This document shows positions 1 to 64,000 of a stretch of 64,000 nt of DNA, one piece after another. The DNA is from Norana najaformis (Eukaryota > Annelida > Clitellata > Crassiclitellata > Hormogastridae). The stretch lies in NCBI GenBank assembly GCA_964023275.1, contig OZ029927.1:22458980-22522979 (forward strand). Reading direction: 5' to 3'. The notes under the pieces were generated by a model. The model did no database searches. It was not told the DNA's origin and saw only the letters and a program-made list of their open reading frames with translations. The stretch's first letter is position 1; each line of letters starts with the position of its first letter. Both the position numbers and the translations under genes were made by a program.

Positions 1-190
1 CATTACTTATTGAATATCATAGACAGTGATGCTGTAGATTTGATTAATACGTAAGAGGAGTTTTTGTGAAACGGCGCTCAGTCACATAACTTTGTATTAC
101 ATTAGCCTTAACTGTAATTTGATTGAACAATAACATTAACATTGATTTTGTATATGCTTAGAACGGTTATTTCGTTCTGTTCTTTCGCAG

Positions 191-520
191 TGAAGACACA
201 AGCGACGCTTATCGGCGAGAATGAGGTATGGGTTGATATGAATGTAGAAAAGGTGGTCGTATTTGAGTGTCAGGCTACTTCTGACCCTAGCACTCCGCTG
301 CTGATCAGATGGTTCAAGGAATCTAATGATGGCGATACAATGGTCTATGAAGAGCCGCCGGTCCTCACACTGAAAGGCGGTCTCATGACGATACATGTTG
401 TTCCGAATAAAACACAAGGCTGGGAGAAATTCCAAGGCAAATACAGATGCGACGCTGACAACGGCTACACCAAAGATTCTAAATATGCTGTGCTAAACAT
501 CAACGATTATGATCCTCCAG
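191..520 (+). CDS. Gene 1 exon: L1-Ig6-like domain
   Basis: Acceptor tttcgcag before 191, donor after 520 (ccag/gtaac); 330 nt, phase 1 at both ends. Encodes an Ig domain with Cys in FECQATSDPST, Trp in IRWF and the second Cys in GKYRCDADNGY. The ATSDPST stretch corresponds to the DPS motif of L1 Ig6. It lacks the extra CxxxC found at the same place in the downstream relatives. Confidence 0.85.
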
Positions 521-3500
521 GTAACTTCCCTGTTCCAATGCAATCAAATGTCACGCCTTCTGGGTATATCACTGGGCATCGTAGTTGAGTGTTAGCCTGG
601 ATTGCTTTGAGTAGCACACTCCCTTATACTCTAAGATATTGAGTTAGAATCTATAGTTTAAATTGTAATGTAATGCAATGTAATGTAACAAGCATTTAGA
701 TAGCGCCTTTCAAGCCTCTCTCAAAAGCGCTGGTCATTAATTAAACTCGGCAGGAGCATGTATTGTTCGAGGAGCTTATAAGACAAGCTAAAGCCAAAGT
801 TTCTTTTACACTTATGCATGCTACAAATAAATAGATGGTTCTGTAATCGAGTAGCTAACGCGTCGGCTTTTAACCTTTGGGACCTGGTTACGAATCACGG
901 ATCTGTTGTGTGAATTCCGTAAATTGTCGCACATCATCTTCTATACGATTGCCTCCTTAAAAGTAACACACAAATGCAATCGATTTGCAGCACTATTTGT
1001 AATCTATTGCTAATGAAGTTTCAGTGATACTAATCAGAAATTTATGTAGCGCCACTTCAGCAGAACCCAATCAGAGGCGCTCTATCAGCTAGCGTAAATG
1101 AATTGTCATTTACGACAGAAAGTGCCTCAGTAAGCAAAATGCTCAGGTACTTTGGAAAGTGACCAGTGTTGGGCTCTCGCATACACGTAGAACCCAACCA
1201 ACAGATTTCCAAATATTTTCAGGACCACATCAGTGTGATGATTTTGATATTGATGATGATCATGGTGATAATGATCACCATGTGGCTGACCCCTCCCCAA
1301 GAGGGATTAATTCCAGCCAGAAGGAGAAAGAGAGAGAGGAGAGATGGTGATAATGATTACTGATCATCGTAATTGTAATCGTATAATTGCACACTTTTAT
1401 AGCGCCTCTTCAAGAAAACTACTCCGAAGTGCTCCAGACCTGAAAACACGTGACCAGAATAATTTGATAATGACACGAATAATGTGGATACTGATAAGAC
1501 TAATATTAATGATGATAACGATGACGATAGCGATAACAATATCCACAGAAGTTGCATTAGACATGTCTTTCTGTTTAATTCTTTGCATTCTCCGTCTTCA
1601 TTCGGCTGTTACGAACCTCTTAGTTGAAGGAAAAAGATATATCTTATGATCCGGTTCATCAGCTGCATAAAACTGTTGTTATTTTTGCAGTTGTACATGA
1701 AGGTGGCCTTGGGAAATATTGGTGGATCATTCTTCTTATCCTCTTGCTTCTGCTGCTCATTATTCTTCTCATCATTTGCTGTTGCTGCTGTCTAAGAAAC
1801 AGAGGCGACAAATATGACGGTGAGTTCAACATCCGAAGGTTCTTCTAAGACCCGTCTCGTCAACTGTTTCTCGGATATTACTATATAAAAATTGCCGTAA
1901 TATTCCTTATAAAATGAGCATTTTGTGCAAATGAGTACGAAGCAGATATTTTCAACTTGTTGGATGCAGTCCTTATTAAAATCGTTCGTCGCCAGGGCCG
2001 AGAAATACTCCATCCGTTGGTGGGTAGATAAACAGTGGGTACTTACAAGATGAGTTATGACATTTCCTGTTTTCCTTCAGACTCACAGATAGTAGCCATA
2101 ATGAGAAAAATTACGAAGATGGAGATCATTCAGTGGGGTAGCCAAGGTTTTGTTTAAGGGAGATCAAGCAATCTTTCCGACTGCCACTGTTCGATATTTT
2201 GATTTCGGTAGGTCTTCTTTAGCAGATTGCAAGTTTTACTAATTTATCACCTAAGGCGACCACTGATTGATGCCTTACAAAACCACTGTACAGCAGTTTC
2301 GTTCGGTTCTTGACAATACAAATAGTGTTACCTTTACTGAAGCTTTGACGAAACACCTGTTCCAATCTGACTCTTGTGCCATTTCGGTCTCAGCTGAAGA
2401 CTTAACTTTTTCAGTTGGCTTATCCCACATAGTCTGTCTCTCTGAATTGGCAGACTTGGCACCAACTTTACTGCTTACAAACGCACAGTGAACAGTTCCA
2501 ATGCAATCAGGTCGTAATGCCTAAGCCTTTCGATTCTTGTTGCAGTCGATGAAAAGGAACGCAAGAATGGCAACGACCCAGAGAAAGAACTGGTTAACAA
2601 CGGGTTTCAAGATTATCAGCGACCGTGAGTAATATATATGGAAATTCACTGTTGTCAATTAACACATTGTTTCTTTGTATTCTGCCATGTGTTCGAGACT
2701 CATCAAGTAATTAGATTGGTTGAGCCTTCTCAGGTCTATGCTTTATTACGATGTCCGGCAACGCAGACAGATGTACGCATGTATGTGCATGTGTGTAGGT
2801 ATGCATATATGTGTATATACGTGTCCTTGCATGTATGTGTATGGTAGCAAGACACTTAATATGATACCGTTGAGTACCCCGACAATGGCTTCTTCTCACA
2901 GAGCACAATTTAGAAATGGAAATGGTGCAGGGAGTAAGCAGTAGACTATAATCCTCATTTGTGTTACCTCCCGTATGTTTCAGTGATCTAGAGAACTAAA
3001 GGCAATGCTCAAATGTACTAAAGTTAACTTCTAAAGCAACTTTAGAATGCTTTGTTAAATCATGTTTAGTAACTCTGCGTTGCGTAGGATGAGTTGTGGC
3101 GAGAAGTTTCTAAACTAAAAAGCATTCTCTCTTTCAACGAACCTCTTTATAAAAACTACGTTATTTTTTCAAAAATTTTTCAAAACTTGGTGCTGCATCC
3201 ATCAAACATGTTTCAAGAAGTGCAGTGACAATAAAACTGCAGCTTTATTTTTTATCGAAAATAGTTTAAAATAATGAAAACCTCAAAACATAAGTTCTGC
3301 AGTAACAGTAAAACTGCAATCCACAAAAAATAGGTATTCTAATTGGCATACGGCTGTTTTCTTCTCAACAGGGAAGGACAAAACCTGAAGGGTAGTCGCG
3401 GGTCTCTCGGCAGTGCTGGAAAGCTGCACAGCGATGACGAAAACAGTCTTTTGGAGTTTGGAGACGATCCCGGAAAATTCACAGAGGACGGTTCGTTTGT

Positions 3501-3552
3501 CGGTGCCTATGCATCGAACACGACCGACCGAAACAGAGGACGAAAAGAATGA
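191..3552 (+). CDS. L1CAM-like: Gene 1 (3' part): L1CAM/neurofascin-type adhesion protein with ankyrin-binding tail
   Basis: Last four exons of a gene starting before the window: 191-520, 1691-1819, 2546-2624, 3372-3552. Junction phases are 1, 1 and 2 and all agree; 239 codons including the stop. Seen: one Ig domain of L1-Ig6 type, a long Leu/Ile membrane helix followed by five Cys and LRNRG, then KYDVDEKERKNGNDPEKE and GFQDYQRP, matching the L1-family juxtamembrane and FGEY-like region, and finally DDENSLLEFGDD and EDGSFVGAY, matching the L1 ankyrin-binding block. Known: L1-family proteins are neural adhesion molecules whose tail binds ankyrin, regulated by phosphorylation of the FIGQY tyrosine. 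Odd: FIGQY is FVGAY, and no fibronectin III exon lies in the 1170-bp intron between Ig and membrane exons, although the family normally has several. Gene 1 looks like the parental-type copy beside the tandem relatives downstream. Confidence 0.85.
521..1690 (+). other. Gene 1 intron without fibronectin III exons; repeat debris
   Basis: Intron between the Ig6-like and TM exons. Contains AGCGCC-rich retroelement 3'-end debris (about 690-760, 1040-1110 and 1395-1440), a possible degenerate tRNA-like piece at 850-905, and GAT/ATG simple sequence at 1235-1290 and 1500-1545. I find no fibronectin III signature (Trp/Leu/Tyr pattern) flanked by splice sites. Confidence 0.5.
1691..1819 (+). CDS. Gene 1 exon: transmembrane segment
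   Basis: Acceptor tttttgcag before 1691, donor gacg/gtgagt; 129 nt, phase 1-1, the same length as the TM exon of gene 2. Encodes a short extracellular stalk with GKYWW, a helix of about 20 Leu/Ile residues, five Cys in a row and a basic stop-transfer LRNRG. The Cys run may be palmitoylated (inference). Confidence 0.88.
2546..2624 (+). CDS. Gene 1 exon: L1-type juxtamembrane cytoplasmic tail
   Basis: Acceptor cttgttgcag before 2546, donor gacc/gtgagt; phase 1 to phase 2. Reads VDEKERKNGNDPEKELVNNG then FQDYQRP, which lines up with the KYSVKDKED... and FGEY region of L1-family tails when joined to KYD of the previous exon. FQDY may be the equivalent of the FGEY element. Confidence 0.8.
3372..3552 (+). 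CDS. Gene 1 last exon: ankyrin-binding L1 tail with FVGAY
   Basis: Acceptor tctcaacag before 3372 (phase 2), stop TGA 3550-3552. Encodes GSAGKLHSDDENSLLEFGDD and EDGSFVGAY, aligning with the SDDSLADYGG... NEDGSFIGQY signature of the L1 ankyrin-binding region. The I to V and Q to A changes surround the regulatory tyrosine, which is kept. About 16 hydrophilic residues follow; no PDZ-type end is obvious. Confidence 0.85.
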
Positions 3553-5215
3553 AGCCTTCGGGACTTACTCTGAATAGTAACAGAACAGAAAACTTGAATA
3601 CACTGCGCTAAGAACCAATTAGAAGCTCTTCTGATGTTACATTTCATTATATGCCTTGAATTGCTGCGATACGGAGTTGGACTAAAGAACAATAGGCTTG
3701 AGCGAAGGGTATATGGTACATGTAACTTAGTCGCCCGAAGATGGGGCTATTTTTTAAATATGAAGTAAATAGTGTGTATGCGTGTATATTAGGCATGTAT
3801 GTGTGCGTGTATGTTTATGTCTTAAAACATTTAGCAACTCAAAAGCATTTTCGGCTTATTCCTTTGCGTTGATTGAAAATCAATTTATATCTTGACTCCA
3901 CTGTTTAACTGCTTCTAATCACGGGGTACGAATACATTTACACTTACATTACTTAAAACTCACTACTGGGATGTATCACTAATTTGTAATGCGTCGAAGA
4001 TGAGATATTGCAGTTTACATGTGATATTGTTTATTCCAGCCACGCATCGGAGTGCGATAATCTCGATCGTATATGCTTGCCGACAAATATTGAAAGAATT
4101 GATCGTGCAGTTGTCATTTTAGTAATTTGTTTTCGTTGCTTTAGCTTTGTTACAAAAAATAACATGTACATAAGTTGATTCAGTTAAGAACGTTACACTT
4201 GAAATACTTTGTGTAACTGGTATTGAAATGTATAACTAATAGTTATACTACAGTTACATGAGCATTATCTTGCTTCTTGTTAGAGTTACTGACCCAAATG
4301 GTCATGTAATACTTGAAGCATTGATAATGTCTATTTCGGAAGCTCAGGTGGTGAAACAACTTTGAGAATTGTTCACTCAGTCTTCGCGAACAACTAACAA
4401 CTAAAGAGGCGTAGCGGTCTACTTTTAAAATAATGTTGTAACTTGACTTTAGATTGTGTTTCAGACGTTTAGTGACCAATACACGGTGATATTTTAGTTT
4501 GTTTTATGTTGAAGTTTATTTTTTCGGCTTACTCTTCAGTTTTATTGGACAACTTTTGATTTTAGAGCACATTAATTGAGAATTACAGACTTTTGAAGAA
4601 ATCTTCCGCGAAAATGTGTCCGCTGTGATTTTGTGTTAATTTTTTATTTGATGGTCATATTTTAGCTATAAAGCTAAATGCTACTGAATGTTTTAGGATA
4701 TCCATAATATAATATAGAGGTCGTATGCAGTGGTTGATGTGTTAGCTACTTAACACAGTTTTGGAACGATTTATTTACTCATGTTTCGTACTGACTCAGA
4801 CTTCTATTCCCATTGTGAGTTGAAGCTTAAGTAGGCCACAGCCAACTTAATATACATCCAGTACATAATTTAAAGTAAACTAAAAAAAACATCATTAATG
4901 AAAGTACACTTGCCGCCCAGTTAAATACAATTATGCTTTCAGCAAAAAGCAGTAAAATGGAACTAATTTTTTAATGTTATTATAGTTATTAGCTTTACTA
5001 TTAGTTTTTATAACGCTGTGAATTTGTCAATGTTTCGCTAGCAACGTTTGTGCATAATTGCATAATGGGAGTTTAATGCTCATGAGTTTTCGTGGCATTG
5101 CGTCCTAGCTTTACAAGCAATTTCCACCATAGGCTGCCTCTCTGTCATAGCGGACTAGCTTTCTGGATATCTAGTTTTGATGTGCCATCGGTTGATGCCT
5201 TATGCATTAGATAGC

Positions 5216-5432
5216 TTATGTCAGTTAGTTTGTTAGTTACTTCTTTTTAAACCAATTTACTGAATATTAAAAAAAGTTAATTCATTAAATAGTTTATTAG
5301 CTGATAATTTGTCTAGTTAATTAGTTATGCATATCTAGCTGGATTTGACGTTCAATTTACTATTTAAATCAAGGAATCAAAAGCGATAGAGCGGGTCGCT
5401 CAAGGGTATTCTGCGTAGACTTAACACATAGA
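5216..5432. repeat. Intergenic block shared by all four intergenic intervals (copy 1)
   Basis: About 215 bp, rich in TTAGTTA, containing TTATGCATATCTA, GGATTTG-CGTTCAAT, GGGTCGCTCAAG and ACACATAG. Similar sequence occurs at 20995-21197, 30450-30650 and 50190-50385, each between one family gene and the next. Here the similarity stops sharply at both ends, whereas the other three intervals match over several kb. It may be a repeat family or a retained regulatory element. Confidence 0.6.
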
Positions 5433-7609
5433 TAGAAGTTTCTATCTATGCAATTGCATATTCGAAAGAAGTTAGATTACCCGACAGAAGTTACTAATTG
5501 CAATTACAATTTACAATTAACGATGAAGAACGTGCTTTCGGTTATGAGCCTTCACACAAAATATGGGTAGATTGTACATGAACTTAATCCATGACTCTGC
5601 CCTACTATGATTGCAACCCAATTAGGTCGATTGGCACCGATTTTAGCTACAGATTGTCTTGCTGTTTTCTTTATTTTGGGAATTGATTGATAAGAGTCCC
5701 ATGACGGGTCGATTAATTATCAGTTGGAATTTGTGCAAAATCATGCAGGTCTCGGCTTTGGTTTTTCTAAGGACTGAAAATGGTCCAAGTGGAATAGGTA
5801 TGGTTGTATGCAGTAGATAAACCAGCTAAAATATAGTAGGACAATTCAACAGTTTGCCAAGTTTATTCTAAATAACTGAAGTTGAAATGTTATTTATACA
5901 GAGCGAAGTTTGAAACTTATTGTTGCTACTATTTTTCTCTCAGTGGCAAACAACGCTGTATTGTCATAGATCGAATGGCTGGCTGACTTTGATTGATTGA
6001 ATGATTGATACCGAAGAACTGAACTGAGAACAGCGTTAGACTTCGTAAAATTCAGAAACTTGAGTAACAAGGCATCAGCCATTAACCTTATCTGTCTTAT
6101 AGCTTCACCGACTCAAATAGATTGTTGATTTAAATGCAACCTGAATTTGTTCCTTAATTATACAGGTGTTTCTATTTAAATGGACTTAAAGTTGCCTGCA
6201 ATTCTATTTATCTTTTTGCATTTGGCATATTTAACATTAAATAGTAATAGTTAAATTTCATTTGAATTATTTTTTGTTCGGCCTGGTGATGATACGAGAA
6301 AGTTATTGATTTGCTTTTACAGTTATAAAGTTGCAAAAATTGTTCTTCTTCAATGGATGACCGCGTAGAAATGCAGCGGAATTTTAACACACAGTCTTAG
6401 GCTTGAATATCTAATCGAAAGACTTCTATAGTGCAATAATTATAATGCCAAAGTCATTAGTCGATGGTCGCTTCAAGTGAAAATCATAGTCCGCTTGAGA
6501 AGCCTTGTTGAGTTCCGATGAGATCACAGCGACGTCAAGCAATACATTTCACCAGATGATCCAGCTCTGAAACACATGTTAGAATCAGGAACTACAAAGG
6601 GTCCACCATGGTTAGATCTTGTTTCAGAATAACACCTAGGTTGCCAATACAACTTTACCCAAAACGACTATCTGCGACATCCATAAAAACCTCGGTTTTT
6701 GCTGGTCCGATGTGTTTTGTTTAGAGTATTCCCCACTGAAGAACCAGCTTTCCCGTATATATTTCACCAATTAAACCTAGTCGGATGCAGTTGTCAGAAG
6801 CAGGAACTACAGAGATAATGAACGCGGTCAGTCACGTGTTAGGTCCTATTTCAGAAGAATAAAGTGGCGGATGACACGTTGTTGTCCCAAGTTCCACTGT
6901 GAAGCTTTGTTGAAAATAGTTATGCCAAATATGGAAAGCATCCATACTTTTCTGTCCAAACCCTTCTTAACTGAGCACTTTTCATTCCTGAGATATCGTT
7001 CTTATATCGGGTGAAAATAAATGAATGCACAATTATTATAAATCTGGTCCTGGCTAATTGATCTCAATGTGAACTTAATCATGCGTTTTCCTCATCAACC
7101 TAATCCTAAATAGACTACCAACAACTGTCTCAGTATCTCTCGTGTCTTAAACAATTAATTGCTTACTACGTTGTAATCCAATTATGCATGGTGTGCGTTT
7201 GTATGTATGGATGTGTGGAATATATGTAAGTATTTTTTATTACCAAGAAATATTAAGAAAACTTTTTGAAATATTGGAGGAACATCAGCACGGATATCCT
7301 CGAAACTAGATTTTGGAACACATCCTCTGGCTCTATAGAAATCGACATGTGCGAAAACAATTAGAGAGGAATTGTAACGCGTGCAAGTTAACTGGCATAG
7401 ACTAAGAAAGGTTGCAGGATTCATACACAGACAATTAACGCGTTTAATTGGAAAGGTTTACTGCTTTGAACGTGGTTGTTCATCTTCGACCTCTCTCCAC
7501 AAACAATTAAAAGCCACATATAATTAATTGGATGCAGACTGCAAATCAATGCCATTCATAGATGCCATGAGTAAACTTTATGAAGAGTTCTGCGGTTCGT
7601 TCGTCATAC

Positions 7610-7920
7610 ATACGACAACGTCGATTGCCACCATCAATATCAACATCAATGTCATCGTCACAATCATCATCATCACCAGCAGCAGCAGCAGCTGCATAAA
7701 CATCAACATCTTCGTCCTCCTCCTCCTTCTCTTCATCATCATCATCATCATCACCACAATCAGAGCGTTTAATGGGCACTTGTAAGACACATATAGTCAT
7801 ACAAACGTACACACATACAAACAAGGACACAAAAGAAATATCTATACACACATGCATGCACATACATACATACATGCATACATATATACGTATATGCATG
7901 CATACATGCGTATATAATAA
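7610..7920. repeat. Trinucleotide and ACAT/GTAT microsatellites
   Basis: ATC/AAC/CAG/CTC trinucleotide tracts (7610-7760) and ACATAC/ATGCAT tetranucleotide tracts (7840-7920). Acid-rich and Met/Cys-rich frames here are by-products of the repeats. Confidence 0.9.
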
Positions 7921-8722
7921 GGCACACATACATACGTACGAAATTCAGAGGCTTGCATGAGGACATAATTATGAAATTGTATATGTGCAAGAAATGAATC
8001 ATACATAGTAAAGGCTGGGTCTAATCTGAAACACGTGATATCAGTTTTTATCAAATTGCTCCATAATAGTGATGATACATAGGAATTGAGAACAAAAACT
8101 CGTCTCTTTTTATGATTATTCGTGTTTACACCTATTCACGATTAAGCATAAAAATTTAATTGTGAAAATCAGTCGTTTTCGAGCAGTTCGCTTTTTTCTC
8201 GATGAGAGTACAGGTAAGCTTTACGTTTTTAATTATTGTTTTTAACATTTTATTACTCTGTATGTTGTCCGTCGATATGTGCAACATGGAATATCAAGTC
8301 TCCATAGTGTATACTACTAGCGATCCGTGTACGAGTATCTAAAAATACAAGTATGGCATTTGCGTTTAAAGTACAGAAAAAAGAGTTTGTTTACAATTCT
8401 CTCAACGCAATGATTCTTATCGTCCCAAATGTTTATTATAATCAAATGTTTCTGCACTGGATTGCTCTACGTTTTGATGTCTTTACTTGGTACTAGGTCT
8501 CAAAGCTAGAACTTTTATCATTTGCGACAGTCGAGCTTTAGCGATGCTCCCAAAGTACTTTAAAGAAGTTAACGATGCTTTTATAAATTTCTGAAATAAC
8601 TTATTTAGAAGCCATGCGTTTCATGTGCATCAAATAAAAACCCAGTGTTACATTGCATTATTTTGCATACATTATAGCGCTTCTACTAATCTAATGAAAA
8701 CTTTTTTTTAAATCCAGAAATC

Positions 8723-8920
8723 TTGAAAAGATTAGTTGCTAACCTCCTAAGTTACCACATATCATCTCATTACCAGTGCCTTCCTTACCAATCCGCCAAA
8801 CGCAAATACCATTCCACTGAAACTGCACTACTTACCATTCACAATCACACAATCGGCTCCGTGGATAAAGGAAAAGTAACTGTTCTCATTCTCGAATCTC
8901 TTGGCATACGCTTACCATGA
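8723..8920 (+). mobile_element. Non-LTR retrotransposon fragment (reverse transcriptase)
   Basis: Reads LPYQSAKRKYHSTETALL followed by DKGKVTVLIL, matching the conserved stretch N-terminal to the first catalytic Asp block of non-LTR reverse transcriptases (QSAxRxxHSTETALL... VLxLLDLSAAFD). The frame breaks before the aspartate motif. A dead fragment just upstream of gene 2. Confidence 0.7.
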
Positions 8921-9067
8921 TTTTGTCTGTGCTTTTGTGCGATTATAATCTCTGATGTTCTTTATTTTGTAAGGGATGATAGCAATTCACTTTGTTGTTT
9001 ATGTGCTTGTCATTTTCAACATGTGTACAAAAAGACTTACTTGAGTGTGCAGATAAGAAGCTACGAA

Positions 9068-9134
9068 ATGAAACCTTACTTTATTTTGCTACACGTGGCT
9101 TGCTTTTGTGATTTCATTTTTACTCAAAGCGATG
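9068..9134 (+). CDS. Gene 2 exon 1: signal peptide
   Basis: ATG 9068-9070 opens MKPYFILLHVACFCDFIFTQ, a short basic start then a hydrophobic core, ending GATG/gtgagt (phase 1). 67 nt, exactly as in genes 4 and 5. Unlike genes 3-5 the donor is GT rather than GC. Confidence 0.8.
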
Positions 9135-12100
9135 GTGAGTAGTCTCAATAACAATTACCTTCGACAGTTTAACTGATTTCTCTGTATAAATTGATATTTA
9201 GTATAAATATCTGCAAACAGTGTTAACAATTGTCTGCATAGAACGAATATGACAATTACAGTTTCCAAATATACTTGGATCAGTTGGCATTTTCTAAACG
9301 TAGATGGAACTTATCTAACTCTTGCATATTTGATTTGAGTGAAGCAACGCGAATAAGTTGGTCTCTGTGAACAGCTTCATAAAAGCTGCCTTGAGATACG
9401 AGCTTATTCACGAGTATTTTGGCGATCAACATTATGTTAATCACCGACATGTTTTCGCCTATTGTTTATGTCGACTTAAACGAACGGGTTTGACTCAGTT
9501 AGCCTAACAGTAGTGCAGTATTGTTGCAGTCCACTATCTAAAAACTCATATTTCTGCAAGGCTGTCATACCGAGTAGCCCCTCTATACAGGTTATTTTGG
9601 AGACAGGTGACATATAAATTTAACAATACGTTACAACAGTATACAAGCACTGATACTTTGAAATAAGGAATTTTACATAGGCGATTGCGTCTACCAGCAT
9701 TACGGCTTAGCGGTTGTATATGCAACTTTTGTCTACTCCCTCAGTGAAAAGGCAGCTCTTTTGTGCAGTACTCAAAAATTTCTATCAAATGTTCTGATAT
9801 TTATCGCTGCTAGAAAAGACCGTGTAGATGGAGTTTTATGTCGTATGCGGGCCTACATTTTGGGAGAGGAAGTTGACCTTATAAAAACGTTATGTTTAAC
9901 TTTTTCTCTGACTGGATGTTGGTTATTGGATGTTGCCAGTATCTTAAGTAGTCTTCTTTAGTCTTTCTGACGGGATGACTGTTTGGTAATTTCTGAGCCG
10001 TCTTGGTTCATTGCGAGCCGTTTTACGTCATCGTCTCAATTGTTTTATAGTGATACAAGGCCCAGAAAAAAGTCGAAAAAATAAGCTATAGCTTCTTGTT
10101 TATGCAAAAAGTCGTAATGTTTTAGTACGATTACCACCAAGTATAACGAGTGGTCCGCAAAGAAAGAACATCGTCTACCGAATTGACGATAATGTTACAC
10201 TGGAGTGTAAAGCCGAGGGAAACCCGACTGTCAGGGAAGTCTCTAGAATATTAATTGTTGAATTTTCCATTTATTTCCTAAGGCCATTTAAACCGACATG
10301 ACTGCTCTCTGTGGTATAGCACTTTATTGCCGATCACCCCGAGTTATTGAGATCGTGTGACCGTGCCATGTCTGCTTCCTCTGAGCAGCTACTTGCACCT
10401 GTTTTCGGTGATATGTGGCCTTTGGTGGCATACAGCAAGCTCCTGCTTTTTCTGGGTGCGCATTGGTCAACAGCAACACGTGGTAGGGCAGTATGAAGCT
10501 GTGGATACGACACTGGCAAGAACAGTTAAGTTAGGCAGCTCGAGTCTGGTTAGTCCTTCAATAAGCGTCTGCTATGAAGTAACGAGCTATCTGATGTGGT
10601 CTCAGCCGGCCATTGTTTGGGGTTTGCTTAATAAATATAAAGGGTTTTTGCAAGGTTAAAAAAGTACCCCGTTGTTAAATTGCTGTAGTTGCGTTTGCAT
10701 CTCAACCTAAAGATCTATTATGTATTATTCGACCTTGGGACCACGCTTCTAAGAGTATCAGGTATATTATCTTTACAATCCAATTCGATTCGCTTACTTT
10801 TGTTCACCTGGGTGTGATAGTAATCACAATTTGCATTGTTTGATTCCACCTTGTCCTTGTATGATCTTGTTAAGGATCCTTGCAAGTCGCTTCCTTTTCA
10901 TATAGACCCTACGAGGTATTCAGAAAATAAGGGCCAGCTGCTTCAACCTACGTGTCTTGTTCACATTGTAACCAAAACATCTAATTAGTACATTTGAAGT
11001 TTTTATGAATTATTTACAGATATGAATGGAAAAAGAATGGCTTTGAATTAAACAAAAATCTTCCAAATATCCACAAAGGTGAAGATGGTACAATAACAAT
11101 TAAACCTGCCACATCGATGGACGAAGGCTTCTACCAGTGTTTTGCTAGGAATCAGTACGGCACAGCTCTTTCAGTCACGACACATGTTCAGAGAGCATTT
11201 CTTGAATCCACTTCCGGTTCTCCTAATATTCTTCAGAAAAGCGTTCAAGAGGGGACGCCATTTCATATTCAGGCCATTCAACGCAAAAGTATCCCAAAGT
11301 CTACTTATAGCTGGGAGATGGCAGCTAACACTATGGGCAGAAATCCAGTTGCACTACGGCCTTCGAAAAGGATACAAATCGCTGAGAACGGTAAAATTTT
11401 GATCATATTTTTGTTGAAGTAGTTACATGTATGTCTCTGCAGTCTGCGAACCATAATGGCAATCAAGGTTTCATTGCATATACGATGCCATCGGTATCCA
11501 GATATTTCAAGTCCAAAGTTTTTGTCCATTTGCTTAGTTGCTTAATTAGTTAGTAATCCTGAAACTTAATATTCACGCTGTTTGGTACCTCACCAAAGCA
11601 CTGCCCAATGCTAGTCTAAATGGTGTTTATTTGTTGACTGGTGATCACATTTCAGTCACAGATACCATCCAAAAACGCACAAACATCTACAGTGGCATCG
11701 AGAAATAACTCCAAGATGCAACCCATTCACAGTGGATCAGTTTAGTTAAATGAGCTCATGTACCGAAATGGATGATACCACAGGTCGTTACTGTTTCATT
11801 TTAAAAGCTTGCGTCTGATATTTTTCTTCTGTTTTCTTTTGTTTTAGGTGATCTATACTTTGCTTATGCTCTTCCGAAGGATGACCTTGGTGGAAAAATT
11901 TACAAGTGCACAACTCATAACGATGTCCTCGATATAAAATCAGGAGAAAGTTATACGCAACTAACTGTGACACCAAGTAAAAGCATTAATTAACCAGTAC
12001 ATCGGTATAAACTAATCAATAAATAATTTTAAAGTAAATAATTCTCAGTTGGTATTTTTTAAAATAAGACAAATATTAACATATCAGTTACATGTCTCTT

Positions 12101-15100
12101 AATGTCTTTCGTGTTCTTTTCGTGTTACAGATCCAGCCAAAATAACTCAGTTTGCTCCAACTTTAGGATTTTCGTCAGAAGCACATACTGTTGCTCTCAT
12201 TGGGAGAACTGTATCTCTTAGATGCTTCTTCTCTGGAAAGTAAGTTTACTTAAATGAGCAGCACTTTTAAGTCGCTTTCTCGTGTGCTTGGAATATCCTT
12301 CCAACATGTATTCAGGAGACCAACAGTGTCTACACTTTCAACAAAAAGCAACTGAGACTCTGTTTTTTATGTAACCCTTAGTATTTACGCTGACAACTGA
12401 CATTGTAAAGCAACCTTGAAGTGGCTCTATACTTAAAATGTTCTATGAATTGTTGTCGATACAATTATTGTATTAGAAAAAGTGACAAAACTCTTTGGAA
12501 CTAGGATAGAATTATTGCTACAACTGTAGTTACCACGAGAAAATGCATGCTTGCATGTATGTATGTATGTTTGTATGTATGTATGTAAGCATGCATGAAT
12601 GTATGAATAAAGTAACCGTCAAGAACCTGTCAGAATTTGTGCAATGCTTAAATGGACAATTATACTACCGTAATTATCGTATTGCAATACCCTAGCGAAT
12701 GGCAGCATCCTATTTGTTATATAGTAACACATAGACCTAGAACGACGTTTGGCAAATATAATTCTTGGGCTGTCTTAAAGCTTAATTAAGTTGCTTTGTA
12801 AACGGATTAGCAGTTTAGCCTACATGTACATCCGCCTCTGTCTGCAGCTTATTTGATACCAGCTTTATCGGAATCCTATATCCGTTCAGTTGTTCTTTGC
12901 CTCATATCCTCATGTCTAAACTGCCCAAATTACCGTACTTGGCTACTTTTCCATAAGACGTAAAGACGTTCCTGCATCATCAGTCAGATAAAAGTATGAC
13001 CGAAAAATGGCAATTGAACAGTACCTCGAATTTTGTTAAGCGCTTTTCATACAGTTGCTGACTTTAACATAAATTAAATTTTTTCTGTAACATTGCAATG
13101 TATTTCGTACCTGTTTATTCAGTCCAGAGCCATCAATTTCCTGGTCAGGACCAAGAGATAAGCTTCCCATTGGAAGATACACGCTAAATAATTTTAATAC
13201 GGAACTAACTATAAACAGCATAACTACATCTGATGAAGGAGACTACGTCTGCGCTGCTTCAAATACCCAAGGACGCAACACACATACTCTTCAGTTACGC
13301 GTCGAAGGTCTGACATTTTTGTAAATAATTTGGTTATGACCTATAGCATTAAGTTATCGATTGAAACCTTACCTGGGCGCATTACAATAAGCTAAATCCT
13401 TCATTGTATGCTGATAGGCTTCAAAAGATGAAACCAAGGAAGGCAAATGACGTCCCAATAACCGGTTCACATAATTGCTTACCACTAAGTAAGTAAATAA
13501 ATAAGTAAGTAAGTAGTGTTAACCCGGCCATATGTCCATCGGCTGAGCGAGGAATCAGTAATAAGCGAGGCAGTAATGGCATTAGCATTTCCTAGTACGG
13601 TGCAAGTGCAGGCTTGAAGAACATAATTTGAAGAGTTCCTATTTCGGAAGAGTCTGATTGTAAGCCATCAACAAACTCCGCATGTTTATTAAGAGGAAAC
13701 TTGATTGCTTTGTCTTTACTGTGATTTTAATGCTTAATTCTTGTAAAAGGTATAAAATACATAAAATCGACCGCAATAAGAAATAGACTATAAGAATTGA
13801 TATGTTTTTTGTATGTACTCCTGTTATCTGTTCTGTTAAGTCAAATTTCTTTCAAACTGGACAGAAAAATAAGGTCGAAGCCCGAACACTTTTGTTTTAA
13901 AACACAGTCTTATATTAATCAATTACAGAAGCGCAGTTTTATCTTTCAATTTGAAAATTATTTATGAAATCAGCTGAACCGAAGTTTAACAGAGCGATTG
14001 ATGGTCAATACAATGTCAATGTAACCGAAGGAGAATCGGTTACCTTCAATTGCAACGCCTTCGCCATACCTAAGGCTGATATTGTGTGGCTCCAGAATGG
14101 ACAACCAATAGACAGTGAGTTGTTACTTAGCTGTTCATAAGTGTGAATGGTTCAATATTCTTTTTCAATGTCTAGATTTCCTTAGGGGACAACCGGCTGC
14201 CTTAGTATGCAGACAGGGATGAAGAGCTCGGTTCTTCGACTGATGTTGAAACGAACACTCAATAAAGCTTTGTAAAAGAAGCCGTGGCTCAAACAGCTAA
14301 ACCCCAAAACCAGTATATATGAGATTATCAAAAAGCTAAACCTCAAATATATTTGAGGTATTAAAGAGTTTTCTTTATTCCATCATATCGATGAGTGCAG
14401 TGAGGGTCTCCAATCTAACGTACCGTCATTCTGGAATGTTGTTCTTATAAAAGTTCTAGAGTCTGAACGTGAAAAATTCAAGGCGCGTTGTTCGATAACC
14501 TTTCTTTTCATTAGATGTTTTCGAGTTCTATAATCAAAAACGAGGTGAAGAGCAAAAGTCCAAGAAAAATATGACACTAGCTTAAACATAACCATTTCTA
14601 CTGCTGCAAATTCAAAATAAATAAATAAAAATGGATAAATAAAAACAAAATACTTCAATGACTTTAACTGTTACCTATGTTACTAAGGCTTGTGAGGGTG
14701 GCATATCTTATTGTGAGCATAGTTCTGCATAATTGTGCTCAGTATTTTAAGAATCTTTCAAAGCTTCTAGAAAGATCCAATGCAAATATTCAAGTACTGT
14801 ATTTTTCGTTTTTTCATTTGGTGTTTTATAGCTGACAACCCTCCCGAGAGATTTTTGTTCAGCAGCGACAAGAAAAGTCTGATCATCAGAAATGTTTGTC
14901 GAGATTGCGAAGATCGACAGAGTCAAACGGACCTGATGGTTGTTCAATGCAACGCAAGCAACGTTCACGGATACGCCTTTGCCTCGGGATACTTGAACGT
15001 TCTCAGTGAGTCTGCGATATGAGCTTTGAACGTTCTATGCAAGTCTGCATCATGAGCTTATTCACTAAAATCCAGTGTTTACTAGTTGTATACAAAGTTT

Positions 15101-17825
15101 CGAATTTTGTAAGCTTAATGCAAATTCTAGGTTATTTTTGAATTCTATTCTAATCTAGTAACAACTTCAGGGCCGTTGTCACATCGCTCAATGATCAATC
15201 GATGGTCGCTTCAAGTGAATTGAAATTCAAAAACATTATCAGTTGGAGAAATCAGGCTGAAATTCGATAGGTCAGAGAAACCACAGCCACGGCGAACAGA
15301 CGAGTCTTAAATTTAGACCTGAATGACATCAAAGAACCGAAAGAATGAGTAGAACAATGTAGCGGCTTCCACAGTTATAAACGGCTCATTGTCTAGGACG
15401 GAGCAGCGGGACCAATATCAGCTTCGCATTCGTACTGGATCAAACTTTTCAAGAAATGTTATTGTTACCATTATTATTAATTTCTATATTAATTAAAATT
15501 AATAGCTGTTGACTCTAATTCTTTTTCTCAGTGAAGACAAAGGTGGCGATTAAAGTTTCAAAAGATGTGTCAGTTGATTTTCTGGAGCAAAAGCAATTCG
15601 TCTTTCAGTGTCATGTAACTACTGATCCGAGCACACCTCTGATGGTGCGATGGTACAAAATAGAACCTTTTGGTGATTTAGTTGTTGATGAGCCGCCATA
15701 CATCTATGTAACAAGGGATCTCTTGATCATAGTGATTTATCCAAACTGTTCCGCTAATTGCACAAAATACCTCGGAGAATACGGGTGCGTTGGTGACAAC
15801 GGATACAGCCAAGACAATGGGACGATAACACTTACTTTAAAGCCCCCAACAGGTGAACACATTGAAAGCAAATGTTATTTATTATTAGTTTAGAACAGTG
15901 GTTGAACGTTCACAGATGCGTATTAATGAAAGAAGAATATCAGCTTTTGAAATTTTTACATTGTTTAGCCACACTAATTTTAGTCTCGGAATTCATGAAT
16001 GGCCTTTTAAGTGCCAGATATGCGATGTGTTTATAAAAAAATATAATGCCAAACGCTAACTTTGTTTCGTTGCCCCAAAGACATTTTCGAATTTTTGCTT
16101 TATGGTAAATGTCTGTGACAGTAGCTGCAGTCAAAGAGATCGAAGAACCATGGGTAGGGTGGAAGATAATTCTAGGAGGCGGAGCTGTTGGTCTATTTCT
16201 GCTTCTCGTCGGAGTTTTCTTTGTCTTCCGTTTGAAGCGACGAACTGGTGGTAAGCAGTCCCCTGCAGTTTGAATTTTATTAGGTTCTATTAGAGGTCGT
16301 AGTGGAGTCATCTGCCTAAACCTCTGCAAGGGCCCATACGATTGTACGTATGTATTTGGACATTCTTGTGGCACTAGTTATGGACATTCACTATAATCTC
16401 AGTACTCAAAAGGGAAAGGCTAACTATATTTTGGAGTGACATTCAGGTTCCAGAAAACCTATAAAATTTAGGAAGAACTTATCCGAAACAATTTTAAAGT
16501 GTTTTCTTGTTTTCGAAAGTGAATATTAGAGATTTGCTTCTTACCCCTTGTTGCTAAATTTCTGGTTGCTCTGAATTATCAGATTTCGATCGGGCTTCTT
16601 TAACGGAATATTATATTGACTACGATTTCACCTGAGACGACCTTCGACTGATGTTTTATGCATTATCAGAACTTCGCTGTGGATTATCATTAGCTCATCG
16701 AATAGATTAGATTAGTGTGTCTTAATTAAGGTATAGAGGTTATTCTGATTTTTAAAGAACCTCGACCGCCTAATAACATATTCTACCAAACGACTATTTG
16801 AATCCTTAATCGAGCCTCTCATCTTCAGCCAAACAAAATACAGATTTGAGATTAACTCCACACTGCCAGCCTATGTAGGCTGGCTTTAACTAGCTCAATC
16901 GACTATCTCGTCTGTTTTCTTTAAGCTTCTCTTGGTTCTGAATGTACATCTTAAGGTAGATGTTTGATTCCCCCTTTCTTTCTAAACTAATGCCATGGAA
17001 CAGCAAAATGTCGACACCAATGTATCTTAGGTTCTCCTACTTTTAGCCCACGAATCTTGCCTCTGGGTTGTTCAGCTTGCTGTACGTTCACCCTGCCTGT
17101 CAACCTCAAGCAATAGACGCTTCCCCAGATATGTGTGGCCATTCTCGGTTCACCTTTACAGAATCACCTGGTGTGAAATATCAACAATTCCAGTATAATC
17201 CTGCCATATTGTAATCCGTCTTCGCCTCTTCCAATGCATGTCTACCATTGCAGTTTCTATAGCAGCTACTGTTTCACTGTGGACCACCATTCGTGCTGTT
17301 AAATTTTGGTTCAGCTGGCTTCAAAATAAATTTCAAATTTAAATGTAATATTGCGCGTTTGTAGTTGCTCAATATGGGAATGAGTTAAGAGAAAAGGGCT
17401 CTGGACTTAGACCTTATTTTTGCTGTCATTTTCAATTGTCAGTGTTTAATATACTTTAGCGACTTATACACTATCATAATTGCATACCCACACATATTTG
17501 CAGCGTGAAAGATGAAAAGAAGAAATGAACAGTCCCTCGAGCTAAGCATGAGGAGCCACGTGTATGAATTGCTAAAGATTTCACTTTCTTAGCCTTGGCA
17601 TGAGAGGGCGGATGGCAAGTCCTCTCCCTTGAAGCCTGGTCTTCCCACCAACATTGTACAGTCAATGCACTCATTTTATACCGAGTTCACTCGTGGGCGC
17701 GGGTTGTTCTGGCGAGGATTGGAACCCCGACATAACAACTACTCAAACACTTAAACTCAAAAAAATGAATCTCTAATTAGTGCGGTTAACTGATGCGATG
17801 GGTGTAATCAGTGATCTTTTTACTC

Positions 17826-17892
<67 letters not shown>

Positions 17893-18538
17893 TAGAAAAT
17901 AAATCTATTGTTACGTCACTTCAATTATGAAACAAATCTATTGTTGCTGGAGCAACTAGAGCTGCTGTGGCAGCTATTATTATTATGATTATTATTATTA
18001 TTAGTAGTAGTAGTAGTATTAGTATTAGTATTATTATTATCATCATCATCATCGTCATCATCATTATTATTTCTGCATTTATGATTTCAATTTAATTTTT
18101 TTTTAAATTTTACTAAAAAATCTTTACGTTTCAGTTGTCAACAGACGAACGAAAGAAAAGAGATTACCCAATCTCCCTAGCATGAACGAGCGTGTAGAAT
18201 ATGATTCCGTAGCTCAGACTCTGGAAGCAGTGGGAAACAAAGAAGGATCGATGCCACGAGCATGCAGCATATATGAACACATTGGTTATGAATCAGTTGA
18301 TCAGATACCGCAATCTCCTGATGTGCATCAAGACATCGGATATGAATCACTAGATTCGATACAGAAAGAAGTGAATCCCTACTTGGATCTAAGTCCTAAA
18401 GAAGTGAATCCCTACTTAGATCTGGTTTCGAAAGAAGTGAATCCCTACTTGGATCTGGTTTCGAAAGAAGTGAATCCCTACTTGGATCTGGTTTCGAAAG
18501 AAGTGAATCCCTACTTGGATCTCAGCCCAAAGAAGTGA
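9068..18538 (+). CDS. Gene 2 (type A tail): L1-derived Ig receptor with YxxL repeat tail, probably impaired
   Basis: Exons 9068-9134, 10126-10234, 11020-11390, 11848-11976, 12131-12239, 13123-13307, 13974-14114, 14832-15005, 15532-15852, 16122-16250, 18135-18538; 2139 nt, 712 aa, all phases consistent. Order: signal peptide 1-22, Ig1 about 23-115, Ig2 to 225, Ig3 to 323, Ig4 to 428, Ig6-like to 535, TM exon to 578, tail 579-712. Ig1 to Ig4 follow L1/neurofascin (PPSITSGP, YQCFARNQYGTALS, GDLYFAYA, CNASNVHGYAFASGYLNVL); Ig5 and fibronectin domains are absent. The tail has ITIM-like sites (VEYDSV, IGYESL) and five exact-period YLDL repeats. Two lesions: the donor after exon 2 reads GG at 10235-10236, and a one-base deletion near 18533 ends the tail at 18536-18538, about 55 codons early. 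Surface signalling receptor by architecture; may be a recent pseudogene or an allele with sequence errors. Confidence 0.72.
10126..10234 (+). CDS. Gene 2 exon 2: Ig1, first half (donor broken)
   Basis: Acceptor atgttttag. Reads RLPPSITSGP ... VTLECKAEGNPTV, the first beta-sheet and Cys of L1 Ig1. The homologous exons of genes 4 and 5 end at /gtaaatg; here the matching position is AG/ggaagt, so the GT donor is missing. Confidence 0.75.
10235..11019 (+). other. Gene 2 intron 2 with a locally GC-richer insert
   Basis: Begins with the defective donor GGAAGT. Positions about 10290-10660 are clearly richer in G+C than the surroundings and carry open frames on both strands (10357-10659 +, 10334-10519 -) with no recognisable domain. 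Probably inserted DNA; origin unknown. Confidence 0.4.
11020..11390 (+). CDS. Gene 2 exon 3: Ig1 second half and Ig2 first half
   Basis: Acceptor tatttacag, donor aacg/gtaaaa; 371 nt, phase 2 to 1. Contains YEWKKNG, DEGFYQCFARNQYGTALS (Ig1 F-G strands) and the Ig2 start VQEGTPFHIQAIQ ... STYSW. The Ig2 B-strand Cys is replaced (HIQA instead of LQC). Confidence 0.85.
11848..11976 (+). CDS. Gene 2 exon 4: Ig2 second half
   Basis: Acceptor ttgttttag, donor ccaa/gtaaaa; 129 nt, phase 1-1. Reads GDLYFAYALPKDDLGGKIYKC, matching the GDLYFSNV segment of L1 Ig2. It keeps the F-strand Cys although its partner in exon 3 is gone. Confidence 0.83.
12131..12239 (+). CDS. Gene 2 exon 5: Ig3 first half
   Basis: Acceptor gtgttacag, donor gaaa/gtaagt; 109 nt, phase 1 to 2. 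Encodes QFAPTLGFSSEAHTVALIG then VSLRCFFSGK with the Ig3 B-strand Cys. Confidence 0.83.
12544..12604. repeat. (GTAT)n / GCATGC simple repeat
   Basis: Tetranucleotide GTAT array bounded by GCATGC palindromes, inside the gene 2 intron between the halves of Ig3. Confidence 0.9.
13123..13307 (+). CDS. Gene 2 exon 6: Ig3 second half
   Basis: Acceptor tttattcag, donor gaag/gtctga; 185 nt, phase 2 to 1. Contains ISWSGPRDKLP, ELTINSITTSDEGDYVCAAS and the G strand LRVEG: a complete C to G half of an I-set Ig domain. Confidence 0.85.
13974..14114 (+). CDS. Gene 2 exon 7: Ig4 first half
   Basis: Acceptor tgaaatcag, donor gaca/gtgagt; 141 nt, phase 1-1. Reads AEPKFNRAIDG, NVTEGESVTFNCNAFAIPKA and IVWLQNGQPID, matching L1 Ig4 up to the C' strand. 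NVT is a possible N-glycosylation site. Confidence 0.85.
14832..15005 (+). CDS. Gene 2 exon 8: Ig4 second half with extra CxxC
   Basis: Acceptor gttttatag, donor ctca/gtgagt; 174 nt, phase 1-1. Encodes KSLIIRNVCRDCEDRQ and VQCNASNVHGYAFASGYL; the second part closely follows L1 Ig4 CNTSNEHGY. The VCRDC pair before the F strand is an addition relative to L1. Confidence 0.85.
15187..15430. repeat. Dispersed repeat with TCGATGGTCGCTTCAAGTGA
   Basis: Part of the intron before the Ig6-like exon. Shares TCGATGGTCGCTTCAAGTGA with 6460-6480 and a shortened form with 29290-29310. Flanking sequence suggests a degraded retroelement 3' end; family not identified. Confidence 0.4.
15532..15852 (+). CDS. 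Gene 2 exon 9: L1-Ig6-like domain
   Basis: Acceptor tttctcag, donor acag/gtgaac; 321 nt, phase 1-1, a whole domain in one exon. Contains FVFQCHVTTDPSTP, VRWYK, DEPPYIYV, the extra Cys pair in PNCSANCTKY and GEYGCVGDNGYS. Sequons at NCS and NCT. Confidence 0.87.
16122..16250 (+). CDS. Gene 2 exon 10: transmembrane segment
   Basis: Acceptor ctgtgacag, donor ggtg/gtaagc; 129 nt, phase 1-1. Short acidic stalk (VKEIEEPWVGW), helix LGGGAVGLFLLLVGVFFVF, basic stop RLKRRTGG. Reading on through the intron meets TGA at 16271-16273. Confidence 0.85.
17826..18066. repeat. (TTA)n / (ATC)n microsatellite before gene 2 tail exon
   Basis: Long TTA array (17826-17889) and a second TTA/GTA/ATC array (17975-18066), about 70 bp before the tail-exon acceptor. 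Gene 4 has a related TTA/CAT tract in the same place (46848-46980). Confidence 0.93.
18135..18538 (+). CDS. Gene 2 exon 11: tyrosine-rich tail, type A, truncated
   Basis: Acceptor acgtttcag. Begins VVNRRTKEKRLPNLP; ITIM-like VEYDSV and IGYESL; then five 33-bp units at 18368-18532, each KEVNPYLDL plus VS or SP. Stop TGA 18536-18538 arises by loss of one base compared with gene 4. The out-of-frame remainder to TAA 18705-18707 still shows the old end (PVYTTLHETDD). Confidence 0.82.
18368..18532 (+). repeat. 33-bp coding tandem repeat, 5 units
   Basis: Five contiguous in-frame 33-bp units starting at 18368, 18401, 18434, 18467 and 18500. Each encodes EVNPYLDL plus a three-residue linker. The copies are nearly identical, so unit number probably changes easily by slippage or unequal exchange. 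Confidence 0.93.
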
Positions 18539-18707
18539 ATCACTACCTGGATGTGGATCTACAAGAGGAGGATTCGTCCTTGGATTTGGGATACTGAATA
18601 TGGGTCCGAAAGCGCTGGATCCCTACTTGTATCTGACTCCAGATCCGGTCTCTCCACCAGTGTATACAACCTTACATGAAACGGACGATGTCATTTCTCA
18701 GAACTAA
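18539..18707 (+). pseudogene. Out-of-frame remnant of the gene 2 tail end
   Basis: Aligns with the last part of the tail in genes 3 and 4 (YLDV, EEDSSLDLGY, LYLTPDPVSPPVYTTL, TDDVISQN) but needs two frame changes: a base lost near 18533 and another near 18594 (actgaata against acttggata). Ends at TAA 18705-18707. An AATAAA follows at 18885-18890. Confidence 0.75.
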
Positions 18708-18884
18708 AGGCACATTCGCATTTTAATTCCGGCTAATGCAAATACGTTGTATTCCTTCTACACAAGTCTGCGTTGCAACAGAAGGAATCAACGATATATA
18801 TACATTAATCGATGTATATATAAATATTTAATTGGCAATTCATTGTCATAAAAATCTCATGTATATTTTCCCCAGCCACTGGCC

Positions 18885-18890
18885 AATAAA
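18885..18890 (+). promoter_or_regulatory. Candidate polyadenylation signal, gene 2
   Basis: AATAAA within GGCCAATAAAATGTGGG, about 180 bp after the old stop. The matching place in gene 4 has ATTAAA (48096-48101). Confidence 0.5.
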
Positions 18891-20994
18891 ATGTGGGTAT
18901 GTGATGGGCCGGATTTCATTCTCTGTTAATAAAAAAACATTTCCTATGTATATGTGGTTACAGGAAAGTTCGTAATTGTAATCGTAAACTCCAAATTTCT
19001 AAAGCGTTAATTAAACGTTAAGTGCATGGCACAGCTTATTCATGAGCACTGCTTCAAGTCAGTGGGGTTGTTCAAACAGTCAAGAACCAAGTCCGGTTGC
19101 CAGAAGACCAGAGAGAGAAGGGGGAGAGGAGCTGTTAGGATGGGTTGTGTTTTAGCTGAGAAAAATGAGAAGGCATTTATTTTATATTTGCGATGGATCA
19201 GGGTGGGATTTCTTGAAAAAGTGAGAAAGTTAATGTTAATGTTAACTAACTCTGATTATAATGCAATATATAAAAAGTAAATAATCAAATAACACATTTG
19301 TTTCAATACATGCCATTAAATGTGCAGACCATTTGTCTGTCTGTGGAGTTTTTTTTCATCCTTCTGCTCACATGGCTAAACTATATGCAGCCATTAAAAG
19401 ATTTCTCTTTGCATATTTTATGTAAATCCTGCATGTATATAACTTTATATATAAATGTAAATACATGTTTACTAGCGATTATTAGCCGACCTGGTTTATG
19501 GCAACTTGGAATACATTTTGTAACAGTAGCATATGACTACCAGCGTTAATTAGAGATTTCATCTGACCTTGCTCGAATATGTTTAAGCTACGGTTTTGTT
19601 GCATAGGATTGCTGTTAATTAACAATAAAACGAGATACAAGGCCTGATGACAACAGTGTTTTATGAGTCGGTTTTAGAGTTATCCTTCTCTCTCTGATGA
19701 TTCAATTCCGGATGTTGTAAGTTGCTATAGCCTACTTCTATGACTTGACACATTGCACATCACTAGGATATTGGATATTTCTCCAAGTTTAATAAAACTT
19801 GAGGATATTCTAGATTACAACTAAGAACCTAACCCAACATTTGTGCAACAAATAAAACCTTGAATCTCGGGCTATGCTTTTCTTTCCCAATTGTCACTAA
19901 AGCGTTGTTCTGTCAAACATCAAAAATAAATAATAAATTTTATATCGGCGTATTATTCACTATAGAAATTAATGTTACTTCGATGTTTTCACAACATTAG
20001 CATATAAGACACGTTTATCACTATAACTAGAGTGACTTTCATTAATAAGAAGGAAAATATCTATCAGATAATTAATGCTTGTGGTTCGTCGACTCTTCGC
20101 AATAAACTGAACCGTTAGAAATTGTTTCAGTAAGAGTTAAATATGTCGCCTTCATTCAAAGTATAATAAACAAAACCGCAGATGAATCGATTATCTCTAA
20201 AACTGTCACTTTCCCGTCATAATGATTATGTGAAAGAAAAAGAAGATAAGTCCGTTTAGCTAATCCCTAGAGGTAATATTGGATGTAAGGTATTAGGGAC
20301 TTTGTTTTTGTTAACCTCGTCATATGAGAGCAGGTGGCCAATGTTCTCTCTCACTATTTGTTACTCTCTTCACACTGACAATAAACAAACGATGTGCTTT
20401 TTATAGCTGAGCACACCAGAGGGCACTTGTAGAACAGGAATCTTCGAATGTCTTTCTGTCCTTACACTGATTTGGCTTGATAGTCCAGAAAGCTACCCAC
20501 TAGGCCATTACGCACTAGCATATAATTAAAACAATCTAGAAGCAATATAATATATTGCCATTGAAATAATTATAGCCTGTACATTGTGCAGACCCGCCTG
20601 TATGCATGAGCTGAATAATAAGCCTATATATGAAGGTTGTTCCGGGTGAGTTCGTGAAGAGTTACATTACAGATTACACTGCAAAAGCTCTGAATTAGAA
20701 CCGACCATATTTATTTTCTACTCCCGGCTTTCAGTTATAGAATTAAAATTTGGACAGATACTACATACGTGAACTAAGGCCATCTTAATGCCCTTGTCCA
20801 GAAAGAGACGTCTTACGCATTTGTAACTAGTGCATATTTGTCATTGTAGCGCCGGATAGAAGTGAGTTACAAGAGTCAAGACGATTTGAAACTAAGGCAT
20901 TGGCTAGCTATTGGAAGAAAGTCTGAGGCAAAGTAAGCGACTAGTAATTTACTGGTCTAAGGAACATGTGATTTAAATAGTTAATGAGCCAATT

Positions 20995-21197
20995 AGTTAA
21001 TTAGTAACTTCTTTTAAAACCAATTCACTAAATAACTAAAAAGTTAATTCATTAAACAGTTTATTAGATGATAATTTGTGTAGTTAATTAGTTATGCATA
21101 TCTACCATGGATTTGCCGTTCAATCTGCCATTTTGATTAAAGGATCAAAAGCAAATGACCCGCTCAAGGATATTCTGTGTGTACTAACACATAGGGG
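20995..21197. repeat. Intergenic block shared by all four intergenic intervals (copy 2)
   Basis: Copy of the block at 5216-5432, here between genes 2 and 3; contains TTATGCATATCTA, GTTCAAT and ACACATAGGGG. Confidence 0.6.
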
Positions 21198-21980
21198 CAG
21201 CAATTATTGAACAGGAACTGCTGCAGGCGACAGCAGCTATTAGCAGATGACCTTTCAAAGCACGAAGTATTATTATTAAAGAGTCAGTCTTTGACACAGC
21301 TGAATAACGATAGAGCTAAAACTGAATATAAGAAGTAGAATTTAGGTGAGTTTCGTAATGTTTCACTTTCGATATCTTGTAGGCCATTTCAGAACTATAA
21401 GACTTTTCGCTGTCACTGGAAAAAAGTCTCCAAAGAGCTGCCGCTTTTATGATTATCCCTTACCAGTGTTTACTGTTAGCTCAAATCAGTAAACTACTAA
21501 TGTAAATAAAACACTAGGCATTGATACTCGATGTAAGTCTATCGCTCACCGAATATCTACAACACTAAACCCAAACGTCGTTACCACTAAAGTGATCTAG
21601 ATATGTTTTTTCTTGTTGCTCTTCCTTATAGTGGATACTCGAGAGTGGATAATGGGACTGATCTTTTGACCTGTTCTCATTTGCCTTGACCAGATGTCAT
21701 TGATATCTCAAAGTGTGTGTAATTGGCGTAGATAGCCTCCTGAATACCATTGCAATTACATAGACTCCTGGCAGGCCAATCAAGATATATATTCATATGT
21801 GGCCTATATATATATGTATATATATGTATGTATATATGGACGTTGCTATGGGACCTCAAGTAGGTCGCCTAAACTGGAATACTAGGGGACTTCAAGGTGT
21901 TCGCTTAAACTGATATACTAGGGCGTCAATGTGAATGTGAATATGAACTTAATTCTTTAGTAATAAGTGGTGTGGGTCAG

Positions 21981-22015
21981 AATCTAACCCTAACCCTAAA
22001 CCTAACCCTAATGGG
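21981..22015. repeat. Interstitial telomere-like CCCTAA repeat, left run
   Basis: Several CCCTAA and CCTAAA units in a row. A second run is at 22137-22160; between them is a retroelement 3' end. Confidence 0.85.
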
Positions 22016-22029
22016 TACATTGTGTGCAC

Positions 22030-22136
22030 TTCGGCGTGTGACTGCCGACTCGTTACTCCTTCAGGTCGGAAGCACCTCTGTTGAGTTTATCCTCTAAGAG
22101 GCGCTTTATAAATCTGAAATTACAATTACAATTACA
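22030..22136 (+). mobile_element. Non-LTR retroelement 3' end with (ATTACA)n tail
   Basis: Contains GTCGGAAGCACCTCT, CTCTAAGAGGCGCTTTATAAAT and an ATTACAATTACAATTACA tail. The same 3' end, reversed, is at 25874 and 42853, and a relative on the + strand ends near 33738. Confidence 0.75.
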
Positions 22137-22160
22137 ACCCTAAACCTAAACCCTAACCCA
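22137..22160. repeat. Interstitial telomere-like CCCTAA repeat, right run
   Basis: CCCTAAACCTAAACCCTAACCC directly follows the ATTACA tail of the retroelement end at 22030-22136. Confidence 0.8.
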
Positions 22161-22165
22161 TTTTG

Positions 22166-22440
22166 CGGTCGATTTTTATCGTCCTGTGCAACCACATTCA
22201 ACAAAGATGAGGCTCTTGATGACGTTGGTGTGGCCGGTGGCACTATACGGATGTGAGAGCTGGACTTTGAGGAAAGAGGAGGAGAGGAGGATAGAAGCGT
22301 TCGAGATGAAATGTCTAAGAATGATCATGCAAATATCGTGGGTGGAAAAGCGGTCCAATGAATGGGTGCTGGAGGCGGCTGGAGTAGAGAGGAATCTATT
22401 GAAGACGGTCGATTTTTATCGTCCTGTGCAACCATATTCA
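22166..22440. repeat. 35-bp direct repeats 240 bp apart
   Basis: 22166-22200 and 22406-22440 differ at one base and flank the retrotransposon fragment. They are longer than usual target-site duplications. Confidence 0.8.
22201..22405 (+). mobile_element. Non-LTR retrotransposon fragment (C-terminal region)
   Basis: Frame reads PVALYGCESWTL, EEERRIEAFEMKCLRMIM and ISWVEKRSNEWVL, a conserved block C-terminal to the reverse transcriptase of non-LTR elements. Bounded by a 35-bp direct repeat (22166-22200 and 22406-22440). Confidence 0.8.
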
Positions 22441-23249
22441 GCAACATTTACAGTTGGTCAGAGTCAGGAAAAGGACAGTTTGGATCTATTATTTGGTCAC
22501 CGAACAAAATTACGTTGTTCGTGTGCTTCCTTTGTAGTTTCTAGCTCTTTAATAAAAAAAAAAAAAACAGAAAACTCAGATTCTACTACGTCCGCAGTCG
22601 TTTTGACTGTTTATAATAATCACGCGAGAGTCTGTGAGATCTCGAGCACTTGAGGCTCCCTAGTCCGCGCAATTACGGGGCCTCCTTGAAGTCCCCTAGT
22701 CACTTCGTATATATATATATACGCTGGCATAGAGTTGGATTTGAAAAGTGGTTTCTTTAGAAGTGACATCGATTAATGTCGTATTTCTTTGTTTCTGTTT
22801 GTTTACTCATTCGTTCTTAGAGTTGAGTGTTTTTATATGTTCATTCATTTATTCCTTCTGTGGTTCTTTTAGTCATCAGCAGGTATTCTTTTGACTCAAC
22901 GCTTGTAGCCCATCGTTCTCTGGTGCAAACAATTCTTGCTTTTTCAGAAGGCATCTCTGGACAACTCCACTGAATTGATGCAGGGCTCGTGAATAAGCTG
23001 AAGCCCTGAGTTTAGTTTTCAATTTATAAATTTTCTAATTTACTATTACGATTACAGTTACGATAATAGACGATCATTCCCGAGTGTTGTCAGAACGAAC
23101 AGACACAGGGAACAAGTTCCAAAATTGAGGTCCAGCAACTGTGAAAGCCCCTTTACCAAGAACAGTTCAGTCCAAGGTATGACGAGAGAAAGACAATCAG
23201 ACGACCTTGCGTAAAAATGATGTTTTTGTGTTTATTGATTTCTGCAAAG

Positions 23250-23256
23250 TATAAAA
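23250..23256 (+). promoter_or_regulatory. TATA box, gene 3
   Basis: TATAAAA followed by a TTCTTTGG motif, 119 bp before the gene 3 ATG. The same arrangement precedes genes 4 and 5. Confidence 0.6.
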
Positions 23257-23374
23257 AAATTCTTTGGATTATGACTCTGATTTTGATTACTAAATTTCAG
23301 AGTCTGTAATGATAAGCATCACCAAAGTTCAGTCTCAAGAAGACTAGCTTGCAGTGCAGAAAACGAGCTGGAAA

Positions 23375-23442
23375 ATGAAAGCTCTCATTGTTTTTTCTCA
23401 ATTTGGCTTGCCTTTGTGGCTTCATTGTCTCTCAAAACGATG
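23375..23442 (+). pseudogene. Gene 3 exon 1: signal peptide with one-base insertion
   Basis: ATG 23375-23377. 68 nt against 67 in genes 2, 4 and 5. Alignment with gene 4 places the extra base in TTTTTT at 23391-23396; after it the frame reads LPLWLHCLSKRW instead of a normal signal core. Donor is GC (gatg/gcaagt). Confidence 0.72.
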
Positions 23443-23674
23443 GCAAGTAGCCTAGATATTATGGAAATTATGTAATGGTAATCATATTAGTTGATTATAT
23501 TTATTGCCATTGTTTATCCGATATGATCTCATCAGAAACTATGTTATATGTCAGCGCAATAATTCGCAAGGCATCAACCGATATCATTTCCCAGCAAATC
23601 TACAAGGGAGGCTTAAAAACAGTGAAATACATCTACACTCTCTTTAATAGATGGACTTTCTTGCAGTTTCCGCG

Positions 23675-23698
23675 TTCCGATCCGAGTACACCACCGAA
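23675..23698 (+). repeat. 24-bp copy of Ig6 exon sequence at a deletion junction
   Basis: Identical over 24 bp to 24583-24606 within the gene 3 Ig6 exon (starts TTCCGATCCGAG), but placed in the intron where genes 4 and 5 have unrelated sequence. Confidence 0.8.
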
Positions 23699-24249
23699 CA
23701 AACTGTCTTAAATAGCTTCATCTGTTGATGCTTCACTCGTGCGGGTTTTCCTGCAATTAAGGAACCGCCCCTTCTGTCCACACCGATGGCAACAGACCTG
23801 GTGGTCTTATTTGGATACAATAACGTTCGGGGAGTAGTTTTAATTGGGACGTCACAATGCAAGATATCGAGGCTCCTTCTTATCTACAGTATCTGCAACC
23901 TCTATGCTGTCCGGGATGCATCAAAATTGGCAGCAACCAGAAAAACCTCAATACACCTAGTCACATTAAACTTAGCACTTGGTCCTACTGGCTTTAGAAA
24001 CTCTTGGAGATATCAATATCACTGTGGTCGCTTCTCTACCAGTGCTTAGCTCAAATTTCTGGAAATTTAAGACAAGTTATTTCTTAAAACGCCTTGCAAA
24101 AACTAAACTCTACACTTTAATGCTGTAGCCTTCCGCAACATTTTCGCATTGCCAGATCTTGACGTGAATAGCCTCTGCAGATGAAATTTTGTAATCAGAG
24201 CATATTTTTGAAATCCCAAGTCATCACAGCTATGTTGAATTAGCCTAGA

Positions 24250-24255
<6 letters not shown>

Positions 24256-24291
<36 letters not shown>

Positions 24292-24412
24292 GTAATAATA
24301 AATAATAAATAATGATAATAATAATTATTAATAATAATAATTAATAATAATAATAATAACAATAAATAATAATAATAATAATTAATAAAAATAATAATAA
24401 TAATAATAGCTC
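24256..24412. repeat. (AAT)n microsatellite
   Basis: AAT/ATAA array, partly interrupted, in the gene 3 intron about 85 bp before the Ig6 exon. Confidence 0.93.
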
Positions 24413-24494
24413 CTTGAGTAATTTTTCAGTTTCTGAGGGATTATACTTACCTCGGGCAAAAAAATAATAATAGTTGCGTTTAATTATTTCTCAG

Positions 24495-24806
24495 GGAAGA
24501 CAAATGTGGAGATTAGAGGCTCCAATAATGTGTCAATTGATTTTCTGGCGGAAAGGCAGTTCGTTTTTCAGTGTCATGTAACTTCCGATCCGAGTACACC
24601 ACCGAAGGGGAGATGGGAAAAGGTACTTCCATATGGTGACCGAGTTCGTGACGAGCCGCCTTACCTTTATGTAAGACAGGAGTTCTTGATCATAATGATT
24701 TATCGACACTGCGACTCTGACTGCCATAAGTTCCTCGGAGAATACAGGTGCGTTGGTGACAAAGGATACAGCCGCACGATAGCACTTACTTTTAAGCAAC
24801 CAACAG
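24495..24806 (+). CDS. Gene 3 exon: L1-Ig6-like domain
   Basis: Acceptor tttctcag, donor acag/gtgaac; 312 nt, phase 1-1. FVFQCHVTSDPSTPP, GRWEK, DEPPYLYV, the CDSDC pair and GEYRCVGDKGYS. Three codons shorter than the gene 2 and gene 4 exons. The sequon at the CxxxC pair is lost (HCDSDC). Confidence 0.83.
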
Positions 24807-25133
24807 GTGAACACATTAAAAGCAGATGTTATTTATTACACATGTGATGCTATCATTTCATTTTAACACTAAAGAGCTCCTGGTATTAAGTTATTAAATG
24901 AAAGATTTAGAATAGTGATTGAACATTCACATATACACAGTGTTGAAAGTTTATAAACTTGTCAATATTTATTTTGTTTAGTTACGATAATTGGAGTCTC
25001 AAAATTTATGAATAGCCGCTTAAATGCCCCATATAGGGTATATTTATAAAAGAATAATATTCCAAACGTATACTTTGTTAGGTTGCCTCAAACGACATTC
25101 GAATTTTTACGTTACGGTTAATGTCTTTTACAG

Positions 25134-25268
25134 ATACCCATAAAGAGTACATTCAAAAAGAAGACCCATGGGCAGTGTGGACGGTTATTCTAGGAACCGG
25201 TGCTAGTGGCCTATTTCTGCTTCTCATCGGAGTTTTCTTTCGCATTCGTTGGAAGCGTCGCTTTGGTG
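25134..25268 (+). CDS. Gene 3 exon: transmembrane segment
   Basis: Acceptor cttttacag, donor ggtg/gtaaag; 135 nt, phase 1-1. Stalk HKEYIQKEDPWAVW, helix LGTGASGLFLLLIGVFF, basic IRWKRRFGG. Confidence 0.84.
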
Positions 25269-25873
25269 GTAAAGAGGCTATGACATATTTTTTTCTACCA
25301 GGCCGTAGTAGAGATGGTAATGAGGCCACTTGCATTGGACCTCAACCTCTATTGTTCCTTAAATAATTGTATACGAATATCTGGAAATTTTGTAGCGCTT
25401 TTAAGGCCATTCATCATGATTTGATTGCGCAGCTTGCAAGAAAAGGTCGTGATATTTTGAATTCATGAAGTCTTGTCAAAAGGTCTGTAAACGCCACGAT
25501 AAAACATTTTATGAATTTTGTGGACATATAGTTAAGAGAGTATATAGCTCTAAAACCGAACTTCCTTCGGTAACTAGATAATAATTCCAGTTTGTTAGCT
25601 ATGAATATGTATGGTATATAGGCAGAATTATGCGTTATGTCCCTATGTCTTTAATTATATCTCTGGCAAATCAATGATCGTCAGGCGCGTAGACTATTTA
25701 ACTGGCTTCTTTAAGGTCTCGCAAAGTTATATATACAGAATTTCTAGAGAGTTAAGAACTCTGCAGCTGGAGTCGTAACTGATGCATCATGGTATGATCA
25801 TATAACACCTCTACTTAAATCTGTGCATTGGTTTCTTGTTCAGCAAAGCATCTGTTTCAAATTGGGACTTATA

Positions 25874-26255
25874 ATCGATTGTAATTGTAATTTGAGATTT
25901 ATAAAGCGCCTCTTAGAGGATAAAGTCAACAGAGATGCTTCCGACCCGAAAAAGTAAAATCACTGTTGAACAGTACAGTCTTCAGGTGCCTGCGGAACAT
26001 TGAGAGGGGGAGAGAAAGGAGCTCATGTCGCAATTCCCTAGGGAGACGATTCCAGCAAGTGGGACCAACGTAGCTTCTGGACTGGGCAGTAGCGGTGCGC
26101 ATTCGAGGTACAAACAGGAGATCCTGAGTGGCCGAGCGAAGGGTGCTACGACCCGGCAACGAGGAGACCAAAGTGCAGAAGTGAATGAGGTAAAGGGGAG
26201 CAGAGCCAAGAACACAATTGCGCATGAAGGAGAGGATCTTAAAACCTTGAATTGT
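25874..26255 (-). mobile_element. 5'-truncated non-LTR retrotransposon (minus strand)
   Basis: On the minus strand a frame reads SFMRNCVLGSAPLYL, PGRSTLRSA, VPRMRTATAQSRSYVGPTCW and LPRELR: the C-terminal region of a non-LTR polymerase polyprotein. Its 3' end AGGCGC...ATTACAATTACAA lies at 25874 on this strand. The gene 5 intron has the empty site. Confidence 0.83.
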
Positions 26256-26731
26256 GTCCGACCACATTACTTAGAATAAATCTTTCTTTTCAAAACTTAT
26301 CAATGTTCAATTGGGTTGTCTGATTGCCTTTCTCTACTTATTTAAAAACTAGAATTGTTCTTGGTTATAGTTCTTTCGGTTACTGGCTCTCGATTTTGGA
26401 ACTCTCTCAGAGCATGTGTTCGTTCTGCTCCGTCTCTCCTACCAGTTTGTTCTCGGCGTAAGACTTACCTCCTTTGAGCTGCTTATCCATTATAAACGGC
26501 CTTCGTGTTTTAGCGGACTCACCTTCAAGATATTGACCTCCCTACTGCTTGATTTGGAATGCCATCGGTTGATGCTTTGTGCTTTAGACATTGGCGCTAA
26601 AAACTGGCTAAATATTAATTTTTATTGCTGCTTTTATTAAACTAAGTTTCTAACCCTCTTTAACCTAATTTGAACAGTAAATTCCAGCACTAACCAATGA
26701 TTCTATCGCCTACATTTATTGTACATTTTAG

Positions 26732-27492
26732 GTGAGAACAGACGAACCAAAGAAAGGAGATTGCCCAATATTCCTAACATGTCGGAGCGTGTAGAATATG
26801 ATGACGTAGCTAAGCCTCTGGAAGCAGCAGGAAACAGCGAAGGATCGATGCCACGCCCATGCAGCATGTACGAACACATTGGCTATGATTCAATTGATCA
26901 GGTACTGAAAGAAATGGCGAACAGAGAAAGAGCGATGCCGAAATCACCTGATGTGAATGGAGACAACAGATATGAAACAATAGGTGCACCACAGAAGGAA
27001 GCGATAGACAGAGTTAGACGGTTGCTCGATGAAGGTACCACGGGGTATTCAATCGCTCTGGAAGAAATCAAAAATCGAGGAAAAAGAGATCAACATCAAT
27101 TCCACGGTTGCGAATCAGCAACAAGTGAATCAGAGAAATTTCCACTCTCAAATGAGCAACCATACGTGGATCTATGTGCGAGAGAAGTGATTCCCTACTT
27201 GGATCTGAGTCCTAAAGAAGTGAATTCCTACTTGGATCTGTGTGCGAAAGAAGTGAATCCCTACTTGGATCTCATTTCGATAGATGTGAATCCCTACACT
27301 GATCTCGGCCCGAAGGAAGTGAACCATTGCCTAGATATAGATCAACAAGAAGAGGATTCGTCTTTGGATTTGGGATACTTGCATTTTGGCCAAAAAGCGC
27401 TGGATTCCTACTTGTATCTGACTCCAGATCCGGTCTCAGCACCAATGTATACAACCTTACATGAAACGGACGATGTCGTTCCTCAGAACTAA
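26732..27492 (+). CDS. Gene 3 exon: tyrosine-rich tail, type B, intact
   Basis: Acceptor cattttag; 253 codons plus TAA. Begins GENRRTKERRLPNIP; ITIM-like VEYDDV, SMYEHI, IGYDSI; then YVDL, YLDL, YLDL, YLDL and YTDL each separated by seven residues (about 27165-27305); ends LYLTPDPVSAPMYTTLHETD. Type B start is shared with gene 5. The most regular ITAM-spaced run of the window. Confidence 0.87.
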
Positions 27493-27598
27493 AAAGGCAT
27501 ATTCGCAGTTTAATGCTGGCCAGTGCATTGACTTTTTATTCCTTGTACATAAAGTCTTTGTGACACTAGAAAAATCAACGATCCCTATATTATAAGCC

Positions 27599-27604
27599 AA
27601 TAAA
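27599..27604 (+). promoter_or_regulatory. Candidate polyadenylation signal, gene 3
   Basis: AATAAA about 107 bp after the stop; another AATAAA at 27641-27646. The ATTAAA/AATAAA used in genes 2 and 4 is mutated here. Confidence 0.4.
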
Positions 27605-28334
27605 TAACCCAGTATAATAAGTCAGTTCATTATTCATGGTAATAAAAAACTCCTCGGAAGTATGTTTCCACAGCCACTCGCCATTGAGTTGTGGGGTATG
27701 TGAATGGCGGGATTTGATTTTCTGTTATTAACAAAGCATTTGCTATGTGTAGGTGCTAACAGGAAATTTCATAAACGTAATCGTAATCGTAAATTCAAAA
27801 TTTATAAAGAGTTATTTAAAGCTTATAGCATGGTACCAGCCTATACATAAGCGCTGCGTCAAGTCAGTGGGGTTGTCCTGAGATGCAATGTCAAGAACAA
27901 AGTCCGGTTGTCAGAAGACCGAGAGCAAAGAGGAGGGCAGATGTTAGGGTGGGTTGCGTTTAATCTGAGAGAAATTAAAAGGCAGTAGATTCTATGGATA
28001 AGGGTAGTATTTCTTGAAAAGGTGACAAAGTTAATGCTAATGCTGACCTCTGTTAACAAATAATTTACCATTGGTCAGTAAGTCAATAACACATTCGTTC
28101 ACAATACATGTTATCAACATGTAGACCATTTGTCTGTCTAGTATTTGCGCGCATCTGCTCAGATTGTCAGACTATATGTAGCCATTCAAAACATATCGTA
28201 TTGCACATCTCCGCCACTGCCTTTAATTCGGGTGATGCAAGTCCCGCGCCTGGATAAAGGAGGAGGGCGACGTCAACGGCCTTTGATATCATAAGATGCG
28301 GTTAGTCTACTACTCTCGTTATTGTTATGTAACT

Positions 28335-28600
28335 CTCGTGCGACACGGTGGTCTATCGGTAACGCGTTTGGTCAATCATCAGTTGGTCGCGGGTTCGACT
28401 CCGTGTAACGACCCTGGGCAAGTTGTTTGCGAACACTTGCCTCTGTCGCGAATCAGTAGAATTTGGTACCAGCGTAAGCTGGGAAGTAAACGGCAAGTCC
28501 TGCGATGCACTGGCCCCGTGTCCAGGACCTTGGGATTCGTTCATTGCCGGCTGAAGGGCCTAGAAAAGGAAATGAACGCCTCCCCCTACGTCTCACTTGT
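28335..28600 (+). mobile_element. tRNA-derived SINE, copy 1
   Basis: Begins tRNA-like: A-box region GGTCTATCGGTAACGCG and B box GGTTCGACTCC, then CTGGGCAAGTTGTTTGC and GCGTAAGCTGGGAAGTAAAC. A second copy is at 60595-60860. The matching DNA after genes 2 and 4 lacks it. Confidence 0.78.
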
Positions 28601-28703
28601 GAGATTCAGGATACATTTTACTTTTACGCTTTTACTTTATATAACTTTATGTGTAAATGGGAATACATATTTACCAACGATTATTATTCGACTAATATTG
28701 GTC

Positions 28704-28876
28704 GACTATTACTGGAGGGGATGAGGACAAGAGGAAGACCCAGACAGATGCTGCTGGACTGGATGATGACTGGCTGATACAGCAGGTTGAAAGAAGAAGC
28801 TCAGCACCGAGAGGAGTGGCGTCATCGGACGTTTGAACCTGCCTGAGGGCAGAGAACCAGAAGAAGAAGAAGAAGT
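28704..28876 (+). mobile_element. Non-LTR retrotransposon 3' end with (AAG)n tail
   Basis: Frame pieces TRGRPRQMLLDWM and REEWRHRTFEPA followed by a stop and an AGAAGAAGAAGAAG tail, typical of the extreme C-terminus of a non-LTR element. Same general family as 22201-22405 but a different part. Confidence 0.75.
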
Positions 28877-30449
28877 TTAGTTGACATGGTTAATAGCAAC
28901 TTCGAGTGCATTCTGTAGTAGTGGCATCTGACTACCCGCATGTTAATCAAAGCTTTCATGTGACTTAGCTCGAATATGTTCAAGCCGCCACGTTATGTTG
29001 CATAGAGTTGCTGTTAATTAACAAAAAGACCTACAGGGGCTGAGGACCATTAGTATGGCTCATGTTTAACTTTTAGGGTTGTCCTTCCCTCTGGTTTCAG
29101 TTGCTTTTGCCTAAATGACTTCTCTTCAACATTTTTGACTTGATACATTTCTCGTCACTAGGCTATTGCCCACGTGTACCTTTTAAGTAAAGCTTGAGAA
29201 ATTTCTAGATTACTATGAAGAACCTAACCCAACATTTGTGCTACAATCTAAGCTTAAGACTTCTATAGCGCATGCGTGCTTAATGCCCAAAGCTTAAATC
29301 GATGGTCGCTTTAAAGAAATCTCTAAGTTAGGCCTACACTTTTATTACTCAACAGTCACTTAGCAATTATTCTGTCAAACGTTGAAACAAATTTTAATAT
29401 CAGTGTATTATTAATAATAGAGAAATTAACATTAATCTAATGTTATTCTAAAGTTTTTTGTAAGATTCGTTTATCATTGTAACTAGAGAGACGTTTATTA
29501 TTAAGAAGCACAAAATTGAACAGAACGATTGACTTTTGTGGTTTTATAGCATCGTCGGCAATAAATTGAAACTTTGCAAAGTCTTTCAATAAAATATTTG
29601 AACGTTCCCTTAGTTTAAAGTCTTAAAAACAAAAAGCAGATGAATCGAGAATCACTAAGACTGTCACTTTCTCCATCATAATGAATATGTGAAAGGAAAA
29701 GAAGTTTCGTCCGTTTAGCTAATCCTTAGAGGTAGCATTGGGTGTGAAGTATTACAGACCGGTTTTCTTGATCTGTGCATATGAGGGCAGGTGTCTAGTG
29801 TTCTCTCTCGCCATTTCATATTCTCTTCACGCCGACAATGAACCGCCGATGTACTTATGTTATAGCTGAACACACTAATGTGAACTTTCGGAACAGGAAT
29901 CTTCGAATATCTTTCTGTCCTGGTGGTGGTTTGGTTTGACAATCCATCACGCTATCCTATCCACTAGGCTTTTGCGCACCACCATAATAATCAAAAGCAA
30001 TTTTCAAGGAATATATATTGTTATTGAAATAATTATAGCCTGCACGTTGTGCACATCCGCCTGCATGGATGCTCTGACTGATGAGCCTATATATGGAGGC
30101 TGTTCCTGGTTAGTTCACGCAAAGCCAGATATCGGATTGCGCTTCAAAAGTTTTTATTTATAAGCGACCATATTATATTCTGCGCACGGCTTTCAGTCAT
30201 ATAATTTAAATTTCGACACATACTACATCCCTGAACTGGCCCGGTCCAAAGTAAGACAAGAGAGGGAATTCTTAGGCATTTTCAACTAGTGCAAATTTGT
30301 CATTGTGTCGCCGGTTAGACGTGAATTACAGTGGTCAAGACGATTTGAAACTATGGCATTGGCTAGCTATTTCAAGGAAGTCTGAGGCATAATAACTGAC
30401 TAATGATTTTCTGGTCTAGCGAACTTGTTATTTAAATGGTTAATGAGCC

Positions 30450-30650
30450 AATTAGTTATTTAGTTACTTCTTTTTTACTAATTCACTGAGAAGTTAAACA
30501 GTCAATTCATTAAGAAGGCAATTAGATTAATATTTGTATAGTCAATTAACTATGCATTTCTAGCATGGATTTGGCGTTCAATTTGCAATTTATGTTACAG
30601 AAAATATAGCGGTACAGAGGGTCGCTCAAGGATATAACACATAGGGGCAG
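30450..30650. repeat. Intergenic block shared by all four intergenic intervals (copy 3)
   Basis: Copy of 5216-5432 between genes 3 and 4 (CAATTAGTTATTTAGTTACT, GGATTTGGCGTTCAAT, GGGTCGCTCAAGG). Confidence 0.6.
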
Positions 30651-31853
30651 CAACTACTGAACAGGAAATGCTGCACAGCGACGGCAGCGGTTTTCAGCAG
30701 ATGACCTATCAAAGCACGAAGTATTATTGCTAATGAATCTGTCTTTGACACAGAGCTGAATAACGACACAGCTAAAATTGAGTATCAAAAGGAGAATGTT
30801 GGTGAGTTTCGTCATGTTTCACTTTCGAAATCTGGTAGGCCTCTTCAAAACTATAAAAATCTGTCGGTTCTCTCTAGAAGGACGTCTCTGAAGAGCTGTC
30901 GCGTTTATGATGATCCCTTACCAGTATATTAATGTTAACTTCTGTCTGTGATCTACTAGTGTACAGCAAATGAGAAAATAAGTTTTCATACTCGATGGAA
31001 GTCAGTCGCCTACCGTATATCTACAACACTCAACCCAAACGCCCTTACCATTTAAGTGACTTAGATATGATTTTTCTTATTGTTCTTCTAGAAAGTGGAT
31101 AATACATAGTGGATATTGACATGTTCTCATTTGCTTTGAACAAACGTCATTGATATCTCGAAGTGTTGTAATAGCGTTGACAACATCCTGATTAGTAGTG
31201 CAGTTTCATAGATTTCTTGCTAACAGATCAAGATATGTATTCAACGATGTATTTAGACTATGCCAGAGTTGAATTTGAAAAACGACTTTGTTTAGAAGCG
31301 ACATCAAATAATGCAATTGTTCTTACTTTCATCCAGTTGTTTGCTCATTAGTAACTTATTCGTTGAGTCTTTTCGCTTGTTAATTCATTTATTCGTTCTA
31401 TGGTTATTTTAGTCATGAGCAGAAATGCTTTTGACTCAATGCTTGTAGTCTCATCGCTCTCTGGATCCCTCGGCAAACGATTTTTCCCCAGAATATATCT
31501 CTGGACAACGCCTCGGGGTTCGCGAATTAGTTGAAGCCCTACGTTTAGGTTTCAAGTTATAAAATTTTCAAATTTACCTTACGATTACATTTACGATATT
31601 AGACGCTCATTCCCAAATGTTATCAACGTCATTTCCTTTGCATCGTCTTTTTGTGGATACCGAGATCTCTAACGACGACAGCTCCGTTATTTTCTTGCAC
31701 ATTTTTCGATTAAATCGACTCTAAGTGTGGGTTCCAAATGCAAAGACTATGCAAAGTCTGTCGCTTAAATACAATATAGTGTAGCTATTGTTTTTTTTTT
31801 AATGTAAAGTACCAAATGATGTGATTGTGCTGAAGCGATTGATTTTTGTATGG

Positions 31854-31860
31854 TATAAAA
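31854..31860 (+). promoter_or_regulatory. TATA box, gene 4
   Basis: TATAAAA then TTTTCTTTGG, 133 bp before the gene 4 ATG. A pyrimidine-rich stretch ending ATTTCAG follows; that AG is kept in genes 3 and 5. Confidence 0.65.
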
Positions 31861-31992
31861 TTTTCTTTGGATTTTGACTTTCTTTTTCTTGATTACTTAA
31901 TTTCAGCGTGATAACGGGTGTTTGAAGTGAGATGCATCACCAGCTGTCAATTTCAAGAAGACTGATTTGCAGTGCAAATGAGGAGCTGGAAA

Positions 31993-32059
31993 ATGAAAGC
32001 TCTCATTATTATTCACAACTTGGTTTGCCTTTGTGGCTTCATTTTCGCCCGAAACGATG
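31993..32059 (+). CDS. Gene 4 exon 1: signal peptide
   Basis: ATG 31993-31995, MKALIIIHNLVCLCGFIFAR, 67 nt, phase 1. Donor gatg/gcaagt, a GC donor otherwise matching the consensus. Confidence 0.85.
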
Positions 32060-35000
32060 GCAAGTAGCCTAAATATTAAGAAAACTGAGTAATCGTAATC
32101 AGAATATCTGTACGAAAATATTCTTTTGTCTGATGAAATTTGATTTTAACAGAAAATGTGTAGGCCTATTTTGTAAGTGTAGTAATTCTCCAGACATCAA
32201 TCGATATCCTTTCCCAGCAAATCTACAAGGTAGGCTTAAATGGAGTAAAATACACCCCTCGCTGTACTACAGCCATACTGGTTAAATCTTTTCTTAAATT
32301 CTTTGGGACACGGTAGCCGATTGGACAGAGCACTCGGCTTGTAACGGGGATAGTACGGGTCGAGCCTCCTTTCTGACGGTAACAGTGTTGGGCCCTTGAA
32401 GAAGTTCTTCACTCACAATTGCTCAGCGCCATCGATTAATGCCTAGTCGTCAGATAGTGGCGCTTAATAAATGCAGAAATAATAATGAAAATAATTTCTG
32501 GGAAACTTCTTTATCGATCTGAAGAAACAGTTTACATTTTGCAATAGATACGCGATTTAGTACCACAAAAAGTTCACATTAAACACAGAGTTCCGCTATC
32601 AAGGACCTACGCCTACCTACTTCCGGCTGCTAGAGAGCGATCGCCTGTTGAAGACACGCTAAATTTATGTTCTATATTTAATTCAAATGAAGGAAATTGG
32701 CTTGTTTAAGGGAAAACGTTTTAGCGACTTTACTGCAGATGGCGCAGGGTTTTTGGAATTTGGCCAGAAAAAATAATAAGGCGTGACTGCCTAACAATAG
32801 AGTAAAAGAAACCGCTGTTAGAAGAAAATAGCAAGCAAAAATAAATGTAAAAGAAACGACAATCGAAGCTTAAGGTGCGGAAGAAGAAAAGACTTGTAAG
32901 AAAATTGAAGCTGAAAAGTTATAAAATGTATATTTGTAATTGTGAGAAGTATATGGGATACAAGGAGCTGAGCTATGAAGACGGGTTGAAAGAGCATTGG
33001 TTAACAAATTGGAAAGAAGGAGTAGAGAAAACTTGATTTCAGCTTTTAAAACTATAATTGAAACGGAAGTAGTACACCAAAGAGATTTTTAATAAGCGTT
33101 AAGGCGATCCTAGGCCACAGATAATTATCTAAGAAACACAGAAATTTTAGGGCAAACAATTTCAGATCAAGAGTTGTATTCCTGTGGAATAGTCTGGATG
33201 ATTGTATTGTCTCAGTGGATACTATCATAGTTTTCAGGAGGAAGCAAAGTCTGTTCTCAATGCTGCTGCCCGTCTTATTGGAGGCGTCCCCAGGTATGGC
33301 CACATAACGTCCTTTATGCGGGACACTCTGCACTGGCTTCCCATTCAGCAGCATATCCAGTTCAAGATCCTAACGCTTATGCGTAATTGTCTCGTTGGCT
33401 CTGCTCCATCATATCTTAGGGACTTCTGCATTCCGGTCTCCTTGGTTCCAAGCCGTAGCACTCTCCGGTCGGCCTTCCTTGGACTTCTGACTGTCCCTCG
33501 TATGCGCACTGCTACAGCGCAGTCTAGAAGGTTTGCCTATGTTGGACCCAATAGCTGGAATCGCCTTTCCCAAGAGCTCCGGCTAGTATTCCTCAGTTTG
33601 TCTCTTCCGCAGTTTCGCAAGCGCCTGATGTCTGTATTATTTGCCAGTGGTCTCACTGGCTCGGGTAGGGAGCGCCTCTGATGAGTCTATTCTTGAAGCA
33701 GCGCTTTACAAATGTCAGATTACAATTACAATTACAAAAAAGGAGAATTGGCTGTTGACAGTACCATGCAATTTTTAGTGGTTCTAACACATATTAAATG
33801 TCTTCTGATCTACTTAAAGCCCACGATAAGTTATGCTATGCTATGCAGTGTTATGGTAAGTCATGTTATAGTATTATTTAATATCACATGTTAATTAGTA
33901 TACATCACTTACACTTATACAGTAAGGATTGTTTTGGACACAACGATATTTGCTAAGCAAGTACAGTTTATAAATCAAATGTTAGCATAAGTAGGCTATT
34001 AACCCAAATTAGGAGACTTCCTAAAATGTGTTCACGTTTTAGCATCAGTTGACATATCCTTCAAACTCTGCACCACGCTCTAAAAAGTTTCTGTAGATAT
34101 ATTCAAGCACGCGTTGTATCTTTACCTTTTATTTCTTATCTGTCCAGCAAATAGTAGGATTTATACGAATCTTAAACTGATGCAGTGATAAGAGCATTAG
34201 TTGAGCGATTTCGTATTCCAGGGGACAGGTAGTCCTTTAAAAATGATCTGGAAGAATTTGCTGTTAGTGTTGTCAAAGTCTATGCAATTTTTCGTTGAAG
34301 ATCTAGTAACATTTATGAGATAACCATATTATGTCGAGAGGTGTGAGCGTGTTTTAGTGCGAAAGCCGCCATTCATAACACGAGGCCCAAGTCCAAGCGA
34401 ATTCTTCAGAGTGGGTACTGCAGTCTGGCTGTTATGCAGAGCGGAAGGAATACCAGACGTAAGGTAAATGACTTTTATTTCACTACATTGTGTTATCTTC
34501 ACTTTTCTAGAAACATTCAAAATTCATAATATAAATAATTGTATACTAAACGCAGCTGACGATTAGCGAAGCTAGAACTGCTAGCTAGCTAATAGTAGTA
34601 CTATATATTTGTGATTGCATTAAATGTGCAAATTCTACGCTGTGCTTTTTTAATAGATAGCCGTAGGAAAGCCAGTTGAAGCATATTCTCTTTATTTATA
34701 AAGTTAATTAGGTTTCAGTTCTTCAACAAGCGTTCAACAGTCTTACTTATTATTAAAAATTGTTTCTACTTGTGTCAGATCTGTTACAGTCATTCTAACA
34801 CTCACTCGAACATTTACCCGAACAGTCATTCGAAAAGTCATTTTAACAGTCATTGTGAACCTTCTGTTCCATGTAATGTACGTACAGCTGTTGGATACAA
34901 GTAGAAGCTACTTACTTTCATACAAAACCAATACAGGCCTGACAATGCCCTGTTTGTTATAAGCTAATTATTAGGACTGTTGTGAACTTTTTAGGCTGAC

Positions 35001-38000
35001 TTTTCAGCACAGATGAGTCAGTATATTCAATCAGCATTAGGTTAGCATAGAGTAGCATGTAATATGGTAAGCGCGTGATATGGTGATTTTCTTCCCACTT
35101 CGGATAGCGTATCTTATTTCAAAATGAGAATTCTGTAGCGACTCCCCTCTCACCGTATCCTCAACTCTTGGCTCTTACTCACTCACTTCCACTTGAATTG
35201 TGCAGTGGAGAGGACGTCACGGCGCCTAGCAGGGATATACTGCTGGACTTGCGTAGATAAAACATGTATATGTCTATATATCAAGCAAGAGTTCGTTAGA
35301 TTATAATGCAGTTTTACTGTATGCAAAAGAAAAAAAACAAACGATAACAAATGATAATACTATATATATACTAGAACGGTATCAAAGTTCACCTTTAGCT
35401 AACCTACCTAGGCCAGCATTGCTCTACCAATTGGAAGACTGTTATTGATATTAGTAGTTCAGAGGATAATAATAGAGAAAATAAACCGCCCCCGATGGCC
35501 GGCAGGTGTTTGATTCGACTGGTCGCTCAGTCCAGCATGGGAGGCATTCACGCGCCACCAGATAATTATCTCTCTTCACATTCGTTGATCAATCGCAGCT
35601 CAATTTTCACCCGGCTAAGCGGGTGACTCCAACCCGTCTGAAGAGTTCGTGTCACGATAGAATCGACATAACAGTACAGATTTATATTGTCTCGACTGCT
35701 CAGACAGTTGCTCATCGATCCAATTCCTTCGCAATTCACTTTCTTTAACGAGTCTTGGTTCCGTCGGAAGAAACAACAACTTCTGAAGACCGCACAGTTT
35801 CTTCCAAGACTCGGAGTTTGCCTCGAGCGACGACGCGAACGTTCGCACGATCCACGTCCTCAGCAGAACTGTTCTTTCGGGCGAGAAGAGTAGCGTCCTC
35901 AGAATTTCTTCCGCCTATAGGGTAGATCAGTCCCGCCCTACCCTGGCTCAGTACAGCCCCATCACACAGCACGCGCCAGTTCAGCGTTCCCCTTCCCACA
36001 TTTACATACATACATATATATATATATATTGCAATGCTGGCCGTGGCTAGACAAATATATATCTAAAATGCTGGCCACTCAATACGTCTACTTACAATCT
36101 AAAGTCTCTAGACTACGCATGCAACATACATCTATACCACTATCTATACACATCTGTACCCACTCAGTGAGTCACTCACTTCTCTAAGCCTACAGGGTAA
36201 TCGCTACAAATACTATAGCGTTTTGAATTAGCAAATTTATATGGCGCCTGTTTAATTTTAGCGCCCCCATGATACCGATTTTAGAAGCGCTTCCAGCCCA
36301 ATCCCGGCGCAAGGGAACAGTATACAAATGTTTACGGAAAAGCGTGGTGCCTCCCTGGTCAAAGGAACACGCAGTTCGTTAGACAGGCTATTCTAGGTGG
36401 ATGGCCCAACCACAGTGAAGGCACCACGTAGCATTGTCGAAGTGCGTGAAAAAGGAACAAGGTCACCTCGAGTCGTGGAACGAAGATTTCTGCCCCCAGC
36501 CAAGGTTGAAAATGGAGCAAGAAATGTCCCATAAGTAGAAAGGGACATTCCCCAACTGGCATCGCCAGACCCACATCGAACGCTTACACTCAATGCACTG
36601 CTAAAAAGGCAGCCAACGAAGTAAGTCACGCGATCATTAGACACAGAGGACGTTTTCGTGCCAGCAAGTGATACTAAAACGGGTGGGTTATCGAGCCTTT
36701 CTGGCTGCTGGTACGAGAGCACGGAACAGACTTCCGGCATCAATTCACGCGGCTGAGTGCTTGCACTTTCACACGACAACGGAAACTGTTATGTAAATCT
36801 TAACATACTCTTAACACTTGTAGTGACAACTGGCAACGAGAATTAGCTCGCTAGCTAAGATGTTATATGAGTTGTCGTCCTTTTGTTACGTTGCATTGCA
36901 TCAAAGACACCAAAAAACTCCTAGTTCTGAAAGATCATTGGAGCCTTTGAGTCGAATCTTTCTGTCGGATGAAGCGTTCAGGAGTTATTTTTTAAAGCCT
37001 GTCATGGATTTTGTGGGGGTTTGGACGGTATGGAAATACCTTCTATAATCGAAGACCGACCACTATTTGTACATGAAATACAGGATGACATGCTTCTATT
37101 TGGACATTATTTAGAAGAACAGCAGTTCCTTGAGCTATTCCCAGAGGCAGCCATTTCTTTTAGCCTGGGCACATGCGAGGGCGGATGGCCAGTACTCACC
37201 TTCGATTTTGTTTTGACTGAGCGCCTGTGAATAAGCAGAATCCCACGACTTGGCTTTCATTGGGCGCTGTAGAAATGTCGATCTTACGATGACGATTACG
37301 AGTACATTGTGGTATTCGTCATTTGATGACCAACGAACGCTTATGACGAACGCTCCTGACTGTTCGGCATAAAAGAGGGTCTACCCTCTACCATCTCGGT
37401 CTACCATAAGCGTAACCTTTTTCTGTATAACTTTTCTGGCTCTCGTATTTCCTTATCCTCAAGTTAAGATGCACGAACCGGGAGCTGTAAACAATTTAAT
37501 TTTGGAAACTGTCGATCCTGAATTGTTGAATTCGTATTATTATTATTATTATTATAAATATTATCTTGTATTCGAGGTATAAATTATCCTGAATACTATT
37601 GTTAGTTGTAGTAGTTGTATTGCTTTTTGTGGTGGTCATGATTGTGGTAGTGGTCTCGTCTCGTCGTTGTGGGGGGTGATATTAATAATAATATTATTAT
37701 TATTATTGTTGTTGTTGTTATTAAAGATAATATCTCGGAAAACAAAATATGTTTATTATCGTAGGTATACGTGGAAAAAGAACGGCAGTGATCTCAACTT
37801 GACTCGCCCCAATATCCATAGAGGTCCAGATGGTGACGTAATAATATATCCAGCTACATGGATGGACGAAGGCTTCTACCAGTGTTTTGCTAGCAATCAG
37901 TTTGGCACAGCTCTTTCAATCATGGCACATATTCAGAGCGTATTTCTTGATTTTCCCCCACAAGGTCCCACTGTTACAGTGACAGTTCAGGAGGGTCGTC

Positions 38001-41000
38001 CGTTTGTCATTCCGGCTGCTCGACAAAGGAGTTTCCCAAAACCAACATACATTTGGAAAATTGCAACGAGTATTGTCGACCGATATCCAAGGACTTTACA
38101 TTCTTCACAAAGGATGCAAATTGCATACAACGGTAACAATCATCTAAAAAACATTCGCTAAAGTGGTTAGCATGTTCCTTTCTAGTAAGAAAAGGTGACA
38201 CTTGTCTGATTCCCAACGAATGAAAATATTAAATTCTTGTACATACAGGGACGAACCGCAAGCGTTAGTTGAAGTACAGTAAAAATACAAATATGTCTGC
38301 CGTGGCTCAATGAGCGTGCATATAATATTGTATTGTATTGTATTTCGATAACTTTTATAGCGCTTCTCACAGAACAAACCACTCCAGCATGAGACCCATG
38401 GGAAACAAGAAAGTCTTTAAACAACGAGTTGACTGAGCTCTATCACCAACAGTGACCCTTGCACGAAACGGTAGCGGAAGTTCATTCCATGGAGATGGGC
38501 CAACAACAGCAAAAGCCCTCTGCTGAGCAAGCGAGGACTTAACACGAGGAACAAATAGATCCAGACGATCTAGAGAAAGTAGAGGACGGTATGAGGTACT
38601 TTAATGTGAAGGCCGAATAAGATCACTAAGATATTTTGGAGCCTGGCCCATGCGAGCTCTAATTACCACAGACAATAATTTAAACTGAATACGAGGCAGG
38701 ATAGGGAATCAATGAATAATATTTTAGTTCGCATTCTAGTCACAGAATAATTTTGCGCTCTGAATAATAACTAGATCCAAATGGTGATTGTTTCCAGCTA
38801 CTTGAAGACTGGAACATAGGAAACATGCTGAACAGTTAAAGGGTTCTATTGTGACGACTTCTGCTACGGCGATAGTTGCGAATGGTGATAGAAAATATAA
38901 TCGCATGTTATTGCGACTTCTAATCACAAACGAACACATTCTTCCTCAATAATGCTCATGACAATATGAAGTTTTTCACAGGGACTGTTTTTGTTGTCGC
39001 GAGGCTGCAATAAAAACACACACTGCGATATGTCTTCTAAGTGTTAAAATTCTTCTGTGGCAATTGCCTGAAGAAATTTAGTCACCTAAATTTTTGCTTT
39101 TTACTTTGTGAGAAAATATTTCTGCAATGCTGATCAGTTGAGTTTCTGTGTGGTTTAGGGGATCTTTGTTTTGCCTATGCTGAAAAGGAAGATGAACTTT
39201 ATGGAAAACTCTACAAGAGTACAGCTTACAACCCACATCTGAGCGTCGAAAGCTACACAAGAGTAATAGTAACAAATGGTAGTAATATAGTTGTTGACAT
39301 ATTTTAGTAATAACTTAGGATGATAGATTAAATCGCATTTTTTAAACCGAATTTAAATGCATGCGCTTCTGAACTTGAAGTTTGTTCCGAATGAAGTAAA
39401 GGTGACACATTTTTATATAGTTCTGTAGGAAGTTTTCATAAATGATCTCCCAAAGTTTAAAGGGCTTATGCGCTAAACCGCAAATACAGCGTATGTATGT
39501 ATTTATTTACAACTTTACAAAGGCGTTAAACGCTGCTATCTAACAGATAATTCGAAAATGTTCGTATAATCTACATATTACACTCATTTAGCCTCTCATC
39601 TTGCATTGGTGGCCATAGTTATGGAGGGTTGAGTTGATCCAAATGGGTTAGTATTCCATGGATGGTCATTTTTTCAAGTATTGATCTAGCTCGAAGCTTC
39701 TTAACTGCAGTTTGGTTACCAAAGTCGCGTGTAAAGCGTCAATTCGCCACCTGAATATAATAAATGATTTATACAGCGCCCGTTGATATCTAACTGATGT
39801 GCAGACCAATTTTTTTTGTGAAAGAGCACTTGTAGCAATTCAACTTGACGTTTTTTATGTTACAGGTTCTCAGTCTTTGTCTGAATTTGCTCCGAACATC
39901 ACATACTCATCTGTGTCACAGGACGTCGCTCTCACTGGAGGCAGTGTTACACTGACTTGCTTCTTTTCAGCAAAGTAAGTCAGCCTTCACCCTACCGCTT
40001 AGAATGAATATTTTTTCAACTCTGTTGGACTGGTTTATGAATTCTATGCCCTGTATCATTATAAAAATTCAGGTTAATTATAAACGACGACTTGGAATTC
40101 ATTAACAACTTTCTGGTTAAGATTATTTTCTTTAATGCGTTTTTAATACTATTAATAGTGGCTATTATATTGTTAATGATAAGTTTTGAATAACGGTTAG
40201 CTTGCAGAAAATCATACCCTTTTAAGTCAATTTAAAACTACATAAAACATGGCCTGTCTAATATAGAATAGTAGAACTAAATACTACTTATATTTGGCTG
40301 TTTAATGCTCAAATTTCACATATTAGTTATCATGTGAAATGAAGCAACCTAAAAATCTGTCGAGGTTTACTGTGAGCGTTTGAGTCAGAATATTTAAAGC
40401 ACACGCGCTGTATTGTAATTTTACACGACGTCATATTGATCAGTCATTTCAGTCTAGCACTTAAACCATTTTGGCATCGCGCACACCTTTAATAAAATTA
40501 TTTAATTATGAAGGAAGGACCAATGTGTGAATATAGTGTTCTGTAGGTCTGTAGACTTTAAATTTTTCTATAGTGACAATTTACAAAGTTTAGTCGTCCT
40601 CTGTACTCTTTCATTTTACAGTGCTCAATTTTTAATGTACAAACAGCATAGTGGCATTATTTATTACTGCACCTCTGCTATTATTTTTTCAGGCCGTTGC
40701 CCACTAAGATCCAATGGACAGGACCAAATAATAAGTTGCCCTCTGGAAGACACAGGATCTCGCATTTTGAAACGAAACTTACCATTTCTGACATAACCGA
40801 ATGTGACGAAGGAAACTACAAATGCACTGCTACAAATACTAAAGGAAGTTATCAACATAATCTTCATTTTCGTGTTGAGGGTATGTCTAAACCTGAAGTT
40901 TTTTCTTAAAATTATTTGCACAATATCGTAGAAGTTGGGCTTAAACAACTAAATCCGCATATAAGTACACAAATGAACATCTATTGGAAACAACATGCCA

Positions 41001-44000
41001 TCTTAATACTTCGGCCAGTTGCTACTTCAAATCTTACCGGAATATCTATGCTAAAGATATCTTTACATGACTTGAATTATTATTGGTGCTGTCATTTGAT
41101 GTTGATTACTAATTATTTGCGTGTGTAAGCTTGCACACGTTTGAACTTTAATATGACTGTTAAAAGAATTTTTTCATGTTTGCCTAAAAATCTACATATG
41201 GTTCTATTTAGTCATCAGTTTGCCTTTTACCTCTCTGCCAATTTAATTTCGTTATACTCGCTAAAACCTAATCCTGAGATTTCATTGGTCTCAATATTTC
41301 TTGGCTTTATGCGAAGAAATAGGAGGAAATTGCAGCAATCACCTGATAATCAAACTAAGGCACAAATTTAGTGCACGTGTGGTCATTGAGATCTACAACC
41401 ATAATCTGTTGTCTGACATTGCCATTTGATGCCACAAGTCATTCTAGAATAATGTAAGCTAGGTAACATTGAGTTCCCTCATTAGCTAGCAATTCGACGT
41501 GTCACACCAATGATTAATACTTAGAGATCTAACTATCAACAAAACAGCAACCTGAACAAATTCAGTCAAGGATTTGAAATTCCATATCCTTCCGTATTGT
41601 TCTGATGCTTCTATTGGCCCTTTCCGCTTTTTGACATTTAAGTTTTAATCGTGTTTTGCAGCTGCGCCTAAGTTCATCCTAGAGTCTGATGGTCCACGCA
41701 ATATCAATGTGACGGAAGGATACTCCATTACGTTTAACTGCAGCGCTTCTGCCAAACCAGAAGCTGTTGTTGTCTGGCTTCAGAATGGAAAACCAATAGA
41801 CGGTAAAACACCAGCATCATTGATTTAAAATGCAATGCTGCATTATATGCTATTTTAAACTGCATGGCATGCAGAACTGTGATGATTGAAAAACGGATAC
41901 AATGCAAGTGGAGCGTGTATTTGCCGAAGTGGTTTACTATGTGCTATATCAATTACAAAGGCAGCAGCGAATCAAAGTGCACCGCAATTCTAGTAAACCT
42001 TAGAAAATTAAACCATCAAATAAAACACGTAACCAATGCCGCATTCTGGTGGAAATGTGTATTTTGGAATCTTTAAAATGGTAAATTCTAAAATGTGTTA
42101 AGCCTATTTAAACCTAAGCCTAAGTCATCAGCTTATTCACGAGCGCTTCATCAATACAAGGGTTGCCCAGAGATACAAATGAAGTGATAGATGAAGTGAA
42201 GATCGAGTTGTCGGAAGACCAGAGAAAGATAGAAACAGAGGGACTGTTAGAGTCAAATGGAAGGGAGCTCATTAGATGGATTATGGTAAAGACTTTAGTT
42301 TTGACTTGAAAGCCTGAGAAATGTTAGATATATGGGCATGAGATAGATGACTCCGTCGGCCTAATTAACAAGCCACATCATAGTATTTTCTTAAGACAGT
42401 ATAAAGATAAGCAAATTGTCATGAATGATTAATGTGGTGGTCTGTGACATGGATACGTCTCCTCAAACCTCGTCAAATTCTCGTAAATTAGTTAAAGTAT
42501 CAAAGGGCAAACTCAGTATTGCAGATTCAGATTCTTTCAATAACAAGTAGGCTTATAATTGACTTGGTTATCTGTCCGTTAGTCAATAACCCTCCCAAGA
42601 GATTTGTGTTCAGCAACTACAATAAAAGTCTGACGATCAGAGACGTTTGTCGAGACTGCGAAGACCAAGAGAGGCAGACGGACCTGATGGTTATTCAGTG
42701 CAACGCAAGCAACGTTCAAGGTTACGCCTTTGCTTCGGGATATCTGAACGTTCTCAGTGAGTCTACATTGCGCACTTGAATGCGTCTCTAACAGATACAT
42801 GCCAGAATTCTGTGTTTAGATATTCTTGTATTTCTAAAGTTCTCCTCTAAAATTGCAATTGCAATTTGAGACTTATAAAGCGCCTCTTAGAGGACAAACT
42901 CAACAGAGGTGCTTCCGACCCGAAAAAGTAAAATCACTGTTGAACAGTACAGTCTTCAGGCGCCTGCGGAACACTGAGAGGGGAAGAGAAAGGAGCTCAA
43001 GTCGCAATTCTCGAGGGAGACAATTCCAGCAAGTGGGACCAACGTAGGAAAAGCTTCTGGACTGGGCTGCAGCGGTACGCATGCGAGGGACAAAAGCAAC
43101 TCTTTAAATTGGCCAAGCAACCTGATCAGTGTCTGCGTTGTATTCTTATTGGATAAAAATTAAGAATATCTTACCCATACATATTACTATTGATTTTACT
43201 GGAACCATAATTAGGGGGGCAAATTTCAATCATATGACTGTTAACTTGAGCTTAGCTCTTGGCCGTTGATGGTTCACTAGGATTGTCTTGCAGTGTCCAC
43301 TTTTGCCGGGTTACCGAACAAACTGTCTTAAATAACTTCATCTGCTGATGCCTCACTCGTAAGGGCATTCCTTGTGGTCTTATTTGGATACAATAACACA
43401 CGATAGATTATTTATTTGAATTTGGTTGGATACAATAACGCACGCTCGAGTAGTAGTTTGAATTTGGACGTCACAATGACAGACACTGAGGCTCCTTCTT
43501 ATCTACCTGCAACCTCTACTCTGTCCGGGATGCATCAAAATTGGCAGCAACCAGAAAAACCTCAATATACTTAGTTACATTAAACTTAGCACTTGGTCCT
43601 ACTACTAACTTTAGAAACTCTGGGAGCTATCAATATCACTGTGGTCGCTTCTACAACAGTGCTTAGCTGAAATTTCTGGAAATTTATTTCCTAAAACGCC
43701 TTGCAAAAACTTAACTATACGCTTTAATGCTGTTGCCGTCCGCAACATTTTCTCACTTTCAGATCTTGACGAGGACTAGCCGATCCAGATATTATTTTTG
43801 TAACCAGCGCATATTTTTGGAATCACACACAAGTCATCACACCTACTTTGGATTAGCCTACAAGATTAAAAGTAATTATTATTACTGCGTTTAATTATTT
43901 TCTCAGGGAAGACACAAGTGGAGATTAGAGGTTCCAAGAACGCATCAGTTGACTTTCTGGAGAAAAAACAATTCGTCTTTCATTGTCATGTAACTGCTGA

Positions 44001-47000
44001 TCCGAGTACACCTCCGATGATACGATGGTACAAAGTACAACCATATGGTGACTTAGTTCGTGATGAGCCGCCTTACGTCTATGTAACAGATGATTTGTTG
44101 ACTATAATCATTGATCCAAACTGTTCCGCTTATTGCACTAAATACCTCGGAGAATACAAGTGTGTTGGTGACAACGGATACAGCCGAGAAAGTCGCACGA
44201 TAACACTTACTTTTAAGCTTCCAACAGGTGAATACGTTAAAAGCAAATATTATTTAAAAGAAGTGTGATGCTATCATTTTGATTTAACACTAAGCTTCAG
44301 ACTTTAAATGAAAGATTTTGAGTAGTGATTCAACCTTCACTGGTGCGTATTTATGAATTTTTACATTGTTTAGCTACACTAATTTTAGTCTCGGAATTTA
44401 TGAATGTTCGTTTAATTGCCAGATATGCAGTGTATTTATGAAAAGAATAAAATTCCAAAACGCTTACTTTGTTTTGTTGCCGCAAAAACGTTTTCGAATT
44501 TTTGCGTTACGGTAAATGTCTGTTACTGTGGAAGCAGTCGGTGAGAACCAAGAACCACGGACAGAGTGGAAGAAAAATCTAGGAGGAGGAGCTGTTGGCC
44601 TATTTCTGCTTCTCATTGGAGTTTTCCTTGTCTTCCGTTTGAAGAGACGTTTCGGTGGTAAACAGCCCGATGCCGTTTGATTTTTTTTAGGTCCTAATAG
44701 AGGTGGTAGTGGCGGTCATCTGCCTCAACCTCTACAAGAGCCCAGTAGAGGTAGTAGTGGCGGTCATCTGTCTCAACCTCTACAAGGGCCCACAAAATTG
44801 TGTGTATTTGGACATTCTTGTGGCACTTGTTATGGACATTTACTATAATCTCAGTACTCATCCAAAATGGAAAAGTCAACTATAAGTTGGTGTGATGTAT
44901 TGTCTATAAACTTCCGGAGGAACTTAACGGAAGCAATTTTTGATAGTGTTTTGTAGACTTCGAAAGTGAATGTTAGAGATGTGCATACCCGTAGTTGCCT
45001 AAATTCTGGTTGCTCTGACTTATCATATTTTTATCGGGTTTCTTTGACGGATTATTATATTGACTACGATTTCACTTGACACGACCCTCGACTGATGTTT
45101 TTGTGCATTATGATAACGGCGCTGTGGATGACCATTGGCTCTTTGAATAGATTAGATTGGTTTGGTTTAAGGTATATAGGCTATTCTGATTTCTAAAGAA
45201 CCTCGACCGTCTAGTAACCTATTCTACGAAACGACTATTTTAATCCTTAATCAAGCCTCACCTTCAGCCAAACAAAATGCAGATTTTAGGTTAATTCCAT
45301 ACAGTCAGCCTATGTAGGCTGGCTCTATCGACTATCTCGCCTGTTTTCTTTAGGCTCCTCTTCGTTCTGACTGTGTCTCTGTTGAATCCCGATTTCTTTC
45401 ACGGAACAGCAAAATGGCGACACTAATATATCTTGGGGTCTCCTACTTTTATCCCGCGAATCTTGCCTCTGGGCTGTTCAGCTTGCTATCCATTCACGAA
45501 CACTGCCTGTCAATTTCATTCAGCAGACGCTTCCCCCGATATGTGTGGCCAGTTCACCTTTACGGATGGTAATCCGTCTTCGCTTCTTCCAATGCATGTC
45601 TACCATTGCAGTTTCTATCGCAGCTACTGTTTTACTGTGCACCATCTTTCGTGCTGTTAAACTTTGGTTCGGCTGGTTTCATAAATAATTTTCAAAGTCA
45701 AAGGTAATATTGCGCGCTTGCAATTGGTTAACAGAGGGCTAAGTTAAGAGTAAAGGGCTCTCGGTTTCGACCTTATTTTTGCAGTCCTTTCAATTGTCAA
45801 TGTTTTAGTATATTTTAGCGACTTAGACACTATCATACTTGCATACTCACTCATATTTACAGCGTGAAAGAAGAAAAGAACAGTCCCTCGAGCTAAACTT
45901 GGGGAGCCATGTGTATGAAGTGCTAAAGACTTCACTTTCTTAGCCTAGGCAAGTCCTCCACCTTGCGGCCTGATCTGCACACCAATATTGTACAGCCAAT
46001 GCACTCACTTTATACCAAGTTCACTCGTGGACGCGGGCTGTTCTGGCGAGGATTGGAACCCCGATGTAGTGAAAAGTTGTAAAAACAATGAGGATTTTAG
46101 GGTTTTGCATACTGTAGATTGTATTACGTCGGATAATTTAGCTACTGTGTTTGTGTAATTAATTTGCATGGAACACTGGGGAACAGTCGGATGTAATTAA
46201 CGAGAGGCGGATAGGACGCCCGTAGTTGACAGGTAGAAGTAAACGAGAGAGAGGGAGAGAGTGAGAATGAGAGAGAGAGAGAGAGAGAGAGGCGGAACAG
46301 AGGGATGATGATCGGATGGCGAAAGGGAGAAGTTAGGTGATTGACAGATGAAGGGGAAAGTTAAGGAAGGGTGCGAAGCGAAGAAGGCATTCGCTCAACA
46401 ACGGTCGAAAGAGGCGTTAGGTTCCGGAGAACAGAAGAAAAATAATAAACCTGTATCTCTTAAACGGACCTCGCTAGACTAATAGGCCGATGCGAATCAT
46501 AGACTCTGAGTTTGCTGAATTTGTTGTAAATACGTGTAATATACGTGTGAAAGAAAGAATCGGTGTTACGTCTCTGTACGGTCGGACTGATCCATTCACG
46601 AACCCGCGTGCTGTTAAAGGCCTAAAGTCCCCCGAAGATAAAGCCTCTGATCAAATAGCACCGCTCGCCACCATATCCTGAAAGGAGACTTGTGTTCGCC
46701 AGCGACCCTTGATTCGCAGGACTTACAAGCAAACTCATCTTTCAGTACACCCGACCTAACAGCTAATCTACCACATAAACCCAATATGATAAACCTCTAA
46801 TTAGTGAGGATAATTGATGCGATGGGTGTAACCAATGATCTTCTTACTCTATTATTACTATTATTATTATTATCATCACCACCAACATCACCATCCTCAT
46901 CCACATCCTCATCTTCACCATCATCGTCATCAACATCGTCATCGTCATCATCACCGTCATCGTCATTATTATTGTTATTATAAATTCTGCATTTCTTATT

Positions 47001-47934
47001 TTAATTTAAATTACTTTTTAAAAATTTTTCTAAAAAACTTTACATTTCAGTTGTCAACAAGAGAATCAAAGAAAGGAGATTGCCCAATCTTCCTAGCATG
47101 TACGAGCGTGTAGACTATGATGCAGTAGCTCAGACTCTGGAAGCAGTAGGAAACAAAGAAGGATCGATGCCACGAGCATGCAGCATGTATGAACACATTG
47201 GTTATGATTCAATTGATCAGATACCACAGACTCCTGATGTGCATCAAGACAAAGGATATGAATCAATAGATTCGATACAAAAAGAAGGGGCAAACAGTGA
47301 AAGCCGGTTTCTCGACGAAGATACTATGTATGACCACATGGGGTATTCAATCCCTCGGGAAGAAATCGAAAATCGTGAGACCATAGATCAACATCAAGTC
47401 CACATTTACGAATCAGTCACAAATGAACCAGAGAATTTTCCACTCTCAAATGAGCAATCAGAATCAATGAATCCTTACTCGGATCTGAGTCGAAAAGAAG
47501 CGAATCCCTACTTGGATCTAAGAAATTCGGATACGTGTTCGAGAGAGGTGAATCGCTATTTGGATCTGGTTTCGAGTGAAGTGATTCCCTGCTTGGATCT
47601 GAGCCCAAAGGAAGTGAATCCCTACCTAGATATGGGTCCAAAAGAAGAGGAATCGTTCTTGGATCTCGGGTACTTGGATATGGGTCCCAAAGAAGTGAAT
47701 CCATACTTGGATCTGGTTTCGAAAGAAGTGAATCCCTACTTGGATCTCAGCCCAAAGGAAATGAATCAGTACCTAGATATGGAACAAAACGAAGAGGATT
47801 CGTGCTTGGATTTGGGATACTTGGATATGGGTCCGAAAGCGCTGGATACCTGCTTGTATCTGACTCCAGATCCGGTGTCTCCGCCAGTGTATACAACCTT
47901 ACATGAAACGGACGATGTCATTCATCAGAACTAA
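31993..47934 (+). CDS. Gene 4 (type A tail): intact L1-derived Ig receptor with ITAM-spaced tail
   Basis: Exons 31993-32059, 34358-34463, 37765-38132, 39159-39278, 39866-39974, 40693-40880, 41662-41802, 42583-42756, 43907-44227, 44538-44657, 47051-47934; 2598 nt, 865 aa, every junction in phase. Signal peptide 1-22; Ig1 to about 115; Ig2 to 220; Ig3 to 319; Ig4 to 424; Ig6-like to 531; TM about 546-567; tail 572-865. L1 hallmarks: RKPPFITRGP, YQCFASNQFGTALS, GDLCFAYA, NASNVQGYAFASGYL, DPSTPP. Missing against L1: Ig5, all fibronectin III domains, ankyrin tail. The tail is new: ITIM-like VDYDAV, SMYEHI, IGYDSI, then YSDL/YLDL/YLDM repeats mostly seven residues apart. Architecture suggests a surface receptor for homophilic or ligand binding, with tyrosine-kinase-dependent signalling or YxxL-driven endocytosis as alternatives. 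First intron uses a GC donor. Confidence 0.85.
32310..32480 (+). mobile_element. Second type of tRNA-derived SINE
   Basis: tRNA-like head (ACGGTAGCCGATTGGACAGAG, then a B-box-like GGGTCGAGCCTCC), followed by a body ending AAATGCAGAAATAATAATGAAAATAA. In gene 4 intron 1. Confidence 0.6.
33233..33738 (+). mobile_element. 5'-truncated non-LTR retrotransposon
   Basis: Open frame 33202-33681 reads SVLNAAARLIGGVPRYGHI, LHWLPIQQHIQFKIL, SRSTLRSA, VPRMRTATAQSRRFAYVGP and SWNRLSQELR, a conserved C-terminal section of non-LTR elements. Followed by AGCGCTTTACAAATGTC and an ATTACAATTACAATTACAA tail. Gene 5 intron 1 has the empty site. Confidence 0.86.
34358..34463 (+). CDS. Gene 4 exon 2: Ig1, first half
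   Basis: Acceptor cgtgttttag, donor taag/gtaaat; 106 nt, phase 1 to 2. RKPPFITRGP and VWLLCRAEGIPDV. Confidence 0.84.
34464..37764 (+). other. Gene 4 intron 2 (3.3 kb) with repeat insertions
   Basis: Ends match gene 5 intron 2; the middle is inserted. Holds degenerate 14-bp CAGTCATTCGAA-type repeats (34795-34860), an AT run (36010-36032), a reversed non-LTR fragment (36390-36780), and TTA/TTG simple sequence near the acceptor (37537-37725). Confidence 0.5.
36390..36780 (-). mobile_element. Non-LTR retrotransposon fragment (minus strand)
   Basis: Minus-strand frame contains VPFSRTSTMLRGAFTVVGPS, matching the RTxxxxRAFxVxGPxxWN block of non-LTR C-termini. Divergent and a different family from 33233-33738. 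Confidence 0.6.
37765..38132 (+). CDS. Gene 4 exon 3: Ig1 second half and Ig2 first half
   Basis: Acceptor tatcgtag, donor aacg/gtaaca; 368 nt, phase 2 to 1. YTWKKNG, DEGFYQCFASNQFGTALS, VTVQEGRPFVIPAAR. No Cys where Ig2 should have its B-strand Cys. 37871-38013 is almost identical to gene 5. Confidence 0.87.
38325..38705 (-). mobile_element. Non-LTR retrotransposon fragment (minus strand)
   Basis: Minus strand reads LPRIQFKLLSVV, GQAPKYLSDLI, FVPRVKSSLAQQRAFAVVGP and SPWNELPLPFRARVT, with one in-frame stop. Gene 5 lacks it at the same intron position. Confidence 0.72.
39159..39278 (+). CDS. Gene 4 exon 4: Ig2 second half
   Basis: Acceptor gtggtttag, donor aatg/gtagta; 120 nt. GDLCFAYAEKEDELYGKLYK then STAYNPHL. 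The F-strand Cys of gene 2 is Ser here. Confidence 0.82.
39866..39974 (+). CDS. Gene 4 exon 5: Ig3 first half
   Basis: Acceptor atgttacag, donor caaa/gtaagt; 109 nt. EFAPNITYSSVSQD, GGSVTLTCFFSAK. Confidence 0.85.
40693..40880 (+). CDS. Gene 4 exon 6: Ig3 second half
   Basis: Acceptor tttttcag, donor gagg/gtatgt; 188 nt, phase 2 to 1. IQWTGPNNKLPSG, ISDITECDEGNYKCTATN, LHFRVEG. An extra Cys (TECDEG) is not present in genes 2 or 5. Confidence 0.86.
41662..41802 (+). CDS. Gene 4 exon 7: Ig4 first half
   Basis: Acceptor ttttgcag, donor gacg/gtaaaa; 141 nt. APKFILESDGP, NVTEGYSITFNCSASAKPEA, VVWLQNGKPID. Confidence 0.87.
42583..42756 (+). CDS. Gene 4 exon 8: Ig4 second half with VCRDC
   Basis: Acceptor tccgttag, donor ctca/gtgagt; 174 nt. 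KSLTIRDVCRDCEDQERQ, MVIQCNASNVQGYAFASGYL. Confidence 0.86.
42853..43085 (-). mobile_element. 5'-truncated non-LTR retrotransposon (minus strand)
   Basis: Same family as 25874-26255: minus-strand RTAAAQSRSFSYVGPTCW, LPRELRLELLSLPLSVFR, then AGGCGC and a TTGCAATTGCAATT tail at 42853. Lies in the intron before the Ig6 exon. Confidence 0.82.
43907..44227 (+). CDS. Gene 4 exon 9: L1-Ig6-like domain
   Basis: Acceptor ttctcag, donor acag/gtgaat; 321 nt, phase 1-1. FVFHCHVTADPSTPPMIRWY, DEPPYVYVTDD, PNCSAYCTKYLGEYKCVGDN with the extra Cys pair. Confidence 0.88.
44538..44657 (+). CDS. Gene 4 exon 10: transmembrane segment (shifted acceptor)
   Basis: The acceptor used in gene 2 (gacag) reads tactg here; the next in-phase AG, gaagcag before 44538, gives 120 nt instead of 129. 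Stalk GENQEPRTEWKKN, helix LGGGAVGLFLLLIGVFLVF, basic RLKRRFGG. Read-through meets TGA at 44678-44680. Confidence 0.78.
44699..44792 (+). repeat. 48-bp tandem duplication beside the TM exon
   Basis: Two 48-bp units starting at 44699 and 44747 (AGAGGTRGTAGTGGCGGTCA...). Single in genes 2, 3 and 5. After an AG at 44689-44690 the two units stay open in phase 1 until TAA about 44846. Confidence 0.85.
46065..46749 (+). mobile_element. Solo LTR of an LTR retrotransposon
   Basis: 685 bp, starts TGTAGTGAAAAG and ends CAGTACA (TGT...ACA), flanked by 5-bp direct repeats CCCGA (46060-46064 and 46750-46754). Gene 2 intron at about 17735 has CCCGA once and matching DNA on both sides, so it is an empty site. 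Contains AATAAA (46444-46449) and a GA microsatellite (46246-46292). No internal region: a recombination relic. Confidence 0.88.
46848..46980. repeat. (TTA)n / (CAT)n microsatellite before gene 4 tail exon
   Basis: TTA array then CAT/CAC/CGT trinucleotides, about 70 bp before the tail acceptor. The His-rich open frame 46835-47113 is a by-product. Confidence 0.93.
47051..47934 (+). CDS. Gene 4 exon 11: tyrosine-rich tail, type A, intact
   Basis: Acceptor tacatttcag; TAA 47932-47934; 293 codons. Begins VVNKRIKERRLPNLP. ITIM-like VDYDAV, SMYEHI, IGYDSI; then YSDL, YLDL, YLDL, YLDM, YLDM, YLDL, YLDL, YLDM, YLDM within 47467-47840; ends LYLTPDPVSPPVYTTL. YLDM would fit PI3-kinase SH2 preference (YxxM), YLDL the ITAM or AP-2 sorting form. 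Some units have Cys for Tyr (CLDL). Confidence 0.88.
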
Positions 47935-48095
47935 AGGCACATTCGCATTTTAATCCCGGCTAATGCAAATACGTTGTATTCCTTCTGCACAAGTCTGCGT
48001 TGCAACAGAAGGAAATCAACGATATACATAATAAGCCAGTTCGCAACTCATTGTCATAAAAAGTCCTTGGCTGTATGTTTCCATAGCCACTGGCC

Positions 48096-48101
48096 ATTAA
48101 A
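48096..48101 (+). promoter_or_regulatory. Candidate polyadenylation signal, gene 4
   Basis: ATTAAA in GGCCATTAAAATGTG, aligned with AATAAA at 18885 after gene 2. Confidence 0.45.
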
Positions 48102-50189
48102 ATGTGAGCTATGTAATCGGCCTGATTTCACTCTCTGTTATTAGCAAAACATTTCCTATGTGTACGTGCTTACAGGAAAGTTCGTAATCTTAAACTCAAC
48201 ATTTCTTAAGCGCTACTTAAAAGTTAAGCGCAGGGCACCAGCTTATTCATGAGCACTGCTTCAAGTCAACGGGGTTGTCCAAAGGTGCCCTGTCAAAAAC
48301 CTAATCCGGTTGCCAGAAGAACAGAGAGAAAAGGGGAGGAGCTGTTAGGGTGGGTTGAGTTTAAACTGAGAGAAATGGGAAGGAAGCGCATGCGATGGAT
48401 CAGGGTGGGATTTCTTGAAAAGGTGAGAAAGTTTTTGCTAATGCTAACTCTGACTATAATGCAATATATAAAATGTAAGTAATCAAATAACACATTTGTT
48501 TCAATACATATCGTAAAGCATGCAGACCAAATGTCTGTCTGTTCAGTATTTTTCATGCTTCTGCTCAGATGGTTAAACTATATGCAGCCATTAAAAGATT
48601 TCTTTTTGCATATTTCTATGTAAATCTTGCATGTATATAACTTTATATATAAATGTAAATACATGTTTACTAACGATTATTAGTCGACATGGTTTATAAC
48701 AACTTGGAATGCATTTTGTAATAGTAGCATATGAATATCCGTGCTAATTAGAGAGTTCATGTGACCTAGCACTGTAAAAAGGAAACGACATACAAGGCCT
48801 GATGACAATTACTCTGTTTCATAATTAGGTTTTAAAGTTATCCTTCTCTTTCTCTGATGATTCGGCAAATGGAACTTGTAAGTTGCTATAGCATACTTTT
48901 GTGCAATTTCTATGGCTTGACACATTGCTCATCACTAGGGTATTGCCCCACCTTTAGCTTTTAATAAAGCTTGAGGATATTCTGGATTACAACTAAGAAG
49001 CTAACCCAACATTTGCGCAACAAAAAAGCCTTGAATCTCGGCCTACACTTTTCTTTCCAAATTGTCACTAACCAGTTATTCTGTCAAACATCAAAATAAA
49101 TTTTATATCGGCGTATTGTTTATATTATAGAAATTAATATTAATTCGATGTTTTTAGAACACTAGCATATAAGACACGTTTATCAATGTAACTAGAGTGA
49201 CATTCATTATTAAGAAGGACAAAATTTATCAGATAATGCAATGTGGTTCAACGACTCGTTGGCAATAAACTGATATGTTAGAAATTGTTTCAATAAAAGA
49301 CTTGATTACGTTTTCTTCATAAAAGTCTAATGAACAGAAATGCAGATGAATTGAGGATCTCTAAAACTGTCATTTTCTTCATCATAGTGATTATGTAGAA
49401 GAAAAAGATAAGTCATAAAAAGATAAGTCCTCTTAACAAACATCGAGAGGTAGCATTGAGTGTGAAGACAGCATTAGTGACCGTTTTTCTTAACCTTGAC
49501 GTATGAGGGCAGGTGGCCAGTCTTCTCTCTCGCCATCCGATCTTCTCTTCACACCGTCAATGAACAGCTGATGTGCTCATTTTATAGTTGAGCACACTAG
49601 AAGACTTGTGGAACAGAAATCATCCTCGAATGTCTTTCTGTGCTGACTGTGGTTTGGCTTGATAGTCCAGGAAGCTAACCACCAGGCCATTACGCACCAC
49701 CATAATAATTAAAGCAATTTAGAAGCAATAGGCCTATAATATATTGTTGCTGAACTAATAATGATAGCCTGTGCATTGCGCTCATCCGCCTGCATGCATG
49801 CTCTGACTAATGAGCCCATGGAGGGTGATCCGGGAGAGTTCGTGCAAAGCTACATAACGGATTACACTGCAAAAGCTTTGATTTAAAACCGACCATATTT
49901 ATTTTCTGCGCCCGGCTTTCAAATATAAAATTGGAAATTTGGACACATACTACATCCGTGAACTAAGGTCATCGTAATGGCCCTATACAGAGAGAGAATT
50001 CTTAGGCATTTGTAACTAGGGCAAAATTAGTCATTTTAGCGCCGGGTAGAAGTAAGTTACAACAGTCAAGACGATTTGAAACTATGGTTGCATTGGTTAG
50101 CTATTTGAAGAAAGTCTGAGGCATAATAACTTATAAGTAATTTAATGGTCTAGTGAACTTGTTATTTAAACACTTAATGAGCCACTTAT

Positions 50190-50385
50190 TTAGTTAACGT
50201 CTTCTGTTTAAATCAATTTACTGAATAGTTAAATATTAATCATTAAATAGTTAAATGTTTGTCTATTTCATTAGTTACGCATAACTAACGTGGATTTGGC
50301 GTTCAATTTGTTATTTAAATGAAGGAATGGAAAGCGATAGAGCGGGTCGCTCAAGGATATTCTGCGTAGACTAACACATAGGGGC
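50190..50385. repeat. Intergenic block shared by all four intergenic intervals (copy 4)
   Basis: Copy of 5216-5432 between genes 4 and 5 (GGATTTGGCGTTCAATTTG, GAGCGGGTCGCTCAAGG). Confidence 0.6.
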
Positions 50386-51472
50386 AGTAAATATTGAACA
50401 GGAAATGCTGCAGAGCGACAGTAGCTATTAGCAGATGACCTATCGAAGCACGAATTATTATTACTAAAGAGTCAGTCTTTGACACAGCTGAATAAAGATA
50501 CTGCAAAATATTGAATATGAAGAGGAGGATGTAGGTGAGTTTCGTAATGTTTCACTTTGGGTGTCTATTGAAAACTATAAAATTCTTTCGGATCTCTCTG
50601 AAAAGAAGTCTCAGAAGAACTGTCGCGTTTTGATTATCCATTACCAGCGTATTACTTTTAACTTTAGTTAGTAAACTACTAGTGTACAGTAAATGAGGAA
50701 ATAAGCGTTTATGCTCCACGAAAGTCTATCGCCTCCCGGATTTCTACAACACTAAACCCAAACGCTGTTACCATTTAAGTGTTCTAGATATATTTGTTTT
50801 CCTTATTGCTCTTCCTCATAGTGGATATTCGATAGTGGTTAATGGTTCTGATCTTTTGACCTGTTCTCATTTTGTCTTGACCATACGTCGTTGATACCTC
50901 GAAGTGGGTGTATTAAGCGTAGATATCATCCTGATTAGCAGTGCAATTTCATAAATTCCTAGCAGGCCGATCAGTATATATATTCAGGTAATAATGTATA
51001 TATTTATACAGACAATACCAAAGTGGTTTATTTATATGTGCGGGTTTTTTGAAGCGACAACGATTAATACCTTTGTTTTTGTTCCTTCCTTTATTCGCTT
51101 GTTTGCTCATTCGCTAACCTTTTCGTTGAGTCTTTTCACTTGTCAATTCATTTATTCGTTCTATGCTTCTTTTGGTCAACAGCAAATACGCTTTTGACTC
51201 AATGCTCGTAGCACATCGTTTTCAGGTTCCTTCGCCAATCGATTTTGTCAATGTCTATTTCTAAACATCTCTTCTATCGATGCTGAGATCTCTAACGACC
51301 CCAGCTCCGTTATTTTCTTGAAAAATTTTCTGATTTAACCGATTCTTAAATATGGGTTTCATATGCAAACACTTGCTAAGTTTCTCACTAAAATAAATCG
51401 TAGTGTAGCCACCGTTTTTGTATTTAAAGAACCAAACAGTATGTTTGCTCTAAACGATTGATTTGTGCACAG

Positions 51473-51479
51473 TATAAAA
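51473..51479 (+). promoter_or_regulatory. TATA box, gene 5
   Basis: TATAAAA then TTTTTCTTTGG, 139 bp before the gene 5 ATG, as in genes 3 and 4. A four-codon upstream frame (ATGGCGGATGCATGA) follows the conserved TTTCAG. Confidence 0.65.
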
Positions 51480-51611
51480 TTTTTCTTTGGTTTATGACCT
51501 TATAATCCTTGATCACTGAATTTCAGCTTGATGGCGGATGCATGAATTGATAAGCTTCACCAACGGTTGATTTCAAGAAGACTGGTTTGTAATGCAGATA
51601 AGAGCTGGAAA

Positions 51612-51678
51612 ATGAAAGCTCTCGTTGTTATTCACAACTTGGCTTGCCTTTGTGCCTTCATTCTCACTCAAAACGATG
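51612..51678 (+). CDS. Gene 5 exon 1: signal peptide
   Basis: ATG 51612-51614, MKALVVIHNLACLCAFILTQ; 67 nt. GC donor (gatg/gcaagt). Confidence 0.85.
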
Positions 51679-54600
51679 GCAAGTAGCCTAGATATTATGG
51701 GAACTATGTAACAGTAGTCACCTTACTTGTGTTAATTTATTGGATTTACGCCTATCTACATCCGGTTGCTATAGAATGACCTTGTGTTTGCAGACACGTC
51801 ACAATTTTAATTTTAAATTTAGCTCAAGTGAAAGAAATTGGCTAGATTTAGCGAAAAGCTTCTTTAATAAATTTACTGCAAGAGGCGCGGGCTTTTTAGA
51901 GTGAGATCATAGTAAAAGCAGGCCTGAATTTCTTCCGAGAGAGCAGTGTAGCAAAACAAAAAGAAGTGCTGTTAGAAGCAAATGGCGAAGTATACATACT
52001 TGCTTGTTGCAATGAATATTAGTAATAAAGCAACGTTTATAAATTATTGAAGCTTTAATGTAAGGAAGACAAGATGTTAAAACAAGAAAATTGAAGCTAA
52101 AAGTTCTAAAATGTATGTTTGTGAATGTGAGAAGCATATGGGGGTTATAAGTATTCGAGCTACGAAAAAGGTTGCGTGTTGCCAAACAAACTGAAAAGAA
52201 GGAGCAGAGGAAACTTGATTTAAACTGAAAAAACTCACTGAAAAGGAGATAGTGCGGCGAAAGAGGTTCCTTTAATAAGTAATAAAAACAAATTTTCCTG
52301 AGGCAACAAATATGTTATTTAAGAAACAGACAGGAATGCTTGGGCAGAAATTCTTTAGTGCAAGAGTTGTTATCCTGTGGGAAAGTTTGAATGATAGTAT
52401 TGTCTCAGTGAATACTATCATAGGTGAAGCTACGACGAATTTGCTCTTGACTGTACCATGTTATGTCTAATGGTTCTCACACATTAAATGTCTTATCTAT
52501 TTAAAGCCCACTTTATATTATGTTAAGTTATGCAGTGCTATGCTAAGTCATGTTAAGCTATTATATGGTATTATATGTTAAATACTATACAACAGTTATA
52601 CTTTAATAGCAAGGATTGTTTTGGATACAATGTGATTTGTATAACATGTAATGTTTATAAAGCAAATGTTAGCATTAGCAAACTACTAACCCAATTTAAT
52701 GGACTTTTTCAAAAATGAATTCTGCTGTAGTCGCGTTTTCGCATCAGTTGACAGATCCTTGAAACTCTGGACCACGCTATAAGACGTTTCTGTAGAGATA
52801 TTCAAGCATGCATTGCATCTTTATCTTTTATTCGTAATTGTCCAACAAATAATGCGATTTATATGAGTCTTAAACTGGTGCAGCAATGAGAGCATTTGCT
52901 GAACGATTTCGCATTCCAAGAGGTGGCTGGCCTTTTAAATGATCTTGAACAATTTGCAGTTAGTGTGGTCAAAGTCTGTGCTATTTCTCGTAGAAGATCT
53001 AGTAACAGATACTGTATGATATGTTTTATATTATTTTGACAGGTATGTTTGTTGTAGTGCGAAAACCGCCATCGATAACGGAAGGTCCAAGGCCGAGAAA
53101 AATATTCAGAGGAGATGACACAATCGAACTGACATGCGATGCGGAGGGAACACCAGCCGTAACGTAAATGACTTGTATTTAACTACATTGCGTTCTCTTC
53201 GTCTGAGTTAGCGATTCATGCTGTAAGCCAAATAATTGTAAACTCAACTAAACGCAGCTGACGATTGGCGAAGTTAGAACTGATAACAAATGTTAATACT
53301 ATTCATTTGTGATTGCAGTTCTAGAATGTTTTTCTTCAATATGTGGCCGAAGGAAAAACAATTGAAGGATATTAACTTTATTTATAATATTAATGAGGTT
53401 TTAGTTCTTCAACAAGCGTTCATCAATCTTATTTATTATTAGATAATTTTTATACTTGTGTCAGATCTAAAACAGTCATTCTAGCACTTACTTTAACAGT
53501 TATTCGAACAGTCATTTTTACAGTCGTTCTAAATCTTCTGTTCCATCTAATACACACACAGCTGTCGGATACAAGTAAAAGCTATTCACTTACACACACA
53601 ACCAATAGCGTACAGCACAACGACCTACTTGTTTTGAGCTAATTATAGACAGATGTAAACTTTTAGGCTGACTTTCAGCACAGATAAGTCAGCAGATTCA
53701 TTCATAAATTTTGCGCGAGTTTGGACGGTAGGAGAATATTCAAAACTGATAACACTTCTCATTCACAAATCTATCCTGATTCTTCCACTTTCCCTTATCT
53801 CACTTGCAGGTTCAATTCCAAACACCATCCAACTTAGCTGTCTGACTGATTGACCCTAAACCGAACCTTTCTTGCCCATGAATTTTGTTTTGACTGTGCG
53901 CTTGTAAATAAGCTAGTTCCCTCGACTCGGCTTTCATTGGGCGGTATAGAAATCTCCATCTTACGTTACGAGTAGCCTACATTGTGGTATTCGTCATCTG
54001 ATGACCAACGGAGCCGCTTATGACGAATGTTCCTGCCTGCCCGGCATACAAGGTGGAAGAGGCGGTATTCGACCGCAGCGCGATCTACTTTCGAACGTAG
54101 CCGTGTACTGCATAACTTTTCATTTGGCTATCGTCATTCCTTATCCTCAATTTAACATGCACTACCGGTAACTGTAAACAATTTGGCGACTCTCGACCCT
54201 GAGTTGGATTCCGCTGGTTGGGTTCTATTCGTACTATTTTTGTTATAAATAATATCTTGTATGCGAGGTATAAGTTATCCTGAATAATATTGTTAGTTGT
54301 AGTGGTGGTGGGGGTGGGGGTGGTGGTGGTGGTCATGGTCGTGGTTGTGGTCTCGTCGTCATCGTCGTCATGGGGTGATAATAATATTATTATTATTAAT
54401 GATGATTAAAATAATAATGTCTTAGAAAACAAAATGTTTCTTTTATTGTAGGTATGAATGGAAAAAGAACGGCGTTGATCTCAACTTGAATCGCCCCAAT
54501 ATCCACAGAGGTGCAGATGGTGACATAATCATACAGCCAGCGACACGGACCGACGAGGGCTTCTACCAGTGTTTTGCTAGCAATCAGTTTGGCACAGCTC

Positions 54601-57600
54601 TTTCAATCATGGCACATATTCAGAGCGCATTTCTTGATTTTCCCCCACAAGGTCCCACTGTTACAGTGACAGTTCAGGAGGGTCGTCCGTTTGTCATTCC
54701 AGCTTATCGACCAAATAGTTTACCAAAGCCAATATACGCTTGGACATCTGCAACAAATACTGTCGACTCTTTTCGAGGGTCATTACTTCCTTCACGAAGG
54801 ATGCAACTTGCAAACAACGGTAATGATCATCTAATAAACGTCCGCTAAAGTGGCTAGCACGTTCCTATATGCTTTCTGGTACAAAAATATTTAAAAGACA
54901 GTTGGTTTAATGTGGTCAGCATCTTATCACTTGTCTGATTACTAAAGAATAGCCACATTATATGTATGGTACACGAAGCGCAAGAATAAGTTGTATTACA
55001 ATAAAAATTTAAGTTCACATTCTAGTCAGAGAACAATTTTGCGCACTGAATAATAACTAGAGCCAAACGGTGATGGTTATCTGCTACTTGAAGACTAGAA
55101 CTTAGGAAACATGCTGAACAGTTAACGGGTTTCATTGCGACGACTTCCGCTACGCCGATTAGTTCTGAATGGTGATAGAAAATGTAAGTGCCTTTTATGG
55201 CTGAATAAAAAAAACTTTGCAATATGTCATCTAAGTTTTTAACGGTTTCTGCGACGACAGCTTGAAGAAGATTAGCACTACCTAAATCTTGGCTTTTTAA
55301 TTTATGAGAGGATATTTCTTCATTGCTGATCAGTTTAACCTCTGCTTAGGGGATCTTTATTTTGCCTATGCTGAAAAGGCCGACGAACTTGGTGGAGAAC
55401 TTTACACTAGCTCAGCTTACAACCCACATCTGGACCTCACTGTGACGGGAAGCTATACAAGAGTTACTGTAACAAATGGTAGTAATATAGTTGTTTGATT
55501 AATATTTTATAAACAATTTCAGACCACAGGTTAAATCGCATTTCTTAAACCTGATCTACACGCATGCGCTTCTGAACTTGAAGTTTGTGCCGAATTAAGT
55601 AACGGTAACGCATTTCTTTACAAAACTCTGTAGAAATTTTTCAGTAACTTCGTCCCAGAGTTTAAAGGACTTATCGGCTGAACCGCAAATGGGGCGTGTG
55701 TATGTATTTATTTAGAACTTTACAAAGGCGCTAAACATGGCTATCTAACATATAGGTTGAAAATGTTCGCATTATCTAACCTAACCATATTACACTCATT
55801 TAGCCTCCTATCTTCCATTGGTAACCATACTCATGGAGGGTTGAGCTGACCCAAATGGTTAGTATTCCATGGATGGTACATTTTCCAAGTATTGATCTAG
55901 CTCGACGCTTCTTAACTTCAGTTTGTTCACCAGCGTCGCATGTAGAGCGCCAATTAGCCACCTAAATATAACACATGATTTATACAGCACCCGCTGATAC
56001 CTAACTGATGTGCAGACCAATTTTTGTGTGAAAGAGCACTTGTAGCAATGGAACTTAACGATTTTAATGTTACAGGTTCTAAACCTTTGCCTGAATTTGC
56101 TCCGAACATTACGTACTCATCTGTGTCACCGGACGACGCTCTCATTGGAGGCAGTGTTACACTGAAGTGTTTCTTTTCGGCAAAGTAAGTCAGTCCTCAA
56201 TTTAGCGCTTGGAATGAATATTTTTTAATTTAAATTTCTCAATCTTGAATGTAGAAGAAGCATAGTGACGATATTTTTATTACTGCACCTCTGCCATTGT
56301 TTCTTCAGTCCGTTGCCTGAGATCCAGTGGAGAGGGCCAGGAAATACGCTGTCCCATAGAAGAAGCTTTACCTTAAATTTCGAAACGGAACTTATCATTT
56401 CTAACATAATCGAATCTGACGAAGGAAACTACGTCTGCACTGCTACAAACACCAACGGAAGTTATGAACACAATCTTCATATTCGTGTTGAAGGTTTGTC
56501 TAAACTTGATGTTGTTTTACTCACAATTAATTTATAGAATATTGTAGAAGTTGGGCCGAAACAATTAAGTCCATAAATAACAATATGGACACCAAGTGGA
56601 AGCAACATATAGTGTAATATTAGGTCAATTCTTACTGCTTAAAACCGGACTCAAAAAAAAATTGCTACTTAAATTCTAACCTGGATTGTTATGTTACAGA
56701 TACAGTATCTTCACCTGACAGAAATTATAATTGACGCCATCATTTCATGTAAATTATAAATTCATGCATGTGCAAGCATTCACACGTTTTTAATATATGA
56801 TTTTTAAAAAACATATGTGCATATTTGCCTAACTGTCTACTACATACAGTATGGTGATGTATATCGATCGATTTGTCTATCTACATTGTAGCCTATATGC
56901 CAATTTAATATCTTTATTCTTATTAAAATCTAATACTGGAATTTTAGTGGTCTCATCATTTCTTGGCTTCATACGAGAAGAACAACTAGGTATAACTAAC
57001 AAACTATGGCACAATTTTATACATAGTGCACTTGTGATCATTGCAGCCATAATATGTTTTCTGAGACTGTCATTCGATGCCACAAGTGTGTCGATTTATG
57101 ATGTAGGATAGCTAACATTGAGTTCCCCTCGTTTATCAAGCAATTAGGTAATGTTTATTGTTAACAGATCTAACTGGAACAAATTGGTTTATGGCTTTGA
57201 ATTTCCTGATCTTTTCATGTTGTATTTATGCCACCATTATCCTTTTCCGTAATTCTCACACGTGTTAATCTTGTTTTGCAGCTGCGCCTAAGTTCATCCG
57301 AGAGTCTAATGGTCCACGCAATATCAACGTGACGGAAGGCGAGTCCGTTACGTTCAACTGCAATGCATCTGCCAAACCAGAAGCTGTTGTTGTCTGGCTT
57401 CAGAATGGACAACCAATAGATGGTAAAACATAAGCAACGTTGATTTAAAATGTAATACTGCATTATGCTGCATTGATGCGCTGACTGAAGGTCTGATACA
57501 ATGCAGATGGAGGCTCTGGCATTTTTTCACCGACGTGGCTTTGTGCCTGCTAGAATCTAATACACAAGGTAGCAATCGATTAAAACAAGATGTACCGCAG

Positions 57601-60600
57601 AGGTAGTAAACTTCAGAAAATTAGACCATTAAATAAGATTGGCAAGCAAGGCTGGTATAAAAGTTTATTCTTGAATCTTGAAAATAGTAAATTCTATTTA
57701 AAGACTATGTAAAGCCAAATGTAAGTCACCAACTTATTCAAAGCGCTGCGTCAAGACAGAGGACTTGTCCAGAGATACTAAATGTAGTGATAGATGATGG
57801 AAAGATCGAACTGCATAAAGGCTAGAGCAGGACGCAGGAAGAACTGTTACGGTGAGTTCTGTTAGGCTGAAAGATATGGAAAGGCAGCGCATTGCATGGG
57901 TCAGGGTAAGTACTTAGCTCTGAACGGAAAGCATGAAAAGTGTTAGGTATATGTATAGGGGCGTGAGACAGGTAATTCTGTCGGCCTAATTTACAAGATA
58001 CATCATTGTATTTTGTAAGAACAAGATAAAGATCAGCAAATTGCCATGCGTGATTAATCTGTTGTTGCGTAGGCCTACGTATGTCTCCTCACACCTCTTC
58101 AACAAGTCACAAATTATTTAAAATAGCTAAGGGTAAACTCTATATTGCAAATTCATTTTGCTTCAATAACAAATAAAAATTTTGCGGTTATGTTTTCGAA
58201 AGCCAATAACGCTCCCTCGAGATTTGCGTTCAGCAGTGACAAGAAAAGTCTGACGATCAGAGACGTTTGTCGAGATTGCGACGATCGTCAGAGTCAGACG
58301 GACCTGATGGTTATTCAGTGCAATGCAAGCAACGTTCACGGATACGCCTTTGCTTCTGGATACCTGAACGTTCTGCGTAAGTAACCAAACGTTCTCATCG
58401 CAGTGCTAGTAACTGTTTTAACCCCAAGCTGCTATAAGAGAAAGTTGTTGGCTGTTGGCTTAAGTTAGGCTATTTATTCCCGTTAAACTTTTAACGCGTT
58501 TTGTATCAATGCTCAGAAAACTGTGCAAATATTGTCAATACAATATATTAAAAGTCAAATATTAAGAAAACATTACTCCAAAAATAGTTGTCAAAGTAGG
58601 ACAGGGTTCTGAATGTTTATAAATTCTTGTACGGCAGTTGTATAAGACGCTGATGGTTCTAAATCATACAACACAAAGAGAATAACATCAGAAAGCGAAT
58701 GATGATTGTTTTGAGGCTTTGAGCTCAATTATTATTTCTATTTAAACCTTTCCTTCTTAAAGTTTGTTTTGTCCTTGCTACGTCCTCGTCTTTGTCTACC
58801 TCTTCTCAAGACTCATGCTTTGATTTCTCCCGCCGAAGATTTATCCTGTAACCGTCCTAGTTCTACGCCGAACATGACCTGTTTTATTCTTTCCTGTTCC
58901 TTCCTTTCAGTTAGCCTATCGTAAATATTATTCCACTGAAACTGCACAGCCTGCTGTTCACGATCATAATCACTACTTTCAAGAAACATTTAAAAACCGA
59001 ACTTTTCTTGCATGCCTTCCTGGATTAACTGTTTCCCTCTGCTCCAAGTGCTTCTGAATCGTTGTTTTCGACTCGTCGACTGCTTACGAACTACAGCACT
59101 CTAATCTCTACATTATTATTATTATTATTATTATTATTTATTATTATTATTATTATTATATCCGTTCTACAGATGACAGAAAGGTCACTGGTCTCATTCT
59201 TCTTGACCCTTCAGGTGCTTTTGATACCGTCGTACATGTCATACTTCTTCACCGTCGCGAACAATAGTTCGTCTCGCCAGTTATACCCTCAACTGGTTTG
59301 CACCTTACCTGTGTTGTCGGACTCGGTCTGTCCACGTTAACGAATATACCTCAGCACTGGGTGTTTTAAGTTGCGGTGCTTCACAAGGACCTGTCCTTCG
59401 ACCTCTGCTCTTCATCTTTGTTCCACATCGCTTGGTGCGATGCTTGCCTATAATAACTAAGCCACCAGCTGCATATGCTGACGACACAACTTCTGATTTT
59501 ATTTTGAAAATTTCATGTCTGCTCTTCATCTTGTGTGGTATTCAATAAACTTCTTTTTAACCCATCTTCATTGAATTCCCTCTTTTTCTGCTCAAACAAA
59601 GCTCTCGTATTTGCTAAAGCATTTGCGCGATTTCGACTGCTTACTTATAATGATTCGGGTGGATTGGTGTAACTCGTAATAGGTCCTCATGTACAGTGTA
59701 TTTAGGACGTCATATTTTCCAATGTATCTACTTCAGAACGTATTCGGGCTGCCTTCCTTTCACAAACGCTGCCCTCGCACAATCGATGTTTTGACTCTTG
59801 TTGTGCTCCAAATCAGAAAGGTTCTCGATGCCCGGTCTCTAGAATCTATATTCTATCCTTTCCGCATATTATATGGCTGAAGTCTCGTTTTCGTCTGATA
59901 GCTCATCTGCGGTAGCTTGTCTTCCGGCCTCTGGATCCTCTTGGAATCGATTGGTTCAATGGATTGTGATTTCGAAACATTTTTACCAAGAATCGCCCAT
60001 CGATGTCCGGCCTATACTAGATTAGAATAGATCATCATAATCGTCGTCACCATAATCTTAACTGCTTTGTGTCTAGGTAGGACAAAAGTGTCGCTTCTTG
60101 GTCCAACCTTCGTATCAGTTGATCTTACAAAGAAAAATCAGTTCCAATTTAACTGCAGTGCAACGTCTGATCCAAGTACACTTCCAAACATTCAGTGGTA
60201 CGGGAAAGGACCTGACGGCCCGCAAGCGGTTAACAACGAGCCGCCTTATGTCTATTTAATGAACGGTATCTTAACCATAAACACTTATCCAAACTGCTCC
60301 ACTACATGTGCTAAACATCTCGCAGAATACAGGTGCATTGGTGATAATGGATACAGCCGAGATTTTGCAACAGTGAGATTCAATGCCACAGGTAAGCATA
60401 GTTTCAGACAATTTTAAGTAAATATAATTCTGAGCTTGTTTTGTGTTTCTACAGATACGCGTAAAAGATAAAACATCCCATTTCTAATCAATATCTCGTT
60501 ACATAAAAATCTCACTTATAAAAACCACTTTTGAATTGCCTACAAACGATGTACTAATTAGAAATTTCATGGTCCTCTTGACCTAAAAAAAGATCTTTTG

Positions 60601-63600
60601 CGGTACTGTAATCTATCGGTAACGAGTTTGGTCATAAATCATGTGGTAGAGGGTTCGACTTCGTGTAACTACTCTGGGCAAGTTGTTTGCCATATCGTGT
60701 CCCTGTCAACATGCAGTATAATTTGGTACCCGCGTAAGCTGGGAAGTAAACGGCATGTCCTATGATTCCTGTGATGCACTGGCCTCATGTCCAGAACACT
60801 GGGATTCGTTCATTGCTGGCTCAAGAGTGAACCGCAAGGACAGCCATATGCTTAATATCTGACCGCGCTAATAGTAAATAAATATATATATATATATTAC
60901 TCTTGTTATTACTATTAGTATAATCACTATTAGGGCGGTCAAATGTCAACCATATGCCTGTCCTGGCAGTTAACTCTCGGCCGTTGATGGTTCACTTGGA
61001 TTTTCTTGCAGTGTCCGCATTGGTCGGGCTACCGAACAAACTGTCTCTAATTACTTCATCTGCTGACGCCTCAATCGTGCAGGCTTTGCTGCAATTAAGG
61101 AACCGCCCGTTTTGTCCAGACTGGTGACAAAAGACTTGATAGTTTTTCTTAGATTCAATAATGCATCACAGTAACAGATACCGTGGCTCAACCTTATTTG
61201 CCTGCAACCTCTACTCTGCCCTGAGTTGCATCAAAATTGACAGTTACCAGGAAAACACCAAATACACTAACATTTCAAATTTATAACTTTTTCAACAGCT
61301 TTTCGAAACTCCGAGACCCATCAGCATCACTGCGTTCGCTTCCCTCAGTAAAAATGGGCCAGTACCTGGCTCACTTTCTGGAAATTAAACCGACTAGTTA
61401 AAACAGATGCAATCCTATATTTTAATCCAGCCGTCTTCCTCAAGATTTTTGCTGCTTTTGACGAGGACTATCCTCTACAGATATTATTTTGTAACCATCA
61501 CGTATTTTTGGAATCTCAAGTCATCACAGCTACCTTAGATTAACCTACAAGGTTACTAGTATGAAATTATAGTTGCGTTTAATTCTGTTTCGCAGTGAAG
61601 ACAAGAGTGGAGATTAGAGGCACAAAAAACGTATCAGTTGATTTTCTGGAAGAAAAGCAGTTCGTCTTTCAGTGTCATGTAACTACTGATCCGAGTACTC
61701 CTCCGATGATACGATGGTACAAGGTACAACCGTATGGTGACTTAGTTCGTGATGAGCCGCCTTACGTCTATGTAACAAAGGATATCTTGGTCATAATGAT
61801 TTATCCAAACTGCTCCTCTTTTTGCTCTAAATACCTCGGAGAATACAGGTGCATTGGTGACAATGGATACAGCCAAGACAATAGCACGATTACTCTTACC
61901 TTTAAGCCTCCAACAGGTGAACGCATTAAAAGCAAGCAAATGTTATTTATTATAAATGTGACGCTATCATTCGGTTTAACACTAGACAATTCCTGACATT
62001 AAATGAAAGACTTAGAGTAGTAATTGAACATTCACAGATAGATATTTATAAAAGAAGGATAAAAACTTCACAAGCTTTACTTTGCTTAGTTACGCTAAGT
62101 AAAGTATCACAATTTATGAATAGCCACTCAAGTGCCAGATATATGGTATATTTATAAAGGAATAAAATTTCAAACGCCTGTTTTGTTTAGTTGTCTCAAA
62201 AGACATTTTGGAATTTTTGAGTTGCGGTAAATATCTTTTACAGACGCTGTCAAGGAGAACGAAGTATGGAAGATAATTCCAGGAGTCGGAGCTGTTGTCC
62301 TATTTCTGTTTCTCATCGGAGTTTTCTTTGGCTTCTGTCGGAAGCGATACTTTGGTGGTAAAGATGCAATTGCGTTTTAATTTTTACCAGGTCCTAGTAG
62401 AGATAGCAGGAAGGACACTTGCACCGGGCCTCAACATCTTTTGTACCTAAAATATTTTGTATATAAGTATCTGGACATTTTTAGCGTCTTTTAAGGTCAT
62501 TTGTCTTGATCTGATTATGCAACTTACAAAAAGAGGTTGTGACTTTTTGAATTATTGCTGTGGTGGCGAAAGGTCTGTAACACCGGGACACGTTCCATGA
62601 ATGTTTTGGACACAATGGATGTAATTATAACATATAACTAAGCAATAGGTAGAGCTAAAATGAACTCTCTTCGCTAACTAGATATTAATAAAAGCATGAT
62701 TGCTATGAATATCTGTAGTATATAGGTAGAGTTATGTGCCATGTCTTAAAAGATATATCCGGCATATGCAATGATCCCCAGTCGCCTAGATTATTGTTAC
62801 TGGCTTCTTTAAGGTGTCACATAGTTAAACCTGCAGAATTTGTAGATAGTTAAGAACTCTGCAGCTAAAATCATAACAGATATATCACGATATAAACATA
62901 TAACATCTTTACTTAAATCTTAGCATTGGTTACTTGTTCAGCAAAGGAACACTTTCATATTGGAACTTATAGTTCATGAAACATTAAAATAGTGGCCGAC
63001 CACAGTAGTTAGAATAATTCCTTATTTTCCTGCTTCATCAATGTTCAGCTAGGTCGTCTGGTTGTCTTTCTCTACTTATTTAAAAACTAGAGCTGTTCGT
63101 GGTGATGGTTCTTTCGGTTACCTAACCTCTTTAATCTGGCTTATTCACTATAGAATGCCTTCTTGTTTCAATGGACTCACCTTCTGTGCACTGACAGCCC
63201 TAGGGCTTGGTTTGGGATGCTTTGTGCGTTAGACATTGGCGTTAAAACTTGCTGAATATTAATTTGTATTGCAGCTTTTATTAAACTGAATTTCATGTCC
63301 AAATCTTTTTTAACCTAATTTAGACAGTAAATTCTAATATGAACTATTGATTCCGTCGCCTACATTGCTGTACATTTTAGGCGAGAACAGGCGAACCAAA
63401 GAAAGGAGATTGCCGAATGCTCCTAGCATGTACGAGTGTGTAGACTATGATGCAATAGTTCAGCCTCTGGAAGCAGTAGGAAACGGAGAAGGATTGATGC
63501 CACGAGCATGCGGCATGTATGAACACATTGGTTATGACTCGATTGATCAGATACTGGAAGAAATGGCGAAAAGGGAAAAGGCGATGCCGCATCCTCCTGA

Positions 63601-63970
63601 TGTGCATGGATACAATATATATGAATCAATAGATGCACCACAGAAAGAAGTGACACATAGAGATAGACAGATGCACGCTGAAAATACAATGTATGACCCC
63701 ATGGCTTTTTCAATCCCTCTGGAAGAAATGAAAACTCGCGGAAAATTAGATCAACATCAAGTCGACGGTTACGAATCAGTAACAAGTGAATCAGAGAATT
63801 TTCCACTCCCAAATGAGCAATCAGAATCAACAAATGCTTACTCGGATCTGAGTCGAAACGAAGAGGCTCCGTATTTGAATCTAATAAATTCGGATACGAG
63901 GCCGAAAGAGGTGACTTCCAACTTGGGTATGCGTGCAAAAGAAGTGAATCCCTACTTGGATCTGGTTTGA
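51612..63970 (+). CDS. Gene 5 (type B tail): L1-derived Ig receptor with extra Ig6 and early stop
   Basis: Exons 51612-51678, 53058-53163, 54452-54819, 55350-55478, 56076-56184, 56309-56493, 57282-57422, 58203-58376, 60077-60391, 61596-61916, 62244-62357, 63381-63970; 2619 nt, 872 aa, phases all consistent. Signal peptide 1-22; Ig1 to about 115; Ig2 to 223; Ig3 to 321; Ig4 to 426; two Ig6-like domains (427-531 and 532-638); TM exon to 676; tail 677-872. Compared with gene 4 it has one more Ig domain from an exon duplication. The tail is type B (GENRRTKERRLPN, as gene 3) with ITIM-like VDYDAI, GMYEHI, IGYDSI. Within the YxxL repeats a TGA (63968-63970) replaces TCG of the usual YLDLVSKE; the frame is open beyond it (NEANPYMNMG) to the window end. 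So either a truncated tail or a recent nonsense change; the gene end lies outside. Confidence 0.8.
53058..53163 (+). CDS. Gene 5 exon 2: Ig1, first half
   Basis: Acceptor gtttgttgtag, donor taac/gtaaat; 106 nt. RKPPSITEGPRPRKIF, IELTCDAEGTPAV. Confidence 0.84.
54452..54819 (+). CDS. Gene 5 exon 3: Ig1 second half and Ig2 first half
   Basis: Acceptor ttattgtag, donor aacg/gtaatg; 368 nt. YEWKKNGVDLN, DEGFYQCFASNQFGTALS, VQEGRPFVIPAYR. Ig2 B-strand Cys absent. Confidence 0.87.
55350..55478 (+). CDS. Gene 5 exon 4: Ig2 second half
   Basis: Acceptor tctgcttag, donor aatg/gtagta; 129 nt. GDLYFAYAEKADELGGELYT, SSAYNPHLDLTVTG. Ser at the Cys position. Confidence 0.83.
56076..56184 (+). CDS. Gene 5 exon 5: Ig3 first half
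   Basis: Acceptor atgttacag, donor caaa/gtaagt; 109 nt. EFAPNITYSSVSPDD, GGSVTLKCFFSAK. Confidence 0.86.
56309..56493 (+). CDS. Gene 5 exon 6: Ig3 second half
   Basis: Acceptor tttcttcag, donor gaag/gtttgt; 185 nt. IQWRGPGNTLSHRRSF, SDEGNYVCTATNTNGSY, LHIRVEG. The intron before it is only 124 bp, against 718 bp in gene 4. Confidence 0.87.
57282..57422 (+). CDS. Gene 5 exon 7: Ig4 first half
   Basis: Acceptor ttttgcag, donor gatg/gtaaaa; 141 nt. APKFIRESNGP, NVTEGESVTFNCNASAKPEA, VVWLQNGQPID. Confidence 0.88.
58203..58376 (+). CDS. Gene 5 exon 8: Ig4 second half with VCRDC
   Basis: Acceptor is weak (ttttcgaaag), donor ctgc/gtaagt; 174 nt. KSLTIRDVCRDCDDRQSQ, VIQCNASNVHGYAFASGYL. Confidence 0.84.
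58735..59990 (+). mobile_element. Decayed non-LTR retrotransposon with YADD motif
   Basis: In the intron before the extra Ig6 exon. Pieces in order across broken frames: RKYYSTETA (about 58919), VTGLILLDPSGAFDTV (about 59185-59235), VLSCGASQGPVL (about 59365-59400), AYADDTT (59471-59491). These are the ordered motifs of a non-LTR reverse transcriptase domain; frameshifts and a TTA microsatellite (59115-59160) show it is dead. Confidence 0.78.
60077..60391 (+). CDS. Gene 5 exon 9: additional L1-Ig6-like domain
   Basis: Acceptor tgtgtctag, donor acag/gtaagc; 315 nt, phase 1-1. FQFNCSATSDPSTLPNIQWY, NEPPYVYLMNG, PNCSTTCAKHLAEYRCIGDN. Clearly a copy of the Ig6 exon type, present only in gene 5. 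Confidence 0.86.
60595..60860 (+). mobile_element. tRNA-derived SINE, copy 2
   Basis: Matches 28335-28600: CTATCGGTAACGAGTTTGG, a B-box-like GGGTTCGACTTCG, CTGGGCAAGTTGTTTGCC, GCGTAAGCTGGGAAGTAAAC, GGGATTCGTTCATTG. Ends before an ATATAT run (60882-60897). Confidence 0.75.
61596..61916 (+). CDS. Gene 5 exon 10: L1-Ig6-like domain
   Basis: Acceptor gtttcgcag, donor acag/gtgaac; 321 nt, phase 1-1. FVFQCHVTTDPSTPPMIRWY, DEPPYVYVTKD, PNCSSFCSKYLGEYRCIGDN. Confidence 0.88.
62244..62357 (+). CDS. Gene 5 exon 11: transmembrane segment
   Basis: Acceptor cttttacag, donor ggtg/gtaaag; 114 nt, phase 1-1. Stalk AVKENEVWK, helix GVGAVVLFLFLIGVFFGF, basic CRKRYFGG. Read-through meets TAA about 62378. Confidence 0.84.
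63381..63970 (+). CDS. Gene 5 exon 12: tyrosine-rich tail, type B, stops early
   Basis: Acceptor acattttag. GENRRTKERRLPNAP; ITIM-like VDYDAI, GMYEHI, IGYDSI; YSDL-x7-YLNL and a last YLDL, then TGA 63968-63970. The next codons in the same frame (NEANPYMNMG) still resemble the repeat. Confidence 0.82.
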
Positions 63971-64000
63971 AATGAAGCGAATCCCTACATGAATATGGGT

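Follow-up and report, generated by a model that had tools for sequence, protein, structure and literature searches.

The window analysed here, a stretch of 64,000 nucleotides from Norana najaformis, carries on its + strand, from 9068 to 63970, four tandem copies (A-D) of L1-type genes, each of which ends with a single large tyrosine-rich exon. The 3' part of another L1-type gene (gene U) adjoins them upstream.

191..3552, + strand: gene U, 3' part (splice sites, frame; tblastn with P0001 and P0003); Ig6 191-520; transmembrane (TM) exon 1691-1819; cytoplasmic exons 2546-2624 and 3372-3552 (stop 3550-3552)
9068..18704, + strand: copy A (splice and frame analysis, tblastn); leader 9068-9134; Ig1a 10126-~10233 (donor lost); Ig1b/2a 11020-11390; Ig2b 11848-11976; Ig3a 12131-12239; Ig3b 13123-13307; Ig4a 13974-14114; Ig4b 14832-15005; Ig6 15532-15852; TM 16122-16250; tail from 18135, open to 18535, its repeat continuing in other frames to 18704
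23375..27492, + strand: copy B, Ig1-Ig4 lost (splice and frame analysis, tblastn); leader ~23375-23442 (out of phase); Ig6 24495-24806; TM 25134-25268; tail 26732-27489, open; stop 27490-27492
31993..47934, + strand: copy C (phase-consistent exon chain, open 865-aa frame); leader 31993-32059; Ig1a 34358-34463; Ig1b/2a 37765-38132; Ig2b 39159-39278; Ig3a 39866-39974; Ig3b 40693-40880; Ig4a 41662-41802; Ig4b 42583-42756; Ig6 43907-44227; TM 44538-44657; tail 47051-47931
47051..47931, + strand: reference tail exon, that of copy C (293 full codons, 19 tyrosines)
51612..63970, + strand: copy D (splice and frame analysis, tblastn); leader 51612-51678; Ig1a 53043-53163; Ig1b/2a 54452-54819; Ig2b 55350-55478; Ig3a 56076-56184; Ig3b 56309-56493; Ig4a 57282-57422; Ig4b 58203-58376; extra Ig6-like exon 60077-60391; Ig6 61596-61916; TM 62244-62357; tail 63381-63967; early stop 63968-63970

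Tblastn searches with the relative P0001 placed Ig1a, Ig1b/2a, Ig2b, Ig3a, Ig3b, Ig4a, Ig4b and Ig6 one after another in each of copies A, C and D; in copy B they matched Ig6 as the sole L1-type Ig exon, in agreement with an earlier note on this DNA that described four neighbouring copies keeping Ig1-Ig4 (lost in one) and Ig6. Copy D has two Ig6-like exons. The large last exon with tyrosine motifs, which that note had assigned to each copy, was found at four places only in the window (tblastn, E 1e-3), and a TM exon that it had not mentioned lies between Ig6 and tail in every copy. Copy C is the sole fully intact copy, open over 11 exons and coding for 865 amino acids; against Pfam it gave Ig family matches above cut-off, and neither fn3 nor Bravo_FIGEY. 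Searches with Rfam at gathering scores and with ARAGORN revealed no match and no tRNA, respectively.

Domain HMMs were built from 14 L1-family proteins. Each of the Ig1 to Ig4 domains of copy C scored best with the L1 domain HMM of its own number (own versus next, in bits: Ig1 66.6 vs 42.1; Ig2 32.0 vs 8.2; Ig3 70.8 vs 44.6; Ig4 70.8 vs 28.1). Among the seven Ig6-like domains scored, six from the window and one from P0001, the Ig6 HMM was best for six, for two of these by at most 0.3 bits, and the extra domain of copy D scored best with the Ig4 HMM (14.4 vs 13.8). Only one of the Ig5/Ig6 pair is present, and the label Ig6 comes from these small-margin scores. Judged by the HMM margins, the assignment of the Ig1-Ig4 unit to the L1 type is firm and that of the Ig6-like exon to Ig6 only fair. 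The best solved relative of copy C is neurofascin-155 (E 3.3e-45, query 21-425), and the annotated proteins among the database matches are L1 proteins of distant relation. The earlier proposal is supported in that the copies derive from L1, as the identity of Ig1-Ig4 indicates, stand in tandem and have a new tail.

Gene U, which the window holds from Ig6 on (its Ig5 region lies to the left), encodes an ankyrin-type tail (...EDGSFVGAY...) that matches PF13882, Bravo_FIGEY (69.4 bits against a cut-off of 23.8, E 6e-19), confirming the presence of a classical-tail L1 gene just upstream in the same orientation. No FnIII exon lies between its Ig6 and TM exons, and no window frame of at least 30 aa matched an HMM made for the initial FnIII domain of L1 (best E 2.8). 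A Pfam scan, which covered copy C alone of the four copies, showed fn3 to be absent from copy C, the gene U part, P0001, P0003 and P0004, the control P0007 being positive; Bravo_FIGEY was present in U, P0001, P0003, P0004 and P0007 and absent from copy C. Tblastn gave a confident match to the canonical ankyrin tail in the window only at gene U, as expected from the earlier statement that the cluster is without one. The full-length public relatives P0001-P0004 have neither FnIII nor Ig5 and have retained the ankyrin tail, in P0002 in a diverged form. Two of the four are probably transcripts, because their contigs of 2216 and 2318 bases are too short for an intron-rich gene. P0001 and P0002 each lie on a contig of 12862 bases, probably the same contig for both. 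Since P0001-P0004 are without both Ig5 and FnIII and gene U is without FnIII, these losses appear to be a trait of the lineage and not of the cluster, and the earlier view that they were part of the conversion has to be given up. The cluster is best called L1-derived, not L1 proper, because the Bravo_FIGEY tail is missing from copy C. In gene U and in copies A-D alike, the TM exon is flanked by phase-1 joins; the feature specific to the cluster is the tail, one exon after a phase-1 intron replacing the two ankyrin-tail exons.

The copy C tail contains two YxxPhi doublets in its N-terminal part, followed by imperfect 11-residue (33-base) NPYLDL repeats. YxxI/L/V/M sites number 9, 11, 17 and 10 in tails A to D (0, 0, 0, 1 and 0 in five canonical tails), with I/L/V/M at +3 of the tyrosine in 9/9, 11/14, 17/19 and 10/11 cases. 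In 5000 shuffles per tail these site counts were never reached, a test in which the 11-residue repeats do not count as independent. The counts of loose ITAM-like pairs (x6-12) were reached by 0, 0, 3 and 184 of 5000 shuffles for A, B, C and D, so that the single pair of copy D is weak and within reach of chance. The stricter YxxL/I-x6-8-YxxL/I motif occurs 4, 4, 2 and 1 times in tails A to D and is absent from the five canonical tails.

A search with the tail exon found five relatives (P0121-P0125) among 977 candidates; when the whole protein was used and hits were scored over TM segment and tail together, none turned up at E <= 10 among 2571 candidates, a difference probably due to search length limits. 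The stricter motif occurs 2, 0, 0, 0 and 2 times in P0121-P0125: ITAM spacing is missing on either measure from two of the five, and from P0124 by the stricter one. What the nine tails have in common is a YxxPhi doublet, its tyrosines 5 apart, and such a doublet does not make an ITAM. Compared with the outside tails, tyrosine columns were more conserved than others in all six tests (a level attained in 92 to 1006 of 20000 permutations). The low-complexity tail has no predicted fold (mean pLDDT 46) and is presumably disordered, although the shallow nine-sequence alignment keeps this call from being strong. No kinship between it and the ankyrin tail was detected. The ITAM/ITIM tail of the earlier note therefore stands as regards the dense YxxI/L/V/M sites and their 11-residue spacing; it is a matter of motifs, and the spacing is missing in some relatives.

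The reading that we favour, with moderate confidence, is that of a tandem family of L1-derived single-pass receptors with a changed last exon encoding a disordered, putative phosphotyrosine-docking tail. The same YxxI/L/V/M counts would also serve an endocytic or sorting tail, since they fit the YxxPhi consensus of the AP-2 endocytosis and sorting signal, and the doublet common to the nine tails, not being an ITAM, suits that function too; the proteins would then be scavengers or recycling adhesion molecules, taken up and turned over through AP-2, and not signalling receptors. One or two YxxPhi sites suffice for uptake, however, and 9-17 sites with an 11-residue array exceed what sorting needs. 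In addition, the repeated acidic YLDL/YLDM and the five YxxM of copy C resemble SH2 sites by motif reasoning. We regard a sorting tail as unlikely.

Defects were found in three of the four copies in this assembly, which counts against the receptor-family reading. The Ig1a donor of copy A is GG instead of GT and its tail has frame breaks near 18535 and 18594, the leader exon of copy B is out of phase, and the tail of copy D has a stop at 63968 although the repeat runs on in frame. Copies B and C differ at 16.7% (Ig6), 27.0% (TM) and 15.7% (tail) of nonsynonymous sites. Ka/Ks stayed below 1, at 0.30-0.55 for the ectodomain and 0.28-0.84 for the tail as a whole (the upper value for C-D), and was 0.74 to 1.25 over six pairs in the TM exon; given these upper values, constraint on TM exon and tail seems weak. 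Positive selection is not claimed, the ratios of 1.04 (Ig1b/2a, C-D) and 1.25 (TM, A-D) resting on few synonymous changes. The lesions, the loss of Ig1-Ig4 from copy B and the high tail and TM ratios would all be expected of a duplicated family of short life that by now consists mostly of pseudogenes and has little present function. Against such decay, copy C is open throughout, copy B, at the distances from C given above, still has open Ig6, TM and a 252-codon tail, the ectodomain ratios are low, small indels could be assembly errors, and five further tail relatives exist; we hold decay to be rather improbable.

The earlier note had considered that the tail exons might be separate genes downstream of truncated L1 copies; we hold this to be very improbable. 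In its favour, transcripts of the cluster were not found, P0121-P0125 occur as isolated frames (on contigs of 1425-3386 bases in four of the five cases) and the tail acceptors score modestly (-0.3 to 1.8). The sequence does not bear out separation, however: each of the four copies has, at the same place, a tail acceptor whose phase matches that of the TM donor (a match demanded by the method), the exon opens with the basic residues to be expected behind a TM segment and without a shared Met, and the frames of P0122 and P0125 begin in a stretch before the tail homology.

Copy A is nearer to canonical L1 from Ig1 to Ig3 and nearer to C and D from Ig4b to the tail, by identities and Ks, and on these measures is a mosaic, recombined with a canonical-type ectodomain. 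The claim does not draw on the ectodomain-segment trees, because support was 23-68 at most nodes; the better-supported nodes were C+D (100, Ig1-Ig4a), the four cluster Ig6 (94) and these plus the extra domain (89). It is on this copy, with L1-like Ig1-Ig3 on a new 3' half, that a bolder and doubtful reading leans, namely that a single terminal-exon swap turned a neural adhesion gene into a multigene family of ITAM-array receptors, diversified by canonical-L1 recombination, for self/non-self or immune recognition.

For the favoured receptor-family reading, the sequence shows that L1 in this lineage was already without FnIII (and, in the full-length relatives, without Ig5). It shows further that in the cluster a new terminal exon stands after the phase-1 TM exon where the canonical gene has its two ankyrin-tail exons, and that the unit was multiplied in tandem, B losing domains, D gaining one and A recombining with an ectodomain of canonical type. 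With the TM-to-tail splice predicted from sequence, the Ig1-Ig4 ectodomain may bind a partner on another cell or particle, clustering may let a Src-type kinase phosphorylate the tail, and the phosphotyrosines may dock SH2 proteins, with ITAM-like pairs provided by the 11-residue repeats and PI3K-type sites by YLDM. Ankyrin-anchored L1 adhesion would thereby be exchanged for adhesion that signals. A role in immunity, in haemocytes or in self-recognition is plausible as the likeliest biological setting.

L1CAM, neurofascin, NrCAM and neuroglian resemble the cluster in Ig1-Ig4 (firmly), an Ig6-like domain and a single TM segment, and through the adjoining upstream gene with its FIGQY-type ankyrin tail; unlike them, the cluster is without Ig5, FnIII and ankyrin tail, has a tyrosine-rich last exon and forms a tandem array. 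P0001-P0004 share its Ig1-4, Ig6 and TM architecture (gene U being seen only from Ig6 on), and they and gene U differ in keeping the ankyrin tail. Hemolin (PDB 1bih) matches the copy C ectodomain (E 2.1e-29); it is secreted and, unlike the cluster, has neither TM nor signalling tail. The literature describes this insect protein as an L1 relative recruited to immunity (PMC12387071), and neuroglian as an L1 protein needed by Drosophila haemocytes to encapsulate wasp eggs (PMC2667480). Neuroglian differs from the cluster in carrying the FIGQY tail. Likened by description and not by sequence, the oyster CgIgIT2 is an invertebrate Ig receptor with TM and ITAM tail, not described as L1-derived in the source excerpt, and the Hydractinia Alr form a linked family of 41 Ig receptors for self-recognition, with V-set and I-set domains and no L1 ectodomain mentioned there (PMC11999971). 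Among the open-PMC matches listed, as excerpted, none describes an L1 relative with such a tail, which does not establish its absence from print.

The cluster thus suggests a route from adhesion molecule to signalling receptor in which ectodomain type and intron phase stay the same and the last exon differs, with a gene of the unchanged type still adjoining the converted cluster. L1 proteins entered immunity earlier, as hemolin and haemocyte neuroglian, by other means. If the tail docks SH2 proteins, ITAM-like signalling would have arisen independently in an invertebrate, which is directly testable.

The four tandem copies form a real and unusual gene family, derived by descent from L1 but ending in a tail that is not that of an L1 protein. 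Comparison of the window (about 38% G+C) with itself revealed tandem blocks on the + strand with 67-90% identity and families of stop-to-stop frames recurring in constant order, as part of an intron-rich animal gene cluster.

191-3552, + strand, gene U, L1 gene with the canonical ankyrin tail (3' part in the window)
9068-18704, + strand, copy A
23375-27492, + strand, copy B
31993-47934, + strand, copy C
51612-63970, + strand, copy D

Exon cores were taken from the repeated frames and splice sites were chosen by a simple consensus score with matching phases required; phase agreement is therefore built into the choice and is weak proof taken alone, and the models draw their weight from exon boundaries that sit at the same place across copies. 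The 11 exons of copy C give a single open frame of 865 aa from leader peptide to tail end, with hydrophobic windows in the leader and the transmembrane (TM) exon only. The leader exon is followed by GT in A and by GC in B, C and D, where a GC donor would thus be used. Of the four, copy C alone is intact throughout: in A the Ig1a donor reads GG and the tail frame breaks twice towards its end, B has a leader exon out of phase and has lost Ig1-Ig4, and the tail of D stops at 63968, with the repeat continuing in frame beyond. These defects may be fixed, polymorphic or assembly errors.

The L1 origin proposed in the earlier note is well supported. The best solved structure for the ectodomain of copy C is neurofascin-155 (E 3.3e-45, residues 21-425, corresponding to Ig1-Ig4), followed by contactin-2, and hemolin is also matched (E 2.1e-29). 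With per-domain HMMs from 14 L1-family proteins, Ig1-Ig4 of copy C were each clearly assigned; the Ig6 label is weaker, six of seven Ig6-like domains scoring best with Ig6, two of these by 0.3 bits or less. Ig2 of copy C is devoid of the canonical cysteines. An extra CxxxC cysteine pair is common to the Ig6 domains of the cluster (43907-44227 in C; also A, B and D) and is absent there from U, P0001 and P0003. In copy D a further Ig6-like exon is present (60077-60391, phase-1 borders), with 51% identity to the adjoining Ig6 and L1 Ig4 as its best match (14.4 vs 13.8 bits for Ig6).

The short ectodomain is a local form of L1, and it is the tail that sets the cluster apart. Of 5647 candidates in a database search, 134 proteins passed E <= 0.001; the top four of the 120 matches listed, P0001-P0004 (664-680 aa), combine Ig1-Ig4 and Ig6 with a TM and a tail of ankyrin type. 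Along these proteins, the segments that match Ig4 and Ig6 of the window lie side by side (370-431, then 428-536 in P0001; likewise in P0002-P0004), so that one of Ig5 and Ig6 is missing. The Pfam scan found no fn3 in P0001, P0003 or P0004 (control L1 protein P0007 positive) and detected Bravo_FIGEY in these three and in P0007; the precomputed domain list of P0002 also contains no fn3. P0003 and P0004 are probably transcripts, since their contigs (2216 and 2318 bases) are too short for a gene with such introns. Gene U, previously described as a classical-tail L1 gene, indeed carries Bravo_FIGEY, the Pfam L1-family intracellular domain (69.4 bits, cut-off 23.8), and the 1170 bases between its Ig6 and TM gave no FnIII match. 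Loss of FnIII and of Ig5 had been regarded as specific to the cluster, but both belong to the local L1, as P0001-P0004 and, for FnIII, the part of U in the window are similarly reduced. The end of the ankyrin tail has diverged in P0002, which is probably a neighbour of P0001 on one contig; this divergence is possibly an early step in tail decay.

The TM exon is flanked by phase-1 introns in U and in A-D, and is followed by two ankyrin-tail exons in U and by one long exon in each copy. The FIGQY motif is described as common to L1 proteins of fly, worm and vertebrates (PMC2597720). Within the window the canonical tail was matched with confidence at U alone, in agreement with the proposed loss of the ankyrin tail from the cluster. 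Two other canonical-tail matches (E 0.20 and 0.46) were taken as chance. The new tail exon has no Pfam match (copy C at E 0.1; C, P0121 and P0125 at E 0.01), and its only relatives among 977 candidates are the five proteins P0121-P0125 (E 3.1e-43 to 2.8e-23). AlphaFold2 predicts no fold for the tail (mean pLDDT 46, nine sequences).

Tyrosines with I, L, V or M at +3 (YxxPhi) dominate these tails (17/19 in C, 11/14 in B, 10/11 in D and 9/9 in A), counts reached by none of 5000 shuffles of each tail, a test inflated by a 33-base unit copied many times. The pattern of copy C holds outside the repeat (YERV, YDAV, YEHI, YDSI, YESI, YDHM, YESV, YTTL), the exceptions being YSIP and YLTP; canonical tails have no such site in U, P0001, P0003 and P0007 and one in P0004. 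A YxxPhi doublet with tyrosines 5 apart, mostly MYExxGYDSI, is common to all nine tails. In comparisons with the outside tails, tyrosine columns are more conserved (0.59-0.82) than others (0.44-0.51) in 6/6 cases; equally high values arose in 92 to 1006 of 20000 permutations, 92 being the best of the six. By motif, the tails of the cluster fit the earlier view of an ITAM-type tail, with 4, 4, 2 and 1 strict pairs in copies A to D respectively; P0121-P0125 have 2, 0, 0, 0 and 2. With loose spacing, shuffles were as high in 0, 0, 3 and 184 of 5000 for A-D. Given these uneven counts, ITAM spacing is a property of the repeats, absent from some relatives. The main rival to a signalling role is that the YxxPhi motifs serve AP-2 uptake.

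Copy A is a mosaic in which a canonical-like Ig1-Ig3 region precedes a 3' half of cluster type. Ks between A and C is 0.77-2.3 or saturated over the six exons Ig1a-Ig4a and 0.23-0.39 from Ig4b through the tail. In five of these six exons the A protein is closer to P0001 (57-79%) than to C (43-53%); Ig4a is closer to C and D (63 and 72%) than to P0001 (59%), and Ig6 has 74% identity to C and 42% to P0001. Selection on protein is not expected to shift synonymous distance, which is why recombination or conversion probably put an L1-like 5' half on a new 3' half, or later evened out the 3' halves. If two halves were joined, the junction probably lies between Ig3b and Ig4b, at 13.3-14.8 kb. Judging from point estimates of Ka/Ks by counting, without significance test, the ectodomain looks constrained (A-C 0.36, A-D 0.30, C-D 0.55), the tail loosely so (0.28 to 0.84 for whole tails) and the TM exon hardly at all (0.74 to 1.25 in six pairwise comparisons).

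A block of about 190-230 bases lies some 1.7-3.0 kb downstream of four last exons:

5207-5431, flank block after U
20973-21194, flank block after A
30449-30635, flank block after B
50190-50381, flank block after C

The copy at U has 76-82% identity to the others, whereas Ig6 proteins of U and the cluster share only 37-39%. The block, without Rfam match, may be a conserved element, a mobile repeat or a conversion tract. Frame clustering also grouped three related frames found on both strands, which may represent the last part of a reverse transcriptase ORF of a LINE:

25748-26270, related frame
33202-33678, related frame
42838-43160, related frame

The DNA itself shows the type of ectodomain, the TM, the composition of the tail, the differing last exon, the tandem expansion and the mosaic history of A. 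In the proposed mechanism, the TM exon would be spliced to the tail exon, the Ig1-Ig4 unit would bind a ligand, and the receptors would cluster, the tail being phosphorylated and SH2 proteins docking on it. Neuroglian is reported to be required in fly haemocytes for encapsulation (PMC2667480) and the L1-like hemolin to be immune (PMC12387071); a review describes an oyster Ig receptor with ITAM and the Hydractinia Alr family of 41 genes (PMC11999971). As L1 proteins are on record in immune cells and invertebrate Ig receptors offer parallels, an immune or self-recognition role of the cluster is plausible, though no more than that.
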